Positions 1 to 64,000 of a stretch of DNA of 64,000 nucleotides are shown in pieces. A model generated the notes under the pieces. The model made no database searches, had not been told where the DNA came from, and worked only from the letters and a program-made list of their open reading frames with translations. The position numbers and the translations under genes are program-made. Origin of the DNA: Psychrobacillus glaciei (lineage in GTDB: Bacteria > Bacillota > Bacilli > Bacillales_A > Planococcaceae). Position 1 is the stretch's first letter. Each line of letters starts with the position of its first letter. The DNA lies in assembly GCF_008973485.1 (NCBI RefSeq), contig NZ_CP031223.1, positions 2,294,001-2,358,000 on the forward strand, written 5' to 3'.

Positions 1-746
1 ATATTCAATTCCGTCTTCACTGGATTTTTTAGTTACGAAATCAGCTATGTGTTTTATTTTTTCATTTCCATTCCCCATGGCTATACCAAGTCCTACTAAC
101 TCCAACATATCTATATCATTTTCTCCATCGCCAAAAGCTACCGCTTCTGATTTATCAATTCCAAAGTAGTCTAATACTTTAACGATTGCTATTGACTTAG
201 AGACGTCATGTTGCAGTACATTTAACACATAAGGATGCCATCTTTTAAATGTAATATGTGGAAATGTATATATGTATTTCTGAACAGTATCATCGTTTGC
301 GAATAAGCACATTAAATAAACTTCTTCTTCATTAATTTTAGAGTTAATAATAGGATACTCATTCAATGACAAAGTTTCCTTTAATGCTTCTAATATACTT
401 GGATCTTTTACTCCGTTCATGCTAAAGTCCTCTGTATAAAAGGAGAGTGCGTTATTATGTATGTATGCAAATTCAACCATTTCTTGGATGATTTCTTTAT
501 CCATCGTAATTTTATGAATCACTTTTTGATTATGCTTTACATAGGCTCCATTTGCTGTGATGAAGTATCAATTCCTAATTCCTCTATTTCCCTGCACATG
601 GAAAAAGGTCTTCCCGTTGCAGCAACAACCTTTATTCCTTTGTTTTTTAATGCAATTATAGCTTTTTTAGTGCTTTTAGAAATGGTTCCATCCCTGTGAT
701 GTGTAATTGTTCCATCAATATCGAAAAATACAATTTTGTAGGTCAT
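1..746 (-). pseudogene. Cof-type HAD phosphatase, frameshifted and cut by window edge
   Basis: The N-terminal part (residues 1-60) has the HAD nucleophile motif FFDIDGT and the second motif ATGRP. Near position 565 the frame shifts by one base. The other frame then continues open to the window edge, carrying ITANGAYVKHNQ and later the HAD motif IV GDGENDIDM. Together these give a Cof/YwpJ-like sugar-phosphate or flavin-nucleotide phosphatase of about 250 residues. Such enzymes are cytosolic Mg-dependent phosphatases; the substrate cannot be told. The lesion looks like loss of one base in the codons after GIDT. A sequencing error is the other explanation. Confidence 0.8.
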
Positions 747-1329
747 AAGTATTCCCCCTTATAGTTCACAAAGTTAAAAGAGCTGCATTGCAACTCAATG
801 ATATTCTACTAGAGCCAACATTAGTTGAATAAGAGCACTTTCCATTTCTATATGTCAAATCCTAAACTAATAATCTTCCACTCATTTTTATACATTTTAA
901 AAGTTATTCCTAGGAATGCTGGAGGACTTTTGGGCTCTCCATTTAAATTGCTTAATAGTTTGATTTAATTTTCTATCATTTTTTCTTTTTCATTTAATCT
1001 TTCAGTAAATTTTGCATTATCTTCTTCAAACTGGATTTCATTCCCATCTAATGAGTCATCTTTCCCAGAACAAGCTGTTACGTGCATAAAACTACAAGGA
1101 ATAAATATCAATAATTACCTCACTATTTTCCTCCCGCTTCCTAATTTTTTTCTATTTATTTGCAATTTTAGGTTTTCATATAGTCGCTTCTCATTATAAG
1201 TCGTTTATTTAGGGTTCCAAATTAACTCCATAAACTTTTCATAAGGACCTTTAAACTGATGATCCAGAACTTTTATAAATGCAGTCCTATACGTGTCTTC
1301 CACCTATGTTAGAGAGCAAGCAGTCTGGT
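747..1329. other. gene-free stretch with lipoprotein gene remnant
   Basis: No intact gene. On the minus strand around 975-1130 a short open stretch reads VTACSGKDDSLDGNE and ends at a stop codon. The TAC/SGK context looks like a lipobox cysteine, so this is probably the decayed 5' portion of a lipoprotein gene. Nothing else is recognisable. Confidence 0.4.
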
Positions 1330-1343
1330 ATGTCAACACTAAA

Positions 1344-2201
1344 TCAAACAACTTTATTAAGGGCTAAGATTTTATAAGCGACCGGACTTAGATAACCCAG
1401 TTTACTGTGCGACCGGATATTATTGTACCAATTGACATAATCGAAAAGTTCAAGAGACAGCTGTTCAAGGGTAGGGTAGTGCGATCCGTTGATGAGTTCT
1501 GTTTTTAAAATCTTAAAAGTCGCTTCTGCCACCGCATTATCATAAGGATTTCCTTTTTGACTTAGAGATCGCTTAATCTTAAATGTACTTAATAATTCAT
1601 CGATACCAACATTTTTAAATTCAGATCCACGATCTGTATGGAACATTTTTACGTTTTGCAGAGGATATCTAACAGACTTAAAGGCACGCTGAACTAGAGC
1701 TGCGTCCTTTTGTTCTCCGACACTATACCCGACGATTTCTCTGTTATATAAATCGATTAAAAAACAAATATAATTCCAGTTTCCTCCTACTCTCACATAC
1801 GTTAAGTCACTTACTAACACAGACATCTCTTTATCCACGTTAAATGCTCGATTTAATACATTTCGAACTGATTCTTCATTTGGAGGGGTAGACATTGGTT
1901 TATAGGATGGTTTTGTATATTTCGATTGAATTCCTAGTTCGTCCATCAATCGACCAATACGTCGTCTAGAGACTGTTAAACCAGCTTTTTTTAAGGCATC
2001 TTTTATTTTTCTGGTTCCATATACTTTACGATTCTCTTCGAAAATCACTACTATTTTATCTTTTAATTTTTGCTCTTCAGCTAGCTTTTCTTGTTCTTTT
2101 TGAATGGCTATTCCCGTGTCATGATAAAAAGTACTACGAGCTATTTTTAGGACTTTACACATTGCTAATACAGAATATTTGTGACGATTTTCTTGAATCA
2201 C
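1344..2201 (-). CDS. IS3-family transposase OrfB (DDE integrase)
   Basis: 285 residues. The N-terminal helix-turn-helix-like part contains KVYGTRKI. The retroviral-integrase (rve) core has the catalytic triad: D in SDLTYV, D in FHTDRGSEF and E in NAVAEATFK. The gene begins with GTG in another frame immediately after orfA, as expected for IS3 elements that make an OrfAB fusion by -1 frameshifting. The run of A residues at the end of orfA is a plausible slip site. Full length, with no lesion seen. Confidence 0.9.
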   Translation of the reverse strand: MIQENRHKYSVLAMCKVLKIARSTFYHDTGIAIQKEQEKLAEEQKLKDKIVVIFEENRKVYGTRKIKDALKKAGLTVSRRRIGRLMDELGIQSKYTKPSYKPMSTPPNEESVRNVLNRAFNVDKEMSVLVSDLTYVRVGGNWNYICFLIDLYNREIVGYSVGEQKDAALVQRAFKSVRYPLQNVKMFHTDRGSEFKNVGIDELLSTFKIKRSLSQKGNPYDNAVAEATFKILKTELINGSHYPTLEQLSLELFDYVNWYNNIRSHSKLGYLSPVAYKILALNKVV

Positions 2202-2203
2202 AT

Positions 2204-2485
2204 CTATTTTCGTCCCATGATCAGCGCGGCTTGCTTTAAAATGTCGACTTCCATTTCGAGTTGCTTATTTCTCTTACGCAAGTCAATCAGTTCTTGCTCA
2301 ACCGAAGATCGGTTGTCTTTCTCTTTAAAGGAGCCTGACTGTTTGAATTGCGTAATCCATCTGTCTAAAGCAGACGCGGTTAATTCATATTCTCGGGCAA
2401 TATCTTGACGGCTTTTTCCATTTTCATATAGGGCCACCACTTGTTTTTTAAATTCTGTAGAAAACGTTCTTCTTTTACTGGACAT
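2204..2485 (-). CDS. IS3-family transposase OrfA (helix-turn-helix)
   Basis: 93 residues. A typical IS3 OrfA: basic N-terminus (MSSKRRTFSTEFK), a helix-turn-helix around residues 15-50 (VALYENGKSRQDIAREY) and a C-terminal leucine-rich coiled coil (ELIDLRKRNKQLEMEVDIL) for multimerisation with OrfB. It supplies terminal-inverted-repeat recognition. It lies directly upstream of orfB. Confidence 0.88.
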   Translation of the reverse strand: MSSKRRTFSTEFKKQVVALYENGKSRQDIAREYELTASALDRWITQFKQSGSFKEKDNRSSVEQELIDLRKRNKQLEMEVDILKQAALIMGRK

Positions 2486-2555
2486 AGTAGATTCTCCTTC
2501 TTGTTATCTATTATTCTACTTGCCCTTAATTTTACTGTCCAACTAAGTGTAGACT

Positions 2556-2637
2556 ATTCAGTCATCAAAAACCCTGACATAATAATTATTATGCTTAAAA
2601 TAACAATACATAAGGTTCTATTCCTAAGATCAATCAT
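2556..2637 (-). pseudogene. 5' end of a membrane-protein gene cut by the IS3 element
   Basis: A start codon at 2637 with a GAGGG ribosome site encodes MIDLRNRTLCIVILSIIIIM, a hydrophobic N-terminal segment, before the reading frame runs into the IS end. The rest of the gene is not recognisable on the far side. Family unknown. Confidence 0.5.
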
Positions 2638-2901
2638 TCAGAATTCCCTCTTTAAAATGATACGGCTTATTCTCCAGAAGGTTTCAATAATTCTCATTTA
2701 CTATTGTTTCTGCTAATTACCTTATTAATGCCCTTTTTCTTATTCAACCTTTCTATTTAGTTAAAGAAGGAATATTAGAATGCTCTATTTACATAGATTA
2801 ATTTTAGTAATAGTAATAAAATATTGAACAACTTAACTTATCCAAACAGCTATAATCGAATATTTTTTTAAAAAAAATCGATTTAAATTGGGGAGTGAAA
2901 C
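2638..2901. other. gene-free stretch, possible decayed cassette-array half-site
   Basis: Upstream region of the hydroxylase gene. At 2738-2770 the sequence CTTATTCAACC...TTTAGTTAAAG resembles the left half of the array repeat found from 11.4 kb onward, but it is too diverged to be sure. The rest is AT-rich and would contain the promoter of the next gene. Confidence 0.3.
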
Positions 2902-4353
2902 ATGGGGGCTATTGATGGAAAAGATTTTATTAACCGATTAAATCAGTTAAATAATGAAATTTGGTACGACGGTGAAAAAATTGAGGGGTTGCTCTCTGAA
3001 CAACCTGCTTTTAAGGGACTGATTCAGTCAAAAGCGGCTCTTTATGATTTACAACATGACCCAAAAATAAAAGATGAGATGACTTTTATTTCCCCAGTTT
3101 CAGGAGAACTTATTGGTCTTTCCTATTTGCAACCAAAAACGAAAGAGGACTTAATAAGAAGAAGGAAGATGTCTGAACATTGGGCAAGGTATTCAGGGGG
3201 TATCATGGGAAGAAGCCCAGATTATTTGAACACAGTTTTAATGAGCTTTACTTCTTCAGTATCCTTTTTAAAAAATAAGGACAAATGTTTTCCAAATAAT
3301 CTACAATCATTTTACGAATTGGCCCGAGAAAATGACCTGTCGTTTACACATACCTTTATTTCTCCACAAGTGAATCGTTCTCATATTTACTTTGAAAATA
3401 CCGATGAACCAATCGCCGCAAAAGTTATTGATAAAAATGAAGAAGGAATCATCATTAAAGGTGCCCGTCTTCTTGCTACACAAGGTGGTTTAACAGATGA
3501 AGTATTAGTATTTAGCGTTGGTAAATTTCTATTTAATGAAGATGAAGCTTTTGCTTTTTCAATCCCTTCTAACACGAAAGGAATAAAGTTTATTTGTAGG
3601 GATACATTCATCGGAGGTCAATCTTCTTTTAATCATCCATTAAGCTCGCGGTTCGAAGAAATGGATTCTATCGTTGTCTTTGACAATGTTTTAGTACCAT
3701 GGGATAGAGTATTTTATTACAACAATGCGGAAGTAGCCGAAGCATTCCCCATTCAAAGCTCTTTTCATCCCTTTACTAAGCACCAAGTATTGACTAGACA
3801 AATTGTAAAAACAGAGTTCGTCTTAGGTATTGCTCAGCTTCTTATCGAAACGATTAATATTAGCGAGTATCAGCATGTCCAAGAAAAGATGTCAGAAATC
3901 ATCATTGGTCTAGAGACAATGAAATCCTTGTTAGAAAAATCGGAAAATAACGCAAAATTAGATAAATGGGGATATATGCGACCAGAAATTTTCCCGCTTC
4001 AAGTTGCCGGTAACATTTTCCCTAAAATCTATCCTCGTTTTACTGAAATTATCCAGCTAATCGGAGCTAGTGGAATGATTACATTGCCTACCGAAAACGC
4101 ATTTCAATCTATTATTAGAAATGACTTAGATTTATATCTTCAAGGAGCAACTAAGACCGCAGAGGAGCGAGTAAAAATATTTCGTTTAGCTTGGGATTTA
4201 ACAATGAGTTCATTTGGAACAAGACAAACCCAATATGAGCGATACTTTTTTGGCGACCCGATTCGATTATCAAGTGATTTATATAAGAAATATCCAAAAA
4301 ATGAATTTGTAAAGGTAGTTAGTAATTTCTTAAATTTAAAAAAAGAAGAGTAA
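2902..4353 (+). CDS. hpaB: 4-hydroxyphenylacetate 3-hydroxylase-family flavin monooxygenase, oxygenase subunit
   Basis: 483 residues, the normal length for the HpaB/HpaH family (two-component, FADH2-dependent aromatic hydroxylases). Family landmarks in order: an N-terminal segment with RRKMSEHWARYSGGIMGRSP followed by DYLNTVL; a central acyl-CoA-dehydrogenase-like fold with ATQGGLTDEVLVF; VFDNVLVPWDRVF; and a C-terminal helical region with LIGASGMITLPTE and the FGTRQTQYERYFFGDP motif. It would use reduced flavin from a separate reductase to ortho-hydroxylate a phenolic substrate in the cytosol. The FMN reductase at 56.5 kb is not adjacent, so a partnership is not implied. The start has a GGGGAG ribosome site 6-7 bases upstream. 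The gene stands alone. The family is confident; the physiological substrate is not known. Confidence 0.85.
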   Translation: MGAIDGKDFINRLNQLNNEIWYDGEKIEGLLSEQPAFKGLIQSKAALYDLQHDPKIKDEMTFISPVSGELIGLSYLQPKTKEDLIRRRKMSEHWARYSGGIMGRSPDYLNTVLMSFTSSVSFLKNKDKCFPNNLQSFYELARENDLSFTHTFISPQVNRSHIYFENTDEPIAAKVIDKNEEGIIIKGARLLATQGGLTDEVLVFSVGKFLFNEDEAFAFSIPSNTKGIKFICRDTFIGGQSSFNHPLSSRFEEMDSIVVFDNVLVPWDRVFYYNNAEVAEAFPIQSSFHPFTKHQVLTRQIVKTEFVLGIAQLLIETINISEYQHVQEKMSEIIIGLETMKSLLEKSENNAKLDKWGYMRPEIFPLQVAGNIFPKIYPRFTEIIQLIGASGMITLPTENAFQSIIRNDLDLYLQGATKTAEERVKIFRLAWDLTMSSFGTRQTQYERYFFGDPIRLSSDLYKKYPKNEFVKVVSNFLNLKKEE

Positions 4354-4377
4354 TAGAAGTTCAATTATTGTAAGTTG

Positions 4378-4544
4378 CCACTCCATCTTAGTGTTCAGCA
4401 AGTAGAAAAAAGAACCGTCTGAACAGCTTAACAATTACTATAAAAGCCCTCGTTGCCATCCGTGCTGCACCACAAAGAGTGAAAATGGATAGAGGAGCCT
4501 GTACTAGTAGTCCACCGAAATCAATAGACTTTTTCAAAAGTTGT
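4378..4544. repeat. diverged array repeat plus truncated miniature element
   Basis: The sequence AGAACCGTCTGAACAGCTT, then CCCTCGTTG followed by CCATCCGTGCTGCACCAC and the internal motif TACTAGTAGTCCACCGAAA, is a decayed relative of the array repeat and of the 187-bp miniature element at 21383 and 50228. The right end is missing. This suggests the array once reached further left. Confidence 0.5.
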
Positions 4545-4984
4545 ACTTTTGGTTTTAAGTCTAATATTAATAAATCTTGTTGTGCAAACATTTTTAAACT
4601 GAAATAAAAGCCAAACTATGATTAGAACTTCACTTATAGTAAACAATCCGACTGTGAATAAATAAAACCAATCTGCAAAATAGCGATATACAATATTATA
4701 TTTCCCTGCATCAATCCTTCAGATGGATAAAATAATTCAGTAATCAAGTTCTCTTCATTCCTGCTTTTATTGGAAACAAGTATCTCCTTTTTTAAGTATT
4801 CCTCTTAAACTATAAAGAACTTTTAGATTTTCCTTATTGAAACTAAACTGCGGTAAGTTGAATTATGCATATCAATCCTTATAAAAAAATACTACCTATT
4901 GAGGTGAAATCACTGTTTGAACCTACTTTAATAGTATACTCTTGTAGTATTCGGGGCAATATTGAGAAAGCAAATCGTTTGTAC
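4545..4984 (-). other. remnant of a membrane-protein gene
   Basis: No intact gene. On the minus strand around 4600-4710 a frame reads NIVYRYFADWFYLFTVGLFT followed by ISEVLIIVWLLF, two hydrophobic spans with no start or proper end. It is a decayed membrane-protein gene of unknown family. Confidence 0.35.
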
Positions 4985-5023
4985 AAAAAAAGCTCTAGAT
5001 AAGTAATCTAGAGCTTTTTTTGA
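4985..5023 (-). terminator. rho-independent terminator
   Basis: Inverted repeat AAAGCTCTAGAT / ATCTAGAGCTTT flanked by T runs on both strands, directly downstream of the START-like pseudogene at 5029. Confidence 0.8.
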
Positions 5024-5028
5024 ACGAT

Positions 5029-5445
5029 TTATTTCGGAAAATCTTGGTTTAAAGCTTTTAAGCCACCTGCATAGATGCCATGGAATCGATTTATCGCCTC
5101 TTCGTCACTAACCCCTACAGGTGTGAAACTACCGGTCCACTCTACTAATGCAGTTTGGCTATCCTTGTCAATCTCCCAAACGTGGATTGTAGATAGATAA
5201 TTAGTGAACGGAAATTGTGCTTTCATAATCGAATAGATATAGTAGTGCTCTGTTGTTGAATACTTCCAATTGCGCTAAGATTGCATCGCCATCAGGATTA
5301 GCTAGATGACGTACGCGCCCACCTTGGCTTAATTCACTGTTAAGTATATAAGGTAACCAATCGGGAAGCGAATCGAAGCCACCGATTAATTGACAAACAT
5401 ATCAGGTGAAACTGGTATTTCAATTGTTGTAGTAGCATGTGCCAT
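5029..5445 (-). pseudogene. SRPBCC/polyketide-cyclase-like protein, frameshifted
   Basis: The start at 5445 gives MAHATTTIEIPVSPDMF. The frame then changes and continues as QLIGGFDSLPDWLPYI and RVRHLANPDGDAIL. A second shift is needed to reach the C-terminal 65 residues (FPFTNYLSTIHVWEIDKD, FHGIYAGGLKAL). The pieces match the START/Bet v1-like SRPBCC family, small proteins that bind hydrophobic ligands, at about 140 residues in the intact form. At least two single-base lesions are needed, so it is a pseudogene unless the sequence has errors. Confidence 0.75.
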
Positions 5446-5459
5446 ATTAATTACTCCCT

Positions 5460-5930
5460 GTTGAATTCATGTGTAGCGGTGCATTAGCTGCCAGAAATTT
5501 TTGTTCACGCATTTCCTGCCAATATGCGTTCGGAATAACGGTATTCAATGCTGCCTGGTCTTCTGCGATTTGCTCAGGACGCCTAGCACCGGGAATGACA
5601 GCAGCGACTGCTGGATTAGCCAGCGAAAATTGTAAGGCAGCTGCCTTAATGCTAATTCCATGACGCTGTGCAATAAGCTTGATTTTCTCGACTTTTGAAA
5701 TGATTTCAGGAGATGCTTTCTGATACTCAAAGTGTGGATACCTCCAGCAAGGATACCTAAGCTGTACGGACCACCGACAACGATGACAACATTGTTTTTT
5801 AATGAAGTAGGCATCACTCGTTGCAGTGCGTCCTCATGATCTATTAATGTATAGCGACAAGCTAGTATAGATACATCCGGCTTCGCTTCTTCTAGATCTA
5901 ACATGAGTTCAATCGTAATCGGAGTACCCT
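5460..5930 (-). pseudogene. aldo/keto reductase C-terminal fragment, frameshifted
   Basis: The fragment reads MLDLEEAKPDVSILACRYTL and VGGPYSLGILAGG in one frame. It then continues in another as KIKLIAQRHGISIKAAALQF, LANPAVAAVIPGARRPEQI and WQEMREQKF. These are the C-terminal strands and NADP-binding region (PGAR.P.QI) of D-threo-aldose 1-dehydrogenase-like aldo/keto reductases. The N-terminal half with the catalytic tetrad is missing: sequence upstream of about 5930 is unrelated. Dead gene. Confidence 0.75.
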
Positions 5931-6071
5931 ATCCTTGATTTGACATATAGTAGGACACATATTTAGTAGCAAAGAACAATTTCAATAAATTGCCAATAAA
6001 CCAACTAGAATAGTGACTCACAGCAAAACATGTCGCTATAATTCCAATTAATAAAGCATTAAGAATATTTT
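5931..6071. other. short gene-free junction
   Basis: Junction between the truncated reductase and the permease pseudogene. Nothing is recognisable apart from the probable deletion breakpoint near 5930. Confidence 0.3.
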
Positions 6072-7434
6072 CTATTTAGCTTCATCTTCATGCAAACGAC
6101 CTTTATAGATATACGTTAACGAAATAAAGATATAAATAGCTAACGTGATACCTGTTACGATAATAGATGTTGTGTAAACAATGCCAACTAGAATTGCACT
6201 TAAAGCAATAATCGCTACCCAAGTTGTATAAGGGAACCATTTTACTGAATAGGTGCTTGTTTTTTCTGGCTGTATTTTTCGCGATTTCAGATGGGCAATC
6301 GCAATGATTAACCAAATAAATAATACGGTATACCCTAGTGAACCCATTAGGAATTCAAAGGTTTTACTTCCCGCAAATAAAGAAATGATTACGCCCGTAT
6401 ATAAAGCTAACGTACACATCAATATAGCAAACACAGGAACTTTCTTTTTCGATAAATGTGCAAAGATTTTAGGAATGCGCCTATCTACAGCTTGTGTATA
6501 CAGAATGCGTGACGAGCCATATAAGCCAGAGTTCATGGATGAAACAATTGCGAGTATAACAACTGCATTCATAATATGGTCGGCACCTGGGATCACAATC
6601 ATTTTAAATACCATTACAAACGGACTCTCTGGTACCCCGTTTACTTCATTCCAAGGAATTAAGCTAACGATAATAAAGAAAGGAAATAAATAAATAAAAG
6701 GTAATAATTCGTACTAATGTACTGCGAACAGTTTTTGGAACAGCCTTTTCAGGATTTTTTGTTTCAGCTAACGTAATACCAATAATTTCAGTGCCACCAT
6801 AAGAATATATCACAACTAGCATTGCAGCAATTAAACCTGTTGGTCCATTCGGTAAGAACCCTCCGTGATCTGTTAAGTTAGAAAAACCAACAGCTGTATG
6901 ATTACCAAATGTTACAAGTAACAATGCCAATCCAGCTATGATAAACACCACAATAACGGCAATTTTAATTCCCGCAAGCCAGTATTCTGTTTCTGCAAAA
7001 ACTTTTACGGACAATATATTAACGACTGTAACTAATATAGAAACCTAAAATGCTAGTATCCAAATCGGATATTCTGGCAACCAATATTGAATGAAAATAG
7101 CCGCAACCACCGATTCGGCTGCAATATTTAAAACCCACATCTTCCAATAGATCCAATCTAAAAAATAAGAGGGGTATTTTCCTAGAATCGATTGTACTAA
7201 ATCTCTAAAAGTTCTTGCATCACTATTGCGGACTGCCATTTCTGCTAAACCTTGCATAACTAATAACAGAATAATACCACCAATTAAGTATGCAATAAGT
7301 AGTGATGGACCTGCCATATCAATGGCTGCACTTCTTCCTTTAAATAATCCTGCACCAATGGCACCACCTAGTGCCATCATCGTAATATGACGTGAGGTCA
7401 TTGTTCTCTGTAATTTCTAGTTGTCGTTCTCCAT
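6072..7434 (-). pseudogene. amino acid permease (APC superfamily), broken
   Basis: Three collinear fragments of one amino acid-polyamine-organocation transporter. 7045-7401 has the substrate-binding signature ALGGAIGAGLF near the N-terminus. 6664-7014 has GGTEIIGITLAETKNPEKAV. 6072-6614 carries the C-terminal membrane spans ending RLHEDEAK. Lesions: an in-frame TAG five codons after the likely original start at 7434 (which has AGGAGG upstream), another TAG at the end of the first fragment, and a frameshift near 6670. The gene lies under two tandem T-box leaders, consistent with amino-acid-starvation control of a transporter. The nearest known parallel is the T-box-controlled leucine permease-type gene yvbW, but the assignment is inferential. 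Confidence 0.85.
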
Positions 7435-7445
7435 TTTCTTACCTC

Positions 7446-7690
7446 CTATAATTAAAAAGGCATACCGCGGTACCACTCTAATTGGTTCTTCATGAACCCT
7501 ACTTAAAACCTTGTAACGAAGGTTAATCGTTAAAGCAAATAGAATAGATTATCTACTCCTTTCACCCTACCACTCCTAGGCAAGTTCAAAGTATTATTGG
7601 ACTGCGTTGCACCAACCCACAGCTCTCTTTACCAAATAATAAACTTTTACTACTCCTACTCTTTGCGTTTCATAAAATTAAATTGTTAAA
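7446..7690 (-). promoter_or_regulatory. T-box leader 2 (proximal)
   Basis: On the minus strand the leader has, in order, AGTA (specifier loop E), the AGAGAGCTG and GGTTGGTGCAACGC stem I elements, TTTGAACTTGCC on the 3' side of the specifier loop, and the T-box sequence GAGTGGTACCGCGG followed by GTATGCC and a T run. After the GAA of loop E the next codons read CTT or TTG depending on register. Both are leucine codons, so leucyl-tRNA is the likely effector (inference). It precedes the permease pseudogene. Confidence 0.88.
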
Positions 7691-7709
7691 GCTTTAACTA
7701 TTGTTCAAA

Positions 7710-7738
7710 ATCATATGAGCCTGCTTTAATTCTGTCAA
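7710..7738 (-). promoter_or_regulatory. sigma-A promoter of T-box leader 2
   Basis: TTGACA and TATGAT separated by 17 bases on the minus strand, about 20-30 bases before the leader begins. Near-perfect vegetative promoter. Confidence 0.8.
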
Positions 7739-7817
7739 TCTTTTAATTTACAATAACCTTCAAAAGAGAAGCATCATACTTCTGCTTCTCATTTCCATTT
7801 TCTTACCTCTTAAAATC

Positions 7818-8115
7818 AAAAAAAGCATACCATCTCTTCTTTCATCATCAAATGAAAAAAAGAGACGATATGCTTAAGCAAACCCCGGTACCACTCTAAT
7901 TGGTTCTTCATTAACCCCCCAACTTTAAAACCTCGTAACGAAGGTTAATCGTTAAAGCAAATAGAATAATTCGTCCATTCTATTTACCCTACCACTCCTA
8001 GGCAAGTTCAAAGTATTATTGGAGTGCGTTGCACCAACCCGCAGCTCTCTCGACCAAATAATAAGCTTTTACTACCCCTAATCTTTGCGTTTCATAAAAT
8101 TATATTTAAAAAGCT
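7818..8115 (-). promoter_or_regulatory. T-box leader 1 (distal), ends in its own terminator
   Basis: Nearly the same sequence as leader 2 (same AGTA, AGAGAGCTG, GGTTGGTGCAACGC, TTTGAACTTGCC and a T-box reading GAGTGGTACCGGGG). It ends in a long imperfect hairpin with GCATA arms (7825-7873) and a T run. After it come AAGAGGTAAGAAA and ATGGAAATG, resembling the ribosome site and start that follow leader 2. So leader 1 seems to have lost its own downstream gene, and only about 12 codons remain before leader 2 starts. Confidence 0.8.
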
Positions 8116-8131
8116 TTAACTGTTATCCCAC

Positions 8132-8160
8132 ACTTTAAGGACCTATTTTAATTCTGTCAA
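8132..8160 (-). promoter_or_regulatory. promoter of T-box leader 1
   Basis: TTGACA, 17 bases, TAAAGT on the minus strand. The -35 box overlaps the last codons of the upstream transporter gene (8143-9339). It is the same promoter frame as that of leader 2, which supports a duplication of promoter plus leader. Confidence 0.65.
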
Positions 8161-9339
8161 CCTTTTGTTTTCAAAAATTAACCACACTAATGTAGTGATT
8201 GTAGCAACCATAACCATTAAGAAACCATATAAAGGCGTATATTCTAATGATTGATAACGCACAATTAGTCCTCCCACATAAGATCCTATAAAAATTCCGA
8301 CATTGAATGCTGAAATATTTAACGCGGAAGCCATTGCAGTAGCAGTAGGTACATATTTTTCCGATAGCTGAACTGCATACAATTGTAAGCCGGGTACAGT
8401 CATAAACATGAATAGACCCATTATAAAGACCATCACTAGTCCAATAATATGTGAATCAAATGAGAAATTAATGCAAAGTAACGCTAACGCAAGTCCTATA
8501 AAAATGAAAAATAAAGCACGTAGTGGATTACTGTTTGCAAAGTGTCCACCTAATGTATTACCTATTGCCACAAAAATACCGTATACGACTAAAATAATGA
8601 CGATTGCTTGAGGAGAATATCCCATGTATTTTTCTAAAATGGGAGATACATATGTGTAAACTACAAATACGCCACCATAGCCGATTGCTGTAATGAAAAG
8701 AATTAATAACATACGGAAGTTACGCAATACTTTACCCATATCACGTAAAGAAATTGGATTCCCCTTTGATAGATTATTTGGCACGAGTAATGCATTGCTA
8801 ATAAAACCAATTACGCCGATTACTACAATGAAAATGAATGAAATGCGCCAGTCTATTACTTGGCCGATGAATGTCCCTAATGGAACCCCAGTTACAGTTG
8901 CCAAAGTTAAACCTGTAAACATAAATGCAATAGCACTTGCGCGTTTATCCGGGGCTACGACATCAGCCGCAATTACAGAAGCAATGGACATGAATACACC
9001 ATGTGCTAAAGCGGAAATAATACGACCTATTAGTAGCAACGAGAACGTAGGTGCAATAGCAGCCCATAAGTTACCAACAATAAAAATTGCCATTACGAGC
9101 AATAGAACCTTTTTTCGATTTAGTCTAGATGTTAAAACTGTTAAAAGTGGGGCTCCAATCGTTACACCGAGTGCATAAATGGATACTGTTAAACCAGCAG
9201 TGCTTATGGATATTCCGAAGTCGTTTGTTATTAGTGGAAGTAGCCCCACGCTTATAAATTCTGTAGATCCAATACCAAAGGCACTTATTGCTAGTGCAAG
9301 TAGTGTTAGTTTGGCATTTGGTGCTGTTGATTTTTTCAT
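8143..9339 (-). CDS. ytbD: MFS drug/metabolite efflux transporter (YtbD-like)
   Basis: 398 residues with 12 predicted membrane spans, the size of the AraJ/YdhP group of the major facilitator superfamily. Signatures: the N-terminal FGIGSTEFISVGLLP loop, the motif-A-like segment LTSRLNRKK after span 2, and GRIISALAHGVF in span 4 typical of this group. It is an inner-membrane proton antiporter by family, substrate unknown. It is divergent from the HxlR regulator gene at 9451 and close to an aldo/keto reductase, the same three-gene set as B. subtilis ytcD-ytbD-ytbE (order differs). Regulation by the neighbouring HxlR protein is likely. No lesion seen. Confidence 0.85.
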   Translation of the reverse strand: MKKSTAPNAKLTLLALAISAFGIGSTEFISVGLLPLITNDFGISISTAGLTVSIYALGVTIGAPLLTVLTSRLNRKKVLLLVMAIFIVGNLWAAIAPTFSLLLIGRIISALAHGVFMSIASVIAADVVAPDKRASAIAFMFTGLTLATVTGVPLGTFIGQVIDWRISFIFIVVIGVIGFISNALLVPNNLSKGNPISLRDMGKVLRNFRMLLILFITAIGYGGVFVVYTYVSPILEKYMGYSPQAIVIILVVYGIFVAIGNTLGGHFANSNPLRALFFIFIGLALALLCINFSFDSHIIGLVMVFIMGLFMFMTVPGLQLYAVQLSEKYVPTATAMASALNISAFNVGIFIGSYVGGLIVRYQSLEYTPLYGFLMVMVATITTLVWLIFENKRLTELK

Positions 9340-9377
9340 GATATTGATAACTCCTTTGATTTTAAAAAAAAGATATA

Positions 9378-9437
9378 GTATTATTCATATACACTAAAGA
9401 AGCCTGTAGGGTACTTTTAGTTACTTTTGAATAATAC
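9378..9437. promoter_or_regulatory. divergent promoter region with 10-bp inverted repeat
   Basis: GTATTATTCA at 9378-9387 is exactly inverted at 9428-9437 (TGAATAATAC), between the divergent transporter and HxlR genes. Between them GTACTTTTA / GTTACTTTT forms a tandem near-repeat. Good candidate operator for the HxlR protein (inference). Confidence 0.5.
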
Positions 9438-9450
9438 AGGGGGGCTCACA

Positions 9451-9837
9451 ATGAAAAAAGTTTATAATATTGGTGTTGAGGCCACAATTGAAGTAATTGG
9501 AGGTAAATGGAAGCCTATTATTTTATGTCATCTCAATCACCATGGCGAAATACGTACAAATGAGTTTCGTCGATTAATTCCTGGTATTTCACAAAAAATG
9601 TTGACGACTCAATTACGAGAATTGGAGCAATCTGGATTAATCAATCGGAAAGTTTTCAATCAAGTACCACCAAAGGTTGAATATTCGTTAACACCATATG
9701 GACAAGAAATGGAGCCTGTGCTTCACTTACTTTGCACTTGGGGTGAAAATCATATCGAAAAATTAATAGATAATGGTGAAGATGTTCTTCTCATGCAGCG
9801 TGATGAAGATATTGCTGTTGATCTACCATCTTTATAA
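9451..9837 (+). CDS. ytcD: HxlR-family winged-helix regulator (YtcD-like)
   Basis: About 128 residues. Diagnostic HxlR sequences: EVIGGKWKPIILCHL, FRRLIPGISQKMLTTQLREL (recognition helix), GLINRKVFNQVPPKVEYSLT (wing) and YGQEM. The longer frame begins with TTG at 9427, but the GGGGGG ribosome site lies between that codon and the ATG at 9451, so the ATG is chosen. Cytosolic dimeric DNA-binding protein; members often respond to electrophiles or toxic metabolites. Divergent from the transporter it probably controls. A bidirectional terminator follows. Confidence 0.87.
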   Translation: MKKVYNIGVEATIEVIGGKWKPIILCHLNHHGEIRTNEFRRLIPGISQKMLTTQLRELEQSGLINRKVFNQVPPKVEYSLTPYGQEMEPVLHLLCTWGENHIEKLIDNGEDVLLMQRDEDIAVDLPSL

Positions 9838-9847
9838 AAATAGAGAA

Positions 9848-9880
9848 AGCCTTAGGGATAAGTAATCCCATAGGCTTTTT
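9848..9880. terminator. bidirectional terminator
   Basis: Hairpin AGCCTTAGGGAT / ATCCCATAGGCT followed by T5, between the convergent HxlR gene and aldo/keto reductase gene. Confidence 0.8.
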
Positions 9881-9889
9881 GTCTCTAAA

Positions 9890-10735
9890 TTACATGACAA
9901 AATCAAACTCTGCGGGGTCTGGACCAACACGTTTTTCTAAGTTCATTTCATTAATTACTTGTAGTTCTTCATCAGTAAGGATGAAATCAAAGATATCTGC
10001 ATTTTGAACCATACGCTCTTTACGTACTGACTTAGGAATTGTTACGACACCATTTTGAATATCCCAACGCAAAATAACTTGTGCGTTTGATTTACCGTAT
10101 TTTTCAGCGATTTTAGCAATTGTTGGATCTTCCAGAAGTCCACCTTGCATTAAAGGAGCCCAAGCTTCTAATTGCATATTATGCTCTTTACAGAATGCTA
10201 GTAACACCTCTTGTTGTAAGTGTGGGTGGAATTCTACTTGGTTAATTACTGGAATTACGCGAGCTGTTTTCAATAAATCTTGTAAATGCGATACGTTAAA
10301 GTTACATACACCAATTGCTTTGATTTTGCCCGCTGTATATAGATCTTCAAGTGCTCTCCAAGATTCTGCATATTTATTTATGCCTGGCCAGTGAATTAAG
10401 TATAAATCTAAGTAATCTAGTTCCATTTTTTGTAGACTTTCTTCATATGCTGCAACTGTTTCGTCATAACTTAAATCAGCATTCCATACTTTAGATGTAA
10501 TAAATAAATCCTCACGTTTTAAACCAGTAGATACTAGTGCTTGTTTAATACCCTCACCAACTCCCGCTTCATTCCCGTAAATAGCAGCTGTATCAATGCT
10601 ACGGTAGCCAACTTCAATCGAATTTTTTACAATTTCTGCTGTTGCATCGTTTTCTACTTGGAACACACCAAGGCCAAAGCCTGGCATTTCTATCCCGTTG
10701 TTTAATTTAATTGTATCTTGTAAACTATTAATCAT
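9890..10735 (-). CDS. ytbE: aldo/keto reductase (YtbE-like)
   Basis: 281 residues, full-length (beta/alpha)8 NADPH-dependent reductase of the 2,5-diketo-gluconate reductase/YtbE group. Catalytic tetrad visible: D48 (RSIDTA), Y53 (AIYGNE), K82 (TSKVW) and H115 (LIHWPG). The C-terminal IPKSVRKERMVQNADIFDF is the NADP-phosphate-binding segment. It reduces aldehydes or ketones; detoxification of reactive carbonyls such as methylglyoxal is the usual suggestion. Third member of the ytcD/ytbD/ytbE-type set, convergent with the regulator. No lesion. Confidence 0.88.
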   Translation of the reverse strand: MINSLQDTIKLNNGIEMPGFGLGVFQVENDATAEIVKNSIEVGYRSIDTAAIYGNEAGVGEGIKQALVSTGLKREDLFITSKVWNADLSYDETVAAYEESLQKMELDYLDLYLIHWPGINKYAESWRALEDLYTAGKIKAIGVCNFNVSHLQDLLKTARVIPVINQVEFHPHLQQEVLLAFCKEHNMQLEAWAPLMQGGLLEDPTIAKIAEKYGKSNAQVILRWDIQNGVVTIPKSVRKERMVQNADIFDFILTDEELQVINEMNLEKRVGPDPAEFDFVM

Positions 10736-11450
10736 TATTTAGTCCTCCATTGGTGTTGGTATTTCATTGCTTTTTTATTATGTAGCCTTTTATGTATTAA
10801 AAAAAGTACGCACTTTTTTGTTTCATAGAAACACAGAGGTTCCTATTGTGTGTTATCAATCGTTTTGCGGATAAAGTTTTTTTAAAAAAAGTTAAGTTAG
10901 AATTTTGCGAGGAACAAGGATTTGAAATGGAGCACCGAAGCTATATCGATATATGCATAAAAAATGGCGGAAATACAATTCGTCAAATCAAGTTTTCTTA
11001 GTCCATAGTTTCCTCAAAAACCCTTGATTCAGGCTCAACTCGTTTGAAAACAGCTTAAACTTCATTTGCCTTTCCCTATTTGCTCAATTATCAGTCGTTT
11101 TTGTGTTAATCCTTCTTTTCTTAAGCAAAAGGAAAAATAAAAACAGCCAAAATCCTGTTGAATAGGGGTTTTGGCTGTTATAAGTACTGTTAGTTATTTG
11201 CGTTAAATAATCCATCATGAGAACGTTGGGACATGAATGGATAGAAACGATGGAAATCTATTTAGAGAAAATATTCTCACAAGAAAATTACGCAATTCAT
11301 AGTTGGAAACAGGAGTTGTTTGAAGAGTATAAATAATATAAGCGATTTAAAGACTTTCGTTGAAAATGAACAAGTTTAAAAGTTCCTTTTTATCCATTAT
11401 ATAACCCTTATTTCATGATCTGATTACTTAATCATGTTTATTCATTATTC
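10736..11450. other. remnant-rich stretch before the array
   Basis: No intact gene. A plus-strand fragment near 10890-11000 reads EHRSYIDICIKNGGNTIRQI and stops. A minus-strand fragment at 11020-11115 reads KEGLTQKRL and is homologous to a fragment at 55670-55790 beyond the other end of the array. A 39-codon plus-strand ORF at 11217-11336 (MRTLGHEWIETMEIYLEKIF...) looks like the tail of a longer gene. None could be assigned. Confidence 0.4.
11143..11179. terminator. terminator-like hairpin
   Basis: ACAGCCAAAATCC / GGGGTTTTGGCTGT inverted repeat with A-rich left and T-containing right flanks. It could terminate transcription on either strand just outside the array. Confidence 0.55.
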
Positions 11451-11601
11451 CTTGTTCAACTAACCTCCTTTAGTTGAATAAAAACATAAAGTCTGCCTCC
11501 TGACAACCATGTTCTCCTAATGCAACCGCTAGCCATCCATGAAGCCCTGCTTCACCACAAAATATGCAAGAAAATTACGTTCTTCCATGGTAGTTTAAGT
11601 A
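11451..11601 (-). repeat. attC-like site s1, carries 58-bp miniature element
   Basis: Left half CTTGTTCAACTAACC...TTTAGTTGAATAA; right half AACCGCTAG interrupted by the 58-bp element, then TAGTTTAAGTACATTATTTC. First recognisable full site of the array. Confidence 0.65.
11533..11590. mobile_element. 58-bp miniature element, copy 1
   Basis: Ends CCATCCATGAAG and TTCTTCCATGG are imperfectly inverted. Flanked by TAG on both sides (CTAG / TAGTT), the apparent 3-bp target duplication. One base differs from copy 2 at 14157. Confidence 0.65.
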
Positions 11602-11656
11602 CATTATTTCACAATCTTATTTTATGATTTCAGAAGATATTAAACTACATAAGGAA

Positions 11657-12043
11657 TTATGTAAACCAAGCAATATACTTTGCACCTGGAATGAATAATA
11701 CCTGTGCTAAAAGTGTTCCTAACAATCTTGATGTTACCATCATAATAGAGGCACTTTTTTATGTGACATAATTCCCTTTTTTGTTGATTACATCATCCGC
11801 TAGGATTGAAATTTTGGGGTCAATAAATACAATTAGTAAGATTGTAGCTATACCATTTATTAAACCCGATGCCATAACAGCAGTTGTTGCTCGTTCAGGT
11901 GCAAGCAAAGCTGCATATAGTGCAGATAAAACTCCAATTGTATAAATTGCTGTAATCAATATTGAACAAAATAGTAGTAATCCCTTTTTATTATCCAATT
12001 TTATCACCTCTTTTGCATCATAAGAACCCAATATCCTCTTCAA
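11657..12043 (-). pseudogene. amj: C-terminal fragment of Amj-type lipid II flippase, frameshifted
   Basis: Residues read LLLFCSILITAIYTIGVLSA, LAPERATTAVMASGLINGIA and TILLIVFIDPKISILADDV in one frame. After KKGNYVT the frame shifts and continues as MMVTSRLLGTLLAQVLFIPG then AKYIAWFT and stop at 11657. This matches the C-terminal half of Amj (YdaH), the alternative lipid II flippase of Bacillus, a multispan membrane protein of about 260 residues. The N-terminal half is absent: the fragment abuts the end of the next gene at 12043. It is therefore non-functional debris inside the first array interval. Confidence 0.7.
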
Positions 12044-12523
12044 CTATTGAATCCACTCCATTACAAACAGTTTACGTTCTTTTGTATTTGAAATCGCAAG
12101 TATGTAGCTATTATCTTCTTCTAATTTATAAAAGTATCTATCATTATTATTATAAATCACTGGATTCTCATGAAATAATCTATTAAAATTCTGCGAGTCT
12201 TTGTTTATATTAGCCACATTTTTTTGAAACCTTTTTAAAAGGTTTGAAACTGTATCAAAGGATTCACTATTAATAGGTATCCAACCATCTTTCTCCATTA
12301 ACTTATTTTCAATAGACCTGTAACTAAGCACAAAGAAGCTTTCCCCCTCATTTGGGAACCCATATCTTGTATTAAATACTGTTTCCATTTTACTTGGTAG
12401 AGGGGCCTCAAACATCCAATTCAATTTCCATTCAATAGAATGTGAAATATAATTCCACTTAACTATTACAAACCCTATCAACAAGAGCGGAATTGTAAAC
12501 CAAATTACAGTTTTCTTTTTCAT
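12044..12523 (-). CDS. membrane-anchored hypothetical protein
   Basis: 159 residues from the ATG at 12523, chosen because GAGGAG lies 7 bases upstream; the longer frame would start with TTG inside that ribosome site. One N-terminal membrane span (VIWFTIPLLLIGFVIV) after MKKK, then a soluble extracytoplasmic domain with ENKLMEKDGWIPINSESFDT and RYFYKLEEDNSYILAIS. No family recognised. It is array cargo between sites s1 and s2, sharing the interval with the broken amj fragment. Confidence 0.6.
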   Translation of the reverse strand: MKKKTVIWFTIPLLLIGFVIVKWNYISHSIEWKLNWMFEAPLPSKMETVFNTRYGFPNEGESFFVLSYRSIENKLMEKDGWIPINSESFDTVSNLLKRFQKNVANINKDSQNFNRLFHENPVIYNNNDRYFYKLEEDNSYILAISNTKERKLFVMEWIQ

Positions 12524-12633
12524 ATAATTTCTCCTCAATACCGAAATGAAATTACCGTTTAATAGTTTCTCCCCTAATTATGGTTTTCTAAAGTAATATT
12601 CTCTATTCAATCAAAAAGTTCCTTGTTCAACTA

Positions 12634-13169
12634 GTCGAGTAGAAGGGAACCTTTCTACTTGCGGTAGATTGTGTTCCTCCCCCTTCACAGAACCGTGCTT
12701 GCGCTATTTACGCACACGGCTCCTCCAAGTCACCATTCACAAGATGTACCTAATCTCTTTTGATCAGATTTGCTTATTCTGCTATCCGACTCCCTACATC
12801 GGCATTTGGTTTCCTTGCTTAGTATCGCTTGTACACCATACTCTTCTATAAGAAGAAAAGACCGGTAGGGCCTCCCGAGTTGCCGTATCATATCCATGTG
12901 TGACGTGCCAAGGTCTCTGACTCCAGAGAGGTTTTATCCTTCTTGCCTTTAACGATGGATAAAATGTAGCTTTCTGCTGTGCTTAAGGCATCAGCCCTCT
13001 CGATTTACTAACATTATGGAGCTCAATCTTTCGGCCCGCCACCTAACTATCTACACATAAAGGCTACCGGTACCATTAGCCCTCCAAGACTCGCTACGAG
13101 TGAATGGCTAGTTCTTTCTCGACGGGAACTCCACCCGCTATATGATACGACCTAGGCTCGGCCGCACAC
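12634..13169 (-). mobile_element. ORF-less group II intron (intron 3)
   Basis: The minus-strand 5' end is GTGTGCGG (GUGYG-type). Domain V is clear near 12670-12720: GAGCCGTGTGCG, loop, CGCAAGCACGGTTCT, then GGGG. About 536 bp with no reverse transcriptase frame. Removing it restores almost exactly a left half-site like that at 46130. The junctions are uncertain by a few bases. Confidence 0.7.
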
Positions 13170-13259
13170 CTGCCCCGTTAGTAAAATCACGCATTATGTC
13201 TATAGTTCTATTAAGTTGGCAATAATCCCTTTAATATTACTATTTTAGGGGGTATGGAA

Positions 13260-14098
13260 TTGTTACTGTCAATAGCATGGTCTTCGTTTGAAGCGGATAA
13301 ACGGATAGAGGGCTTTTCTTCGCAAACGTTGAAGGCATACTAGTTACAGTCTTTGCTACTAATTGGTTATTTTAAGGATGTAGAGATGGAATTGCTGGTT
13401 ACAAATCAACTAAAGGAATATCTTGCAATATCCGGCAAGCACTTAAAACCAGCCAGTCTTGCACATCGAATCCGCTTTATGAAATCATTTTTTGTTGGTC
13501 TCATGAAGAAGGATATCTGAGTAAGAATCCAACTTCCAAAATTAAAGAGCCCAAGATAGGGAAGCGTATACCCAAGTATTTAACCGAACGGGAGATCGAA
13601 CACCTTCGTGAATCCTGTCATTCCCCAATGGAAAAAGCGATTTTCGAATTCATGTTTTCTACCAGTTGTCGAATTGGAGAAATAGTTGCTTTAGAAAAGA
13701 ACCCTATTAATTGGTACAATCAATCCGCAATTGTTAATGGGAAAGGTGACAAGGAGAGGGAAGTTTATTTTAATATATGTTGCGACATCTGGCTTAAACG
13801 TTATATTGAAAGTCGTAATGATAATAATCCCGCCATATTTGTAACAGCAAGGCAGCCACATAATATGAGTGTCGCCCAAATGAGATACATCATCAAGCGG
13901 ATTTCCAATCGTGCTGAAATTATCAAAGAGATTCATCCACACCAACTTAGACACAGCTTTGCAACTCATTTGTTGTATAATGGAGCTCCTATTGAAATCA
14001 TACAAAGACTAATGGGGCATGAGAAAAGTGTAACCACAAGGATATACGCTCAATTAAGTGGAAGGTTAAGGAAATAGTATTATCAGAAGTATTTATAA
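13260..14098 (+). pseudogene. tyrosine recombinase copy 1, decayed
   Basis: Homologous along its whole length to the intact recombinase at 46685. Lesions: TAG in place of the arginine codon after LKAY, a one-base deletion in the CATTTTTT-GTTGG region near 13490, and an early TAG eight codons before the normal end. The catalytic region 13628-14077 is still open and keeps CRIGE, HPHQLRHS and MGHEKS...IYA. Start TTG with AGGGGG upstream, as in the other copies. It lies between the left and right halves of site s2, on the strand opposite most cargo. Confidence 0.85.
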
Positions 14099-14108
14099 AT
14101 GTAAAAGT

Positions 14109-14132
14109 AGCAACGTCTTAAAAGACGTTGCT
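14109..14132. terminator. terminator hairpin after recombinase copy 1
   Basis: AGCAACGTCTT / AAGACGTTGCT, conserved after all three recombinase copies. Confidence 0.75.
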
Positions 14133-14156
14133 CTTACTGACTAAAGCACTCGTTAG

Positions 14157-14214
14157 CCATCCATGAAGCCCTGCTTCACCACAAAATATTCAAGAAAATT
14201 ACGTTCTTCCATGG
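14157..14214. mobile_element. 58-bp miniature element, copy 2
   Basis: Begins CCATCCATGAAGCCC and ends CTTCCATGG. It sits between CGTTAG and TAGTTGAAG, so TAG is duplicated. It is inserted at the same base of the array repeat as the other copies. Confidence 0.7.
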
Positions 14215-14261
14215 TAGTTGAAGAAGTTCTATTAAGGATGAAAACACAATACCTATTTTTC

Positions 14262-15479
14262 TTATTGAACTTCTATTTTATTTGTCTTTTTAAGATTTAA
14301 AACAACCATTAAAGTGAACATACCAATACCTGTGTATATAATAGTAAATCCTACTGGCGGAAAATAATCCGTTAGTAAAATAAAGAGAGAAGCTAGTAAG
14401 CCTCCTACAGTTGAAACAACCCCCAAAACCCCTGAATATGTACTTCGGAATTCATCTGGGATAATTTCTGCGGTGATTGCTTGAGTTGATGGTATAAAGA
14501 TAATTTCACCTATCGTTACGATAGCCATTCCTAGAAATAAGATGTTCGAAATCTCACTTATACTTAATAAGATATAGCCAATAAAGAAAATCATCGATTC
14601 AGTGATTAAAGCATTTATATCACTCATCTTCTTAAGAAATCTTGTGATAAATATAGTAAGCCCTACTGCTAATAGTGTATTTTCAGTACGTAAGAACCCT
14701 AATATTGTATAGCCTTCAGCTTCGAATAAGCTAACGTAACGAATACTTAAGTAATACGATAATTGTTCATCCATTAATGCAACAGTCAAAGTAACATATG
14801 CTAGGGAAATAAATACTGGGTCCCTAAGCATCACTCTATAAACCTTCAATGTGGAATGCTTTGTTTTACCTTTGATTTCTGGCGTTACTGTTCTTTCAAG
14901 TGTGCTTCGATACTTGTCTTCTATCCAAATCAATACACATGCAAAGGAGAGAAACGAACTGCACGCTACAACTACAAATAATATTGTTGCAAATTGGTTA
15001 AAGAGAAATCCTCCTGTTAAGCTCCCCAAAGCGAAAGATAAATACGCTGTCCACTTAAGAGCTGTGTATACATTTTTTCGATTTCCTTTTGTGGTTTCAT
15101 CAATGACAAAACCACTGTAGGCGGGACTTGCCATACTTGAAAATAAAAAAATGATAATAAAGCCTATTAAACTTATATATGGATTGCTATCCACAGGCAT
15201 ATTGCCGATTGCAACTATGATAAATCCTGCTCCCGTCAAAAACTCACCTATTAAAATAAGCTTTTTCCTGCCATACTGATCAGCCATTTTACCACCGATT
15301 AAGTAACCATTAATCCCTGAAATACCAGTACATATCGTCATCCAAGTTGCCGTTTTAGCCCCTACTTGCTCGACAAAAAAGACGACTACATAAGGCATTA
15401 CCATAGTGTTTGAGAAAATTGTTAAAAAGCGAAGTGCTATTCTTAACCTAATCGCTGAACTGAATGTCCTTATATCCAT
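14262..15479 (-). CDS. MFS multidrug-type efflux transporter
   Basis: 405 residues with 12 membrane spans. Motif A is GGKMADQYGRKK after span 2. Span 5 region: AYSGFVIDETTKGNRKNVYT. Inner-membrane proton-coupled exporter of the MDR/YfiS-like group; substrate unknown. Upstream, on the same strand, lies a TetR-family gene, and both promoters carry related TGATTGATT palindromes, so the regulator likely represses both. This is one of the few two-gene cargo blocks, between s2 and s3. Confidence 0.8.
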   Translation of the reverse strand: MDIRTFSSAIRLRIALRFLTIFSNTMVMPYVVVFFVEQVGAKTATWMTICTGISGINGYLIGGKMADQYGRKKLILIGEFLTGAGFIIVAIGNMPVDSNPYISLIGFIIIFLFSSMASPAYSGFVIDETTKGNRKNVYTALKWTAYLSFALGSLTGGFLFNQFATILFVVVACSSFLSFACVLIWIEDKYRSTLERTVTPEIKGKTKHSTLKVYRVMLRDPVFISLAYVTLTVALMDEQLSYYLSIRYVSLFEAEGYTILGFLRTENTLLAVGLTIFITRFLKKMSDINALITESMIFFIGYILLSISEISNILFLGMAIVTIGEIIFIPSTQAITAEIIPDEFRSTYSGVLGVVSTVGGLLASLFILLTDYFPPVGFTIIYTGIGMFTLMVVLNLKKTNKIEVQ

Positions 15480-15495
15480 TAGGTCACCCTATTAT

Positions 15496-15514
15496 AATTG
15501 ATCAATCAATCATT
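15496..15514. promoter_or_regulatory. imperfect TetR operator before the MFS gene
   Basis: AATTGATCAATCAATCATT shares its AATGATTGATT half with the perfect palindrome upstream of the regulator gene at 16166-16191. Located 17-35 bases before the transporter start. Confidence 0.55.
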
Positions 15515-15647
15515 TTTTTGTTTTTGAAAAAAGACCAAAATACTATTTCGGTCCAAATAAGCGTATAGCTATTTCCGCAAATTCATTCCACTTATCCAGT
15601 GTAGGATCATCCGCATATGATAAACGTAACCCAAACAGTAAACTTAC

Positions 15648-16136
15648 TTACGAAATAGCTATTTTTTCTGCATTTCCTTTTGCTAGTTGATTTGCCTGTT
15701 GACCGTTTACTATTAACTGAGATACTTTATCATTTAATTTTTCTGTGTGCTCATTAACTATTTTAAAAGCTTCAGAAAAGCGTTCATATTGGCCAGTTAA
15801 TTGAACCAGTAATCGTAAATAAACATTTTGAGTAGAAAACCATTCAAAGTGCTTTAGGATAAATGTTTGAATTTCATCTCTGTATGATACTGGGGTTGTA
15901 TCGAAATGCAACAGAATCTTTGAAAACTCTTCCAATGGTTGTTCAATACATGCCTTAAAGAGTTCTTCTTTATTACCAAAATAAATAGATACACTTCCAA
16001 AACTGACATTAGCCTCTTTGGCAATTTCAGCCATCGTTGTTGCATCATAATTTTTTTCAGCAAATAGTCTAATGGCAGCCTTTAATACACTTTCTTTTTT
16101 CATTTCAATCGTTCTTTTTTTTATTTCATTAGCCAC
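15648..16136 (-). CDS. TetR/AcrR-family repressor with premature stop
   Basis: 162 residues to the first stop. The N-terminal helix-turn-helix is textbook (AAIRLFAEKNYDATTMAEIA, NVSFGSVSIYFGNKEELF). Start GTG at 16136 with AGGTGG upstream. The TAA at 15648 is in frame with a continuing segment (VSLLFGLRLSYADDPTLDKW ... AIRLFGPK) ending with a natural stop at 15543. The ancestral protein was therefore about 197 residues and lost its last 35 to a nonsense change. The DNA-binding half is intact; the ligand and dimer part is shortened. It sits upstream of the MFS gene it probably controls. Confidence 0.8.
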   Translation of the reverse strand: MANEIKKRTIEMKKESVLKAAIRLFAEKNYDATTMAEIAKEANVSFGSVSIYFGNKEELFKACIEQPLEEFSKILLHFDTTPVSYRDEIQTFILKHFEWFSTQNVYLRLLVQLTGQYERFSEAFKIVNEHTEKLNDKVSQLIVNGQQANQLAKGNAEKIAIS

Positions 16137-16165
16137 AAATTACCACCTCAATTATCAGAATACAG

Positions 16166-16191
16166 ATAATGATTGATTAATCAATCATTAT
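16166..16191. promoter_or_regulatory. TetR operator, perfect palindrome
   Basis: 26-bp perfect palindrome made of ATAATGATTGATT and its complement, 30-55 bases upstream of the TetR start. The same half-site appears in front of the MFS gene, indicating autoregulation plus co-regulation. Confidence 0.75.
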
Positions 16192-16203
16192 TTGTATTTA
16201 GCG

Positions 16204-16277
16204 TTCTTCAACTAACCTGCTGCGATAGTAAAAAAGGCTCTACTCGTTATTGAAGTAAAGCCCCCGTTCGTTTAAGT
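16204..16277 (-). repeat. attC-like site s3
   Basis: Left half TTCTTCAACTAACCTGCTGC then GATAGT; hairpin GGCTCTACT...TGAAGTAAAGC; right half CCCCCGTTCGTTTAAG followed by the TTTCACAA tail. Confidence 0.85.
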
Positions 16278-16321
16278 GAAATGTTTCACAATATTTTTTC
16301 ATGGATATACACTTGAAATTT

Positions 16322-17776
16322 TTATCGTCTCTGTTGAATCTTCATTTCTTCCCACGAATAATTTGGTATGGTTGCAATCCATAACGTATCTCCCATGATA
16401 TCCACATCCCAAACGATGGAATCCCCCACATCAAACACTTTTTCAGATTTTCTTTCATCTATAGTATTGATGGAATAAATAGCTTCACCTCTATTTGTGA
16501 TCCCGAATAATTTTTCCCCTTTTTTAATTAGTCTAACTACTATTTCATCAACTTGAATTTTTCTCCAATTTTCCTCTTGAAGATTTCGGGTCCAAAATCC
16601 ACTTTGTGTGGTGATGAATAGCCTACTGTTAATCACTTTCATATCATAAGGTTCATCATTACTATTCGGCATGGTTATTTCGATCCACCGATCATTTGTC
16701 TTTTGCAAAATCTTCCTTTCTTCTGTTAATCCTATCAAATCACCCTTATCCGATATTTGGACCACATAAAATGGTTTAGGAACAATAGCTTGTTCCCAAC
16801 TCTCCCCTTGATTTGTCGAATAGTAAATTTTTCTATTTGATAGCACAGCTATATGGTTATTGATTGAATAATCGATAGTCTCAATCATGTGGTCTAATGA
16901 AAGAATTTTCGTTCCTTTACTTTTTGATGTAATACCTGTCCATAAATCTTTTTCCGTTGCTGCATATAATTGATCATTCTTATCAAACCAGGCGTTTGTT
17001 ACATAATTATTAACTGGGAGTTCTGTCCATGATTCTCCATTGTTATGGCTCCATTCAATAAAAGGTTGCTTGGTTGTACTAAATTGTGTTGGCTTTTTGT
17101 CTCCCCATACCACTAAATTGTTGTTTCCAGCGACAACTCCCGTAATTGCCATCCCTATTTTTGTTAGGTTATCGGTACCATTACGTATGGATAGTAATCC
17201 ACCACCGTATGGTAATTTATGATTGGCACTGACCACATCTCCGTTTTGGGCATTGAATGAAATTGAAGTAAAACGATTATCTCGATCATTTCCAAACACT
17301 TTTAGAATGGGTTTACCATCGATACTATCAAGTGTAAAATGATATCCTGTTGCCCAATCTTCTCCTTGTTTTAGTCCGTATTTATCCTTTGCTAGTTGGA
17401 GAACATCAGAGCTATCCAATTTGATCTCATCGTAGGGTATTGTTCGATCCTGAGATTGCTTATCTGGTCTAAACAACCAAATTTGCTTTTCTGAGATGCC
17501 AATTAGTACATAATCATCTGTACCTGGAACTACAAAGAACAAAGTCCAATTAAAACGTTTCCCTGCTTCTCCTCTCGAGCCTCCCATAGTTTCATCCACA
17601 CTTGTTACTTTTGTAAGTGTTGCGTTCACATTCCACTCTTTTGCTCGCTGGAATCCAATGTTAATGGCTTCTTTTAGCGTAATTTCACCATCTGAAGCGA
17701 TTGCTTCACGACCAATCAAATTTACAAAAATTAAAAAAATTACTAAAAAACAAGATATTGTTTTTAAGAAACTCAA
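16322..17776 (-). CDS. secreted beta-propeller (BNR/sialidase-fold-like) protein
   Basis: About 484 residues. An N-terminal signal peptide (FLKTISCFLVIFLIFVNLIG) is followed by a PepSY-like region (ITLKEAINIGFQRAKEWNVN, YHFTLDSIDGKPILKVFG). Then come repeats with the Asp-box-like pattern S.NNGESWTELP and STNQGESWEQAI, typical of BNR propeller blades. The start chosen is TTG at 17776, with GGTGG 7-8 bases upstream. A longer frame starts at an ATG inside a strong hairpin at 17801-17832. Exported or surface protein of unknown function. Cargo between s3 and s4. No catalytic sialidase residues were recognised. Confidence 0.65.
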   Translation of the reverse strand: MSFLKTISCFLVIFLIFVNLIGREAIASDGEITLKEAINIGFQRAKEWNVNATLTKVTSVDETMGGSRGEAGKRFNWTLFFVVPGTDDYVLIGISEKQIWLFRPDKQSQDRTIPYDEIKLDSSDVLQLAKDKYGLKQGEDWATGYHFTLDSIDGKPILKVFGNDRDNRFTSISFNAQNGDVVSANHKLPYGGGLLSIRNGTDNLTKIGMAITGVVAGNNNLVVWGDKKPTQFSTTKQPFIEWSHNNGESWTELPVNNYVTNAWFDKNDQLYAATEKDLWTGITSKSKGTKILSLDHMIETIDYSINNHIAVLSNRKIYYSTNQGESWEQAIVPKPFYVVQISDKGDLIGLTEERKILQKTNDRWIEITMPNSNDEPYDMKVINSRLFITTQSGFWTRNLQEENWRKIQVDEIVVRLIKKGEKLFGITNRGEAIYSINTIDERKSEKVFDVGDSIVWDVDIMGDTLWIATIPNYSWEEMKIQQRR

Positions 17777-17800
17777 AATTACCACCATCCCATAACTAAA

Positions 17801-17832
17801 TAGGCACATTAATCATTGGATTAATGTGCCTA
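17801..17832. promoter_or_regulatory. perfect 14-bp-arm hairpin upstream of the propeller gene
   Basis: TAGGCACATTAATC, 4-base loop, exact complement. It lies just before the ribosome site of the 16322-17776 gene. It could be a regulatory stem, a dyad operator, or the terminator of earlier transcription. Confidence 0.5.
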
Positions 17833-17911
17833 TTTAGGATGGAGTAAATACTTCGTTATTATCCTCTTAGATCAAATATAACAAACAAAATACTCCTTTT
17901 ATCAGAAAGGC

Positions 17912-17947
17912 CTTCCTCCACTAACCCGTTGCTTTAGTTGAATAAGA
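17912..17947 (-). repeat. attC-like half-site s4
   Basis: Only the left half is present: CTTCCTCCACTAACCCGTTG then CTTTAGTTGAATAAG. No hairpin or right half before the next gene end. Confidence 0.65.
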
Positions 17948-17956
17948 AAATTAAAT

Positions 17957-18502
17957 TCACTGTATTATCTGTTCAATTATTTTACCGTCTGAAGACAAAC
18001 CTGTAATAGTAGTGCCTATTAGATCTTCTCCATCAGTAACTAAAAACCAAAACTTTTGGTCATCGCCATATTCAATGATGTTGGCTTTAAATTCGTTTCC
18101 ACCATCAGTTTTAATGTTTACTTCTTCTATTTGAGGATCAAGTATTTTCCCCCTAATTAAATCAGTATAACCATAAAAGCTAGATTCTAAGTTTGAAATA
18201 CCCCAATCTAATTTATGTTCATGGGATAGTCCACCAGCGAAGCTTGTAACAAGCTTCCATCCAAATAGGTTTTTCTTAAAGAGAGCACTCCCAAAAAATA
18301 AATCTTGATGATTACCCCATTCATAAAAAGCAATTGCTTGATTGTTATCCAAAAATTCAATATGAGCAATGTTTGTCATTGGTTGATTTAATGAGTACAT
18401 AACCTTTTTAATTTCCTGAACATCATCTTTTAATGCTAAATTTATAAAAATAATCCCTAATAAAATAGCTGTTATAGAGATAATTTTTAATTTCTTAGAC
18501 AT
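17957..18502 (-). CDS. membrane-anchored hypothetical protein
   Basis: 181 residues. Lys-rich start, one membrane span (IISITAILLGIIFINLAL), then an extracytoplasmic domain (NIAHIEFLDNNQAIAFYEWG, FGWKLVTSFAGGLSHEHKLD). Ribosome site GGGGGGG 6-8 bases before ATG. Family not recognised. Array cargo between s4 and s5, with its stop 10 bases from half-site s4. Confidence 0.6.
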   Translation of the reverse strand: MSKKLKIISITAILLGIIFINLALKDDVQEIKKVMYSLNQPMTNIAHIEFLDNNQAIAFYEWGNHQDLFFGSALFKKNLFGWKLVTSFAGGLSHEHKLDWGISNLESSFYGYTDLIRGKILDPQIEEVNIKTDGGNEFKANIIEYGDDQKFWFLVTDGEDLIGTTITGLSSDGKIIEQIIQ

Positions 18503-18567
18503 AAAATCCCCCCCCTAAAAAACAAAACACAATATTCCCATTATCTGATTGATTTGCTAACATATTT

Positions 18568-18640
18568 GTTCTTCAACTCTACTGCCCGTTAGTAAAAAAG
18601 GCTTTACTCCTTATTGAATTAAAGCACCCGTTAGGCGAAT
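18568..18640 (-). repeat. attC-like site s5
   Basis: Left half GTTCTTCAACTCTACTGCCC then GTTAGT; hairpin GGCTTTACTCC...TTAAAGC; right half ACCCGTTAGGCGAATTAAA, diverged after GTTAG. Confidence 0.8.
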
Positions 18641-18691
18641 TAAAAAAGAGTCAATTATTAGATACTAAGCTAATGAAGTCTGAAAAAGCAC

Positions 18692-19588
18692 TTACTGACT
18701 GTCGCCATAATGCATTAGATAAACCTTAAAATAATTCAAAGGTCTTGTTGTCTCATCTTTAATACCGCTTATGAAAACCGTTACCAATTGATAATCAGGT
18801 GCGACAATAATATACTGTCCCTCACGTCCATACGCAAAAAAAATCCTACCTACTTGATTGTCGAATTGTTTATTCCACCAGTGATATGCGTATGAAAAAG
18901 TATCATTACTTTTGACATTGGGACTTGTAGATTCCTTAATCCAATGAATGGGTACAATTTGTTTGGATTTCCATCTTCCATTATTCAAATATAACGTACC
19001 AATTTTTAACATGTCGGCCGTTTTCATTGTTAATCCGAATCCACCAATGGCTATACCTTGTGCATCAAAGTTCCACTTATAATCTGTTATTCCTAGAGGC
19101 GTAAATAAATGCTTTTTAGCGAAGACTTCTGTATTTAATCCAGTAGTCTTTTGTAGGATTGCGCTTAACAATTGTGAAGAACCGCAACTGTAGACCATTT
19201 CATTTCCAGGGGGATTATCAATGGATTGCTGAAGTACAAAATTCACCCAATTTTTGCTGGGTATCATACCACTATTACCAGGCCAGTGTAACCCTGAAGT
19301 CATTGTCAGCAAGTGCTTGATTGTGATTTTCTGATTCTCTTCATCTTAATTAAATTCCGGAAAGAAATTAATTATTGGTGTATTAACATTTTCGATATAC
19401 CCTTTGTCTATCGCAATCCCGATCACTGCTGATAATATGCTTTTTGTGACAGAATATATTTTATGTTGTTTTTCTTTCATTTTTTTGTTTCGATGGTATT
19501 CAAATAACACAGCATTATTCCTCTGGACAAGAACACTATCAACTTTGTCTTTTTTTAGTATATTTTCAAATTCGGTTAAGGATTTCAT
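18692..19588 (-). pseudogene. serine hydrolase (class C beta-lactamase-like) with one nonsense codon
   Basis: Two halves lie in the same frame, separated by one TAA (19346) after INFFPEFN. The N-half contains the nucleophile motif SVTK. The C-half continues DEENQKITIKHLLTMTSGLH with the YSCGSS motif at the YxN position, then FGLTMKTADMLKIGTLYLNN. This is the penicillin-recognising serine hydrolase fold (esterase/D-aminopeptidase/class C group), about 300 residues. The start is taken at MKSL (19588); GAGGGGG lies about 12 bases upstream. Without readthrough no active enzyme is expected. Cargo between s5 and s6. Confidence 0.8.
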
Positions 19589-19659
19589 TCGCCTAGGAAT
19601 CCCCCTCATATATTAATCCAATATATTTTTTCTTTTTTATAATCTCAAATCCAATATAT

Positions 19660-19752
19660 CTTATTCCACTAAACTGCTGCGTTAGTTGAATAAGAAAAAA
19701 GAGCCGTCTATGCAGCTCACTTATCTTAAACTAACGCCTCCGTTACTTTAAG
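19660..19752 (-). repeat. attC-like site s6 (second hairpin class)
   Basis: CTTATTCCACTAAACTGCTGC then GTTAGTTGAATAAG; hairpin GAGCCGTC...GCAGCTC; ATCTTAAACTAACGCCTCCG then TTACTTTAAG. All four boxes are easily seen. Confidence 0.85.
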
Positions 19753-19779
19753 AACGATTGTTCAAAATGTGACATATTT

Positions 19780-20340
19780 TTATACTATGGCGTATAGACA
19801 AGTATCAGTTAATCTATTGCCATCTGCTGATAAATCATCCTTCTTTAATGTCCCTTCTAACTCATATCCTAATTTTTCTGGAATAGAACGGCTCTTTATA
19901 TTTGTGGATTCACATTTAATTTCAATTCTTTTAAATTTAATTTGATTTAAACCTAATTCAGTTAAATTCTTTACAGCTTCTAACATATATCCATTACCAC
20001 TAAATTTTGTGTTAATCCAGTAACCGATATGACATTTAGGTATGTCCCAGTTTATTCCCTCGAAGCTTATTATACCTATAAAATCATTGGTTCCTTTACG
20101 AAAGATAAGGTAACGTAAACTTTCTCTTTTCAAGAAGTTAATGTAAGCTATTCTCAAATTTACTTCCGTTTCATCAACAGTTGGAGTTTTTTGTGCAAAT
20201 GGCAACCAAGCCTTTAATTCAATAAAGGAATCTTTTATTGCCTCATTGACAATACTGCTGTCTCCTGATTGTCTTGGTGCTCGTAGTATTAATCTCTCTG
20301 TTTCTAATTGTAATGGAATATCTAATAATAGTTGACTCAC
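19780..20340 (-). CDS. GNAT acetyltransferase (RimJ/RimL-like)
   Basis: 186 residues. Features of the N-acetyltransferase fold of the RimJ/RimL group: LETERLILRAP at the N-terminus, FIGIISFEG (beta4), HIGYWINTKFSGNGYMLEAV with the acetyl-CoA pyrophosphate-binding region, and a C-terminal KRIEIKCESTNIKSRSIPEK segment. Start GTG with GGGGTG upstream. It transfers acetyl from acetyl-CoA to a protein N-terminus or small molecule; the substrate is unknown. Cargo between s6 and s7. Confidence 0.8.
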   Translation of the reverse strand: MSQLLLDIPLQLETERLILRAPRQSGDSSIVNEAIKDSFIELKAWLPFAQKTPTVDETEVNLRIAYINFLKRESLRYLIFRKGTNDFIGIISFEGINWDIPKCHIGYWINTKFSGNGYMLEAVKNLTELGLNQIKFKRIEIKCESTNIKSRSIPEKLGYELEGTLKKDDLSADGNRLTDTCLYAIV

Positions 20341-20394
20341 CCCAACACCCCTTTTCAGTTTGAATATTACTTATTCATTTTAATTTCCTTATTC

Positions 20395-21313
20395 ATACAG
20401 ATAGGTAAGCTTTTGAAGTTATCGCCAGCTTTTCCCCCTGTTCACACCGTACATGAAACTTTCACTTCATACGGCGTTCCAACTAATCCAATTCGATTTA
20501 ATCATTAACACATTAGTAGATTAACGCCATCTGTGTCTCAATTCATCCGTTTCAATAAGTCGGTGCCTCCCGTAGGAGGTGAACCTCTATTAGTCTCACG
20601 AGAACCTTATTAACCGATAATGATTTGCCTTGCATGAATAAATGATTCTTCATTAGTCTAGTGGCTATCCCTCCATGTGGATTAGACATTTCACTGGTAC
20701 TGTGCCACCACTTTCACTGATATAAAGACAAGTTATACAACTACTAATATTATAATTATTTTCCTTGCCAACGTTTCGTTGGGAGTAAGCCCTCCACGTT
20801 ATCAGCTTACAACGTTGAATTATATCTATTATAGAATGAACTTAGGTGCTTCCTGTAAGCCTGTTAGCATTCATACGCCTCTAACGTATCATGGATTTTC
20901 ATATTAGTTAGTCTTACTCACCCACATCTAACCTCACAATTTGGTGACATACACATTTCTATGTATCGCAGTTCTAGACCCGTACATTCAGAAGTTCGTC
21001 AGCTTAACCTTTTCTTTTAGGTTTATTCGCATTCTCACCATATTCATTCAACTCAAGCATCATGAACTACACCACTCCATCGAGTAGGCTTTCGTCAGCC
21101 GAACTGTTACGGTAGTTTCTCACGCCTTTTCACCGAGCTTATAACACCGTCATTCTTACTAAATCAGTGCTACTCGACTAAGAGAGAACCCTTCAGGGCG
21201 TTACCCCTTCATTTGATTCTTCGATATAATCCTTCAATTCCATAAGGAATTGCCTAGCCTTTACCAGAGAGATGTAATAACCATCCTCTATTTAAACTAG
21301 GAACATTTCGCAC
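20395..21313 (-). mobile_element. ORF-less group II intron (intron 4), exact boundaries
   Basis: 919 bp. The minus-strand 5' end GTGCGA matches the GUGYG rule, and the 3' end CTGTAT ends in AY. Domain V is present at 20430-20480 (GCCGTATGAAG ... TTCATGTACGG, then AGGGG). Excision leaves a perfect uninterrupted repeat half. No reverse transcriptase frame; the 3' segment AAAGCTGG.GATAACTTCAAA matches the large introns, so it may be mobilised in trans by their protein (inference). Confidence 0.85.
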
Positions 21314-21382
21314 AACTAAACTGCTGCGTTAGTTCAACAAGCAAAAAGGCTTTACTCCTTCTGGAAGTAAAGTCCCCGTTAG

Positions 21383-21569
21383 CCATTCATGAAGCGCAAA
21401 AACCAGCGCTTCACCACAGAGAATGAAAATGGTTAGAGGAGTCAATACTAGTAGTCCACCGAAAACCATAGGCTTCTTAATGTGCGATCTCCTCTTTTTT
21501 TTAACGATTAAGGAGGGGTCTTTTTAAGTGTTGTCATTTTCCTTTTCTTGAAGGAATTAATTTTCATGG
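21383..21569. mobile_element. 187-bp miniature element, copy 1
   Basis: Starts CCATTCATGAAGCGC and ends ATTAATTTTCATGG, flanked by TAG on both sides. Contains ATACTAGTAGTCCACCGAAA and a CTCCTC/GAGGAG hairpin. It sits at the same base of the repeat as the 58-bp elements, so the short form is probably an internally deleted derivative. Confidence 0.7.
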
Positions 21570-21613
21570 TAGTTCGAAACCCCTTGAACTTTAAAACAAA
21601 GGTCATTCTATCT

Positions 21614-22051
21614 TTATAAACTATTTAGTGCATTTGATATTTCCTCTATAATTTCTTTGTGAACGTAAAAATCCCAAATAATAAAGGTGATAAGAAATAA
21701 AAAATATACTGCAACATACAATTTCACCTTTTTTCTAGGTCTCAAAGGTTTAAAAGATAATACAAAAAAGACTGATATAAAAAGCGAAAGTATATAAATA
21801 GTAAGCATCCACATTTCATTTGCTTTGTTAATTGGTGACATTACTTTTAATGCTTGAATGACAGTATCTTGCACATTGTACATTTCTTTTTTTACAAAAC
21901 CCTCTTCAATCGTTAACACCAACGATTCTTCATCCAAGTAGTACTTATAACCAGTCAAATTGAAGTTGGTTTTCATTGTTAAAAATAGAAGTATTGTTAT
22001 CAAAGAAAAATAAATTAATAACGCTAAAAATTTCTTATTAATCTTAGGAAT
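21614..22051 (-). CDS. small integral membrane protein, non-ATG start
   Basis: 145 residues if translation begins at ATT (22051), which lies about 7 bases after a strong AAGGAGGAG. The first TTG in frame (22003) has no ribosome site and would cut the first membrane span. Membrane spans: around residues 9-23 (FLALLIYFSLITILLFLT), MLTIYILSLFISVFFVLSF and VKLYVAVYFLFLITFIIWDF. The region between spans 1 and 2 is predicted outside (YKYYLDEESLVLTIEEGFVK). Family unknown. Cargo between s7 and s8. Confidence 0.55.
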   Translation of the reverse strand: MPKINKKFLALLIYFSLITILLFLTMKTNFNLTGYKYYLDEESLVLTIEEGFVKKEMYNVQDTVIQALKVMSPINKANEMWMLTIYILSLFISVFFVLSFKPLRPRKKVKLYVAVYFLFLITFIIWDFYVHKEIIEEISNALNSL

Positions 22052-22186
22052 AGCTACTCCTCCTTAATGTTTTAATTAGACATGAAATCCAATTAGTTAT
22101 TTAACATTTCATACGTTCGAAACGAATAAAGGTTCCAGTTTTTAAGTGAATTTCCCATTTTAATTAACAAAAATCCATTTTCTGCC

Positions 22187-22258
22187 ATTGAACTAAACTA
22201 CTCCTTTAGTAAAAAAAGCTCTACTCCTTATTGAAGTAAAGCACCCGTTAGTTTAAGT
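22187..22258 (-). repeat. attC-like site s8
   Basis: Left ATTGAACTAAACTACTCC then TTTAGT; hairpin AGCTCTACTCC...GAAGTAAAGC; right ACCCGTTAGTTTAAG followed by the TTTCACAAACT tail. Confidence 0.85.
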
Positions 22259-22339
22259 GTATTCTTTCACAAACTCTATAAACCAAGCGAAGTGTCACAC
22301 TTGTAACTCAATTTAAAATACGCATACCTATAAAAACAA

Positions 22340-22367
22340 AAACAACCTAGGTGGAAAGGTTGTTTTT
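22340..22367. terminator. terminator-like hairpin
   Basis: AAAACAACCT / AGGTTGTTTT with T run on the plus side. Lies between s8 and the oxidoreductase fragment. Confidence 0.65.
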
Positions 22368-22393
22368 ATCTTTTAAGCATTATTTACTATCGT

Positions 22394-22588
22394 TTGATGC
22401 ACATAAATGACGCAACATTTGGTGAGATGTTAAAAGGCAATGTACCAGAGCAACTAGCAGATATGCTTGCGATGACACAAATGAGCACCCGTGAAGGTAA
22501 TTTAGTAAACGATTCATCTGACTTAGAAATGTTACTTGTTCGCAAACCGGCTACAGTAAAAGAAGCATTACAGCACTTATTAGCATAA
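22394..22588 (+). pseudogene. C-terminal fragment of an NAD(P)H-binding quinone-reductase-like protein
   Basis: 64 residues: MHINDATFGEMLKGNVPEQL then SDLEMLLVRKPATVKEALQH. This ending is typical of NmrA/SDR-type NAD(P)H:quinone reductase-like proteins of about 280 residues. The dinucleotide-binding N-terminal part is missing and no ribosome site precedes it. Truncated remnant at the left edge of an insert of ordinary chromosomal genes (22.4-25.4 kb) within the array. Confidence 0.6.
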
Positions 22589-22593
22589 ATAAA

Positions 22594-22626
22594 TCGACCT
22601 TTGCAAATTCACAAAGGTCGTTTTAT
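22594..22626. terminator. bidirectional terminator
   Basis: CGACCTTTG / CAAAGGTCG with T-rich flank, between convergent genes. Confidence 0.75.
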
Positions 22627-23175
22627 TTAATCCATTAACTTTTCAAATAATAGATGAATCATTTCTTCCGTTGGTATTTCACCTGATTTCACATATTTAG
22701 TGGACATGCCATACAAAGACCAGCTCAGCATAATGCTTTGTAAATCTACTTTTTCAAATGGCCAGTCCGGATGCTGATCCTTTAAAAAGTCTCTAAAAAT
22801 ACGTGCAAGCTCCTCTTTCACTGTCGTTTCGATTTTTGGTGTAAATGCCTCGTAGCTACGCGCACATTGATTTGCAAGTCCAATTTGAAATTGTAAAATA
22901 CTCGTGAAAATATTTTTCATCGATTCCGGAGTTAACGCATCATGTGAATTGACATTCGTGAGTACCCCTTTTAAGACGTTCTCTGCTAACACCTTCTCTA
23001 ACAAGTCATACTTATCAAAGAAATGATAATAAAATGTAGCACGGTTTACAGTTGCGCGCGATGTAATATCTTTAATCGTAATATCTTTAAAATCCTTTTC
23101 AACTACCAATTGCATAAATGCATCCATAATCAATTGGCGTGTTCGTACAATGCGTGGGTCTATTGGTTTTTCCAT
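22627..23175 (-). CDS. TetR/AcrR-family regulator
   Basis: 182 residues from ATG 23175, where AGGAGAG lies 6-7 bases upstream; a longer frame to 23211 has no site. The helix-turn-helix spans residues 27-60 (KDFKDITIKDITSRATVNRA, TFYYHFFDKYDLLEKV), and the C-terminal part matches TetR_C_7/C_38-like ligand domains. It is divergent from the SDR-DoxX-luciferase operon and probably represses it through the dyad at 23196-23217. Confidence 0.85.
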   Translation of the reverse strand: MEKPIDPRIVRTRQLIMDAFMQLVVEKDFKDITIKDITSRATVNRATFYYHFFDKYDLLEKVLAENVLKGVLTNVNSHDALTPESMKNIFTSILQFQIGLANQCARSYEAFTPKIETTVKEELARIFRDFLKDQHPDWPFEKVDLQSIMLSWSLYGMSTKYVKSGEIPTEEMIHLLFEKLMD

Positions 23176-23195
23176 GTTCGCTCTCCTGACTTTTT

Positions 23196-23217
23196 CGACA
23201 TTTCTCCTCAAATGTCG
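23196..23217. promoter_or_regulatory. candidate TetR operator
   Basis: CGACATTT, 6 bases, AAATGTCG, followed by further ACATTTG and GTCGTAT copies, between the divergent regulator and oxidoreductase operon. Confidence 0.6.
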
Positions 23218-23325
23218 TATATACGATGTTTTCTAGACATTTGTTGGTTGTCGTATTTTTCGTTTGGTTTTATGATAAATATACAACAAGTGTTGGATAT
23301 ACAAAATGTGTTGGAGGTTATTAAA

Positions 23326-23970
23326 ATGAATATAACAGTTTTCGGAGCGAATGGTCAAATCGGCCAACATTTTGTAAACGTAGCATTACAAAATGGCAAT
23401 AAGGTCAAAGCGATCGTACGGCGCGAAGGTGCACTTGAAGCGACGCATCCAAATTTAGAAGTCGTCGTTATAAACTATAACGACGTGTCACAAGTAACAG
23501 CGACGATTCAAGGGCAAGATGCTGTTGTTAGTAAGCTTGGAGCTTCCTTATCAATGAGTCGTAAAGTAAAAGACTTACCAATCACAAAAGCACATGAAAC
23601 GATACTACGTGTGATGGAGCAACAAGGTGTGAAGCGCTTTATTACACTTGGGACACCTAGCATAAAATCAGCATTCGATCAAAAGCAGCTCGTAACGGTC
23701 ATGCCAAGTATTATGGCTAAACTAATGTTCCCTACTGGCTTTGCAGAAATGAATGCGATTAGCCAACTGATTCACCAAAGTCAGGTTGATTGGACGGTTA
23801 TTCGGATCGTAAATCCCAATACAAATAAAGATGGTAAGGGCTATGCCATTTCACTTGGGGATACGAAAGGCAAATTTACGGTGTCACACAAAAATGTAGC
23901 GAAATGTATGTATGATGCAATTCGTAAGCAAGAATGTATTGGTAAAATGCCAATCGTCTTTAACAAATAA
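23326..23970 (+). CDS. NAD(P)-binding atypical SDR (NmrA/flavin-reductase-like)
   Basis: 214 residues from ATG 23326 (TTGGAGG upstream); the apparent longer frame from 23023 is antisense to the regulator. N-terminal Rossmann motif VFGANGQIGQHF (GxxGxxG), then VVINYNDVSQVTATIQGQDA and SKLGAS, and RFITLGTPSI in the catalytic region. This resembles the biliverdin-reductase-B/NmrA atypical SDR group: NAD(P)H-dependent reductases or redox sensors. First gene of a three-gene operon with DoxX and a luciferase-like enzyme. Confidence 0.8.
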   Translation: MNITVFGANGQIGQHFVNVALQNGNKVKAIVRREGALEATHPNLEVVVINYNDVSQVTATIQGQDAVVSKLGASLSMSRKVKDLPITKAHETILRVMEQQGVKRFITLGTPSIKSAFDQKQLVTVMPSIMAKLMFPTGFAEMNAISQLIHQSQVDWTVIRIVNPNTNKDGKGYAISLGDTKGKFTVSHKNVAKCMYDAIRKQECIGKMPIVFNK

Positions 23971-23982
23971 GGAGGAACAAAA

Positions 23983-24327
23983 ATGACAATTTTAGGTTGG
24001 GTATTACAAGGTTTACTAGCATTAATGTTTATCATGGCTGGTTCAGGAAAAATTACTGGTTCAAAAATGCACATCGAAGGGTTTAAAAAATGGGGTTTAC
24101 CGCAATGGTTCCGTGTTGTAACCGGTGTCATTGAATTAGGCGCAGCTATTTTATTATTCGTAGGTTTTTGGAATGAAACAGCCGCTCTAATCGGTGCCGC
24201 AATTTTAGTTGTCGTTAGTATTGGTGGTGTGTTTACACATTTACGTATCAAAGACTCAATGAAAGACACAATGATGATTTTAGTACTTGGCGTTTTAGCG
24301 CTTGCACTTCTAATCATTCTATTATAA
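23983..24327 (+). CDS. DoxX-family membrane protein
   Basis: 114 residues, four membrane spans, with the DoxX family pattern FIMAGSGKITGSKMHIEGFK, KWGLPQWFRVVTGVIELGAA and LIGAAILVVVSIGGVFTHLR. AAGGAGG precedes the ATG. DoxX-like proteins are small quinone/thiol-redox-associated membrane proteins. Gap of 12 bases from the SDR gene, so co-transcribed. Full length. Confidence 0.85.
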   Translation: MTILGWVLQGLLALMFIMAGSGKITGSKMHIEGFKKWGLPQWFRVVTGVIELGAAILLFVGFWNETAALIGAAILVVVSIGGVFTHLRIKDSMKDTMMILVLGVLALALLIILL

Positions 24328-24342
24328 AAAGTAGGTGAAAGT

Positions 24343-25394
24343 ATGAAATTCGAATTTGGCATTTATTCTTTAGGAGAACGTATTCCTAACGAAAAAGGAC
24401 ATACAAAAACTGCACAAGAACGTGTTGAAAATATCATTCAAATGGCCAAATGGCCAAATGGGCAGATGAAGCAGGACTTGATGTATTCGGAGTTGGTGAA
24501 CATCATCGTTTAGATTTTGTGACATCAAGCTACGCTATGCTGCTTGCAGCGATTGCTCGGGAAACAAAAAATATTAAGTTAACAAGTACACTTTCCGTTA
24601 TTAGTACGGCAGATCCAGTACGTGTCTATGAGGATTTTTCGACCCTTGATTTACTATCTGGTGGGCGTGCAGAAATTATTTTAGGTCGAGGTGCGTTTTT
24701 AGAAAGCTTTTCATTATTTGGCGCAAGTTTAGATGATTACGATAAGTTATTTGAGGAAAAGCTTGCACTGTTTATGGAGCTACAAGAAAAAGACGTAGTG
24801 AATTGGCATGGAGAATTCCGTTCACCACTTCGCGATGCACAAATTGCCCCTCGTCCCGCGCAACAAAAATTGCCGATGTGGATTGGTGTTGGTGGTACGC
24901 CAGCTAGTGCCGTTCGTGCTGGAACGCTCGGAACGAACATGGCTTTAGGTTTACTTGGAGGTGAGCCTGAACGTGCGCAACATTTAACAAATCTTTACTG
25001 GCAAGCAGCGAATGAAGCGGGTCACGATTTATCGCAATTAAAAGTATCGGTGACAGGTCATGGTTACTTTGCGGAAGATGGTGCACAAGCGATGCGTGAA
25101 TTTACACCACATTACAATCAGTACATGTTACATTTCATGAAAGATCGTGGCATGCCTTACTATCCGATGACACCTGAACAAATGATGCCCCAACGTACAG
25201 ATAATCAAATTTTAGCTGTTGGTAGCGCTGAAGAATTAGCTGAGAAAATTTTATATCAGCATGAGCTATTTGGTCACTTACGCTTTATGGGTCAATTTGA
25301 TATGGGCAATCAGTCAATGGCTCGTGTGGGAAAAGCCATTGATTTACTGGCGAATAAAGTAGCACCGATTGTTCGTCGTGCACTAAACAAATAA
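24343..25394 (+). pseudogene. luciferase-like (LLM) flavin monooxygenase with 8-bp tandem duplication
   Basis: The start at 24343 gives MKFEFGIYSLGERIPNEKG and AQERVENIIQMAKW. Then an 8-base direct duplication (ATGGCCAA twice) shifts the frame. The second frame continues MAKWADEAGLDVFGVGEHHR, TLSVISTADPVRVYEDFSTL, LPMWIGVGGTPASAVRAGTL to the end. Together about 348 residues of an LLM-class FMN-dependent oxidoreductase. Removing one repeat unit restores the frame. As it stands, only the N-terminal 40 codons are made from the proper start. Third gene of the operon. A slip-strand reversible switch is conceivable. Confidence 0.82.
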
Positions 25395-25417
25395 TGCGAT
25401 ACTTTTTCAACAAACAG

Positions 25418-25451
25418 AGGCGTTTAACGGATATACGTTAAACGCCTTTAT
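25418..25451 (+). terminator. rho-independent terminator of the SDR-DoxX-LLM operon
   Basis: AGGCGTTTAACG / CGTTAAACGCCT perfect 12-bp stem, T-rich tail. Confidence 0.85.
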
Positions 25452-25577
25452 TTGTCGATTGTAGGTGTCTTGTTACTATTTTTAAAGGTTGCGTCAAAGG
25501 TAAAGGTTGATTTAAAATGCACATGAAAAATGAGCGTGGTAATGTATCTCCAAGCTCATTGTATTTCGATGTCCATT

Positions 25578-25606
25578 TTTTACTAAAGCACCCGTTAGTT
25601 TAATAA
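25578..25606 (-). repeat. attC-like right half-site s9
   Basis: TTACTAAAGCACCC then GTTAGTTTAATAAG. Only the right half, at the junction where the chromosomal insert meets array cargo again. Confidence 0.7.
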
Positions 25607-25926
25607 GATATATTGTTTTTCCATAATATTGAACGGATTTCAAAACCAAAATTACTTGGGAAAATTTCTACAAAGCCTATTTTACTTTCAATTACTTCAA
25701 TTGTACCTATCTCTTCAAATCCAAAACATTCATATTCATCCTCGTTTTCTACATACTGCGTAAAATAAAATGAACCACAATCGGGTTCACCACAATTGCA
25801 AAGTTCTTTTATTCGAAGATTATCAATTTGATTTGCTATATCTAATCGGGATTTGCAAATAAAATAATTTTTAATTCTATTTGCCAAATGAGATAAAACC
25901 TCAATAAGCAAAGGGTAATCTCGCAA
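25600..25926 (-). CDS. hypothetical protein with Cys cluster
   Basis: 108 residues. Contains ELCNCGEPDCGSFYF, a CxC-x4-C cluster that could bind zinc, and acidic DEYECFGFEEIG. Start TTG; the ribosome site is weak (AAAGGTG). The stop codon TAA is supplied by the boundary of the s9 half-site (TAT-TAA-ACT). Family not recognised. Array cargo between s9 and s10. Confidence 0.55.
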   Translation of the reverse strand: MRDYPLLIEVLSHLANRIKNYFICKSRLDIANQIDNLRIKELCNCGEPDCGSFYFTQYVENEDEYECFGFEEIGTIEVIESKIGFVEIFPSNFGFEIRSILWKNNISY

Positions 25927-26180
25927 TTATAACAACACCTTTATTAGAATGATTTATTGTTATTTTCTCATTTTTCTTATTCAACTAACCTGCTGCTTTA
26001 GTTCAATAAGAAAAATACTTCACTCCTTCTTGAAGTAAAGTTAGTAATAGGTAAGCATTTGAAGTTATCTCCAGCTTTTCCCCTACTCCGCACGGAACGT
26101 GATAGTTTCCCATCATTCCGCGTTCCATCTAGCGATGGTATTATTAATTATAAGTTTCAAGTTACTCTTATTGATTTGGG

Positions 26181-27139
26181 TTATTTGATTATTTCTAGCT
26201 CACATTTTTCTCGATATTTATTGATTTTCTTTAACATCGATTCAGTGATGCCCAAAACTTTTATGAGTGTATTCGCCTTAATTTTGTCGGTCATGTGGAT
26301 TAATTCGTGTACTTCTTTTTGGAGAATACGTAAATTATTGAATTTGTCACTTCCACCAAGAGGCGTAGGTATATAATGGTGACAGTACACATTTTCTGCT
26401 TGTAGGAACATGCCAGTTATTTCACATTTTCCATTTTTCATACTGTACCTACTAATCCGATTATCCATATATTCGACACTTCGTGTCGGTATTTTTGATT
26501 CCATTAACAATACTATTTCCTGTCTTATATTTTTACTCAGCCTTGCAGATATTTGTACTCGACCTTCTTCGGTAAATGGGGTTATACTTTGAGTAAAAGC
26601 AATCACATTTTTAGTTTTGATGATCCCAAGAGGGAAGAGGTATACCCCGGCGATTTTATACGTTTTAGAGCCTAAGCCATAGAACTTTTTATAGACAGGT
26701 GGCGGGTTGTTAGGATGTTCATATTTACCGATAGGTTTAAGACGATTGTACATAGATGCACCTATTTCGTAGGCAAGTCGTGAGAACGCTAAGTTGACGT
26801 GAGTAGCTCTATTAAAATAATTATGTAACCCTAAGACAAAACTATTAAAACGCAAGGCATTTTGTGCGGTTGGCGATGATCGGAGTATTTTTATTCGTTT
26901 CTTTGCATCTGCCTTAATTTTCCGCATCTTTTCCGCTTTGACAAATGTATGTGCAACTCGCTTTTTTCTTTTACGATTGGCACGTATAGTGAAGCCAAGA
27001 AAAGCAGACTCATTCTTGCGTAAATTAATAATCTTCGATTTTTCTGGTGAAATATCAAGTTTTAAACGTTCTTTTAAATAAAGAGTAACTGCATGATACC
27101 ATTTTTCAGCAGTTTTCCAGTCTCGACAGATGATTTTAA
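26181..27139 (-). CDS. outer intron RT/maturase, C-terminal part (maturase domain and HNH)
   Basis: Continues the frame of the 29013-29850 part after the inner intron: KIICRDWKTAEKWYHAVTLY and LDISPEKSKIINLRKNESAF (RT domain 6-7 region), then the maturase X domain. The C-terminal HNH-type nuclease has CEITG, CHHYIPTPLGGSDKFNNLRI and HELIH. No start codon of its own is expected here. Made only if the inner intron is spliced out, giving an intact RT of about 600 residues. The outer protein would reverse-transcribe and help splice intron 1 and cleave its DNA target. Confidence 0.8.
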
Positions 27140-29012
27140 GGCAAGTAGACCACTGGAACCTCCCCAGTAGCCCCTCTCAGAACCGGACGTGAACCTCTCA
27201 GCTCATCCGGCTCCCATTATTCAGCCGTAGGCTTTATTCCTAGTTCCCAATGTTTGAAGAGCTTAGGATTCTGAACAGCAATCCTACCCATAAAACGTTC
27301 CGCATTTTTCTTATGACGAGCAAGTCTTTTATATTTCTTTCTTGCCCACATGATTAAGGCTTTATTAATATGCCTTAAACTAGAATACATTTCGGATTTG
27401 TAGAACTTTCCATAGTAATTAATCCATCCTTGAATAGCTGAGTTAAACATCATCGATAAGTCAAAGAGTTCTTTATTTGCCTTCAATTGCAGTTTCCAAC
27501 CTCTTACTTTTTGCCGGATTGATTTCTTGGATTTATTGCTGATAGCGGGAGTGAAATTCACAAAGTGTTTTCCCCACCTGTTTTTCGACAGTCTCGGTCT
27601 AAACGTATACCCTAGAAAATCAAACGATATATTTTCATGCTCTTCTTTTCTATCTGCATCCTTACAATAAATAATTTTGGTTTTAGTTGGATGAAGTTCG
27701 AGCTTACATATATTCATTCTCTCGTTTAAAGATTCAAGCAACTTTTTCGCTTCATCCTCTGTCTGACAGTGGATGACTGCGTCATCCGCATATCTAGCAA
27801 ATGGATTGTTAGGATGATTGATTGCCATCCATTTATCAAACGTATAGTGAAGAAATAAATTTGCTAATACCGGACTTATGACCCCACCTTGCGGTGTGCC
27901 AGAGATACGTTCTATTATTCCTTCTTTCGTTTGAAACGGTGCTCTTAACCATCTTTTGATGTATACCTTTATCCACTCGACTTTTGTATGCTTTTCTACC
28001 GCTCTCATTAATAAATCATGGTCTATATTATCGAATAAACCTTTAATATCGAATTCAAGTACCCAATTGTACTTCCAACATCTTTTCCGAGTGATCTCTA
28101 ACGCTTGAATGGCACTTTTCTTCGGTCTGTATCCATAGGAATCTTCATGAAAGAATGGTTCTACCGAAGGTTCAAAATATAATTTCACTGTCATTTGTGC
28201 AATTCTATCCGACACAGTTGGAATTCCAAGTGTCCTTGTACCCCCAGCTTTCTTTGGTATTTCTACAGCTTTAACAGCTGGAGGAAAATAACTGCCAGAT
28301 GACATTCGGTTCCATATTTTATACAGGTTATCTTTGAGATTTTCTTCAAACTCTGCTATGGATTGCTCATCAATTCCTGCTGACCCTTTGTTTGCTTTAA
28401 CTCTTAGAAAAGCTTCATATACTACGTTTTTGGATATAACATACGACTTTGTTTTATGCATAAGTTCCTCCCAGTTTGTTGGTTGACTTGTTTATAAAAC
28501 TGAATAATATAACCCCTTTGCTCCATCTCCGTTAGGAGATTTCATTGCTACTACGAGTTATTCCGCCCCTATACATGGCATTGGTACTCTGATTCTTGTG
28601 GGGCTTCCACTTGAAATCTCTCCCTTAGCATCCATGTCGTAGGTTCCCACGTTCCACACAAAAGCCTGTATTAAGTTCACGCCGCCTTTATACCGGTCAC
28701 CGAACGGACAGTAAACAGGTTTCCTCCGAACTAATCCTGAGTTAACGACCCCCCTCAGTTTTGATGACATCTCTACGCTTTCGATACTTCATCAGCGGTT
28801 CAATGGTTTTCGTCTCCTTAATACATACCTGACAGAGTCATGCTCTGCCTTTTCCCCTAACGCTCAATACCATAGCTTTTGACTATAGCACCTTAGGGCG
28901 GTTTGCAATCTCTACCTGTATAGCGATTGCGAGAGGCCTTCTCTCATCTTATGTGCAGCATAGCTTACAAAGTTTACTTCTTAAGCACACTTCGTTTGCT
29001 TTCGTGGCACAC
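27140..29012 (-). mobile_element. group II intron nested in the outer RT gene (inner twintron member)
   Basis: About 1.87 kb. 5' end GTGTGCC directly after the codons for YADD of the outer RT. Domain V near 27160-27200 (GAGCCGGATGAG ... TTCACGTCCGGTTCT, GAGAGGGGC). If exon 2 begins at TTAAAATC the outer frame resumes as YADD-(L/F)KIIC. The 3' boundary is uncertain by a few bases because the AY rule is not obvious. Same insertion point in the second copy. Confidence 0.82.
27217..28461 (-). CDS. ltrA: inner intron reverse transcriptase/maturase
   Basis: 414 residues. Group II RT landmarks: KANKGSAGIDEQSIAEF (RT0/1), GGTRTLGIPTVSDRIAQ (RT2), SYGYRPKKSAIQAL (RT2a), VLEFDIKGLFDNIDHDLLM (RT3), GTPQGGVISPVLANLFLHY (RT4), FARYADDAVIHC with the catalytic YADD, and FDFLGYTFRPR (RT7). 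The maturase X domain follows with IQGWINYYGKFY. No HNH endonuclease, so it is a different lineage from the outer protein. Start ATG 28461 with GGGAGG upstream. Intact. Confidence 0.9.
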   Translation of the reverse strand: MHKTKSYVISKNVVYEAFLRVKANKGSAGIDEQSIAEFEENLKDNLYKIWNRMSSGSYFPPAVKAVEIPKKAGGTRTLGIPTVSDRIAQMTVKLYFEPSVEPFFHEDSYGYRPKKSAIQALEITRKRCWKYNWVLEFDIKGLFDNIDHDLLMRAVEKHTKVEWIKVYIKRWLRAPFQTKEGIIERISGTPQGGVISPVLANLFLHYTFDKWMAINHPNNPFARYADDAVIHCQTEDEAKKLLESLNERMNICKLELHPTKTKIIYCKDADRKEEHENISFDFLGYTFRPRLSKNRWGKHFVNFTPAISNKSKKSIRQKVRGWKLQLKANKELFDLSMMFNSAIQGWINYYGKFYKSEMYSSLRHINKALIMWARKKYKRLARHKKNAERFMGRIAVQNPKLFKHWELGIKPTAE

Positions 29013-29850
29013 GGTCATCAGCATACCTAACTATGTAGCCTTCTTTTAAGTGTGTGCGCTTTTTTGCGAGAAGTTGACCTTCTCTGGTCTTAAAAGATTT
29101 ATGGAGAGGGAATAGTTCCCATTGATTCGCTACCCATTGGTCCAATTCATTCAGTACAATATTAGACAATAATGGCGAAATCAAGCCTCCTTGCGGAGAA
29201 CCTTTTGTTGGAATACCTTCTCCATCTATTTCAGCTTTTAACATTTTGGATATACAGGCAAGAACCTGTCTATCTTGAATACCTAAATTCCATAGCTGCT
29301 TAATAAGTAAGGAATGATTGATATTATCAAAGAACCCTTTGATATCAACGTCTACAACGTAATGAAGTTTCGACTGATTAACTAGAAATTGAATTCTTGC
29401 CATCGCATGATGAGTAGACCGTTGAGGTCTAAATCCGTAGCTATGATTATAAAAATGAGCCTCTGCAATAGGTTCTAAGACTTGCTTAAAACACTGTTGT
29501 ATAATTCTATCTAGAATACATGGAATACCTAATGGTCGCATCTTGCCATTATCTTTTTCGATCAGTTTACGTCTAACTTTCTTTGGGCGATAATTATTAA
29601 GCTTACTTTGTATTTCTTCTATTAATTCGTTCTCTGATTGTTTCTCTATGTCTACAATAGTTTTACCATCTGTTCCAGGGGTCTTCGACCCTTTATTTGA
29701 CTTAATTGTTCGATACGCTAATAAAATGTTATTCCTCGACGTGATGATGTCGTATAGAGAGTGGAATGATTCTTTATCTTTGGCTCGTTCATGTAAGTCT
29801 GTAAAGGTATCTGTCATCTCATAATAATCCCAATATCGGAGAGCTTGCAC
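29013..29850 (-). CDS. outer intron RT/maturase, N-terminal part
   Basis: Residues: TIKSNKGSKTPGTDGKTI (RT0/1), GKMRPLGIPCILDRIIQQCF (RT2), SYGFRPQRSTHHAMA (RT2a), VVDVDIKGFFDNINHSLLI (RT3), GSPQGGLISPLLSN (RT4), ending at IVRYADD (RT5). The inner intron begins right after the second Asp; without splicing the frame adds about ten residues and stops at 28981. A frameshift separates this start from a further upstream ATG that is open in the second copy. Confidence 0.8.
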
Positions 29851-30646
29851 TGTGGCATCATTCCTCTTTGAAGTGATGTTCCCACGTTCTTACCCGACCG
29901 GTGCAATGCACAATTGAAAAATAATTATTACTTATCACTAGACTTGGGGCTGTTCCTCCACCCCCATTACAGAGGTTTCACTGGTCGTACCCCTACCCTC
30001 ATAAGGACAAATACATTTCACCATAAGGCTTATAGCAACCGTTTCGGGTGACAGCCCTTGAATCAACGTTCCTTACTTTCCAAGTACCTTACAACGTAGC
30101 TATACATTCTAAACGTAGGTGCTTCCTTTAAGCCTGTGAACTGGATACCGCCATTGTTCGGTATAGTGTATTTCAGAGGGTGCATTTTTACTTTACACCG
30201 TTCACCCCATCGTTTGATGGTACACAAGTTTCCTCATGTTCTAACTTTAGACCCGTACCTTCGGAAAATTCGTCAGTTCCTTTTCATGGGAACTATTCTC
30301 ACCATATCTAGTTTTTCAGCCATGCGGTCTATCCCTCGGCATACCTTTTCCTTAAGAATGGCTTTAGCCTAGTTCAACCGAATCTACCTGTGCTTCACAC
30401 CCCATGACCAGTCAATCAGGACGCATGCAGGAGTATTGATGGGATAGTTTCTGGAAACATGGCTCCATCATTCCTATCCTCCGTTGTAAAGTTAAAATTT
30501 ATTTTTATAAATCTCCTGTATTTTCAAGCCAGAAGGCGCTTATAACAGAACTTGTCGCGCGCACCCGTTAGTTGAAGTACAAATATTTACACTGATTGTC
30601 AGTGGACTGCTAATTGGGTAAGTACCTTACAATCGATAAGAATAAA

Positions 30647-30674
30647 AATCCACGAGTTTATAAACTCGTGGATT
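30647..30674. terminator. terminator hairpin containing a stop codon
   Basis: 28-bp perfect palindrome, AATCCACGAGTTTA and its complement, with T-rich flanks. The stop codon of the 30658-30984 gene lies at its centre. Confidence 0.75.
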
Positions 30675-30984
30675 TTATCTTTTTATATAAAAAATAATTG
30701 TATATGAAATCGACTATTGAAACGAAATAGGCAAAACCGACAATTAATAATACGGGGGAATCGTAACCGTAATAAATAAAGTCTTGTGAATGTTGAGAAA
30801 GGAACCAAATTGTTGTTATGACGAAAAGAAAAATATCGAAAGCGATACATAGTGGGCGTTTAATGTTTTTTAGAGCAAAATTAAAAACGATAATTCTAAA
30901 AATAACAAATAGGAATAAACAAAAAAAATAAGCGGCGGTAGTATAGATGATTGATGGCTGAAATGATTCTGGTATCGTCGGCAT
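30658..30984 (-). CDS. small integral membrane protein
   Basis: 108 residues, about three membrane spans (YTTAAYFFCLFLFVIFRIIV, PLCIAFDIFLFVITTIWFL, LLIVGFAYFVSIVDFIYNYF) and a Lys-rich C-terminus. AAAGGGG precedes the ATG by about 9 bases. Family unknown. Cargo between s10 and s11. Confidence 0.6.
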   Translation of the reverse strand: MPTIPESFQPSIIYTTAAYFFCLFLFVIFRIIVFNFALKNIKRPLCIAFDIFLFVITTIWFLSQHSQDFIYYGYDSPVLLIVGFAYFVSIVDFIYNYFLYKKIKSTSL

Positions 30985-31021
30985 CAGTATAAACCCCTTT
31001 GAATAATTTTATAAATAGTTT

Positions 31022-31148
31022 ATCGATTGGAGTTGTTATAAAGTACGAAACGAAATTATGATTCTATAATTGTTATATAATGCAAAAAGGTATGATTTTG
31101 ATATTGCATACGAATTAGACGAGCAAAAAGAATCATTATTGAACTTAC
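31022..31148 (+). other. gene remnant next to the 283-bp element
   Basis: The plus strand reads YNAKRYDFDIAYELDEQKES with no start. It runs into TTATTGAACTTAC, which is the beginning of an array left half (s11). Decayed cargo of unknown family. Confidence 0.35.
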
Positions 31149-31431
31149 CTCCCTCTATAAACATTGAGATATCAACGGTTTTCATCACTTCGTGATTAAA
31201 GAAAAATATTTTTCTCTTCTCTGATAAACAGAGTCTTGAATTTATAGATTTTATTACCAAGTTGAGCGTACGCTTCGCTAAAACTAATGGAAATCATTAG
31301 CTTTTATCTCCATTATTTCGATGCACAATGGATCTCTGCGATGCTTATGACGACGTACCCTCCCATGTCTCTTAGCGTCAACGCGCTTACATTCCTTCGT
31401 TCGGTCTATTCATAAGGCAGAGGCCTGCTAA
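31149..31431. mobile_element. 283-bp non-coding element, copy A
   Basis: Nearly identical to 38504-38786. Starts TCCCTCTATAAACATTGAG and ends CAGAGGCCTGCTAAG, no terminal inverted repeats, no ORF of its own. Inserted in the left half of an array site between CTAAAC and CTGCCCC in the better preserved copy. Possibly a non-autonomous IS110-type element (inference). Confidence 0.65.
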
Positions 31432-31439
31432 GCTGCCCC

Positions 31440-32910
31440 GGGGACTCATAGTCTAAGTTTAGTAATATTGCCGGCTTCTCCGTATCATCCTTTTTGTTAT
31501 AGCTCTTTGATTGAAATGCTTACGCTGCCTCTCCGAGACAGTAGAGATCTTTCATCATAAGTTGCTCGTTAAAATACACTTTCTTTTTACAAATCCCATG
31601 TAATATTTTTAGTAATTTACCACAGAGTACTACCATCGATTGCTTGCCCCTTAAGGGATTCTGATTCCTTGTGGTGTAGTATTCATGAAGTTGTTTGAAT
31701 GCTAGGTTATGCCGAATCAAAGGAACAATCACTTTGAAAAGGATATGTCTAAGTCTCTTACGTCCACGTTTTGATATATGTTTTTGACCCTTATGTTGAC
31801 CAGAAGAGTTTTCACGTAATGTTAGTCCCGCTAGTTTAATGAGTTGGCGTGGATTTTCGTAAAGTGAAAAGCTCCCTACTTCGGAAAGTAGATCAACAAT
31901 CGTCGCATCACCTAAACCTGGTACTGACGCGAGTAGGTCATATTCCATCGTTGTCTTTGCCATTTCAGTTAATTGGTCATTCACTGCTTCGATTTCAGCT
32001 TCTAATAAGCGAAACTGACGTAGGAGTGTGGCGATTTCATGTTTGGCCATCTTTTGTCCTTCTGTCAGTCCAATAGAGTTTGAAGCCTTTTCAATGAGTA
32101 GCTTAGCTTTTGGTAGTTGTGGAGCTCTCATACCCCCTACCTGACGGTAGAGAAATACAAGTTCTTCCGCGGTTTTCCCTTGAATGTCCTGTGGCATTGG
32201 TGTTCTTTCTAATGCAGTAAGTGCCATTTTTCCGAAAGAAGGAAAGACTTGAGTGAATTCAGGAAAATATCGATCGAGCCAACGAATGATTCGATTTTTA
32301 ATACTTGCTAGATCCTCCGTTAACTTTGATCTAAGAGTAGAACCAATCCGTAGTTCAGCTTCTACTTCTTTTAATATTCGCGGATAGCTAAAGCGTCCAT
32401 CTTTCAATAATCGCGCGATGACTAATGCATCTTTTTTATCATTTTTAGTCGGCAAATTATCATCAAGTTCTTTCGAACGTTTGACGTGCATTGGATTTAC
32501 CATGACAAGTGGAATGTCGTATTGATCTAAAAAATAGGCTAAGTTCATCCAGTAGTGACCTGTTGGTTCAATGCCGACGATGACTTCCGTTTTCTGTGTT
32601 TCCAGCAGCGTTTGTCTAATTTTTTCATACAAGCTTTCGAATCCTTCTTTTGATTGATGTACAGAAAATGCTTTTTCTATCACACGTCCTCGTTCATCGA
32701 CAAAGCAGGCGTAATGCACGTGCTTCGCTATGTCTATACCAACGACGAGTGTATTTTCAGTTACTTGATTAATTTTGTTATTCATTTTAGAATGCATTTA
32801 GGAGTCCTCCTTGTAGATGATGGGTAAATGGTCGTTGACACTCAGCATCATACTAGAGGTCTCTTTTTTCTGCAAGACCCCGAACATCTTTCAAACAGGA
32901 ATGCTGCCCC
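31440..32910 (-). mobile_element. IS110-family insertion sequence
   Basis: Bounded by the direct repeat GCTGCCCC (31432-31439 and 32903-32910), without inverted ends, as is usual for IS110. Non-coding flanks of about 80 and 110 bases surround the transposase gene. The target is the spacer of the array left half (GCTGCCCC-GTTAG). Confidence 0.8.
31520..32797 (-). CDS. IS110-family DEDD transposase
   Basis: 425 residues. N-terminal RuvC-like DEDD domain beginning VVGIDIAKHVHYACFVD, with EPTGHYWMNLAYFLD and NPMHVKRSKELDDNLPTKND then KKDALVIARLL. A coiled-coil middle and a C-terminal transposase-20 domain follow (LASVPGLGDATIVDLLSEVG, SGQHKGQKHISKRGRKRLRH) with the catalytic serine region. AAGGAGG lies 8 bases before ATG 32797. 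IS110 enzymes are guided by a bridge RNA from the element's non-coding end; such an RNA could lie at 32798-32910. Full length. Confidence 0.9.
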   Translation of the reverse strand: MHSKMNNKINQVTENTLVVGIDIAKHVHYACFVDERGRVIEKAFSVHQSKEGFESLYEKIRQTLLETQKTEVIVGIEPTGHYWMNLAYFLDQYDIPLVMVNPMHVKRSKELDDNLPTKNDKKDALVIARLLKDGRFSYPRILKEVEAELRIGSTLRSKLTEDLASIKNRIIRWLDRYFPEFTQVFPSFGKMALTALERTPMPQDIQGKTAEELVFLYRQVGGMRAPQLPKAKLLIEKASNSIGLTEGQKMAKHEIATLLRQFRLLEAEIEAVNDQLTEMAKTTMEYDLLASVPGLGDATIVDLLSEVGSFSLYENPRQLIKLAGLTLRENSSGQHKGQKHISKRGRKRLRHILFKVIVPLIRHNLAFKQLHEYYTTRNQNPLRGKQSMVVLCGKLLKILHGICKKKVYFNEQLMMKDLYCLGEAA

Positions 32911-33026
32911 TTTAGTTCAATAAGAAAAATGCTTTACTCCTTCTTGAAGTAAAGCGCCTGTAGTCGAAGAAGAAACTCAGTACTGTGAACTGACCTAGCG
33001 ATATGAGACACATATAAAACACCTTT

Positions 33027-33863
33027 TTAGGCTGCCGCAATGCCAAATTCTTTTGGCGTAAGGTAGCCTAATTTTTCTTGGATCCGTTCTTCATTGTAAT
33101 GACGAATATACTCGTCAATTCTTTGCACAACACTGACATTACTTAATGAATTAAACTTGGCTAGGCTAAACTCTTCTGTTTTTAAACTAGAATGAAAGGA
33201 CTCAATTACTGCATTATCCCAACAGTTTCCACGTCTGGACATACTGCTAACTAAATGGTTTTCCTTCAAGGCATTTTGATAAGCATACGATGTATAGACA
33301 CTTCCTTGATCAGAATGAACAATAACACCTTGGGGGTTTCCGCGAGCTATTAACGCTTCACGCAACGTATCCATGACTAACGGAGTCTGTTGGTGATTAT
33401 AAAGCTTATAAGTGACAATTTCATTGTTATATAAATCCATGATCGTCGAAAGATATAATGTGACGCTACCATATTGAATATACGTAATATCCGTTACCCA
33501 TTTTTCGTTCGGTTTACTAGCTATAAAGTTACGATTCAATACATTTGGGGCAATTACTACTGACTCACCTTGAGATTTCCATTTTCTTTTTTGCTTTACT
33601 TTGCATTGAAGATGAAACTTTTGCATGGTTTTCTGAACGGTATTGCGGTCTAATTTAATTCCATAATCTCTTTTCAATAACGCCTTTATTTTACGATGAC
33701 CATTGCGGTATTTCGTTTTCTTGCATAGTTCGATGATTGCTTCTTCTGCTAAGGTTAAAATCTTCTCAACACCTTCAGCTAACCAACGATAAAAGCTGGA
33801 ACGTGGTATTTCTAAGGCTGATAAAATGACACTTACTGTATAGTTTTTCCGGAACTTTTCCAC
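33027..33863 (-). CDS. IS3-family transposase OrfB, copy 1
   Basis: 278 residues with the integrase triad D (VTDITYIQYG), D (VHSDQGSVYTS), E (DNAVIESFHSS) and an N-terminal HTH_21-like segment (KYRNGHRKIKALLKRDYGIK). Expressed as an OrfAB fusion by frameshifting in this family. Differs from copy 2 at only a few residues. Confidence 0.92.
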   Translation of the reverse strand: MEKFRKNYTVSVILSALEIPRSSFYRWLAEGVEKILTLAEEAIIELCKKTKYRNGHRKIKALLKRDYGIKLDRNTVQKTMQKFHLQCKVKQKRKWKSQGESVVIAPNVLNRNFIASKPNEKWVTDITYIQYGSVTLYLSTIMDLYNNEIVTYKLYNHQQTPLVMDTLREALIARGNPQGVIVHSDQGSVYTSYAYQNALKENHLVSSMSRRGNCWDNAVIESFHSSLKTEEFSLAKFNSLSNVSVVQRIDEYIRHYNEERIQEKLGYLTPKEFGIAAA

Positions 33864-33874
33864 GATTTGAAGAA

Positions 33875-34192
33875 CTATGTGTTTTTCAACTCCTTTATCA
33901 TTTCCAAATACTTTTTTAGAATCTCATTCTCCATTTTTAAATGGTTCATCTGCGTATCTTTCTTCTCTTCTTCACTTTTAAAATCAGGCCCATGCCCAAA
34001 CGTATATTGTTTCCCAATCGGTTGGTCAAAACGATGAATTTCATTCGCTCTATACCATCTCATCCATGTCTCAACTTGAGATTTATTCTTAATTCCGTAT
34101 TTCTCCATAATTTCTTTCGTTGTTAGTTTACCACTCATTTTTTCTTTGACGACTGCCCATTTAATCTCGCTTGTATACACGTTTTTGCCCAT
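33875..34192 (-). CDS. IS3-family transposase OrfA, copy 1
   Basis: 105 residues. Helix-turn-helix around KMSGKLTTKEIMEKYGIKN and a C-terminal coiled coil (KMENEILKKYLEMIKEL). AGGTG ribosome site upstream of ATG. Overlapping operon with OrfB. Confidence 0.9.
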   Translation of the reverse strand: MGKNVYTSEIKWAVVKEKMSGKLTTKEIMEKYGIKNKSQVETWMRWYRANEIHRFDQPIGKQYTFGHGPDFKSEEEKKDTQMNHLKMENEILKKYLEMIKELKNT

Positions 34193-34289
34193 GCAAAAAC
34201 ACCTCCGATTTAAGTACTTGTTTTAAGTGTACCATTACCGAAGGTGTTTTATATTGTCTCACTATTTTAGGTTAGTCCACTGGTAATAA

Positions 34290-34418
34290 TTAAAGCAGTA
34301 CTTTTTTTTCAATCGCTTTTATCCTATCTTCTAATTCTTTATTTTTCTTTCTTACTTTGTCTACATAAAATGCAGAACTAAAACCAAACCCTAAAGCTAA
34401 CCATGTAATAAATTCCAT
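34290..34418 (-). CDS. 42-residue membrane/coiled-coil protein, cassette copy 1
   Basis: Starts MEFITWLALGFGFSSAFYV, a single membrane span, followed by VRKKNKELEDRIKAIEKK, a short charged coiled coil. GGAG 7-8 bases before ATG. The gene and its flanks are identical to 48736-48864 in an unrelated position of the array. Function unknown; size and layout resemble small membrane regulators or holin-like peptides, but this is only a shape comparison. Confidence 0.7.
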   Translation of the reverse strand: MEFITWLALGFGFSSAFYVDKVRKKNKELEDRIKAIEKKVLL

Positions 34419-34477
34419 TTTCAATCTCCTTTCATTCTCATTTAAAAATTGTTATTTATATCCAGATTATAACACCT

Positions 34478-34553
34478 CTTATTGAACTAAACTGCTGCGT
34501 TAGTAAAAAAGGCTTTACTCCTTATTGAAGTAAAGCACCCGTTAGTTTAAGAA
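34478..34553 (-). repeat. attC-like site s12 (reference copy)
   Basis: CTTATTGAACTAAACTGCTGC then GTTAGT; hairpin GGCTTTACTCC...GAAGTAAAGC; ACCCGTTAGTTTAAGAAG. Outer arms CTTATTGAACTAA and TTAGTTTAAGAAG pair with two mismatches. Confidence 0.9.
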
Positions 34554-34572
34554 GAAAGATTTTTGATTCGAC

Positions 34573-35106
34573 TCAATAATCAATAGAATTAGCTATTTCA
34601 ACTAAGTTTTCGGGAGTAACTTTATCTGAAACTCGCTTATCGACACTCAGCATATACTGCCAATTTTCTCTTTCAAAAACAAGCACGTTAAAACCTGAAA
34701 TAGTCATATAAGTGGCTTCATTCCCATTATTTAATTCAAAGGTTTTTAACACATACTTCTCTCGTTTAGGAATGCCGTACTTAATAGGTCGAACATCAAT
34801 TTTATAATGATTTTCAGATGATAAATCACTGATAAATTCTACTTCAAATGAGTCATTGGTGTCTCCCTCTAAATCATTAAATCTTCCGAAATGATGAGTG
34901 AAGCTTATCGGGGGAACTCTAAGTGGCAGCTTTAGTCTTTGTTTAAAATGTTGTTCAAAATCCTTAGATGCTTCTTCCACAGTCTTATATCCGATTTCAG
35001 GATATATTACTTCATAAGGACTGGGCTTATTGTTTGCAGTTGCAAATACGGTCAATAAGAATAACAAACAAAATGAAAGTAGGAATAGGGAAATAGTTCT
35101 GGTCAT
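34573..35106 (-). CDS. secreted hypothetical protein
   Basis: 177 residues with a clear signal peptide (SLFLLSFCLLFLLTVFATA) and a mature domain containing VIYPEIGYKTVEEASKDFEQ and, at the C-terminus, WQYMLSVDKRVSDKVTPENL. The ending resembles DUF4367-type extracytoplasmic domains (low confidence). GAGGTG upstream of ATG. Cargo between s12 and s13. Confidence 0.6.
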   Translation of the reverse strand: MTRTISLFLLSFCLLFLLTVFATANNKPSPYEVIYPEIGYKTVEEASKDFEQHFKQRLKLPLRVPPISFTHHFGRFNDLEGDTNDSFEVEFISDLSSENHYKIDVRPIKYGIPKREKYVLKTFELNNGNEATYMTISGFNVLVFERENWQYMLSVDKRVSDKVTPENLVEIANSIDY

Positions 35107-35175
35107 TTTTCTTCACCTCAAAGTATCTTTAGGTGTATTATTCCCAGCTTAATGAAAATTATTTAATTGACATTT

Positions 35176-35259
35176 CTTGTTGAACTAAACTGCGTACTTT
35201 AGTTCAATAAGATAAAATGCTTTACTCCCTCTTGAAGTAAAGCACCCGTTAGTTTAAGT
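35176..35259 (-). repeat. attC-like site s13
   Basis: CTTGTTGAACTAAACTGCGT, ACTTTAGTTCAATAAG; hairpin TGCTTTACTCC...TTGAAGTAAAGC; ACCCGTTAGTTTAAGTAC and a TTCACAATCT tail. Confidence 0.88.
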
Positions 35260-35347
35260 ACAAACCTTCACAATCTCTTCATAGTGACCACAAATTAACT
35301 GTTTGGCTCAAACATATCATATTGTAAAAAGATTATCTAAAGACTAA

Positions 35348-36145
35348 TTAATCTTGAGATAATGGCACTTCAATAGTCTTAGTAGGTCTATTTATGTCTT
35401 GTTCCCATTTTTTTATGACTTCGTCAGTTGATTCTTCTAAATCTGCAACTGTCACTTTAATTTTATTGTCAGTAAGCCACTGAACATTTGTAATAGGCAA
35501 ATTGTAATTACTAAAATACTTATGATGTAAAGATGGTATTCTAGATTCGCCGCTAAATCCAAGATTGATTATAACTATTCTTTGTTTTGTTTTTTCACTA
35601 TTAGAAAGTAAAAACATGACATTTTCTTGATTTGGAGAATAGGTGATTTCACTTGTAACAATACCTTCTCCTAAAGGAGCTATTGTACTTGTTTTGCTCT
35701 CTAAAGTCAGATACGCACTAGCACAAACAGTTTTTCCACAATCAAATGTTACAAGATATGATGATGAAAATTTATTACTTATCGGTGTATATTTTAAGGT
35801 TGATAGTACATCTTCTTGTTTGCCATAGTTATTTTCTATTATGTAATCCAAGAAACCACTATACTCAACGTAGTCAAGTTCCACTATTTCACCACTTGAA
35901 GAATTAATCATTGTAATTGAGTCAGGAAGGCTTGCTGAAGAAGTATTAAACCCACTTTTCTCACGAATTACGGAGAAAACAAAAATAAGTGTTGCTGCTA
36001 AAACGACTATACCTACTATAGCAGGAACTAATGAATTACTTTTTTTGGATTGAATTGAATGCTGTCGGATTTTTTGAACAACATTTCTCTGTTGTTGTGT
36101 CGTATCACCAATTTTCATTTTTAATTGTCTTTTTATTTCATTCAT
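35348..36145 (-). CDS. probable anti-sigma factor (membrane protein)
   Basis: 265 residues. A cytoplasmic N-terminus of about 40 residues (MNEIKRQLKMKIGDTTQQQR), one membrane span (LVPAIVGIVVLAATLIFVFS), then an extracytoplasmic domain (GEIVELDYVEYSGFLDYIIE, TFDCGKTVCASAYLTLESKT). Start overlaps the end of the sigma gene by 8 bases, and the ribosome site GGGAGG lies within it, so the two are translationally coupled. No named domain recognised; the role is inferred from topology and position. Confidence 0.65.
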   Translation of the reverse strand: MNEIKRQLKMKIGDTTQQQRNVVQKIRQHSIQSKKSNSLVPAIVGIVVLAATLIFVFSVIREKSGFNTSSASLPDSITMINSSSGEIVELDYVEYSGFLDYIIENNYGKQEDVLSTLKYTPISNKFSSSYLVTFDCGKTVCASAYLTLESKTSTIAPLGEGIVTSEITYSPNQENVMFLLSNSEKTKQRIVIINLGFSGESRIPSLHHKYFSNYNLPITNVQWLTDNKIKVTVADLEESTDEVIKKWEQDINRPTKTIEVPLSQD

Positions 36146-36656
36146 TTATAAATACCTCCCATTCTTGAGTAGACAGCATTTCTTTCAATCGTTCCTTCGC
36201 TTTTTTTAGTCGATACTTAATTGTGCTTTCTGAGGTATGTAAAGTATTAGATATGTTTTGTATAGTCAGTTCTTTAAAGTAATATAGAATAATGACTTCT
36301 CGAAATTTAATAGGTAAGGATAAGACCGCTTCAGCCACAATCAATTGTTCATCTTGTAGAATAAGTTGACTTTTGGGTCGAATAATCTCAGTAAAAACAT
36401 TGGTTAATGTTTGTCTCCTGTAATGCCAACTCTTTAAATAATCCTTACATCGATTAATTGCCATTCGTGTTAAGTACGTTTTCAAACTTGATTGTGCTTG
36501 AAATTGCTCCGACTTAACCCAATAATTGATAAATACCTCCTGTACAATATCTTCTGCAGTATCCCAATCCTTCACGTAAAGATAGCTAAGCTGAAGTAAA
36601 TAATCATTATGTTCATAAACAATAGATTGAAACCTATCATCATCTAGTTGGTCCAT
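36138..36656 (-). CDS. ECF RNA polymerase sigma factor
   Basis: 172 residues. Sigma region 2: YLLQLSYLYVKDWDTAEDIV, QEVFINYWVK (-10 recognition). Region 4: LSLPIKFREVIILYYFKELT, TSESTIKYRLKKAKERLKEM (-35 recognition helix). The second ATG is chosen because AAGGGG directly abuts the first. Cytosolic. Paired with the downstream membrane protein as sigma/anti-sigma; the pair forms one array cargo unit between s13 and s14. This would let a cassette change host transcription. Confidence 0.88.
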   Translation of the reverse strand: MDQLDDDRFQSIVYEHNDYLLQLSYLYVKDWDTAEDIVQEVFINYWVKSEQFQAQSSLKTYLTRMAINRCKDYLKSWHYRRQTLTNVFTEIIRPKSQLILQDEQLIVAEAVLSLPIKFREVIILYYFKELTIQNISNTLHTSESTIKYRLKKAKERLKEMLSTQEWEVFINE

Positions 36657-36727
36657 AAGCATCCCCTTTCTATATATTAGACGATTTAGAATACAGGAAA
36701 GTCTAATTTATATTTATAAAAATAAAA

Positions 36728-36755
36728 TTCCAAGCCTTAATCCGTTGGCTTGGAA
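36728..36755 (-). terminator. terminator-like hairpin upstream of the sigma gene
   Basis: TTCCAAGCC / GGCTTGGAA with a TTTTATTTTT tail on the minus strand. It would stop transcription entering the sigma operon from upstream cargo. Confidence 0.55.
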
Positions 36756-36811
36756 TAAAACTTATGATTAATGTCACAATTGAAAGTGTATTATTTCAGA
36801 TTCATCGTATA

Positions 36812-36880
36812 TTTGCTACGTTAGTTCAGTAAGAAAAAAGGCTTTACTCCTTCTTGAAGTAAAGCACCCGTTAGTGAAAA
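36812..36880 (-). repeat. attC-like site s14
   Basis: Shortened left half TTTGCTACGTTAGTTCAGTAAG; hairpin GGCTTTACTCC...GAAGTAAAGC; ACCCGTTAGTGAAAAG. Confidence 0.82.
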
Positions 36881-37163
36881 GCGTCTCTGTTTAATACACA
36901 ACCCCACCCGCATAACCATTCTTTGTGGGGTATGTAAAAAGGAATTAACGATTAACGAATATCTACACAATATAACTTGTTCTTATTGTAATACAACTTT
37001 TAACGCTAATTGTTCAAAACACTATAACAAATATTTTGACATTCCTATAGAACACATTAACTGTTCTATTTAAAAAATCCCAATTTTTGGATATTATAAT
37101 TTATTCATCATTATTAATGTGTTAACATTTCTATGAGTATAGCTAACATAAGGGGGTGCTATT
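36881..37163. other. leader region of the 67-residue gene
   Basis: Gene-free. Contains a short stem CCCCAC/GTGGGG at about 36903-36931. The rest is AT-rich sequence that must hold the plus-strand promoter of the next gene. No conserved RNA recognised. Confidence 0.35.
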
Positions 37164-37367
37164 ATGGTCAAATCATTAAAGGGTCAATTCATTCTTTCAT
37201 GCTTTACTTCATCGATGTTTACCATTTATATTTTTATGCTGTTCAATACACCAATTCAAATAGATAACGTACAGGTAAATATTTGGATATTTGCCGCATT
37301 GGCAGCGGTTTTTAATTTAGGTGTACAATCACAAAGGTATTTTCAATCCAAAAAAACAGCACGGTAA
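37164..37367 (+). CDS. small two-span membrane protein
   Basis: 67 residues on the plus strand, unlike most array cargo. Spans FILSCFTSSMFTIYIFMLF and NIWIFAALAAVFNLGVQS, basic C-terminus. AAGGGGG 7 bases before ATG. Family unknown. Lies between s14 and s15. Confidence 0.6.
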   Translation: MVKSLKGQFILSCFTSSMFTIYIFMLFNTPIQIDNVQVNIWIFAALAAVFNLGVQSQRYFQSKKTAR

Positions 37368-37634
37368 TATGGTTGTACAACTACTTTGATGTAATGCTGT
37401 TATTTAGTAAAATAAAAGTTAGTTAATAAACAAATGGATCAATGTGGCCAAAATTCAATTTACTTAGCGCTTTTGTTGGTTTGGAATAAAGATTGATTAA
37501 AACACAGCTACAAATGCTGATTCTAATAGAAAATCATAGCCCCTATTTTGAACAAAGATTGTTCAAAAAGGGGCTATTTTTTATTCCTGTATAGCGCTTT
37601 TTGTAATAAAGATTGATTATTTCGGAAAACGAAT
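37368..37634. other. gene-free stretch with terminator
   Basis: No gene seen. Holds the strong hairpin at 37538-37583. Confidence 0.4.
37538..37583 (+). terminator. rho-independent terminator
   Basis: AGCCCCTATTTTGAAC / GTTCAAAAAGGGGCT followed by ATTTTTT, downstream of the 67-residue gene. Confidence 0.8.
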
Positions 37635-37666
37635 ATTTAACTAACGCACCCGTTAGTAATATTAAG
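37635..37666 (-). repeat. attC-like right half-site s15
   Basis: TTTAACTAACGCACCC then GTTAGTAATATTAAG: box 3, spacer and box 4 only. Confidence 0.75.
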
Positions 37667-37853
37667 TAGTGGTTTTTGTACTTTGGTTGTTTGATTTTAT
37701 CGCAAAATAAGAAGCAATTAAAAATAAAACTCCTCCACCTATCCAACCAATTGTCGGTGCGTAAGTCACAACATTTTTCAACAACATACCCGTAGCAATT
37801 AAAAATGCACCTAGAAATCCACTCATCATTGCATAACCTCGATTTTTAGTCAT
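37662..37853 (-). CDS. small two-span membrane protein
   Basis: 63 residues: MTKNRGYAMMSGFLGAFLIA, then a second span GWIGGGVLFLIASYFAI and a polar tail. Start at the second ATG because GGAGGTG immediately precedes it and overlaps the upstream ATG. The stop codon lies in the s15 boundary. Unknown family. Confidence 0.6.
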   Translation of the reverse strand: MTKNRGYAMMSGFLGAFLIATGMLLKNVVTYAPTIGWIGGGVLFLIASYFAIKSNNQSTKTTT

Positions 37854-37986
37854 TATTATCACCTCCATTTTTAATTTGTGAATTTTCCTACTTTAATCAA
37901 AATAATTTTTCCTTACTCTAATTATAGCCTTTTGAACATTAAAATTAGTTTGTTTTTTCGAAAAAATCAGGTTTTAGTTTTAATAA

Positions 37987-38060
37987 GCTTATTAAAGTAA
38001 CCTGCTGCGTTAGTTCAATAAGAAAAAAGAGTTACCTAAACATCCGCACCTTCATAAGGA
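37987..38060 (-). repeat. attC-like site s16 (right half decayed)
   Basis: CTTATTAAAGTAACCTGCTGC then GTTAGTTCAATAAG; the following AAGAGTTACC...CATCCGCACC is a weak match to hairpin and right half. Confidence 0.7.
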
Positions 38061-38072
38061 ACAATTACACCT

Positions 38073-38453
38073 TTAATGAGCTTTAACTATTAAATCATTG
38101 CCTGCATCTTTTTTACCTTCATATATTACATTATCCTCATATGACAAATCGAAGTCCGCATTGTAGATGTCCCAAATATCATTATTGTTTGAATGAGTTG
38201 CTATAATGTCTAATATTTTCTTAAACTGATTAGTTGCTTCTTCATTTGTAGGAGGCTCTTTGAGGAGAAGCCTAAACTTAATAATTTTTTCCCCGTCAAA
38301 CGCTGAAACGCATTCAATACCTTCCTTCTTAAATTCCTCCTCTGATTTTGTTAGTGCTTCACCAATATTTATCTTAGGATGTTGGTTACATCCACTTAAA
38401 AAGAAAGATAAAAATAAAATAACAAATACAAATTTTGAAGAATTTTTCGTCAC
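38073..38453 (-). CDS. lipoprotein, unknown function
   Basis: 126 residues with a lipobox (FVFVILFLSFFLSGC, Cys 22) and a small mature domain (INIGEALTKSEEEFKKEGIE, YNADFDLSYEDNVIYEGKKD). Start GTG with GGAGGAG about 7 bases upstream. Attached to the outer face of the membrane. Cargo between s16 and s17. Confidence 0.7.
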   Translation of the reverse strand: MTKNSSKFVFVILFLSFFLSGCNQHPKINIGEALTKSEEEFKKEGIECVSAFDGEKIIKFRLLLKEPPTNEEATNQFKKILDIIATHSNNNDIWDIYNADFDLSYEDNVIYEGKKDAGNDLIVKAH

Positions 38454-38489
38454 TGATAATCTCCTCCATTAAATTTACTCCAGAATTTT

Positions 38490-38847
38490 GTATTCTACTA
38501 AACTCCCTCTATAAACATTGAGATATCAACGGTTTTCATCACTTCGTGATTAAAGAAAAATATTTTTCTCTTCTCTGGCAAACAGAGTCTTGAATTTATA
38601 GATTTTATTACCAAGTTGAGCTTACGCTTCGCTAAAACTAATGGAAATCATTAGCTTTTTTCTCCATTATTTCGATGCATAATGGATCTCTGCGATGCTT
38701 ATGACGACGTACCCTCCCATGTCTCTTAGCGTCAACGTGCTTACATTCCTTCGTTCGGTCTATTCATAAGGCAGAGGCCTGCTAAGCTGCCCCGTTAGTA
38801 AAAAGGGCTTTACTCCTTATTGAAGTAAAGCACCCGTTAGTTTAAGT
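38490..38847 (-). repeat. attC-like site s17, interrupted by the 283-bp element
   Basis: Left TATTCTACTAAAC, element, CTGCCCCGTTAGT; hairpin GGGCTTTACTCC...GAAGTAAAGC; ACCCGTTAGTTTAAGTAC and a TTCACAA tail. Confidence 0.85.
38504..38786. mobile_element. 283-bp non-coding element, copy B
   Basis: Same sequence as 31149-31431 with few differences. Junctions are clearest here: CTAAAC before it and CTGCCCCGTTAG after it, so deletion of the element restores a normal left half. Confidence 0.75.
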
Positions 38848-38940
38848 ACATTTATTCACAAGCAGATATCTGACTTTACCATGAAACCACATTAAATGGG
38901 TTATACTGCACAAACTAACGGTAAAGGAGAGATAATAAAT

Positions 38941-39242
38941 GAAAAAAATATTGCCTTTAGTGACACTTGCTTTTTCTATCTACCGACAAAGCACTCGAAG
39001 AACATTTCGGCAAACCGAAGCAGTATTATTGCCAACAGATTCTCAAAATCGAAAAGAAGATAGAACCCTCCCACTTTAATGTCACCGTGCAGTTAATAAC
39101 ATTTGAAGGTGCTCACGATTTTCCATTTGATTTAGTTACTATCACTTTTAGTAATAAAAATAGTATTGAATGGCGAACTATTGATATCAAAAGCAGAACG
39201 TTAAAACCAAACGAAATAACTAATATAACTAAGGGGTGCTAG
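38941..39242 (+). pseudogene. DUF3888-like exported protein, frameshifted
   Basis: ATG 38941 (GGAG upstream) gives the signal-like MKKILPLVTLAFS. A frameshift near 38980 moves into the frame TDKALEEHFGKPKQYYCQQI then FNVTVQLITFEGAHDFPFDL and VTITFSNKNSIEWRT. The pattern of the second part resembles the DUF3888 family of small exported Bacillus proteins. Plus strand. Broken. Confidence 0.55.
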
Positions 39243-39288
39243 CATTGATGGTGCAGGAATTCTTTGTGATAAAGGCACTATTTCCTTT

Positions 39289-39372
39289 TCTTATTCAACT
39301 AACCTGCGTCTTTAGTTGAATAAGAAAAAATGCTTTACTCCTTCTTAAACTAAAGCACCCGTTAGTTTAAGT
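39289..39372 (-). repeat. attC-like site s18
   Basis: CTTATTCAACTAACCTGCGTC, TTTAGTTGAATAAG; hairpin; CTTCTTAAACTAAAGCACCC then GTTAGTTTAAGTAC and a TTCACAAACT tail. Box 3 is complete here. Confidence 0.9.
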
Positions 39373-39392
39373 ACATTTCTTCACAAACTGTT

Positions 39393-39770
39393 TTATTCAC
39401 TCTCACTGTTTGAGTTATTAAAAATACTTAGCATCCATGTTAAACCTGCAACAATTTCAATCAAATTGCTACTAAAAACTTTTAGAGACCAACTACCAAA
39501 TGCGTATAATGGCATAATTAACGAAAAGAGAAAACAAGGAATGGATACGCAAATAAGTAAAGGTAGATTTATTTTTATTGACCATTTTTTTATAAAAATA
39601 AGTGAAATGTAGATACCCCATATAAAGTGAATAATAAAGTTAGTCCAATCAATCATATAGAAATGGGAGCTATCTTTAATTTGATTTTTAATATCGAAAC
39701 TGATGATTGTTAATAAAAACAATCCAATAACCCAAATTAATTTCCATATATAAGTTGACCACTTTTTCAT
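39393..39770 (-). CDS. small integral membrane protein
   Basis: 125 residues from ATG 39770, preceded by AAGGAGG; the longer frame has no ribosome site. About four membrane spans (LIWVIGLFLLTIISF, FIIHFIWGIYISLIFI, LPLLICVSIPCFLFSLIMPL, LIEIVAGLTWMLSIF). Acidic C-terminal tail. Unknown family. Cargo between s18 and s19. Confidence 0.6.
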   Translation of the reverse strand: MKKWSTYIWKLIWVIGLFLLTIISFDIKNQIKDSSHFYMIDWTNFIIHFIWGIYISLIFIKKWSIKINLPLLICVSIPCFLFSLIMPLYAFGSWSLKVFSSNLIEIVAGLTWMLSIFNNSNSESE

Positions 39771-39975
39771 GAACAACACCTCCTTAGCGTTTTTTATAAT
39801 TGTAAATACGCTCCAAAACGAAAAGAGTTCCAAAATAATCCCCCTATTATCAAGCTAAGTGCCAATAACCTCTTATTAAACTAAACTGCTGCGTTAGTCA
39901 AAACACACCCTATGTCTATAATTCTATTAAACTGGCAATAATCCTTTTAATATTACTATTTTAGGGGGAGTAAAA

Positions 39976-40816
39976 TTGTTACTGTCAAAAGCATGGGCTT
40001 CGTTTGAAGCTGATAAGCGAATAGAGAGCTTTTCGCCACAAACGTTGAAGGCCTACCGATTACAGTCTTTGCTACTAATTGATTATTTTAAGGATGTAGA
40101 GATAGAGTTACTTGATACAAATCAACTGAAAGAATATCTCGCTATATCCGGCAAGCATTTAAAACCAGCTAGCCTTGCACATCGCATTCGTTTTATGAAG
40201 TCATTTTTTCGTTGGTTCCACGAAGAAGGGCTACCTGAGTAAGAATCCAACTTCTAAAATCAAAGAACCCAAAGTGGGAAAGCGGATACCTAAATATTTA
40301 ACCGAACGGGAGATCGAACACCTTCGTGAATCCTGTCATTCACCAATCGAAAAAGCGATTTTTGAATTCATGTTTTCTACCGGTTGTCGAATTGGAGAAG
40401 TAGTTGCGTTAGAAAAGAACCATATTAATTGGTCCAATCAATCCGCGATCGTGAGAGGAAAAGGAGATAAGGAAAGGGAAGTTTATTTTAATACACGTTG
40501 CGACATATGGCTTAAACGCTATATAGAAAGCCGTAATGATCATAATTCTGCTATTTTTATAACAGCCAGACAGCCACATAAAATGAGTATCGCCCAAATG
40601 CGATACATCATCAAGCGGATTTCCAATCGTGCGGAAATTAATAAAGAGATTCATCCACACCAACTTAGACATAGCTATGCAACTCATTTGTTGAATAACG
40701 GAGCTCCTATTGAAGTGATACAAAGTCTTATGGGGCATGAGAAAAGTGAAACCACAAAGATCTATGCTCAGTTAAGCGGAAAGTTAAGAAAAGAGTATTA
40801 TCAGAAGTACTTTTAA
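39976..40816 (+). pseudogene. tyrosine recombinase copy 2, single frameshift
   Basis: Start TTG after AGGGGGA. One extra G near 40228 (GAAGGGCTACC against GAAGGCTATC in copy 3) breaks the frame after FHEEG. The second part 40274-40816 is open and keeps all catalytic residues (GCRIGE, GKGDKE, HPHQLRHS, MGHEKS, IYA). Residues otherwise match copy 3 closely. A one-base reversion would restore it. Confidence 0.88.
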
Positions 40817-40820
40817 ATGT

Positions 40821-40851
40821 AAAAGGAGCAACGTCTTAAAGAACGTTGCTC
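40821..40851. terminator. terminator hairpin after recombinase copy 2
   Basis: GGAGCAACGTCTT / AACGTTGCTC stem with T-rich flanks. Confidence 0.75.
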
Positions 40852-40886
40852 TATTTGACTAAAGCACTCGTTAGTGGAATATCAAT

Positions 40887-41024
40887 TTATTTTTTATCTC
40901 TTATTTCTTCCAGTATTTCTATTACACGATTGTTTTGTTCTTCAATAGATTTTAACCTTTTTTCAATTATGCTTGAAGAGAAAAACACAATTAGTACAAT
41001 AGCTATTCCAATTATTAAATCCAT
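40887..41024 (-). CDS. 45-residue membrane/coiled-coil protein
   Basis: MDLIIGIAIVLIVFFSSS is one membrane span, followed by the charged coiled coil EKRLKSIEEQNNRVIEILEE. GGGGG about 6 bases before ATG. The architecture (single span plus short coiled coil) is the same as the 42-residue duplicated cassette, without obvious sequence identity. Cargo between s19 and s20. Confidence 0.6.
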   Translation of the reverse strand: MDLIIGIAIVLIVFFSSSIIEKRLKSIEEQNNRVIEILEEIRDKK

Positions 41025-41108
41025 TTCTATTCCCCCTGTATAAATCATTGTTTATCTATGTATTTTTAGTTAATACTACATACGTTTCAAATGGCTTAAA
41101 GTTACATG

Positions 41109-41143
41109 CTTGTTCAACTAACCTGCTGCGTTAGTTGAACAAG
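41109..41143 (-). repeat. attC-like half-site s20
   Basis: CTTGTTCAACTAACCTGCTGC then GTTAGTTGAACAAG: a near-perfect palindrome of boxes 1 and 2 only, no hairpin or right half. Confidence 0.8.
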
Positions 41144-41154
41144 GGTAAATGGAA

Positions 41155-41550
41155 TTATTCTATTATATATTTATCAATTTCACTAAAAGGATAGTAATGT
41201 TTTAATTCTGATTTATTTATATTAAGCTTTATCGCATCATTAGTGAGAATATACTCCATTTGGTTCACCCCGTCATGTGCATAATAGATATATTTCACAT
41301 AAGGTTCATCTTCAAAAACTACAACTACATAATATGGAGGCAATTTTACTCCATATTTTCCTTCAACAGATTTTATCTCTTTCTTTTCATATCCCTTTTC
41401 ATTCACAAGATAACTAGTCACTCTTTTTTCATATTCAGTTTTTGTGTTTTCTATTTTCAGATGTATGAAGAAAATCCCACAGATAAGCACAAGAAAGATG
41501 AGTAAAATTATTATTACTTTCTTACTCAAAATCTCACCGTTTTTAAACAT
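41155..41550 (-). CDS. DUF3139-like membrane-anchored protein
   Basis: 131 residues. One N-terminal membrane span (VIIILLIFLVLICGIFFIHL) then a domain with YEKRVTSYLVNEKGYEKKEI, KSVEGKYGVKLPPYYVVVVF and YVKYIYYAHDG, the pattern of the DUF3139 family of small Bacillus proteins. AAGGGGTG upstream. Function unknown. Cargo between s20 and s21. Confidence 0.65.
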   Translation of the reverse strand: MFKNGEILSKKVIIILLIFLVLICGIFFIHLKIENTKTEYEKRVTSYLVNEKGYEKKEIKSVEGKYGVKLPPYYVVVVFEDEPYVKYIYYAHDGVNQMEYILTNDAIKLNINKSELKHYYPFSEIDKYIIE

Positions 41551-41598
41551 AAAAACACCCCTTGTCTTGTACCATTCTTCATTTCATTCATTACTTCC

Positions 41599-41688
41599 TT
41601 CTTCAACTAACCTTCGGCTTTGGTTGAATAACAATAAAAGTTGTCACTAACTAGCCTAGTTCTGCTAAAGCACCCGATAGTTGAAGAA
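41599..41688 (-). repeat. attC-like site s21 (diverged hairpin)
   Basis: CTTCTTCAACTAACCTTCGGC, TTTGGTTGAATAAC; then TCACTAACTAGCC...CTAAAGCACCC and GATAGTTGAAGAAG. Confidence 0.8.
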
Positions 41689-41698
41689 GAATTTTAAA

Positions 41699-41944
41699 CT
41701 ATTCCTTTACTTCAATTATGGCTTCATCGTCACCAACTATTTCAAGCACTGGCTTTTCATATGCTTTTGAAACTACACTTAATTTCCACTTTAAGTCTTC
41801 TTTACTCTCTCCACTCATAACATTTTTACCCCATATCCAAGAAGTAGGTACATCGTTCTCGTAATATACCTCGCATATCTCATACGAAATATAACCATTT
41901 TCCCAATCCTTTTTTACTATTCTATAATTCCAATAATTACTCAT
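41699..41944 (-). CDS. hypothetical protein
   Basis: 81 residues: NYWNYRIVKKDWENGYISYE, YYENDVPTSWIWGKNVMSGE and acidic C-terminus. Soluble, likely a small single-domain protein. AAGGGAA upstream of ATG. Family not recognised. Cargo between s21 and s22. Confidence 0.6.
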   Translation of the reverse strand: MSNYWNYRIVKKDWENGYISYEICEVYYENDVPTSWIWGKNVMSGESKEDLKWKLSVVSKAYEKPVLEIVGDDEAIIEVKE

Positions 41945-41996
41945 ACTTTAATTCCCTTCTCCATTTAGAGTAAAATATCTATCTTTGGAGATAACC

Positions 41997-42030
41997 TTCT
42001 TAAACTAAACTGCTGCGTTAGTTGAATAAG
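41997..42030 (-). repeat. attC-like half-site s22
   Basis: CTTCTTAAACTAAACTGCTGC then GTTAGTTGAATAAG: boxes 1 and 2 only. Confidence 0.82.
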
Positions 42031-42141
42031 GAAGGTACACATTATGTTCATATTGTTTAACGAATAGCTGAGTTCTAATTGTATTTCCTACCTAGACTAT
42101 TACTTATTTAACTTTAATCTTCACCATATCATTTTTGGTAC

Positions 42142-42510
42142 TCAATTATTAAATAGTAATAATAAATGAATTACCGCAAGGACTCCCATGAAATAAATAA
42201 TTAATCTGGAGAAGGTATTCTTAAATCCATTACGAAGGTGCTTTTCAAAAAATAGATGCAGAATTGCATGAATGATCAAAAATGCATCTATGAACCAAAA
42301 AGTTATTATCTGATATTGACTGAAAAGTAAGGAAAGTATTATTGTGTACAGAGGAAGGTGAATAAACGTGAAGACTTTATAGGCTTTAGAATCTTCCATA
42401 TCTTTAAGTACTATAAATAATATCCACTCCGAACGTCTTACAGCATCCATTTCGTGCAAAAGAAATAAAGAAAAGTTAAACAAAAATAGTACAAGCAAAA
42501 AATCAGGCAT
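42142..42510 (-). CDS. DUF6713-like membrane protein
   Basis: 122 residues, four membrane spans. Contains LFLLHEMDAVRRSEW, a His-Glu-x-Asp-Ala motif in the first span that I associate with the DUF6713 family (moderate memory, unverified). GGAGG upstream of ATG. Cargo between s22 and s23. Confidence 0.6.
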   Translation of the reverse strand: MPDFLLVLFLFNFSLFLLHEMDAVRRSEWILFIVLKDMEDSKAYKVFTFIHLPLYTIILSLLFSQYQIITFWFIDAFLIIHAILHLFFEKHLRNGFKNTFSRLIIYFMGVLAVIHLLLLFNN

Positions 42511-42705
42511 ATTAATCCTCCTACAAATCTATAACTTCATGGTACTATAGTTTAATAAATTCATATAGCAAAATATGTCACTTTTTAAAATGAATATCTG
42601 CCTTAAGTTCGAATAATTTCTCTACAACTAGTAACTCCTTACGACTCAATTTGTTCCTTCTGCGATATAAAAAAGCCAACAAATAGTATGTTGACTTCAG
42701 TAATA

Positions 42706-42741
42706 CTTATTAAACTAAAGCACCCGTTCGTATTATAAGGT
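42706..42741 (-). repeat. attC-like site s23 (fused form)
   Basis: CTTATTAAACTAAAGCACCC then GTTCGTATTATAAGG: a left-type arm runs directly into the right half, preceded by a weak hairpin AGCCAACA...GTTGACT. Confidence 0.7.
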
Positions 42742-42785
42742 TAGTGAACTGACCTAGCGATATGAGACACATATAAAACACCTTT

Positions 42786-43622
42786 TTAGGCTGCCGCAAT
42801 GCCAAATTCTTTTGGCGTAAGGTAGCCTAATTTTTCTTGGATACGTTCTTCATTGTAATGACGAATATACTCGTCAATTCTTTGCACAACACTGACATTA
42901 CTTAATGAATTAAACTTGGCTAGGCTAAACTCTTCTGTTTTTAAACTAGAATGAAAGGACTCAATTACTGCATTATCCCAACAGTTTCCACGTCTGGACA
43001 TACTGCTAACTAAATGGTTTTCCTTCAAGGCATTTTGATAAGCATACGATGTATAGACACTTCCTTGATCAGAATGAACAATAACTCCTTGGGGATTTCC
43101 GCGAGCTATTAACGCTTCACGCAACGTATCCATGACTAACGGAGTCTGTTGATGATTATAAAGCTTATAAGTGACAATTTCATTGTTATATAGATCCATG
43201 ATCGTCGAAAGATATAATGTGACGCTACCATATTGAATATACGTAATATCCGTTACCCATTTTTCGTTCGGTTTACTAGCTATAAAGTTACGATTCAATA
43301 CATTTGGAGCAATTACTACTGACTCACCTTGAGATTTCCATTTTCTTTTTTGTTTTACTTTGCATTGAAGATGAAACTTTTGCATGGTTTTCTGAACGGT
43401 ATTGCGGTCTAATTTGATTCCATAATCTCTTTTTAATAACGCCTTTATTTTACGATGACCATTACGGTATTTCGTTGTCTTACATAGCTCGATGATTGCT
43501 TCTTCTGCTAAGGTTAAAAACTTCTCAACACCTTCAGCTAACCAACGATAAAAGCTGGAACGTGGTACTTCTAAGGCTGATAAAATGGCACTTACTGTAT
43601 AGTTTTTCCGAAACTTTTCCAC
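42786..43622 (-). CDS. IS3-family transposase OrfB, copy 2
   Basis: 278 residues, same triad as copy 1 (VTDITY, HSDQGS, NAVIESFHSS). A few substitutions (for example FLTLAEE and CKTTKYR) distinguish it from copy 1, so the copies are not from the very latest transposition. Intact. Confidence 0.92.
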   Translation of the reverse strand: MEKFRKNYTVSAILSALEVPRSSFYRWLAEGVEKFLTLAEEAIIELCKTTKYRNGHRKIKALLKRDYGIKLDRNTVQKTMQKFHLQCKVKQKRKWKSQGESVVIAPNVLNRNFIASKPNEKWVTDITYIQYGSVTLYLSTIMDLYNNEIVTYKLYNHQQTPLVMDTLREALIARGNPQGVIVHSDQGSVYTSYAYQNALKENHLVSSMSRRGNCWDNAVIESFHSSLKTEEFSLAKFNSLSNVSVVQRIDEYIRHYNEERIQEKLGYLTPKEFGIAAA

Positions 43623-43633
43623 GATTTGAAGAA

Positions 43634-43951
43634 CTATGTGTTTTTCAACTCCTTTATCATTTCCAAATACTTTTTTAGAATCTCATTCTCCATTTTTAAA
43701 TGGTTCATCTGCGTATCTTTCTTCTCCTCTTCACTCTTAAAATCAGGTCCATGCCCGAACGTATATTGTTTCCCAATCGGTTGGTCAAAACGATGAATTT
43801 CATTCGCTCTATACCATCTCATCCATGTCTCAACTTGAGATTTATTCTTAATTCCGTATTTCTCCATAATTTCTTTCGTTGTTAGCTTACCACTCATTTT
43901 TTCTTTGACGACTGCCCATTTAATCTCACTTGTATACACGTTTTTGCCCAT
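43634..43951 (-). CDS. IS3-family transposase OrfA, copy 2
   Basis: 105 residues, identical at the protein level to copy 1 as far as read: helix-turn-helix (GKLTTKEIMEKYGIK) and coiled-coil C-terminus. Upstream of OrfB in the usual overlapping arrangement. Confidence 0.9.
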   Translation of the reverse strand: MGKNVYTSEIKWAVVKEKMSGKLTTKEIMEKYGIKNKSQVETWMRWYRANEIHRFDQPIGKQYTFGHGPDFKSEEEKKDTQMNHLKMENEILKKYLEMIKELKNT

Positions 43952-44041
43952 GCAAAAACACCTCCGATTTAAGTACTTGTTTTAAGTGTACCATTACCGA
44001 AGGTGTTTTATATTGTCTCACTATTTTAGGTTAGTCCATAG

Positions 44042-45650
44042 CCAGATATTTCTGGTTGACCTTTTTTTATATCGATATATGATTGCGGTAGCCGGGGTAG
44101 AACGTAAGCACCCGTGGGGCTATTGATCCCGTCAACTAAACAGTTCGCCCCCTACTTGTAGAAACATGATTGAGGCTGGTTGGGACTCTGATCTCGTATA
44201 ACAAGCGAAGCTATGATACTACATGGAGGAATAGGGGTTACCGGTTAATTGTATGACAAGGAGGAAAATAATGATGAATCCAGTAATTGGTCTGGATGTG
44301 GCAAAAGGCGAAAGTCAGGTTCAAGCATTCTTAGATAAAAAACAACCGTATAAAAAGAGCTTTAAAGTAGCACACACACTGGAAGGGCTGACAATTCTTT
44401 TAGAGTTTATGAGAGAAATAGAAGTGGCTTCTGGAGAAAGGCCCCCCATTGTTTTGGAATCCACTGGCCACTATCATACACCAGTTGTCCAATTTTTCGA
44501 AGACAGAGGTTATTTAATAATCATGGTTAATCCACTCGTTTCGTATCGAGCAAAAAGTTCCAGTTTACGTAAAGTAAAGACAGATATCATAGATGCTCGT
44601 CATCTCTGCGAGATGTTTTATAAAGAGGACTTAGAGCCTTATAAACAGCGAGGGATCCAGCTCTTAAATTTACGTCATCTTACAAGACAACATGAAAATA
44701 TTACAGGTATGTATGTACAAACTAAACTACAATTCCAATCCGTTTTAGATCAAGTATTTCCTGAATACTGTGGGGTCTTTGGAGATCTTTATTCAGATGT
44801 CTCCTTACTGACCTTACAAGCATTTCCTACTTCTGAGGAAGTGATGGCAACACGTGAAGAAACAGTCGCCAAAAAAATAAAGGAATTCTGTAAAAGTCGT
44901 TCTCAAAAATGGGCAAACAGTCAGTCAGAAAAGTTAAAAGCTGCCGCAGATCGCAACCCATTCCAGAAAACCTTATACAATAGTCTTATCTTAAGCATAA
45001 ATATGTATATTAAGATGCTTCTAGAATATAAAAAACATCTATCAGATCTGGAAAGAGAGATAGATGCTTTAGCGAAAAGCATGGAAGAATATAAGATTCT
45101 CCAATCCATCCCCGGTATTGGTGAGAAAATCGCAGCAACGATTATTTCGGAGATTGGGGAGATTGATCGGTTTAATCATCCTAAAAAGTTAGTTGCCTTT
45201 GCAGGAATTGATCCAAGTGTTTTTGAATCTGGTACATTCAAAGGTACTTTGAATCGGATTACCAAAAGAGGTTCTAGTAGACTACGACATGCCTTATATA
45301 TGGCCGTTAAAAGTGCCATTCGTGATAGTCGCAAGAAGAAAACGACAGATGAACTCATTCCTCGAAATAAGAGGTTAAGGGAGTTTTATGATAAGAAACG
45401 TGAAGAAGGAAAGCCCTTTAAAGTAGCTGTAATAGCATGTGCAAATAAGCTTATACATTGGATTTATGCACTTTTAAAAAACAATTCACTTTTCCAAGAT
45501 CTTACCTAGTATTAAAATATAACTAAAAAGCCTAAACCTTTCCAAATACAGAAAATTGAAAGGTTATTTGGCATGCACAATTTTAGTATAGCATGAACTA
45601 ATTTGTTTTTTATTAATAAATATTGACAAACTATTGGCTGGTTTAGTTGA
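44042..45650 (+). mobile_element. IS110/IS1111-type insertion sequence
   Basis: Transposase gene with about 200 bases of non-coding DNA upstream and 130 downstream. The downstream end runs into TTTAGTTGAAG of site s24. It begins next to the IS3 target duplication. Exact ends not resolved. The upstream segment (44042-44250) is where a bridge RNA could lie. Confidence 0.7.
44271..45509 (+). CDS. IS110-family DEDD transposase (second type)
   Basis: About 412 residues from ATG 44271, 6 bases after AAGGAGG. DEDD RuvC-like N-terminus VIGLDVAKGESQVQAF, LESTGHYHTPVVQFFEDRGY, NPLVSYRAKSSSLRKVKTDI then IDARHLCEM. C-terminal transposase domain LQSIPGIGEKIAATIISEIG, TLNRITKRGSSRLRHALY. Clearly different from the 31520 transposase in sequence. 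Intact. Confidence 0.88.
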   Translation: MMNPVIGLDVAKGESQVQAFLDKKQPYKKSFKVAHTLEGLTILLEFMREIEVASGERPPIVLESTGHYHTPVVQFFEDRGYLIIMVNPLVSYRAKSSSLRKVKTDIIDARHLCEMFYKEDLEPYKQRGIQLLNLRHLTRQHENITGMYVQTKLQFQSVLDQVFPEYCGVFGDLYSDVSLLTLQAFPTSEEVMATREETVAKKIKEFCKSRSQKWANSQSEKLKAAADRNPFQKTLYNSLILSINMYIKMLLEYKKHLSDLEREIDALAKSMEEYKILQSIPGIGEKIAATIISEIGEIDRFNHPKKLVAFAGIDPSVFESGTFKGTLNRITKRGSSRLRHALYMAVKSAIRDSRKKKTTDELIPRNKRLREFYDKKREEGKPFKVAVIACANKLIHWIYALLKNNSLFQDLT

Positions 45651-45652
45651 AG
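45638..45652 (-). repeat. attC-like partial site s24
   Basis: GGTTTAGTTGAAG remains between the IS110-type element and the next cargo gene. The rest is lost or displaced. Confidence 0.45.
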
Positions 45653-45665
45653 AACTCAAAATTAC

Positions 45666-46085
45666 TTATGTTAATTTAAAGTAAATTATCTCTGGGTCTC
45701 CTTCATCTAAATTTTCTACAAATCCACTTTGTATAAATCCATTTTCTTTAAATACTTCCTGCATTCTTTTATTTGATTGATTGGTTGAAGAAAATATTTT
45801 CTTAGTAGGCGATATGCTTATAAAATACTCCATAAGGGCTGATGCATATCCTTTTCGTCTTTCAGTTGGTTTAACTATTATCAGGGATATAAAGCTGCAA
45901 TCAAAAAAATGAGTATCAAAAATTAAAAATCCTACAAATGAGAACTCGTTTTTAATAGCTATACATCTTTCTTCCTCAATAGCTTTTTTTATGTATTTTC
46001 GTCTGCTATCACTACCTATTACTTCTCTATCGATATTCAATATTTCATCTAAATCGTTTAATTGAGATTTAACCAAAGATTCCAT
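45666..46085 (-). CDS. GNAT acetyltransferase
   Basis: 139 residues. GNAT fold: FVGFLIFDTHFFDCSFISLI (beta4), then VKPTERRKGYASALMEY, the acetyl-CoA pyrophosphate loop (R/QxxGxG/A form), and SSTNQSNKRMQEVFKENGFI at the C-terminus. GAGGGGAG upstream of ATG. Substrate unknown. Cargo between s24 and s25; unrelated in sequence to the GNAT at 19780. Confidence 0.82.
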   Translation of the reverse strand: MESLVKSQLNDLDEILNIDREVIGSDSRRKYIKKAIEEERCIAIKNEFSFVGFLIFDTHFFDCSFISLIIVKPTERRKGYASALMEYFISISPTKKIFSSTNQSNKRMQEVFKENGFIQSGFVENLDEGDPEIIYFKLT

Positions 46086-46129
46086 ATAGAAGCTCCCCTC
46101 ATTGAATTTTGACTTTATTAAAACATTTA

Positions 46130-46220
46130 CTTGTTCAACTAAACTGCCCCGTTAGTTGAATAAGAAAAAAGAGCCGCCTTAGTAGCTCAACGACTTTTAC
46201 TAACGCACCCGTTAGTTGAA
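46130..46220 (-). repeat. attC-like site s25 (second hairpin class)
   Basis: CTTGTTCAACTAAACTGCCCC then GTTAGTTGAATAAG; hairpin GAGCCGCC...TAGCTC; TTTACTAACGCACCC then GTTAGTTGAAC. All four boxes intact. Confidence 0.9.
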
Positions 46221-46244
46221 CATAAAGACTTACACAATAATTAA

Positions 46245-46529
46245 TTATTTTTTGTTTTTTAACTCTAAAAGTATAGGAGCTATATTTAATAAAATGGATA
46301 TAATCGTCAAAACCCATAACATTGTTTCCATCGTAGGCACTACATCTAATAAAGCAGACCAATCTTCCCCTTTTACCCACTCCGATACAAGACTGTATTC
46401 TGCACAAAGTATTAATGCCGTAAATGATAATCCTATCGCCATAGCAAGCTTATAATCCTTTCCTGCTTTATACATATAAAGATTAATAAAAGTTGATACT
46501 ATTGCAATAACCCCAAATATTATCCACAT
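46245..46529 (-). CDS. small integral membrane protein
   Basis: 94 residues, three spans (IIFGVIAIVSTFINLYMYKA, LAMAIGLSFTALILCAEYSL, MLWVLTIISILLNIAPILLE) with a loop containing EWVKGEDWSALLDVVP and a basic C-terminus. AGGGGGAGG upstream of ATG. Unknown family. Cargo between s25 and s26. Confidence 0.6.
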   Translation of the reverse strand: MWIIFGVIAIVSTFINLYMYKAGKDYKLAMAIGLSFTALILCAEYSLVSEWVKGEDWSALLDVVPTMETMLWVLTIISILLNIAPILLELKNKK

Positions 46530-46684
46530 AACTATACCTCCCCCTTAAATTCTTTTATTATCTACGATAGGCAATAATTCCTTCTTCCACTAAACTGCAC
46601 CGTTAGTCAAAACAGACCATATGTCTATAATTCTATTAAATTGGCAATAATCCTTTTAATATTACTATTTTAGGGGGAATAGAA

Positions 46685-47524
46685 TTGTTACTAACAAAAG
46701 CATGGGCTTCGTTTGAAGCTGATAAGCGAATAGAGGGCTTTTCGCCACAAACGTTGAAGGCCTACAGATTACAGTCTTTGCTACTAATTGATTATTTTAA
46801 GGATGTAGAGATAGAGTTACTGGATACAAATCAACTGAAAGAATATCTCGCTATATCCGGTAAGCATTTAAAACCAGCAAGTCTTGCACATCGCATTCGT
46901 TTTATGAAGTCATTTTTTCGTTGGTCGCACGAAGAAGGCTATCTGAGTAAGAATCCAACTTCCAAAATCAAAGAACCCAAAGTGGGAAAGCGGATACCTA
47001 AATATTTAACCGAACGGGAGATCGAACACCTTCGTGAATCCTGTCATTCCCCAATCGAAAAAGCAATTTTTGAATTCATGTTTTCTACTGGTTATCGAAT
47101 TGGAGAAGTAGTTGCGTTAGAAAAGAACCATATTAATTGGTCCAATCAATCCGCGATCGTAAGAGGAAAAGGAGACAAGGAAAGGGAGGTCTATTTTAAT
47201 ACACGTTGCGATATATGGCTTAAACGCTATATAGAAAGCCGGAATGATCAGAACTCTGCTATTTTTGTAACAGCCAGACAGCCACACAAAATGAGCGTCG
47301 CCCAAATGCGATACATTATCAAGCGAATCTCCAATCGTGCGGAAATTAATAAAGAAATTCATCCACACCAACTTCGACACAGCTACGCAACTCATTTGTT
47401 GAATAATGGAGCTCCTCTTGAAGTCATACAAAGTCTTATGGGGCATGAGAAAAGTGAAACCACCAAGATCTATGCTCAGTTAAGCGGAAGGTTAAGAAAA
47501 GAGTATTATCAGAAGTACTTTTAA
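46685..47524 (+). CDS. tyrosine recombinase (XerD/integron-integrase-like), intact copy
   Basis: 279 residues, start TTG after AGGGGGA. The N-terminal core-binding (SAM-like) domain spans about residues 1-90 (TLKAYRLQSLLLIDYF, LKPASLAHRIRFMKSFFRW). The catalytic domain has the full residue set: R138 (GYRIGE), K162 (GKGDKE), H228 and R231 (HPHQLRHS), H254 (LMGHEKS) and Tyr nucleophile Y263 (IYAQ). It cleaves and rejoins DNA through a 3'-phosphotyrosine. No integron-integrase-type insertion was recognised, so it is nearer XerC/D in form. Encoded inside site s26, opposite most cargo genes and with its own terminator. Best candidate for the enzyme acting on the GTTAGT cores of the array. Confidence 0.9.
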   Translation: MLLTKAWASFEADKRIEGFSPQTLKAYRLQSLLLIDYFKDVEIELLDTNQLKEYLAISGKHLKPASLAHRIRFMKSFFRWSHEEGYLSKNPTSKIKEPKVGKRIPKYLTEREIEHLRESCHSPIEKAIFEFMFSTGYRIGEVVALEKNHINWSNQSAIVRGKGDKEREVYFNTRCDIWLKRYIESRNDQNSAIFVTARQPHKMSVAQMRYIIKRISNRAEINKEIHPHQLRHSYATHLLNNGAPLEVIQSLMGHEKSETTKIYAQLSGRLRKEYYQKYF

Positions 47525-47530
47525 ATGCAA

Positions 47531-47561
47531 AAGGAGCAACGTCTTAAAGGACGTTGCTCTA
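47531..47561. terminator. terminator hairpin after recombinase copy 3
   Basis: AGGAGCAACGTCTT / GGACGTTGCTCT stem, T-containing flanks. Confidence 0.75.
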
Positions 47562-47608
47562 TTTGACTAACGCACTCCGTTAGTTCAAGAGAGCTATAAA
47601 GCAAGCAT

Positions 47609-48187
47609 TTATTTCTTTTCCCAATTATGCATATATAAATTTGAAAGTTTAACTTCTATAATGGAATCTTTTTCAATATCAACATCTACCTCTTTATCAT
47701 CCGTTAACAACAAATAAAATCCAAATGAATCTCCATCCCTATAATTTAAACCAGATGAACCAGATTGGTATATTTTAAAAGAATCACCTTGATATGTTGC
47801 TGTTGCGTTAACATGATTAATAGATGTAAAACCATTATCGATTCGTGCATGTTCATTTCCAGATACTAATGTTGCCCCTCTTAAACTATAATTTCCACTC
47901 GACCTAAAGTATACTTCTGATTGACCATTGACCAATACTTTTTCTACGTAAACTTGGTTCTCCCCATCATCATAAAGCACTTTCCCCTCATTACTATCAA
48001 TATTATTCAAATCAATCTTAACAGAATATTCTCCATCAACTGGATATGAATGTAATCGATAACCTTCAATATCGTTGGCAATAACACTAATTCCATTTAT
48101 CCATAGATTAAGCCATCCACTTATCCAAAGTATAAATGCAATTGTACCTATACCAATTATTAGCATTTTAAAATGTTTTTTTTTCAT
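47609..48187 (-). CDS. membrane-anchored hypothetical protein
   Basis: 192 residues from ATG 48187, after GGGGGG; the frame upstream lacks a ribosome site. Lys-rich start, one span (MLIIGIGTIAFILWISGWLN), then an extracytoplasmic beta-rich domain (YSVKIDLNNIDSNEGKVLYD, GATLVSGNEHARIDNGFTSI, DSFKIYQSGSSGLNYRDG). Family not recognised. Cargo between s26 and s27. Confidence 0.6.
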   Translation of the reverse strand: MKKKHFKMLIIGIGTIAFILWISGWLNLWINGISVIANDIEGYRLHSYPVDGEYSVKIDLNNIDSNEGKVLYDDGENQVYVEKVLVNGQSEVYFRSSGNYSLRGATLVSGNEHARIDNGFTSINHVNATATYQGDSFKIYQSGSSGLNYRDGDSFGFYLLLTDDKEVDVDIEKDSIIEVKLSNLYMHNWEKK

Positions 48188-48236
48188 TAAATCCCCCCTA
48201 TTGAAAAATTGTAATGTACCGTAAAAACCCAAATAT

Positions 48237-48310
48237 TTATTAAACTAAACTGCTTCGTTAGTAAAAAATGCTCTACTCCTTATTGAAGTAAAGCACCCGT
48301 TAGTGAAAAG
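48237..48310 (-). repeat. attC-like site s27
   Basis: TTATTAAACTAAACTGCTTC then GTTAGT; hairpin TGCTCTACTCC...GAAGTAAAGC; ACCCGTTAGTGAAAAG. Confidence 0.88.
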
Positions 48311-48374
48311 AGGATTTTAATTCTCCTTATTTTAAAAAAGTTTTTTATTGAAGTTCTTTATCTGTTTGTTTTCT

Positions 48375-48593
48375 TTAGTTTTCTCTATCACTTTCTCTAA
48401 ACATTATTCGATATGTTTTAAAGTTTTTTCGTGCTTCAGTAAGGGAATAGTCAAAATTAGGACCTCCCCATACTTCATCCGCATGAGGATCGTCTTGCCC
48501 ATCATCCTGCCACTTACAAACTTTACATATATCATCATTACCTCGTTTTTCTAGTGTGGGAAATCTACAACAAGGACATATTGCTTGTTGCAT
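48375..48593 (-). CDS. CPCC-type cysteine-rich protein
   Basis: 72 residues from ATG 48593 (GGAGGAG upstream). N-terminal zinc-ribbon-like cluster AICPCCRFPTLEKRGNDDIC, KVCKW (CPCC and CxxC), then DDPHADEVWGGPNFDYSLTE, hallmark of the Cys_rich_CPCC family of small proteins of unknown function. Cytosolic. Cargo between s27 and s28. Confidence 0.82.
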   Translation of the reverse strand: MQQAICPCCRFPTLEKRGNDDICKVCKWQDDGQDDPHADEVWGGPNFDYSLTEARKNFKTYRIMFRESDREN

Positions 48594-48633
48594 CTTGTTC
48601 TCCTCCAATATTTTAAGTTGTAGGTTTCTTCCT

Positions 48634-48714
48634 GTTCTTCAACTAAACTGCTGCTTTAGTTCAATAAGAAAAATGCTTACTCCTTCTTGATGTAAAGCGC
48701 CTGTAGTCGAAGAA
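48634..48714 (-). repeat. attC-like site s28
   Basis: GTTCTTCAACTAAACTGCTG then CTTTAGTTCAATAAG; hairpin ATGCTTACTCC...TGATGTAAAGC; GCCTGTAGTCGAAGAAG. Near-duplicate of the right part of s11. Confidence 0.85.
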
Positions 48715-48735
48715 GAAACTCAGTACTGGTAATAA

Positions 48736-48864
48736 TTAAAGCAGTACTTTTTTTTCAATCGCTTTTATCCTATCTTCTAATTCTTTATTTTTCTTTCTTA
48801 CTTTGTCTACATAAAATGCAGAACTAAAACCAAACCCTAAAGCTAACCATGTAATAAATTCCAT
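48736..48864 (-). CDS. 42-residue membrane/coiled-coil protein, cassette copy 2
   Basis: Identical in sequence to 34290-34418, including ribosome site and flanks, but without the IS3 insertion. Bounded by s28 and s29. The copy is the empty-site proof for the IS3 insertion and the clearest evidence that a cassette has been duplicated or moved within the array. Confidence 0.75.
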   Translation of the reverse strand: MEFITWLALGFGFSSAFYVDKVRKKNKELEDRIKAIEKKVLL

Positions 48865-48922
48865 TTTCAATCTCCTTTCATTCTCATTTAAAAATTGTTA
48901 TTTATATCCAGATTATAACACC

Positions 48923-48957
48923 TCTTATTGAACTAAACTGCTGCGTTAGTTTAATAA
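48923..48957 (-). repeat. attC-like site s29 (fused form)
   Basis: CTTATTGAACTAAACTGCTGC then GTTAGTTTAATAA: left half joined directly to a box-4-type arm, no hairpin. Homology with the s12 region ends here, at GTTAGT. Confidence 0.85.
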
Positions 48958-49349
48958 TTATTATGCCTTTTCATATTTATTGAGTTAGCAGTAGCGAAAT
49001 TTTCCATATATTCATCAAAGTTATCTGGTTGAAAACGAAAAATTTTCCATTTTAATCCTTTTTTCAACCTGATAAACACCGACTTCTGGTGCCAACCAAT
49101 TCTTTTAAATTCAATCAGTTTTATATTTTCTTTATTTACTCTTCTTTTTGAAATATTCAAACCAAATAGAGAAACTACAAAAGACAAGCTACTATCATTT
49201 ATCACAAATTGATATTTTATCTTTGTAAAAAAGATGAAAATTATAGCTAAAATCAAGAAAATCAACCACTTGGAGATTATAAAAACAACTAACATAATAA
49301 AGAAAAGCAATAATAACGGCACTTTTGAATCCACTGCATTAAAACGCAA
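48951..49349 (-). CDS. membrane protein, possible PH-like domain
   Basis: 132 residues. Two adjacent membrane spans (VPLLLLFFIMLVVFIIS, LIFLILAIIFIFFTKI) followed by a beta-rich cytoplasmic segment (YQFVINDSSLSFVVSLFGLN, IGWHQKSVFIRLKKGLKWKI), a layout like bacterial PH-domain membrane proteins. Start TTG after GGGAGGG. The stop codon TAA is at the s29 boundary. Family not confirmed. Cargo between s29 and s30. Confidence 0.58.
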   Translation of the reverse strand: MRFNAVDSKVPLLLLFFIMLVVFIISKWLIFLILAIIFIFFTKIKYQFVINDSSLSFVVSLFGLNISKRRVNKENIKLIEFKRIGWHQKSVFIRLKKGLKWKIFRFQPDNFDEYMENFATANSINMKRHNNY

Positions 49350-49393
49350 TATTCATCCCTCCCTCGAAATATTTTACTATAAAATATCAATAC

Positions 49394-49466
49394 CCTTATT
49401 AAACTAAACTGCTTACGTTAGTAAAAAAGGCTCTACTCCTTATTGAAGTAAAGCACCCGTTAGTAA
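49394..49466 (-). repeat. attC-like site s30
   Basis: CTTATTAAACTAAACTGCTTAC then GTTAGT; hairpin GGCTCTACTCC...GAAGTAAAGC; ACCCGTTAGTAAATTG. Confidence 0.88.
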
Positions 49467-49477
49467 ATTGAATGACA

Positions 49478-49648
49478 TCATTTTTTAGCCTGTTTCTTCT
49501 TTTCGATATAATACCAAGAGTAATAAATAATCCAGAAAATAATTATTGCTGAAAATCCATAAGAAAAATTATCTGTGTAGGTAAGTAAAGCTATTGCTAG
49601 AATCAAAAAAGGTGGCATAAGAATCCAATATTTTTTGTTTTTGAACAT
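49478..49648 (-). CDS. 56-residue two-span membrane protein
   Basis: MFKNKKYWILMPPFLILAIA starts the first span. The second span is FSAIIIFWIIYYSWYYI with a Lys-rich tail EKKKQAKK. AAAGGTG 8 bases before ATG. Unknown family. Cargo between s30 and s31. Confidence 0.6.
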   Translation of the reverse strand: MFKNKKYWILMPPFLILAIALLTYTDNFSYGFSAIIIFWIIYYSWYYIEKKKQAKK

Positions 49649-49700
49649 ACAATTACACCTTTCGTTCTGTAGTGTTTTTCCATTGTATTTATTATTTCAA

Positions 49701-49734
49701 TCTTCAACTAACCTGCTGCGTTAGTTAAATAAAG
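49701..49734 (-). repeat. attC-like half-site s31
   Basis: TCTTCAACTAACCTGCTGC then GTTAGTTAAATAAAG: boxes 1 and 2 only. Provides the stop codon of the next gene. Confidence 0.8.
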
Positions 49735-50020
49735 AACTTAATATCAATGGTGAGATAATTAGTACAAAAGAAACTAAAACTAGTGTCCATGAAACAGTCT
49801 TTGAAAGCTTTTCTCTACCTTTTCCTTTATACCACCCAGAGAATTGCCACTTATTCCTATACAAAACAAAGAGTAGCAACAAAATAGCTATTCCACCCGA
49901 CAATGAGTAATTTTCGTATATTCCGAATCTTATATATGTGTTTCCTATAATCGTCGCACCCAAAACACCGAAAAATGTAAAGATAATTATTATTCGTACT
50001 AGTTCTAATAAAATTTTCAA
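49721..50020 (-). CDS. small integral membrane protein ending inside an array site
   Basis: 99 residues, three spans (IIIIFTFFGVLGATIIG, LSGGIAILLLLFVLY, WTLVLVSFVLIISPLILSSL). Start TTG after GAAGGTGG. The last codons and stop (TTT AAC TAA) lie within half-site s31, so the repeat supplies the C-terminus. Unknown family. Cargo between s31 and s32. Confidence 0.6.
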   Translation of the reverse strand: MKILLELVRIIIIFTFFGVLGATIIGNTYIRFGIYENYSLSGGIAILLLLFVLYRNKWQFSGWYKGKGREKLSKTVSWTLVLVSFVLIISPLILSSLFN

Positions 50021-50159
50021 TTTTATTCCACCTTCGTAATAGAGTAATCCTTTTTACTCTTTCGTAGTCTATTGTTCTATTATTACGAGGTTGTTGAGAT
50101 GTTCCCCATATAATATTTACTTCGACAACTTCCTATAAGCTCCTTCTTCTTCCTCTTAC

Positions 50160-50422
50160 CAGTTAAGCTAATCCAAAAAAAAGAGCCGTCTTAACAGTTC
50201 TATGATCTTCAACTAAGCACCCGTTAGCCATACATCCAGCACAAAATCAATGCTGCACCACAGAGAATGAAAATGGTTAGAGGAGTCAATACTAGTAGTC
50301 CACCGAAATCAATAGACTTATTAATCTCCGCTCTCCTCTTTTTTTTTACGATTAAGCAGGGGTCTTCTTAAGTATTGTCATTTTTCTTTACTTGAAGAAA
50401 TTAATTTTCATGGTAGTTCAAC
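50160..50422 (-). repeat. attC-like site s32, carries a 186-bp miniature element
   Basis: Weak left half near CAGTTAAGCTAATCC; hairpin GAGCCGTC...ACAGTTC; CAACTAAGCACCC then GTTAG, element, TAGTTCAAC and a CTTCACAACTG tail. Confidence 0.75.
50228..50413. mobile_element. 186-bp miniature element, copy 2
   Basis: Starts CCATACATCCAGCAC and ends ATTAATTTTCATGG, TAG on both sides. Highly similar to 21383-21569 through most of its length. Confidence 0.72.
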
Positions 50423-50489
50423 AAAAAAGACTTCACAACTGGCAATAAAGGTTTATTTCAATCACATTAGTTATTTTTTTATCTTTATA

Positions 50490-50891
50490 CTACCTGCTTG
50501 GATTAAGTGTTATATTCTCACTTTCACCATCTATCATTACAGTAAAAATAAGTTCTGAACTATCAATTTCGGCATATGAACAACCCCATCCACAACCCTT
50601 TTTAAACGCTGTACCTTCTAATATTCCCTTATCATTTAAGTAAGCACTGCCCCCAGATGATGATGTTTTATAATCTACCTGATAATGAACTTCCTTCTTC
50701 AAAAGTTCTTCTAAATTTTTGCCTTTAAATTCTGCAGCATAATTTCCCTCAACTAGCTTATTATTCTTATTGATATTAAATTTTACTGTCCAATTTTCAC
50801 TTTCCCCCAAAAATGTTGAGGTTTTGCCATTATAAGCTAAAAGAAATACTACCAACAATAAAAAAAGGACGATAGAAACAGTTTTACGCAT
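50490..50891 (-). CDS. secreted or membrane-anchored hypothetical protein
   Basis: 133 residues. N-terminal signal/anchor segment (VSIVLFLLLVVFLLAYNG), then a beta-rich domain with ENWTVKFNINKNNKLVEGNY, KKEVHYQVDYKTSSSGGSAY and GCGWGCSYAEIDSSELIF, whose two cysteines could form a disulphide. GAGGAGAG upstream of ATG. Family not recognised. Last cargo gene, between s32 and s33. Confidence 0.62.
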   Translation of the reverse strand: MRKTVSIVLFLLLVVFLLAYNGKTSTFLGESENWTVKFNINKNNKLVEGNYAAEFKGKNLEELLKKEVHYQVDYKTSSSGGSAYLNDKGILEGTAFKKGCGWGCSYAEIDSSELIFTVMIDGESENITLNPSR

Positions 50892-51111
50892 TTTTATCTC
50901 TCCTCACCATATTCCTTATTTTAACTATATCTATTCGACTTTTTTTCTAAATTTCCTTCTTAAACTAAACGTTAGTAATAGGTAAGCATTTGATGTTATC
51001 TCCAGCTTTTCCCCTACTCCGCACGGAACGTGCCAGTTTCCAAGCATTCCGCGTTCCATCTAGCGATGGTATTATTAATTATAAGTTTCAAGTTACTCAT
51101 GTTGATTTGGG

Positions 51112-52070
51112 TTATTTGATTATTTCTAGCTCACATTTTTCTCGATATTTATTGATTTTTTCTAACATCGATTCAGTGATACCCAAAATTCTTATGAGAG
51201 TATTCGCCTTAATTTTGTCTGTCATATGGATTAATTCATGTACCTCTTTTTGGAGGATACGTAAATTATTGAATTTGTCGTTTCCACCAAGATGCTTAGG
51301 TATATAATGGTGGCAGTGTACGTTTTGTGCTTGTAGGAACATGCCAGTTATTTCACATTTCCCTTTCTTCATACTGTATCGACTAATCCGATTATCCATA
51401 TATTCGACACTTCGTGTCGGTATGTTTGATTCCATTAACAATACTATTTCCTGTTTTATATCTTTACTCAACCGTGTAGATATTTGTACTCGACCTTCTT
51501 CGGTAAATGGGGTTATACTTTGAGTAAAAGCCATCACATTTTTAGTTTTGATGATCCCGAGAGGGAAGAGGTATAACCCGGCGATTTTATACGTTTTAGA
51601 GCCTAAGCCATAGAACTTTTTATAGACAGGAGGCGGGTTGTTAGGATGTTCATATTTACCGATAGGTTTAAGACGATTGTACATAGATGCACCTAGTTCG
51701 TAGGCAAGTCGTGAGAACGCTAAGTTGACGTGAGTAGCTCTGTTAAAATAATTGTGTAACCCTAAGACAAAACTATTAAAGCGCATAGCATTTTGAGTAG
51801 TTGGCGATGTTCGGAGTATTTCTAATCGTTTCTTTGCATCCGCTTTAATTTTCTGCATCTTTTCAGCTTTGACAAACGTATGTGCAACTCGCTTTTTTCC
51901 TTTGCGATTGGCACGTATTGTGAAGCCAAGAAAAGCAGACTCATGCTTACGCAGATTAATAATCTTCGATTTTTCTGGTGAAATATCAAGTTTTAAACGT
52001 TCTTTTAGATAAAGCTTAACCGCATGATACCACTTTTCAGCAGTTTTCCAATCTCGACAAATGATTTTAA
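51112..52070 (-). CDS. outer intron RT/maturase, C-terminal part (copy 2)
   Basis: Same arrangement as 26181-27139: RT continuation (KIICRDWKTAEKWYHAV), maturase domain, and C-terminal HNH with CEITG, VHCHHYIPKHLGGNDKFNNL and HELIH. Open throughout. Depends on splicing of the inner intron. Confidence 0.8.
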
Positions 52071-53945
52071 GGCAAGTAGACCACTGGAACCTCCCCAGTA
52101 GCCCCTCTCAGAACCGGACGTGAACCTCTCAATTCATCCGGCTCCCATTATTCAGCCGTAGGCTTAATACCTAGTTCCCAATGTTTAAAGAGCTTAGGAT
52201 TCTGAATAGCAATCCTACCCATAAAACGTTCCGCATTTTTCTTATGACGAGCAAGTCTTTTATATTTCTTTCTTGCCCACATGATTAAGGCTTTATTAAT
52301 ATGCCTTAAACTAGCATACATTTCGGATTTGTAGAACTTCCCATAGTAATTAATCCATCCTTGAATAGCTGAGTTAAACATCATCGATAAGTCAAAGAGT
52401 TCCTTATTTGCCTTCAATTGCAGTTTCCAACCTCTTACTTTTTGTCGGATTGATTTCTTGGATTTATTACTGATAGCGGGAGTGAAATTCACAAAGTGTT
52501 TTCCCCACCTGTTTTTCGACAGTCTCGGTCTGAACGTATACCCTAGAAAATCAAACGATATATTTTCATGCTCTTCTTTTCTATCTGCATCCTTGCAATA
52601 AATAATTTTGGTTTTAGTTGGATGAAGTTCGAGCTTACATATATTCATTCTCTCGTTTAGAGATTCAAGTAACTTCTTCGCTTCTTCCTCTGTCTGACAG
52701 TGGATGACTGCGTCATCTGCATATCTAGCAAATGGATTGTTAGGATGATTGATTGCCATCCATTTATCAAACGTATAGTGAAGAAATAAATTTGCTAATA
52801 CCGGACTTATGACCCCACCTTGCGGTGTGCCAGAGATACGTTCTATTATTCCTTCTTTCGTTTGAAACGGGGCTCTTAACCATCTTTTGATGTATACCTT
52901 TATCCACTCGACTTTTGTATGCTTTTCTACCGCTCTCATTAATAAATCATGGTCTATATTATCGAATAAACCTTTAATATCGAATTCAAGTACCCAATTG
53001 TACTTCCAACATCTTTTCCGAGTGATCTCTAACGCTTGAATGGCACTTTTCTTCGGTCTGTATCCATAGGAATCTTCATGAAAGAATGGCTCTACCGAAG
53101 GTTCAAAATATAATTTCACTGTCATTTGTGCAATTCTATCCGACACAGTTGGAATTCCAAGTGTCCTTGTACCCCCAGCTTTCTTGGGTATTTCTACAGC
53201 TTTAACAGCTGGAGGAAAATAACTGCCAGATGACATTCGGTTCCATATTTTATACAGGTTATCTTTGAGATTTTCTTCAAACTCTGCTATGGATTGCTCA
53301 TCAATTCCTGCTGACCCTTTGTTTGCTTTAACTCTTAGAAAAGCTTCATATACTACGTTTTTGGATATAACATACGGCTTTTTTTTTATGCATAAGTTCC
53401 TCCCAGTTTGTTGGTTGACTTGTTTATAAAACTGAATAATATAACCCCTTTGCTCCATCTCCGTTAGGAGATTTCATTGCTACTACGAGTTATTCCGCCC
53501 CTATACATGGCATTGGTACTCTGATTCTTGTGGGGCTTCCACTTGAAATTTCTCCCTTAGCATCCATGTCGTAGGTTCCCACGTTCCACACAAAAGCCTG
53601 TATTAAGTTCACGCCGCCTTTATACCGGTCACCGAACGGACAGTAAACAGGTTTCCTCCGAACTTATCCTGAGTTAACGACTCCCCCTCAGTTTTGATGA
53701 CATCTCTACGCTTTCGATACTTCATCAGCGGTTCAATGATTTTCGTCTCCTTAATACATACCTGACAGAGTCATGCTCTGCCTTTTCCCCTAACGCTCAA
53801 TACCATAGCTTTTGACTATAGCACCTTAGGGCGGTTTGCAATCTCTACCTGTATAGCGATTGCGAGAGGCCTTCTCTCATCTTAAGTGCAGCATAGCTTA
53901 CAAAGTTTACTTTTTAAGCAAACTTCGTTTGCTTTCGTGGCACAC
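52071..53945 (-). mobile_element. inner group II intron of the second twintron
   Basis: About 1.875 kb. Begins GTGTGCC after the codons for YADD. Domain V near 52095-52135 is the same as in the first copy. Here the first exon ends GATGACT, so exon joining at TTAAAATC would give YADDFKIIC, the consensus for this protein family. Confidence 0.82.
52148..53458 (-). CDS. ltrA: inner intron reverse transcriptase/maturase (copy 2), start region frameshifted
   Basis: From KKPYVISKNVVYEAF onward it matches the 27217-28461 protein with very few changes, including RT3, RT4 and YADD. The ATG used in copy 1 (here at 53393) is out of frame because the following A run is one base longer. The frame extends instead to ATG 53458 (MEQRGYIIQFYKQ) without a clear ribosome site. 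Expression may be lowered, or slippage at the A run may rescue it. Confidence 0.85.
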   Translation of the reverse strand: MEQRGYIIQFYKQVNQQTGRNLCIKKKPYVISKNVVYEAFLRVKANKGSAGIDEQSIAEFEENLKDNLYKIWNRMSSGSYFPPAVKAVEIPKKAGGTRTLGIPTVSDRIAQMTVKLYFEPSVEPFFHEDSYGYRPKKSAIQALEITRKRCWKYNWVLEFDIKGLFDNIDHDLLMRAVEKHTKVEWIKVYIKRWLRAPFQTKEGIIERISGTPQGGVISPVLANLFLHYTFDKWMAINHPNNPFARYADDAVIHCQTEEEAKKLLESLNERMNICKLELHPTKTKIIYCKDADRKEEHENISFDFLGYTFRPRLSKNRWGKHFVNFTPAISNKSKKSIRQKVRGWKLQLKANKELFDLSMMFNSAIQGWINYYGKFYKSEMYASLRHINKALIMWARKKYKRLARHKKNAERFMGRIAIQNPKLFKHWELGIKPTAE

Positions 53946-54840
53946 AGTCATCAGCATACCTAACTATGTAGCCTTCTTTTAAGTGAGTGCGATTCTTTGC
54001 AAGAAGTTGACCTCTAGTTTTAAGTGATTTATGAAGGGGAAATAGTTCCCATTGATCCGCTACCCATTGGTCCAATTCATTTAGTACAATATTAGACAAC
54101 AACGGTGAAAGTAGGCCACCTTGTGGAGAGCCTTTTGTCGGAATACCTTCTCCATCCACTTCTGCTTTTAGCATTTTAGATATACAGGCTAGGACCTGTC
54201 TATCCCGAATACCTAAATTCCATAACTGCTTAATAAGCAATGTATGATTGATATTATCAAAGAATCCTTTTATATCGATATCTACAACGTAATGTAGTTT
54301 CGACCGATTAATTAGAAATTGAATTCTCGCCATCGCATGATGAGTAGACCGTAAAGGTCTAAATCCGTAGCTATGTTTATAAAAATGAGCCTCCGCAATC
54401 GGCTCTAACACTTGTTTAAAGCACTGTTGTATGATTCTATCGAGGATGCATGGGATACCTAAAGGTCGCATCTTGCCATTATCTTTCTCGATTAGTTTAC
54501 GTCTAACCTTCTTCGGGCGATAATTTTTAAGCTTACTTTGTATTTCTTGTACTAATTCGTACTCCGAACGTTTCTCTATGTCTACAATAGTTTTACCATC
54601 TGTTCCAGGGGTCTTTGACCCTTTATTTGACTTAATTATTCGATACGCTAATAAAATATTGTTCCTCGACGTGATGATGTCGTATAGCAGATGGAATGAT
54701 TCTTTATTTTTGGCTCGTTGATGTAAGTCTGCAAAGGTGTCTGTCATCCCGTAATAATCCCAATATCGAAGAGCTTGCACTGTGGCATCATTCCTTTTGA
54801 AGTGATGTTCCCACGTTCTTACCCGACCGGTGCAATGCAC
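53946..54840 (-). CDS. outer intron RT/maturase, N-terminal part (copy 2)
   Basis: Same RT motifs as 29013-29850 (GSKTPGTDGKTIV, GKMRPLGIPCILDRI, VVDIDIKGFFDNINHTLLI, GSPQGGLLSPLLSN, IVRYADD). Here the upstream ATG at 54840 (MHCTGRVRTWEHHFKRND) is in frame, whereas copy 1 has a one-base insertion in that stretch. This suggests copy 2 keeps the fuller N-terminus. Confidence 0.82.
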
Positions 54841-55615
54841 AGTTGAAAAATAATTATTACTTATCGCTAGACTTGGGGCTGTTCCTCCACCTCCATTACA
54901 GAGCTTTCACTGGTTGTACCCCTACCCTCATAAGGACAAATGCATTTCGCCATACCGCTTATAGCAACCGTTTCGGGTGACAGCCCTTGAGTCAACGTTC
55001 CTTACTTTCCAAGTCCCTTACAACCTAGCTATATTTTTTTCTAAACTTAGGTGCTTCCTGTAAGCCTGTGAGCTGGATACCGCCATTGTTCGGTATAACG
55101 TGTTTCATAGAAGCAATTTTTACTCTACGTCACTCACCCCATCGTTGGATGGTACACAAGTTTCCTTATGTTCTAACTTTAGACCTGTACCTCCGGAAGT
55201 TCGTCTATTCTTTTCCACAAGAAAATTCTCACCATATTTAGTTTTTCAGCCATCCGGCATATCCATTGGCATACCTTTTCCTTGAGGAGTGGCTTCAGCC
55301 TTTGTTCTGCCGACTTTACCTGAGCTTCAGACCCCATAATCTGTCCATTATGACGCATGCAGGAATCTTAATGGGATAGTTTCAAAATACATGGTTTTAT
55401 CATTTCTATCCTCGGTTATAAAGTTAGGATTTCCGAAGAAATCCCTTGTTTTTTCACACATTAGTGTTTATAACAAAACTTGTCGCGCTGCTTCGTTAGT
55501 TTAAGTGTAATGTTTCACAAACTTTCATTACGAATGGTTTCTGATTATCCTTTTATTGGTCTTTCAAAAATCAATTTTCGTTGTATATTGCCCCATTAAT
55601 ATAATAAGTTCAACA

Positions 55616-55660
55616 AAAAGAGCGTTAATCCCTCCATTCCAGAATCAACGCTCCTATTTA
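55616..55660. terminator. terminator-like hairpin
   Basis: GAGCGTTAATCC ... AATCAACGCTC, imperfect stem with a T-rich right flank, just beyond the array end. Confidence 0.5.
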
Positions 55661-56349
55661 TTTCAACCGTTTTCTCAAAACTTTATTTTAGGTTCAACTC
55701 GTCCATAAACAACTTTTACTTCCTTTATTTCTTCTTTTTGATCGATTTTAGTCGTTTTTGCGTTAATCCTTCTTGGTTCAACGCCACCATTTCTTTTGCT
55801 ATATATAATTCTGTATCAAGAAACACTTTTGAATTTTTGCTACTGAAAGTACTCCTGTTGCGGATACCATCACCTGCAAATGTAAAGAATATCCTAATTC
55901 AAGGTTCTTACCTTCTATACAAAAAATAATTTGGATATGAAGAAACAGATTATCTAATAAAAAAGAGAATTAATGAATTCCTGATCCGTATGGAGATAAT
56001 GAAAAGTTTGGATCTATGACAAAGGGGCATTCAGCCTTTTTCCAACAAGGTAATTTTAGTGAAGTTGGCATATTAAAAATAGAAAAGCATCCTGAGGTTT
56101 TGAAATATAGATGCAACGCTTGGAAAAAAGTTTAACGGTTTATAAAAAAAAATGAAGCATTTTTAATGAGTTGATACTAATTGTTAGTGCTTAGTTATTT
56201 TATATAAAGTAGAATTTTTATAATCGTATAATTCACACGAGTTTAGGAATCAAATCTAGCAGTTGGACTTGAAATTGTATAAAGTTTTCAGGGATAAATA
56301 AAGTGATGGTGAAGATTTCCAAAAAGCTAAATATTAAGTGCTATAACAT

Positions 56350-56386
56350 ATTAAAAGACTTGTCTTTGGAGACAAGTCTTTTAATA
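56350..56386. terminator. terminator downstream of the FMN reductase gene
   Basis: AAAAGACTTGTCT / AGACAAGTCTTTT strong stem with T-rich flanks on both sides. Confidence 0.75.
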
Positions 56387-56544
56387 TTACACCTGCTTTT
56401 TATTAACAAGTGTTGGGTTAGTATTTTCTTTAATTTAAAATTACATTAGAGTTGGAGATACGCATTTTCAAGTAAGTCTATAAATTAGTTGAGAGTTGTT
56501 CAATTTGTCTAAATTGCTACTATTGGACAGCCTCTTTCATTATT

Positions 56545-57087
56545 TTAAGCGAATGCTTTCATCCATTTTTGGAAGTTTTCGATTACTGTATCTAAAAACT
56601 CAACAGTTGCTTGATCTGTAAGATTACCTTCGTCATCAAATTTCGTATGAGCGGCCCCTACATATACTTCGTTCATTGGTAGTAATGGAGAGTTTAAGCC
56701 ACTTGCAAATAAAATATTACGTAAGTGCATTTGTGCCTTTACTGAACCCATTGCGCCCATTGAAGCACCCATAATCATCGATGGTTTACCGTTTACTACG
56801 CGGTCCACGCGGGACATCCAATCGATTGCGTTACCAAGAACGCCTGGAATAGTTGAATTGTATTCTGGTGTTATCCAAAGAACAGCGTCAGCTGCTTTTA
56901 CTTGCGCTTTGAAGTCAATTACTTCTTGTGGTGCATCTAATTCGATATCTTGATCGTACATTGGTAAGCCTCGTAAGCTTAAAATTTCAAGCTCAAATTT
57001 ATCTGCATAACGCTTTTGTACGTGCTGTGCTAATTTTAAGTTTAATGATTCTTTACGGATACTACCAACTATTGCTACTACTTTCAT
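56545..57087 (-). CDS. NAD(P)H-dependent FMN reductase (flavodoxin-like fold)
   Basis: 180 residues. FMN-phosphate loop VAIVGSIRKESLNLKLA, MYDQDIE, and the flavin-binding TPEYNSTIPGVLGNAIDWMS (family hallmark PEYN.S.PG.LKNAIDW). This is the NADPH-dependent FMN reductase/chromate- or azo-reductase family. It supplies reduced flavin or reduces quinones. Upstream on the same strand is a decayed IclR regulator gene. A flavin link with the monooxygenase operon further upstream is possible but not shown. Confidence 0.88.
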   Translation of the reverse strand: MKVVAIVGSIRKESLNLKLAQHVQKRYADKFELEILSLRGLPMYDQDIELDAPQEVIDFKAQVKAADAVLWITPEYNSTIPGVLGNAIDWMSRVDRVVNGKPSMIMGASMGAMGSVKAQMHLRNILFASGLNSPLLPMNEVYVGAAHTKFDDEGNLTDQATVEFLDTVIENFQKWMKAFA

Positions 57088-57171
57088 GTGTGTTTCCTCC
57101 TGTTGTTGAAAAATAACATTACATTTTGCAAAGCTCCGAACGTTGCTTTGTCTTTGATTTAATGATGTTAA

Positions 57172-57590
57172 CTTCTATCTAAGCGATTCAATTTCTCGAG
57201 CAATCTTCTCGCTACCTTCAATTAACTTGGGAATTAGTCTTGTCCTTTTAGAGTTTGTGATACGTTAGGCTGTTGCAGCAATGGCTAGAGAAGCAATCAC
57301 TTTACCTTCTATGAATTAAGACACAACTACACAACGAATCCCGACAATACTTCCTTCATCATCAAAGGCAAAACCTTGTTTATGAATAAAATTTCAATGA
57401 TGAACAAATAAATGTGCGTCATTGAATGTCTGATCTTTCGCTTTTGCAAAGTTCAATTTTCGTAAAATATCTGTTTGAGTTATTAAGGTAAGATTGGCTA
57501 AAATGATTTTTCCTAAAGCAGACGAATATACTAGCGAACGATTGCCAATCTCATTATGAGCTTGTTAATCTTCATATACCCTAATCTAGA
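57172..57590 (-). pseudogene. IclR-family regulator, decayed
   Basis: The minus strand shows scattered pieces of an IclR effector domain: SLVYSSALGKIILANL, AFDDEGSIVGIRCVVVS, GKVIASLAIAATA and IPKLIEGSEKIAREIESL at the end, separated by several stops. The helix-turn-helix half is missing. Probably once controlled the adjacent FMN reductase or monooxygenase genes. Confidence 0.7.
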
Positions 57591-57592
57591 AT

Positions 57593-58156
57593 CTACTTTA
57601 TTATGATTTTTTCTAATTCCGACCACTGCTTCATACGTGGTAGATCTACATGTTGATTATACGACTGGTCCATAATATATACTTTCGTCGCTACTTCAAG
57701 GAGCGTTTCAAGTACTGCTGGTTTATCGTCAAAATAGAAGTCTAGTTCTAGTTCTTTTATAGTTGCAATTTTTTCATCGTCTTGCATACCACAGTAAAAA
57801 TGATGATCTTGCACAGGGAAGCCTTGTGCTTTCATCCACTCCCGCGTTTGCGTACAATATTTTTTCGGACGGGATGTTATATAAAAAATTTCATGTCCGT
57901 CTTTTATTAATTGTTGCAACGTTTCGATTGCCCCTTCAAATGCTGGGCAATCTGTAAAATAAATCTCTTCCATTAAACTAACCCACATTGCATTACCAAC
58001 TTCTTTTTCAAGTCCGAATGCTTCATGAATTTCAACTGTATTAATACTTCGAAACACTTCTATGCCTATATTTTGATTTAATTTTTTATTGTATAAATGA
58101 AAGGCATGTTCTCTTAAATTAATTAATGTATCATCAATATCAAAACCAAATTTCAC
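57593..58156 (-). CDS. HAD-superfamily phosphatase (5'-nucleotidase NT5C-like)
   Basis: 187 residues. HAD motif I FGFDIDDTLINLREHAF, motif II ITSRPKKYC, motif III Lys region, and motif IV DFYFDDKPAVLETL. Length and order match the NT5C/YqfW-type nucleotidase-like family. Last gene of the GTP cyclohydrolase II-RibD-monooxygenase operon (17-base gap). Could be the phosphatase that dephosphorylates a pyrimidine intermediate made by the first two enzymes (inference). Confidence 0.8.
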   Translation of the reverse strand: MKFGFDIDDTLINLREHAFHLYNKKLNQNIGIEVFRSINTVEIHEAFGLEKEVGNAMWVSLMEEIYFTDCPAFEGAIETLQQLIKDGHEIFYITSRPKKYCTQTREWMKAQGFPVQDHHFYCGMQDDEKIATIKELELDFYFDDKPAVLETLLEVATKVYIMDQSYNQHVDLPRMKQWSELEKIIIK

Positions 58157-58173
58157 GTAAATTCTCCTACTCC

Positions 58174-59256
58174 TTAAGCCAATACGACAAATTGTGACGC
58201 AAATGACTGCTCTTTCTCAATTTGAATCGCTTGAATTTTTTCTACTTCTTTTCTTCTTTTTGTCTCACAATCCATTAAATCGAGTTGAGATACATAGTTT
58301 TTATCAATAAGAGTTGCTAGAAAATCTGCATCTTTTAATGCGCTGTTTAATCCGAAAGCCCCTGTTGGTGTCATCGTATGTACCGCATCACCTAATAAGA
58401 TTACACCGTCTTTTCCCCAACTTTCACTCGTAGAACTGTACACATCTAACAAGACAAAATCCTGCCATGATTGAATATGTTGATGAACAGTTTCTTCAAG
58501 TTGTGGGAATGCTTCAATCAATTGCACGATAAACGGAGTAAAAGGTTGCTTTCGTAACTTTGAATACGAACCTTCTTCAATATTCCAACCAATTTGTATA
58601 AAGCCTTTCGCTTGTGTAAATAGCGATAATTGTTTATCTCCAATAAGTGCCATTTTAATCGATGGCTCCCAATCTTTTGGTGCAGGAATTCTAGCCCATA
58701 GTAAATCAAAGCCATGCTTTCTAATCGTCACGTCAATATTTGCTTTTTTCCGCACTGTTGAGTAACGTCCATCCGCACCGATAATAAGATTGCTTTCAAT
58801 AACAATTTCTTCCCCATCACTTACTGATTTGACTCCACAAAAATTTCCTGAGTTATCTTTTAGCAACTCTACTACTTTCGTATTCATCATACAACTAAAT
58901 GTAGCGTATTCCTGTGCTGCCTGTAACAACACGCTTAACAAATGCGTTTGGGGTACATGAATACCGAGATGCCCTACTTTTGGATCAGGTAAGATCGTTT
59001 TAAATGGCATTCCTTCATGCCAATATTCCAGCTGTTCCATACGAAGTAACCCTAATTGTTCTATTGCCCCAAAGAGACCGTGTTCTTTTAGAATTGCTTC
59101 TCCTTCTTCATTTAAATGCTCGCCGCGAAATGCTTTTCCCACTTCTTGTTGCCGTTCCAGAAGTATAACGGAAACATTTTTCTTTGCAAGTAAATATGCA
59201 AGTAGTACCCCTCCTGGCCCGGCCCCTACGATGCATACGTCTACTTTATTATTCAC
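58174..59256 (-). CDS. FAD-dependent aromatic-type monooxygenase (PHBH fold)
   Basis: 360 residues. FAD Rossmann motif VCIVGAGPGGVLLAYLLAKK then LLERQ, FRGEHLN near the substrate pocket, the second flavin/NADPH motif IIGADGRYSTVRK (DG motif) and the third GD motif VILLGDAVHTMTPTGAFGLN. Group A flavoprotein hydroxylase using NAD(P)H and O2; substrate unknown. Overlaps the ribD gene by 4 bases, so translationally coupled. Its place inside an operon of early flavin-pathway enzymes suggests a pyrimidine or pteridine substrate (inference). Confidence 0.85.
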   Translation of the reverse strand: MNNKVDVCIVGAGPGGVLLAYLLAKKNVSVILLERQQEVGKAFRGEHLNEEGEAILKEHGLFGAIEQLGLLRMEQLEYWHEGMPFKTILPDPKVGHLGIHVPQTHLLSVLLQAAQEYATFSCMMNTKVVELLKDNSGNFCGVKSVSDGEEIVIESNLIIGADGRYSTVRKKANIDVTIRKHGFDLLWARIPAPKDWEPSIKMALIGDKQLSLFTQAKGFIQIGWNIEEGSYSKLRKQPFTPFIVQLIEAFPQLEETVHQHIQSWQDFVLLDVYSSTSESWGKDGVILLGDAVHTMTPTGAFGLNSALKDADFLATLIDKNYVSQLDLMDCETKRRKEVEKIQAIQIEKEQSFASQFVVLA

Positions 59257-60368
59257 TTTTGATCACCTTGCTTTGGATACGCTGTAATTCGAATATCTTC
59301 TCCAAATTTCTCGATTTCTTCAAATGATACTTGCATTGCAGCATCCATTGTATCTACATTTTCACCAGTAAACGGGGTTAAGGAATTTCTTCCACCTAAT
59401 ACCTTAGGTGCAATATAAATAAGGTACTTATCAATTAAACCAGCTTTTAAAAACGAAGCATTTACTGCTCCGCCACCTTCAACGAGCACATCAGTAATTC
59501 CGCGTTTATATAACTTTACGAGCATTTCTTGTAAGTTCAATCCATTGTCAACCCGTGACACATAAATAAATGTCACGCCTTTTTCTTCATATAGTCTTAC
59601 AAGTTCCGAATCTGCATCAATGGTTGTGACAATAATAGTATCTGCTTCACTGGTTTGTAATACGTTTGATTCTAGTGGTGTGCGTAAATGACTATCTAAA
59701 ATAATGCGAGTTGGGTTTTTCCCACCGCCTTCAAGTAATCTAGTTGTTAAGGATGGATTATCTGCTAATACAGTCCCGACACCGACTAGAATAGCATCTA
59801 CTTCATTACGTAATAGATGCACATCTGCACGTGCTGCTTCACCTGTTATCCATTTTGAATGACCAGTGTGTGTGGCAAGCTTCCCATCTAGTGTCATTGC
59901 AAATTTGGAAATAACAAATGGACGCTCCGTGATCATATTATGAACAAAGCGTTCGTTGAGTCTTTTTGCCTCGTCTTCTAACACACCAACATCTACTTCA
60001 ATGCCAGCGCCAAGTAGCATCTTAATACCTCTTCCAGCCACTTCAGGATTTGGGTCTTGCATTGCTACAACCACACGAGATACTTCTGATTCTTTCACAA
60101 GCTTCGCACATGGTGGTGTTTTGCCGTAATGAGAGCATGGCTCTAACGTGACGTACAGGGTTGCTCCTTTCGCATGCTCACCAGCCATATTAAAAGCATG
60201 TACTTCTGCGTGCGGTTCACCTGCTTTACGGTGTAGCCCTGTTCCAACAATGACGCCATCTTTTACGATGACAGCCCCTACAATTGGATTTGGATTTGTT
60301 TTACCTTTTGCACTTGAAGCTAAATCAAGGGCAAGGCGCATATAATCTTGATCGTTCTTCATCGCCAT
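59253..60368 (-). CDS. ribD: riboflavin-type pyrimidine deaminase/reductase
   Basis: 371 residues, standard bifunctional RibD length. The N-terminal zinc deaminase has H53-A-E55 (PHAEVHAF), C78 and C87 (EPCSHYGKTPPC). The C-terminal reductase domain begins near residue 145 with FVISKFAMTLDGKLAT and SKWITGEAARADVHLLR. It converts 2,5-diamino-6-ribosylamino-pyrimidinone phosphate to the 5-amino-6-ribitylamino-uracil phosphate. Seven-base gap after the GTP cyclohydrolase II gene. Absence of ribE and ribH here argues for a specialised pathway rather than ordinary riboflavin synthesis. Confidence 0.92.
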   Translation of the reverse strand: MAMKNDQDYMRLALDLASSAKGKTNPNPIVGAVIVKDGVIVGTGLHRKAGEPHAEVHAFNMAGEHAKGATLYVTLEPCSHYGKTPPCAKLVKESEVSRVVVAMQDPNPEVAGRGIKMLLGAGIEVDVGVLEDEAKRLNERFVHNMITERPFVISKFAMTLDGKLATHTGHSKWITGEAARADVHLLRNEVDAILVGVGTVLADNPSLTTRLLEGGGKNPTRIILDSHLRTPLESNVLQTSEADTIIVTTIDADSELVRLYEEKGVTFIYVSRVDNGLNLQEMLVKLYKRGITDVLVEGGGAVNASFLKAGLIDKYLIYIAPKVLGGRNSLTPFTGENVDTMDAAMQVSFEEIEKFGEDIRITAYPKQGDQK

Positions 60369-60375
60369 GCACTCC

Positions 60376-61122
60376 TTAAACGTTTATTGTCGGTTTTTCT
60401 TCGAGAATATGTCCTGACTTTTGCACTTTTGTTTCTAAATAAAAACGATTTGTATCCGTTAATCCGCCCCATAATGGTACATGATGATCTGCTAGTAACC
60501 CATGAGACTTTAGTGCAGAAAGCTTTTTCGGATTATTTGTAATTAGTGTAACTGGCTTATCTCTTAGCGCTTCTAACACTCGAATCGCTTCCTCGTATGA
60601 CCGTGTATCATCTTCAAAGCCTAGTGCATGATTCGCTTCCACTGTGTCATACCCATCCTCTTGTAAAAGATAAGCTAATGATTTAGAAAATAGCCCAATG
60701 CCTCTTCCTTCGTGATCGGCTAAGTAAAAAATAGCCCCACAACCGTGCTCCGTAATCATTTTCATTGATTCGTGCAGCTGATAACCGCAATCACATCGCT
60801 GACTCCCAAAAATATCCCCAGTATGACAAATACTATGCATACGAATTAGTGCATCATCTTCATTTGCAAAGTCACCAAACACTAATACCGATGACTGCTG
60901 TCCGAAAGCTAAATCTGAGTTTGCAAGTGAGGCAACAACTTCCTTTTTAGATAGCGTTGCATCAACTTTTAACCAAGAATACCAGTTGAATGTTGCTGTA
61001 AAATCACCTTGTTTAATTGGCAACTTTACAGGGCCGACTAAACATAGTTTCTCCTGAGCTGTTATTTCAATTAATTTCATTTTATCTTGTAAAATATCCA
61101 TTGTTTCTTTCAATATAGTCAT
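60376..61122 (-). CDS. ribA: GTP cyclohydrolase II
   Basis: 248 residues, a stand-alone GTP cyclohydrolase II, unlike the fused DHBP synthase-GCH II RibA of B. subtilis. Zinc cysteines C99, C110, C112 in ICHTGDIFGSQRCDCGYQL, and the catalytic HEGRGIGLFSK (residues 137-147), ITNNPKKLSALKSHGL near the C-terminus. Opens GTP to 2,5-diamino-6-ribosylamino-pyrimidinone phosphate, formate and pyrophosphate. An extra ~50 N-terminal residues precede the core. First gene of the operon; no FMN riboswitch was recognised upstream. Confidence 0.92.
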   Translation of the reverse strand: MTILKETMDILQDKMKLIEITAQEKLCLVGPVKLPIKQGDFTATFNWYSWLKVDATLSKKEVVASLANSDLAFGQQSSVLVFGDFANEDDALIRMHSICHTGDIFGSQRCDCGYQLHESMKMITEHGCGAIFYLADHEGRGIGLFSKSLAYLLQEDGYDTVEANHALGFEDDTRSYEEAIRVLEALRDKPVTLITNNPKKLSALKSHGLLADHHVPLWGGLTDTNRFYLETKVQKSGHILEEKPTINV

Positions 61123-61666
61123 CTCATTCTCACCAATCCTATAGTTAAACAGATATACATGCTGTGATGAGTCATCTGTTTTCTTTTTGTTTATTAAAAC
61201 ATTTTGTGAAACCTTAACTTACATAACGTAACCTAGTATATAATTACAAGCATTTAGAGTCAAATGATATACACTATCTGCAAATAGCATACTAGATTCA
61301 TTTATTTTATGCAAAACGCAAAAATTAAAATTGGACGAAAGGCGCTTTGATTTCTTCCATATAAAATACTTTATTTTAATGTATTTACTGTAGAAGGCAA
61401 ATTATCAAGAGTAAATACAGTTCATGAAGAACTATTAAATACCGGAACTTTTTCGAAACTGATCTCCAGACTTTAGGACAATCAAAAAAGCCACCCCTAT
61501 TTGTTACTTAAAGTGGCTTTCGATATTGCATTTTGCTCTTGTCTGAAGTAGCTAAACACAATTGTAATAGGTAAATGGATTAATTGTTTAAACTTCTCCC
61601 TATTTCATTCAAGTTCTTAATTGCGATCCTTCTTCATGTAATAATGATGTGAAAATTCATTATTTA
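61123..61666. other. operon leader and remnant region
   Basis: Upstream of ribA. Contains the dyads GATGAGTCATC near 61157 and TTACATAACGTAA near 61218, possible operators. On the plus strand at about 61380-61475 a fragment reads EGKLSRVNTVHEELLNTGTF and stops. A terminator-like stem AAAGCCAC ... GTGGCTTT occurs at 61484-61521. No gene. Confidence 0.4.
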
Positions 61667-62542
61667 TTACTCCTCGAATTTTAAATATGTTCTTCCTTTG
61701 TAATAATTAGTTACTAGTTTATCAGCACTTTGATCAGCAATTATTGGGTACTCATATTCTAGTTCTACTGCTATTTGCTTAGCAACTTTTCTATAAAGCT
61801 TCATTGTTTCAAATAAAGCATCCCAAACACTTTCCTCATTATACTTTCCATAAATACCCTGAAATTCTTGGACTACCTCTTTATCTGCCCATTCCTCGAA
61901 AAATCTTACATCATGCCAACTTTGTTGATTCGTACTATTCTTCATAATGGTTTGCAACTTCACAAATTTTATCAACAATCGTTTCAAATACTCATCACAG
62001 TTAGACTTAGCAACTAATAATTCCCCACGACGCAATTTTTGGGCTGTATAAACTGCATGGAACCAAAAATCATTTACATCGTTTTTAAATTCACTAAACT
62101 CAGGTACTTCTTTGTTTTTTATTAAGGAAGAAGTATTATGAAAGACTTCAGTTACGGAATCTTTATCTAGTAATACTTTGACTCCACGTGCAATTACTCC
62201 TTGCACTTCTTCACTTTCTAATATTGTTTTAGCTACTTCTAATTTCATGAAATTAAAGTCTACAATACAAGACCCATCATACATTACACGACGTTCCATT
62301 ATATTTCCAACATGAGTTCTCTCTAAAAATGAAATTTGAGGATTTCCAAACTTCCTAATCCATTCCTCACTTTGTAACCATTTCTCAACATCCGAAGTTA
62401 CAATGACTAAGTCCATATCTGACCACTTATCTGCGGGTTTATCACTGCGAGCCATTGATCCAACAATAAAAATGGAGCGAATATCATCCTCTTGTTGTCC
62501 CCATAAAATCACTTTGTTCATTATTTCCTTATAATCGCTCAT
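61667..62542 (-). CDS. aminoglycoside 6-adenylyltransferase-like nucleotidyltransferase
   Basis: 291 residues, typical length of the ANT(6)/AadK streptomycin adenylyltransferase family. Nucleotidyltransferase motif IFIVGSMARSDKPADKWSDM then DLVIV (GSxAR...SDxD, metal-binding Asp pair), and FNFMKLE. The C-terminal helical domain has NDVNDFWFHAVYTAQKLRRG. By family it adenylates streptomycin. Real substrate and level of resistance unknown. Twelve-base gap to the upstream serine hydrolase gene suggests co-transcription. Confidence 0.82.
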   Translation of the reverse strand: MSDYKEIMNKVILWGQQEDDIRSIFIVGSMARSDKPADKWSDMDLVIVTSDVEKWLQSEEWIRKFGNPQISFLERTHVGNIMERRVMYDGSCIVDFNFMKLEVAKTILESEEVQGVIARGVKVLLDKDSVTEVFHNTSSLIKNKEVPEFSEFKNDVNDFWFHAVYTAQKLRRGELLVAKSNCDEYLKRLLIKFVKLQTIMKNSTNQQSWHDVRFFEEWADKEVVQEFQGIYGKYNEESVWDALFETMKLYRKVAKQIAVELEYEYPIIADQSADKLVTNYYKGRTYLKFEE

Positions 62543-62553
62543 GTGATTCTCCT

Positions 62554-63870
62554 CTAATTTTTTATAATATTCTTTGAATTGTATAACGAAGTCTGTTTAC
62601 CAAAATAATCTGTATATAGAATTGATGTTACTTCATTGTTCGAATGTGAAATCTCTAAAGTTTCGTCAATCATTGTGGTTTTAAAAACTATTTTTCCATA
62701 TTCTTGATTTATAGGAATGAGATTAAACTTGTATTGCACACCATAATCTTTTGATACTGTCAAGAATAAATCATTTTCTTCCGTCGTTATATGTAATGGT
62801 AATGGACAATCCTTCATTACATATTTCCCGGATATAAAATCAATACTCTGAACTTTAACCTTTTCCAAATGTTGTGGTAGGTCATACGGTTCATTTAGAA
62901 CTATTTTAGCAATTTCTCTCGTCAATTTTTTAACAGGTACAATATCCATATTGCTCAAAAAAATAATGGTAAGATCATCTAAGAAGCACAGCATTTGATT
63001 CACGAAACCGCTAATATCGCCAAAATGATGGTAGCAATCCTTTTCTAAAACTGGATCTCTAAACCATCCACATGCATATGAATCTATAAAAGGCTGTAAC
63101 ATCCATTTTGTTGCTTCCTCACTAACTAACTGGTTTGCTCGAATCGCTCTATCCCATATATATAAATCGCCAACAGTAGAGTAAAGTCCGTAAGCCCCCA
63201 ATGGAAATGAAGGATTCGCATAAGTCGCATGTACAGGTTTTCCAAAATAAGTGTAACCAGATGCTAAATTTGGCACAATCTCTTTTTCATTATTACAACC
63301 AGTATTATACATACCAAGTGGAATGAATATATTTCCCTCCATATATTCCGCATAATTCTCTCCGGAAATTCCTTCAATTATTGCTGTTAAGATTAAGTAA
63401 CCCGAATTAGAATAATCAAATTTAGTTCCTGGATCAAACAGTAAAGACCCACTTTTAAATGAGCTAATCACTTCTTCTAAACTGAAAGATAGTCTCATCG
63501 TTTTATCCCAAAAATCACTAAAGCTAGTGAAGTTCGTTATTCCAGAAGTATTTGTCAGGCAATTATAAATTGTTATACGATCCCCATTTGGAAAATCAGG
63601 TAAATACTTATTTATAGGATCTTGTATATGAAGTTTATTCTGCTCCTGCAGTTGGAAAATAGCGGCTGCTGTAAAACTTTTAGTAATAGAGCCAATTCTA
63701 AACTTTGTTTCACTAGTATTCAGCACTTTATGCTCTAGATTAGCCATACCATAAGCGTTGTTTAATAATATTTCACCTTTATAGGCGACCAACAAAGAAC
63801 CAAAAAGATAGCTGTTCAAATTGTACGCTTCTTCCCATTCCTTTAGACGTATTTGAAGATCGATCGTCAT
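62554..63870 (-). CDS. serine hydrolase, penicillin-recognising (class C beta-lactamase fold)
   Basis: 438 residues from ATG 63870 (GAGGT about 7 bases upstream; the longer frame lacks a site). Nucleophile motif SITKSF, YSNSGYL at the YxN motif, and HHFGDISGF at the position of KTG. A C-terminal domain of about 120 residues (PYDLPQHLEKVKVQSIDFIS, YVMKDCPLPLHITTEEND) follows, as in D-aminopeptidase/esterase relatives. No signal peptide seen, so probably cytosolic. Substrate unknown. Confidence 0.8.
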   Translation of the reverse strand: MTIDLQIRLKEWEEAYNLNSYLFGSLLVAYKGEILLNNAYGMANLEHKVLNTSETKFRIGSITKSFTAAAIFQLQEQNKLHIQDPINKYLPDFPNGDRITIYNCLTNTSGITNFTSFSDFWDKTMRLSFSLEEVISSFKSGSLLFDPGTKFDYSNSGYLILTAIIEGISGENYAEYMEGNIFIPLGMYNTGCNNEKEIVPNLASGYTYFGKPVHATYANPSFPLGAYGLYSTVGDLYIWDRAIRANQLVSEEATKWMLQPFIDSYACGWFRDPVLEKDCYHHFGDISGFVNQMLCFLDDLTIIFLSNMDIVPVKKLTREIAKIVLNEPYDLPQHLEKVKVQSIDFISGKYVMKDCPLPLHITTEENDLFLTVSKDYGVQYKFNLIPINQEYGKIVFKTTMIDETLEISHSNNEVTSILYTDYFGKQTSLYNSKNIIKN

Positions 63871-63912
63871 TCCATATACCTCATTTTGAGTTATTAAATT
63901 CATAGCCAATAA

Positions 63913-64000
63913 TTACGTAAAAATTCTTTTCAAGTCCTGCAAATCATCAATAACTAGATCTGCCTGAGAAAGCTCAGCTTCTTGGGCAAAATCAAACCTA
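63913..64000 (-). CDS. HAD-superfamily hydrolase, C-terminal end (partial)
   Basis: Last 28 residues before the window edge: RFDFAQEAELSQADLVIDDL then QDLKRIFT and stop. The ending AELSQADLVIDDLQDL is typical of phosphoglycolate-phosphatase-like HAD proteins. The catalytic part lies outside the window. Confidence 0.5.
   Translation of the reverse strand, partial: RFDFAQEAELSQADLVIDDLQDLKRIFT

Follow-up and report, generated by a model that had tools for sequence, protein, structure and literature searches.

Within the 64-kb stretch of Psychrobacillus glaciei DNA analysed here (the window), we found a store of mostly single-gene modules with breakpoint sites between them, T1 and T2 in alternation. 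The likely agent that cuts and rejoins these sites, and so re-sorts the modules, is a XerA-like recombinase resident in the array. In the loci compared, the two sites usually alternate, breakpoints fall inside both of them, modules re-assort, and the recombinase gene stands in the slot between a T2 and a T1.

Each full repeat is made of two core sites. Read along the genes, the T1 core is ACTAAC-GNNGCAG-KTTAGT and the T2 core ACTAAC-GGGTGC-TTTAGT; the arms are similar, and the centres differ (GNNGCAG versus GGGTGC). Cores were scored with weight matrices, whose training sequences included window copies, and which replaced whole-window direct repeats, as these had split families. At scores >8.5, 23 T1 cores were found on the plus strand of the window and 0 on the minus strand, and 25 and 1, respectively, for T2. 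For scores >8, eight first-order shuffles put the chance level at about 0.1-0.4 per strand in 64 kb. The original prediction had proposed about 33 repeats between 11440 and 55515, and we counted some 32 by eye, a T1-T2 pair or a lone core being counted as one; these repeats are real, share a single polarity, and form the cassette boundaries. The consensus proposed earlier is a summary only, because the exact string AACTAAAC-N6-GTTAGTT was found in just 4 places (0 in 100 shuffles). What had been described as a variable hairpin between the cores is, more exactly, usually an intrinsic terminator, present in 265 of the 364 distinct T2-T1 segments when all loci are used (26 in the opposite direction, and 3-11 after five mononucleotide shuffles). 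The usual order of modules along the genes is T1-gene-T2, then T2-terminator-T1. Since the cargo lies mostly on the minus strand, the order along that strand is gene - T2 - terminator - T1. The array, its cores and some of its cassettes are as follows.

11440..55515, minus strand (cassettes read on minus): whole cassette array, from weight-matrix cores on one strand
39291..39373, plus strand: full site, T1 (39291-39323), terminator, T2 (39342-39373), scores 43.6 and 44.6
46131..46223, plus strand: full site, T1, middle segment and T2 (weight matrix)
34479..34553, plus strand: full site, T1, middle segment and T2 (weight matrix)
48237..48311, plus strand: full site, T1, middle segment and T2 (weight matrix)
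19661..19754, plus strand: full site, T1, middle segment and T2 (weight matrix)
22185..22259, plus strand: full site, T1, middle segment and T2 (weight matrix)
41110..41142, plus strand: lone T1, score 47.4
42707..42738, plus strand: lone T2, score 33.2
48725..48950, minus strand: cassette interval with its right end at T1, duplicated at 34279-34504 (100% over 226 nt)
38005..39307, minus strand: unit running from the T1 core at 37989 to the one at 39291 (reverse coordinates 24694-25996)
41155..41550, minus strand: cassette gene, DUF3139 (Pfam)
36138..36662, minus strand: cassette gene, sigma-70 family factor (Pfam), then 35348-36145, without Pfam match
19780..20340, minus strand: cassette gene, GNAT acetyltransferase (Pfam)
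16322..17809, minus strand: cassette gene, weak BNR-repeat match (21.2 bits, cut-off 27)

The catalogue of cores from the loci compared was made after setting aside 18 short search loci (L001-L008, L087-L096) and sites below the stated scores. Successive cores alternated 858 times, against 205 T1-T1 and 107 T2-T2 successions, and 1039 of 1053 strong cores had the majority polarity of their own locus. Among intervals of 200-1400 bp, the longest open reading frame ran in the cassette direction in 367 of 430, in the opposite direction in 42, and was lacking in 21; a single open reading frame was present in 366 of 409. In both respects the cassettes resemble those of integrons, with one gene, a 3′ site and one polarity. 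The cores read with the replication fork in 228 of 229 cases in the regions fetched from the own genome, and in 286 of 301 cases in a relative (G003, 221 core matches in all, regions drawn from the matches listed); these regions were mostly picked for holding matches, so that the sample is not random, and the terminus was assumed to lie opposite dnaA. As gene direction and core polarity both track replication, their agreement is not independent evidence. T1 matches were found in all 19 searched genomes of one genus (6 to 244 per genome), and in a same-genus genome syntenic on the right flank the core is absent from that place. The left flank failed as a synteny anchor, its best matches elsewhere being mostly at 65-70% and sharing no common place with the right flank. 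The reading of TTGAAT in the T1 arm as a -35 box was rejected too: a strong -10 was found at 16-18 nt in 0.3-1.0% of 702 cases, against 0-2.3% at other distances.

The earlier reading of a cassette array at recombination sites is strongly supported, because modules turn up in new combinations from locus to locus and the breakpoints lie within cores. Near-identical cassettes occur at distant loci among unrelated neighbours, with homology beginning and ending inside cores, and some modules stand beside different neighbours elsewhere in the own genome and in related species. Part of the unit at 38005..39307 matches own-genome cassettes at 0.586 and 3.05 Mb (97.8% and 98.8% over 406 nt), Viridibacillus arvi has an interval homologous to the DUF3139 cassette (L056, 84% over 438 nt), and the cassette at 16322..17809 has relatives in two further loci (L041 and L028), with homology beginning in T2. 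Overall, once units with more than 12 relatives had been dropped, the upstream neighbour differed in 61 of 66 testable pairs and the downstream neighbour in 49 of 54, some of the units holding insertion sequences.

Breakpoints were then placed within the cores. At T1, with pairs below 88% or 93% identity left out, identity switched between core positions 15 and 21, as seen in 13 families for the 5′ end and in 7 for the 3′ end. At T2, the same gene end was followed by a different downstream segment in 25 families, and the reverse was seen in 41, which may partly reflect common terminators, since terminator types are few. As T1 and T2 are both breakpoints, genes and terminators are exchanged independently of each other. 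At the 5′ boundary there is a sharp switch at the variable arm positions, 3 and 6 in one arm and 28 and 31 in the other. Position 21 was linked to the downstream cassette (0.83 versus 0.44; weak at the family level, P 0.04), and position 31 was high at the 3′ boundary as well (0.85 versus 0.33 and 0.81 versus 0.34, 7 families), which counts against our reading. The position 21 data point to an exchange upstream of its G, and the crossover, judged from these profiles, appears to take place in the core centre rather than at G^TT. Position 16 was linked to neither side; we take this to reflect exchange inside the overlap, but mutation could also be the cause.

Three modules of the array hold a recombinase gene, whose reading frame is opposite to the cargo.

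46685..47524, plus strand, opposite cargo: XerA-like tyrosine recombinase, intact, 279 aa, TTG start (NF040815, PF00589)
46582..46614, plus strand: T1 core 5′ of the intact recombinase module, score 36.3
47559..47591, plus strand: T2-type core 3′ of the intact recombinase module, scored as T1 by the scan (CACTCC, one extra base)
39873..40882, plus strand: second module, T1 - broken recombinase - T2, one internal stop, core scores 36.3 and 33.8
13157..14164, plus strand: third module, broken recombinase, T1 split by a group II intron

The intact protein scores 222.1 bits against NF040815, above the cut-off of 220, and 135.7 bits against PF00589. The solved structures closest to it by sequence are XerC-like 4a8e, XerD 1a0p and XerA 5hxy. 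By eye, the core position 3′ of the recombinase is a T2 in other loci, and the recombinase occupies the T2-T1 terminator slot in several Bacillales genera. In 35 T2-to-T1 gaps of 850-1150 nt, the longest open reading frame ran against the cassettes in 25, with them in 9, and was absent in 1. In integrons, likewise, the integrase gene points against the cassettes. Relatives of the recombinase are present in many named Bacillales genera. At 80% identity at least, it was found in 27 of the 41 genomes with at least 10 T1 matches versus 6 of the 159 others (Fisher 1e-17, phylogeny ignored). At E<=1e-60, one was present in 28 of the 159 T1-poor genomes, 22 of these 28 being 55-65% identical. The known role of Xer proteins is to resolve chromosome dimers at dif; like XerA and other single Xer recombinases, the module protein lies above the NF040815 cut-off, and unlike known Xer genes its gene is multicopy, often broken, and carried in cassette arrays.

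Two comparisons of loci set fuller arrays against an emptier one. Relative to L042, L012 has one extra cassette of ~495 bp between two T1 cores, and L009 has ~2.5 kb extra, made of three T1-to-T1 units, in both cases at the T1 beside the recombinase, which is thus a possible insertion point. A 293-bp difference between L066 and L067 was discarded as a cassette insertion, as it falls within a gene behind T1.

The cores are also insertion targets, for group II introns and for an IS110 element.

12634..13160, minus strand: group II intron remnant splitting T1 (Rfam RF02005, RF00029; exons read)
20395..21313, minus strand: group II intron after the T1 right arm (Rfam RF02004, RF00029)
26037..30561, minus strand: group II introns, apparently nested, splitting T2 (Rfam; T2 half at 30548)
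50968..55488, minus strand: second copy of the nested introns, in T1 at the array right end (Rfam and sequence match)
31137..32903, minus strand: IS110-family element, end abutting the T1 centre GGGGCAG (PF01548/PF02371)

All 8 copies of the IS110 element lie at T1. For the introns, an automatic pattern was too strict and put all 3 copies of intron B, and 11 of the 15 copies of intron C, in the class 'other'; read by eye, the 3 copies of B and the 14 copies of C inspected all end in a T1 or T2 core. The introns of the window lie in the cassette direction. The original prediction was silent on the introns, on the IS110 element and on the three recombinase copies (13.2-14.1, 39.9-40.8 and 46.6-47.5 kb).

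We propose that the XerA-like recombinase gains, loses and re-sorts mostly single-gene modules by acting on the cores at T1 and T2. Because the centres differ, T1 would pair with T1 and T2 with T2. Recombination between two like sites, T1 x T1 or T2 x T2, would excise or insert a gene together with a terminator as a circle, and two crossovers would swap a gene or a terminator alone, much as cassettes are exchanged in the laboratory between a pair of incompatible sites. The substrate would be double-stranded DNA, undergoing a short staggered exchange, and the single polarity may be maintained by selection or by the reaction itself. We lean slightly towards regarding the whole as an independently evolved Bacillales counterpart of the integron, a system known mainly from Gram-negative bacteria. 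In this counterpart, natural exchange would proceed via two mutually incompatible cores, coding modules and terminator modules would be traded as separate currencies, and the recombinase would move about in a terminator slot of the very arrays on which it acts.

A true integron, with attC sites folded from one strand and an integrase diverged beyond recognition, has the same four-half-site plan, single small genes in one polarity, and sites used by introns (and, here, the IS110 element). The orientation of the array relative to replication is also that of 25 of 30 sedentary integrons (PMC5371416). The consensus arms of the full repeat are able to pair, and some single sites fold into long hairpins. 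Over 307 sites, the R''-R' or L''-L' pairs nevertheless gave no consistent covariation (27 pairings, z of 3.0-3.1 twice and -5.4 once). Within T2, z was at most 2.3 in 10 pairings, and within T1, 2 of 12 pairings stood out (5-29, z 4.2; 12-22, z 3.6), the rest being at most 1.5; an attC-like stem thus has no consistent support from covariation, either between T2 and T1 or within each core. None of 23 places in the own genome exceeded the TIGR02249 cut-off for integron integrases (best 88.9 bits versus 265), and none did in 14 control genomes, which therefore provide no positive control. The module recombinase scored 88.2 bits, and the IntI4 structure 2a3v aligns with it over just 69 residues. 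Moreover, T2 is a breakpoint in its own right, and the base before TTAGT appears to go with the downstream, not the upstream, cassette (P 0.04). With no IntI at cut-off, no consistent covariation, an apparent crossover at the centre and breakpoints in both halves, the attC part of the original prediction is not supported, and we judge a true integron unlikely; the prediction's hedge of a parallel or distant system was the right part. It is rather doubtful, too, that host XerC/XerD or another recombinase acts in trans, as for the Acinetobacter plasmid dif modules, the module recombinase being a passenger. In 12 of the 41 T1-rich genomes (three of the 12 are drafts) no recombinase was found at E<=1e-60, and further tyrosine recombinase genes exist in the own genome. 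Against this, recombinase and cores co-occur across genera, the recombinase sits between two cores, and the cores appear to differ from Bacillus dif.

Two further explanations were weighed. The repeats might be MITEs that have entered between resident genes, as small non-autonomous relatives of a T1-recombinase-T2 element: its ends, T1 and T2, are also those of the short repeats, so that the short form might have arisen from it by deletion. In the cases read, though, it is the gene plus site that moves and not a bare repeat, neighbours mostly differ, breakpoints lie mid-core, and intervals mostly hold one gene in one direction, which makes this very improbable. Ordinary homologous recombination between repeated terminators could exploit repeats that are similar over 30-90 bp, terminators included. 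It would hardly leave breakpoints in the core centre despite conserved arms, with arm positions 3, 6 and 28, 31 switching sharply at the 5′ boundary, nor a uniform polarity, and we give it very little weight.

Acinetobacter dif modules and integrons come closest in mechanism, yet neither fits the two-site array. In PMC13141974, dif modules are likewise genes flanked by Xer-type cores with a short spacer; their two kinds must alternate, crossovers fall inside the core, and modules shuffle. The T1 and T2 breakpoint profiles similarly place the crossover within the core spacer, and an IS family targets pdif sites (PMC10132070). A pdif is a single XerC-6 bp-XerD site in alternating inverse orientation, served by XerC/XerD on plasmids (PMC13141974). 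The array differs in having two direct sites with different centres, in long chromosomal arrays, and no inverse-orientation C/D modules with XerC/XerD half sites; one of the two kinds of module mostly consists of a terminator, and the recombinase is carried in the array. With sedentary chromosomal integrons the array shares many mostly single-gene cassettes, a site at the gene 3′ end, one polarity and orientation relative to replication (PMC5371416); group II introns inside sites are likewise described for integrons (PMC7923331). Unlike in integrons, the recombinase is XerA-like without an IntI-level score and lies within the array in several copies, the crossover is apparently core-central, both repeat halves are breakpoints, and cassettes carry terminators. 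The window introns run with the cassettes, unlike IIC-attC introns, which run against them.

Integrons are described as nearly absent from Firmicutes, for which the IntegronFinder 2.0 survey found one complete integron and a few CALIN (PMC9024848). We found no description of a two-site cassette system among the titles and abstract beginnings listed by our literature searches, whose lists were capped (25 of 1,602 in one case) and drew on sources other than most subscription journals and all bioRxiv preprints. We do not regard the system as an integron in the strict sense. Similar kinds of parasites hit both systems, so that convergence becomes testable. If our reading is true, two possibly orthogonal sites and a small recombinase would be on offer for genetic engineering, many small unknown genes would be accounted for, and Gram-positive bacteria would have a cassette economy of their own.

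Each full repeat of the array (window GC 35%, genome size 4.35 Mb) consists of two core sites, T1 and T2, which read along the cargo genes (- strand) TTATTNAACTAAC-GNNGCAG-KTTAGTTNAATAA and TTATTNAACTAAC-GGGTGC-TTTAGTTNAA, respectively. The single polarity claimed in the original prediction held, with 48 cores on one strand of the window and 1 on the other. In the cassette direction, a gene is followed by T2, a short segment, T1 and then the next gene, and 858 of 1170 pairs of neighbouring strong cores less than 3 kb apart alternate (T1-T1 205, T2-T2 107). Among the 86 loci first catalogued, T2-to-T1 spacing was at most 130 nt in 260 of 357 cases and 900-1100 nt in 30, the latter being the size of the recombinase module; in gaps of 850-1150 nt, the longest ORF opposes the cassettes in 25 of 35. 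The short segment is an intrinsic terminator in the cassette direction in 265 of 364 distinct segments; terminators in the opposite direction numbered 26 among the same 364, mononucleotide shuffles giving 3-11.

The intervals of 200-1400 bp (n = 430) have their longest ORF with the cassette direction in 367 cases and opposite in 42, with no ORF in 21, and 366 of 409 intervals contain just one ORF of 50 codons or more. An exception to the one-gene pattern is the 22.4-25.4 kb interval, with three + strand genes (NAD-binding, DoxX, luciferase-like). When 29 window ORFs other than the recombinase were compared with Pfam, matches included two GNATs, an MFS transporter, two TetR regulators, a sigma factor, a beta-lactamase-family ORF, DUF3139, DUF6713 and a CPCC protein; 14 of the 29 matched no family. 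The beta-lactamase-family ORF (PF00144, 18692-19609) adjoins a second ORF, the two being possibly one broken gene.

Breakpoints in T1 were mapped by comparing near-identical cassettes (identity at least 93% in the 5' set) found in different settings over 33 T1 positions, with 13 families (21 pairs) for the 5' boundary and 7 families (25 pairs) for the 3' boundary. At the cassette 5' end, positions through 16 were close to background and identity was then high (position 21, 0.83 against a background of 0.44; position 28, 0.82 against 0.35; position 31, 0.98 against 0.33). For the 3' boundary, positions through 15 gave 0.92-1.00, except position 13 (0.81), and identity was near background at positions 16 (0.52 against 0.38) and 21 (0.52 against 0.44). 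From these two profiles, the switch would most likely lie within N16-GCAG; position 31 stays high at the 3' end (0.85), a misfit with a switch at the core centre. A looser pair set with a null test gave the same picture with weaker single positions (P = 0.04 for position 21, 0.006 for position 15 and 0.01 for position 31, the last two at the 3' end). An integron-type G^TT exchange would instead assign position 21 to the upstream cassette.

A second breakpoint lies in T2: 25 families (45 pairs) share the gene end up to about T2 position 13, identity is near background from position 24, and the following segment differs. The opposite pattern, same downstream segment and different gene end, was seen in 41 families (391 pairs); common ancestry may account for part of it, terminator types being few. 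Genes and terminators are thus separate units of exchange, a point absent from the original prediction and, to our knowledge, no feature of integrons.

An attC-like fold received no consistent support: single sites can be folded in several ways (16 full sites), no consistent covariation was found over 307 sites for T2-T1 or within-T2 pairings, and within T1 only 2 of 12 pairings covaried. Because of this lack of consistent covariation, the core arms are taken as predicted protein-binding inverted repeats.

Exchange between loci was visible in the array contents. A homologous unit exists elsewhere for 179 of 460 T1-bounded units, and the upstream neighbour differs in 61 of 66 testable pairs, the downstream one in 49 of 54, insertion sequences or introns being present in some units. 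One chromosome carries the same 406-nt cassette part at both 0.586 and 3.05 Mb (98.8%), among different neighbours, and again inside a window unit; another cassette has two copies in locus L105 and one in L111. Window cassettes are related to ones in Viridibacillus (L056), Solibacillus (L028) and other Psychrobacillus loci (L041, L043), and units are shared between genera, e.g. Sporosarcina L068 and Lysinibacillus L081 (90% over 602 nt). The comparison of array content suggested with the original prediction yielded two fuller/emptier pairs: L012 has one cassette more than L042, and L042 about 2.5 kb (three units) more than L009, in both cases at the T1 beside the recombinase. In G015, a genome of the same genus with 104 T1 hits, synteny at the window's right flank (82% over 3.8 kb) locates a 66-kb region that contains no core scoring above 15; it is anchored by this flank only, because left-flank matches are short and partly non-colinear.

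The window contains three recombinase copies on the + strand, each with T1 and T2 on its sides, one of them intact:

46685-47524, + strand: intact recombinase copy

A search of the own genome at E<=1e-60 gave five matches, of which two are full length and free of stop codons. The recombinase scores 222.1 bits against NF040815, above the cut-off of 220, and falls under the cut-offs of the XerC, XerD and IntI models. Flanks were read by eye for the window and 42 loci (43 rows): T1 precedes the gene and T2 follows it, a terminator lying ahead of T2, in most relatives that are more than about 76% identical, and a Peribacillus-like group (about 63% identity) has the reversed T1/T2 order. At least 10 T1 hits were found in 41 of 200 family genomes; a recombinase at least 80% identical is present in 27 of these 41 and in 6 of the remaining 159. 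Speaking against the association, 12 of the 41 have no recombinase at E<=1e-60, and some relative is carried by 28 of the 159 T1-poor genomes, 22 of them at 55-65% identity; relatives in this identity range may act on cores of another sequence. Relatives at E<=1e-50 also occur in eight plasmid records, among them one of 92.8% identity in Sporosarcina psychrophila; the second contig of the own assembly, 19 kb long and treated as a plasmid, contains one core of each type, T1 and T2.

Assuming a replication terminus opposite dnaA, and with the cores of one array being non-independent, strong cores of the regions fetched from the own chromosome (dnaA at position 22) read with the fork in 228 of 229 cases. 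Genome-wide pattern hits there were reverse in 24/24 cases at 0.59-2.02 Mb and forward in 59/59 at 2.24-4.27 Mb. In G003, another genome (dnaA at 3.19 Mb), 286 of 301 cores read with the fork; of the 15 that do not, 13 belong to a single small array, L126 (G003:C1:3443-3449 kb). This is a likeness to sedentary integrons, for which PMC5371416 gives like orientation to replication in 25 of 30. Two candidate causes are the reaction itself and selection that keeps genes on the leading strand.

Cores are also insertion targets. All 16 copies of intron A, a group II intron, lie inside T1 or T2; introns B (3 copies) and C (the 14 copies read out of 15) follow a core, as judged by eye against the script's label. 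An IS110-family end adjoins T1 in 8 of 8 copies, exactly after GGGGCAG, a parallel to the IS1111-attC elements of Pseudomonas.

31137-32903: IS110-family element, also in L104, L109, L097, L098 and others
26037-30561: apparently nested group II introns, in a T2
50968-55488: second copy of these introns (93%), in a T1

All 12 group II matches in the window follow the cassette direction, oppositely to the IIC-attC introns of integrons, which PMC7923331 describes as oriented against the cassettes. Other repeated sequences were noted: a second recurrent element with a 418-aa ORF, IS110-like in appearance (44040-45652, also in loci of several genera), an insertion-sequence-like 1.3-kb stretch in two copies of 98% identity (32985-34279 and 42744-44038), and a block starting GTTAGCCATNCATGAAGC after some T2 cores (21375-21575, 50220-50419, ~11520-11600, ~14150-14220). 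Two consecutive T-box leaders lie outside the array (7453-8094).

As an integron, the array fails on IntI, and its site and crossover are doubtful; as a set of dif modules, it fails on site orientation. It appears to work like both. We know of no system in which a direct pair of different sites, a division into coding modules and terminator modules, and a XerA-like recombinase carried inside the array come together. Because of this combination, we class the Psychrobacillus array as new in kind; cautiously, it could be placed among Xer-type cassette systems.
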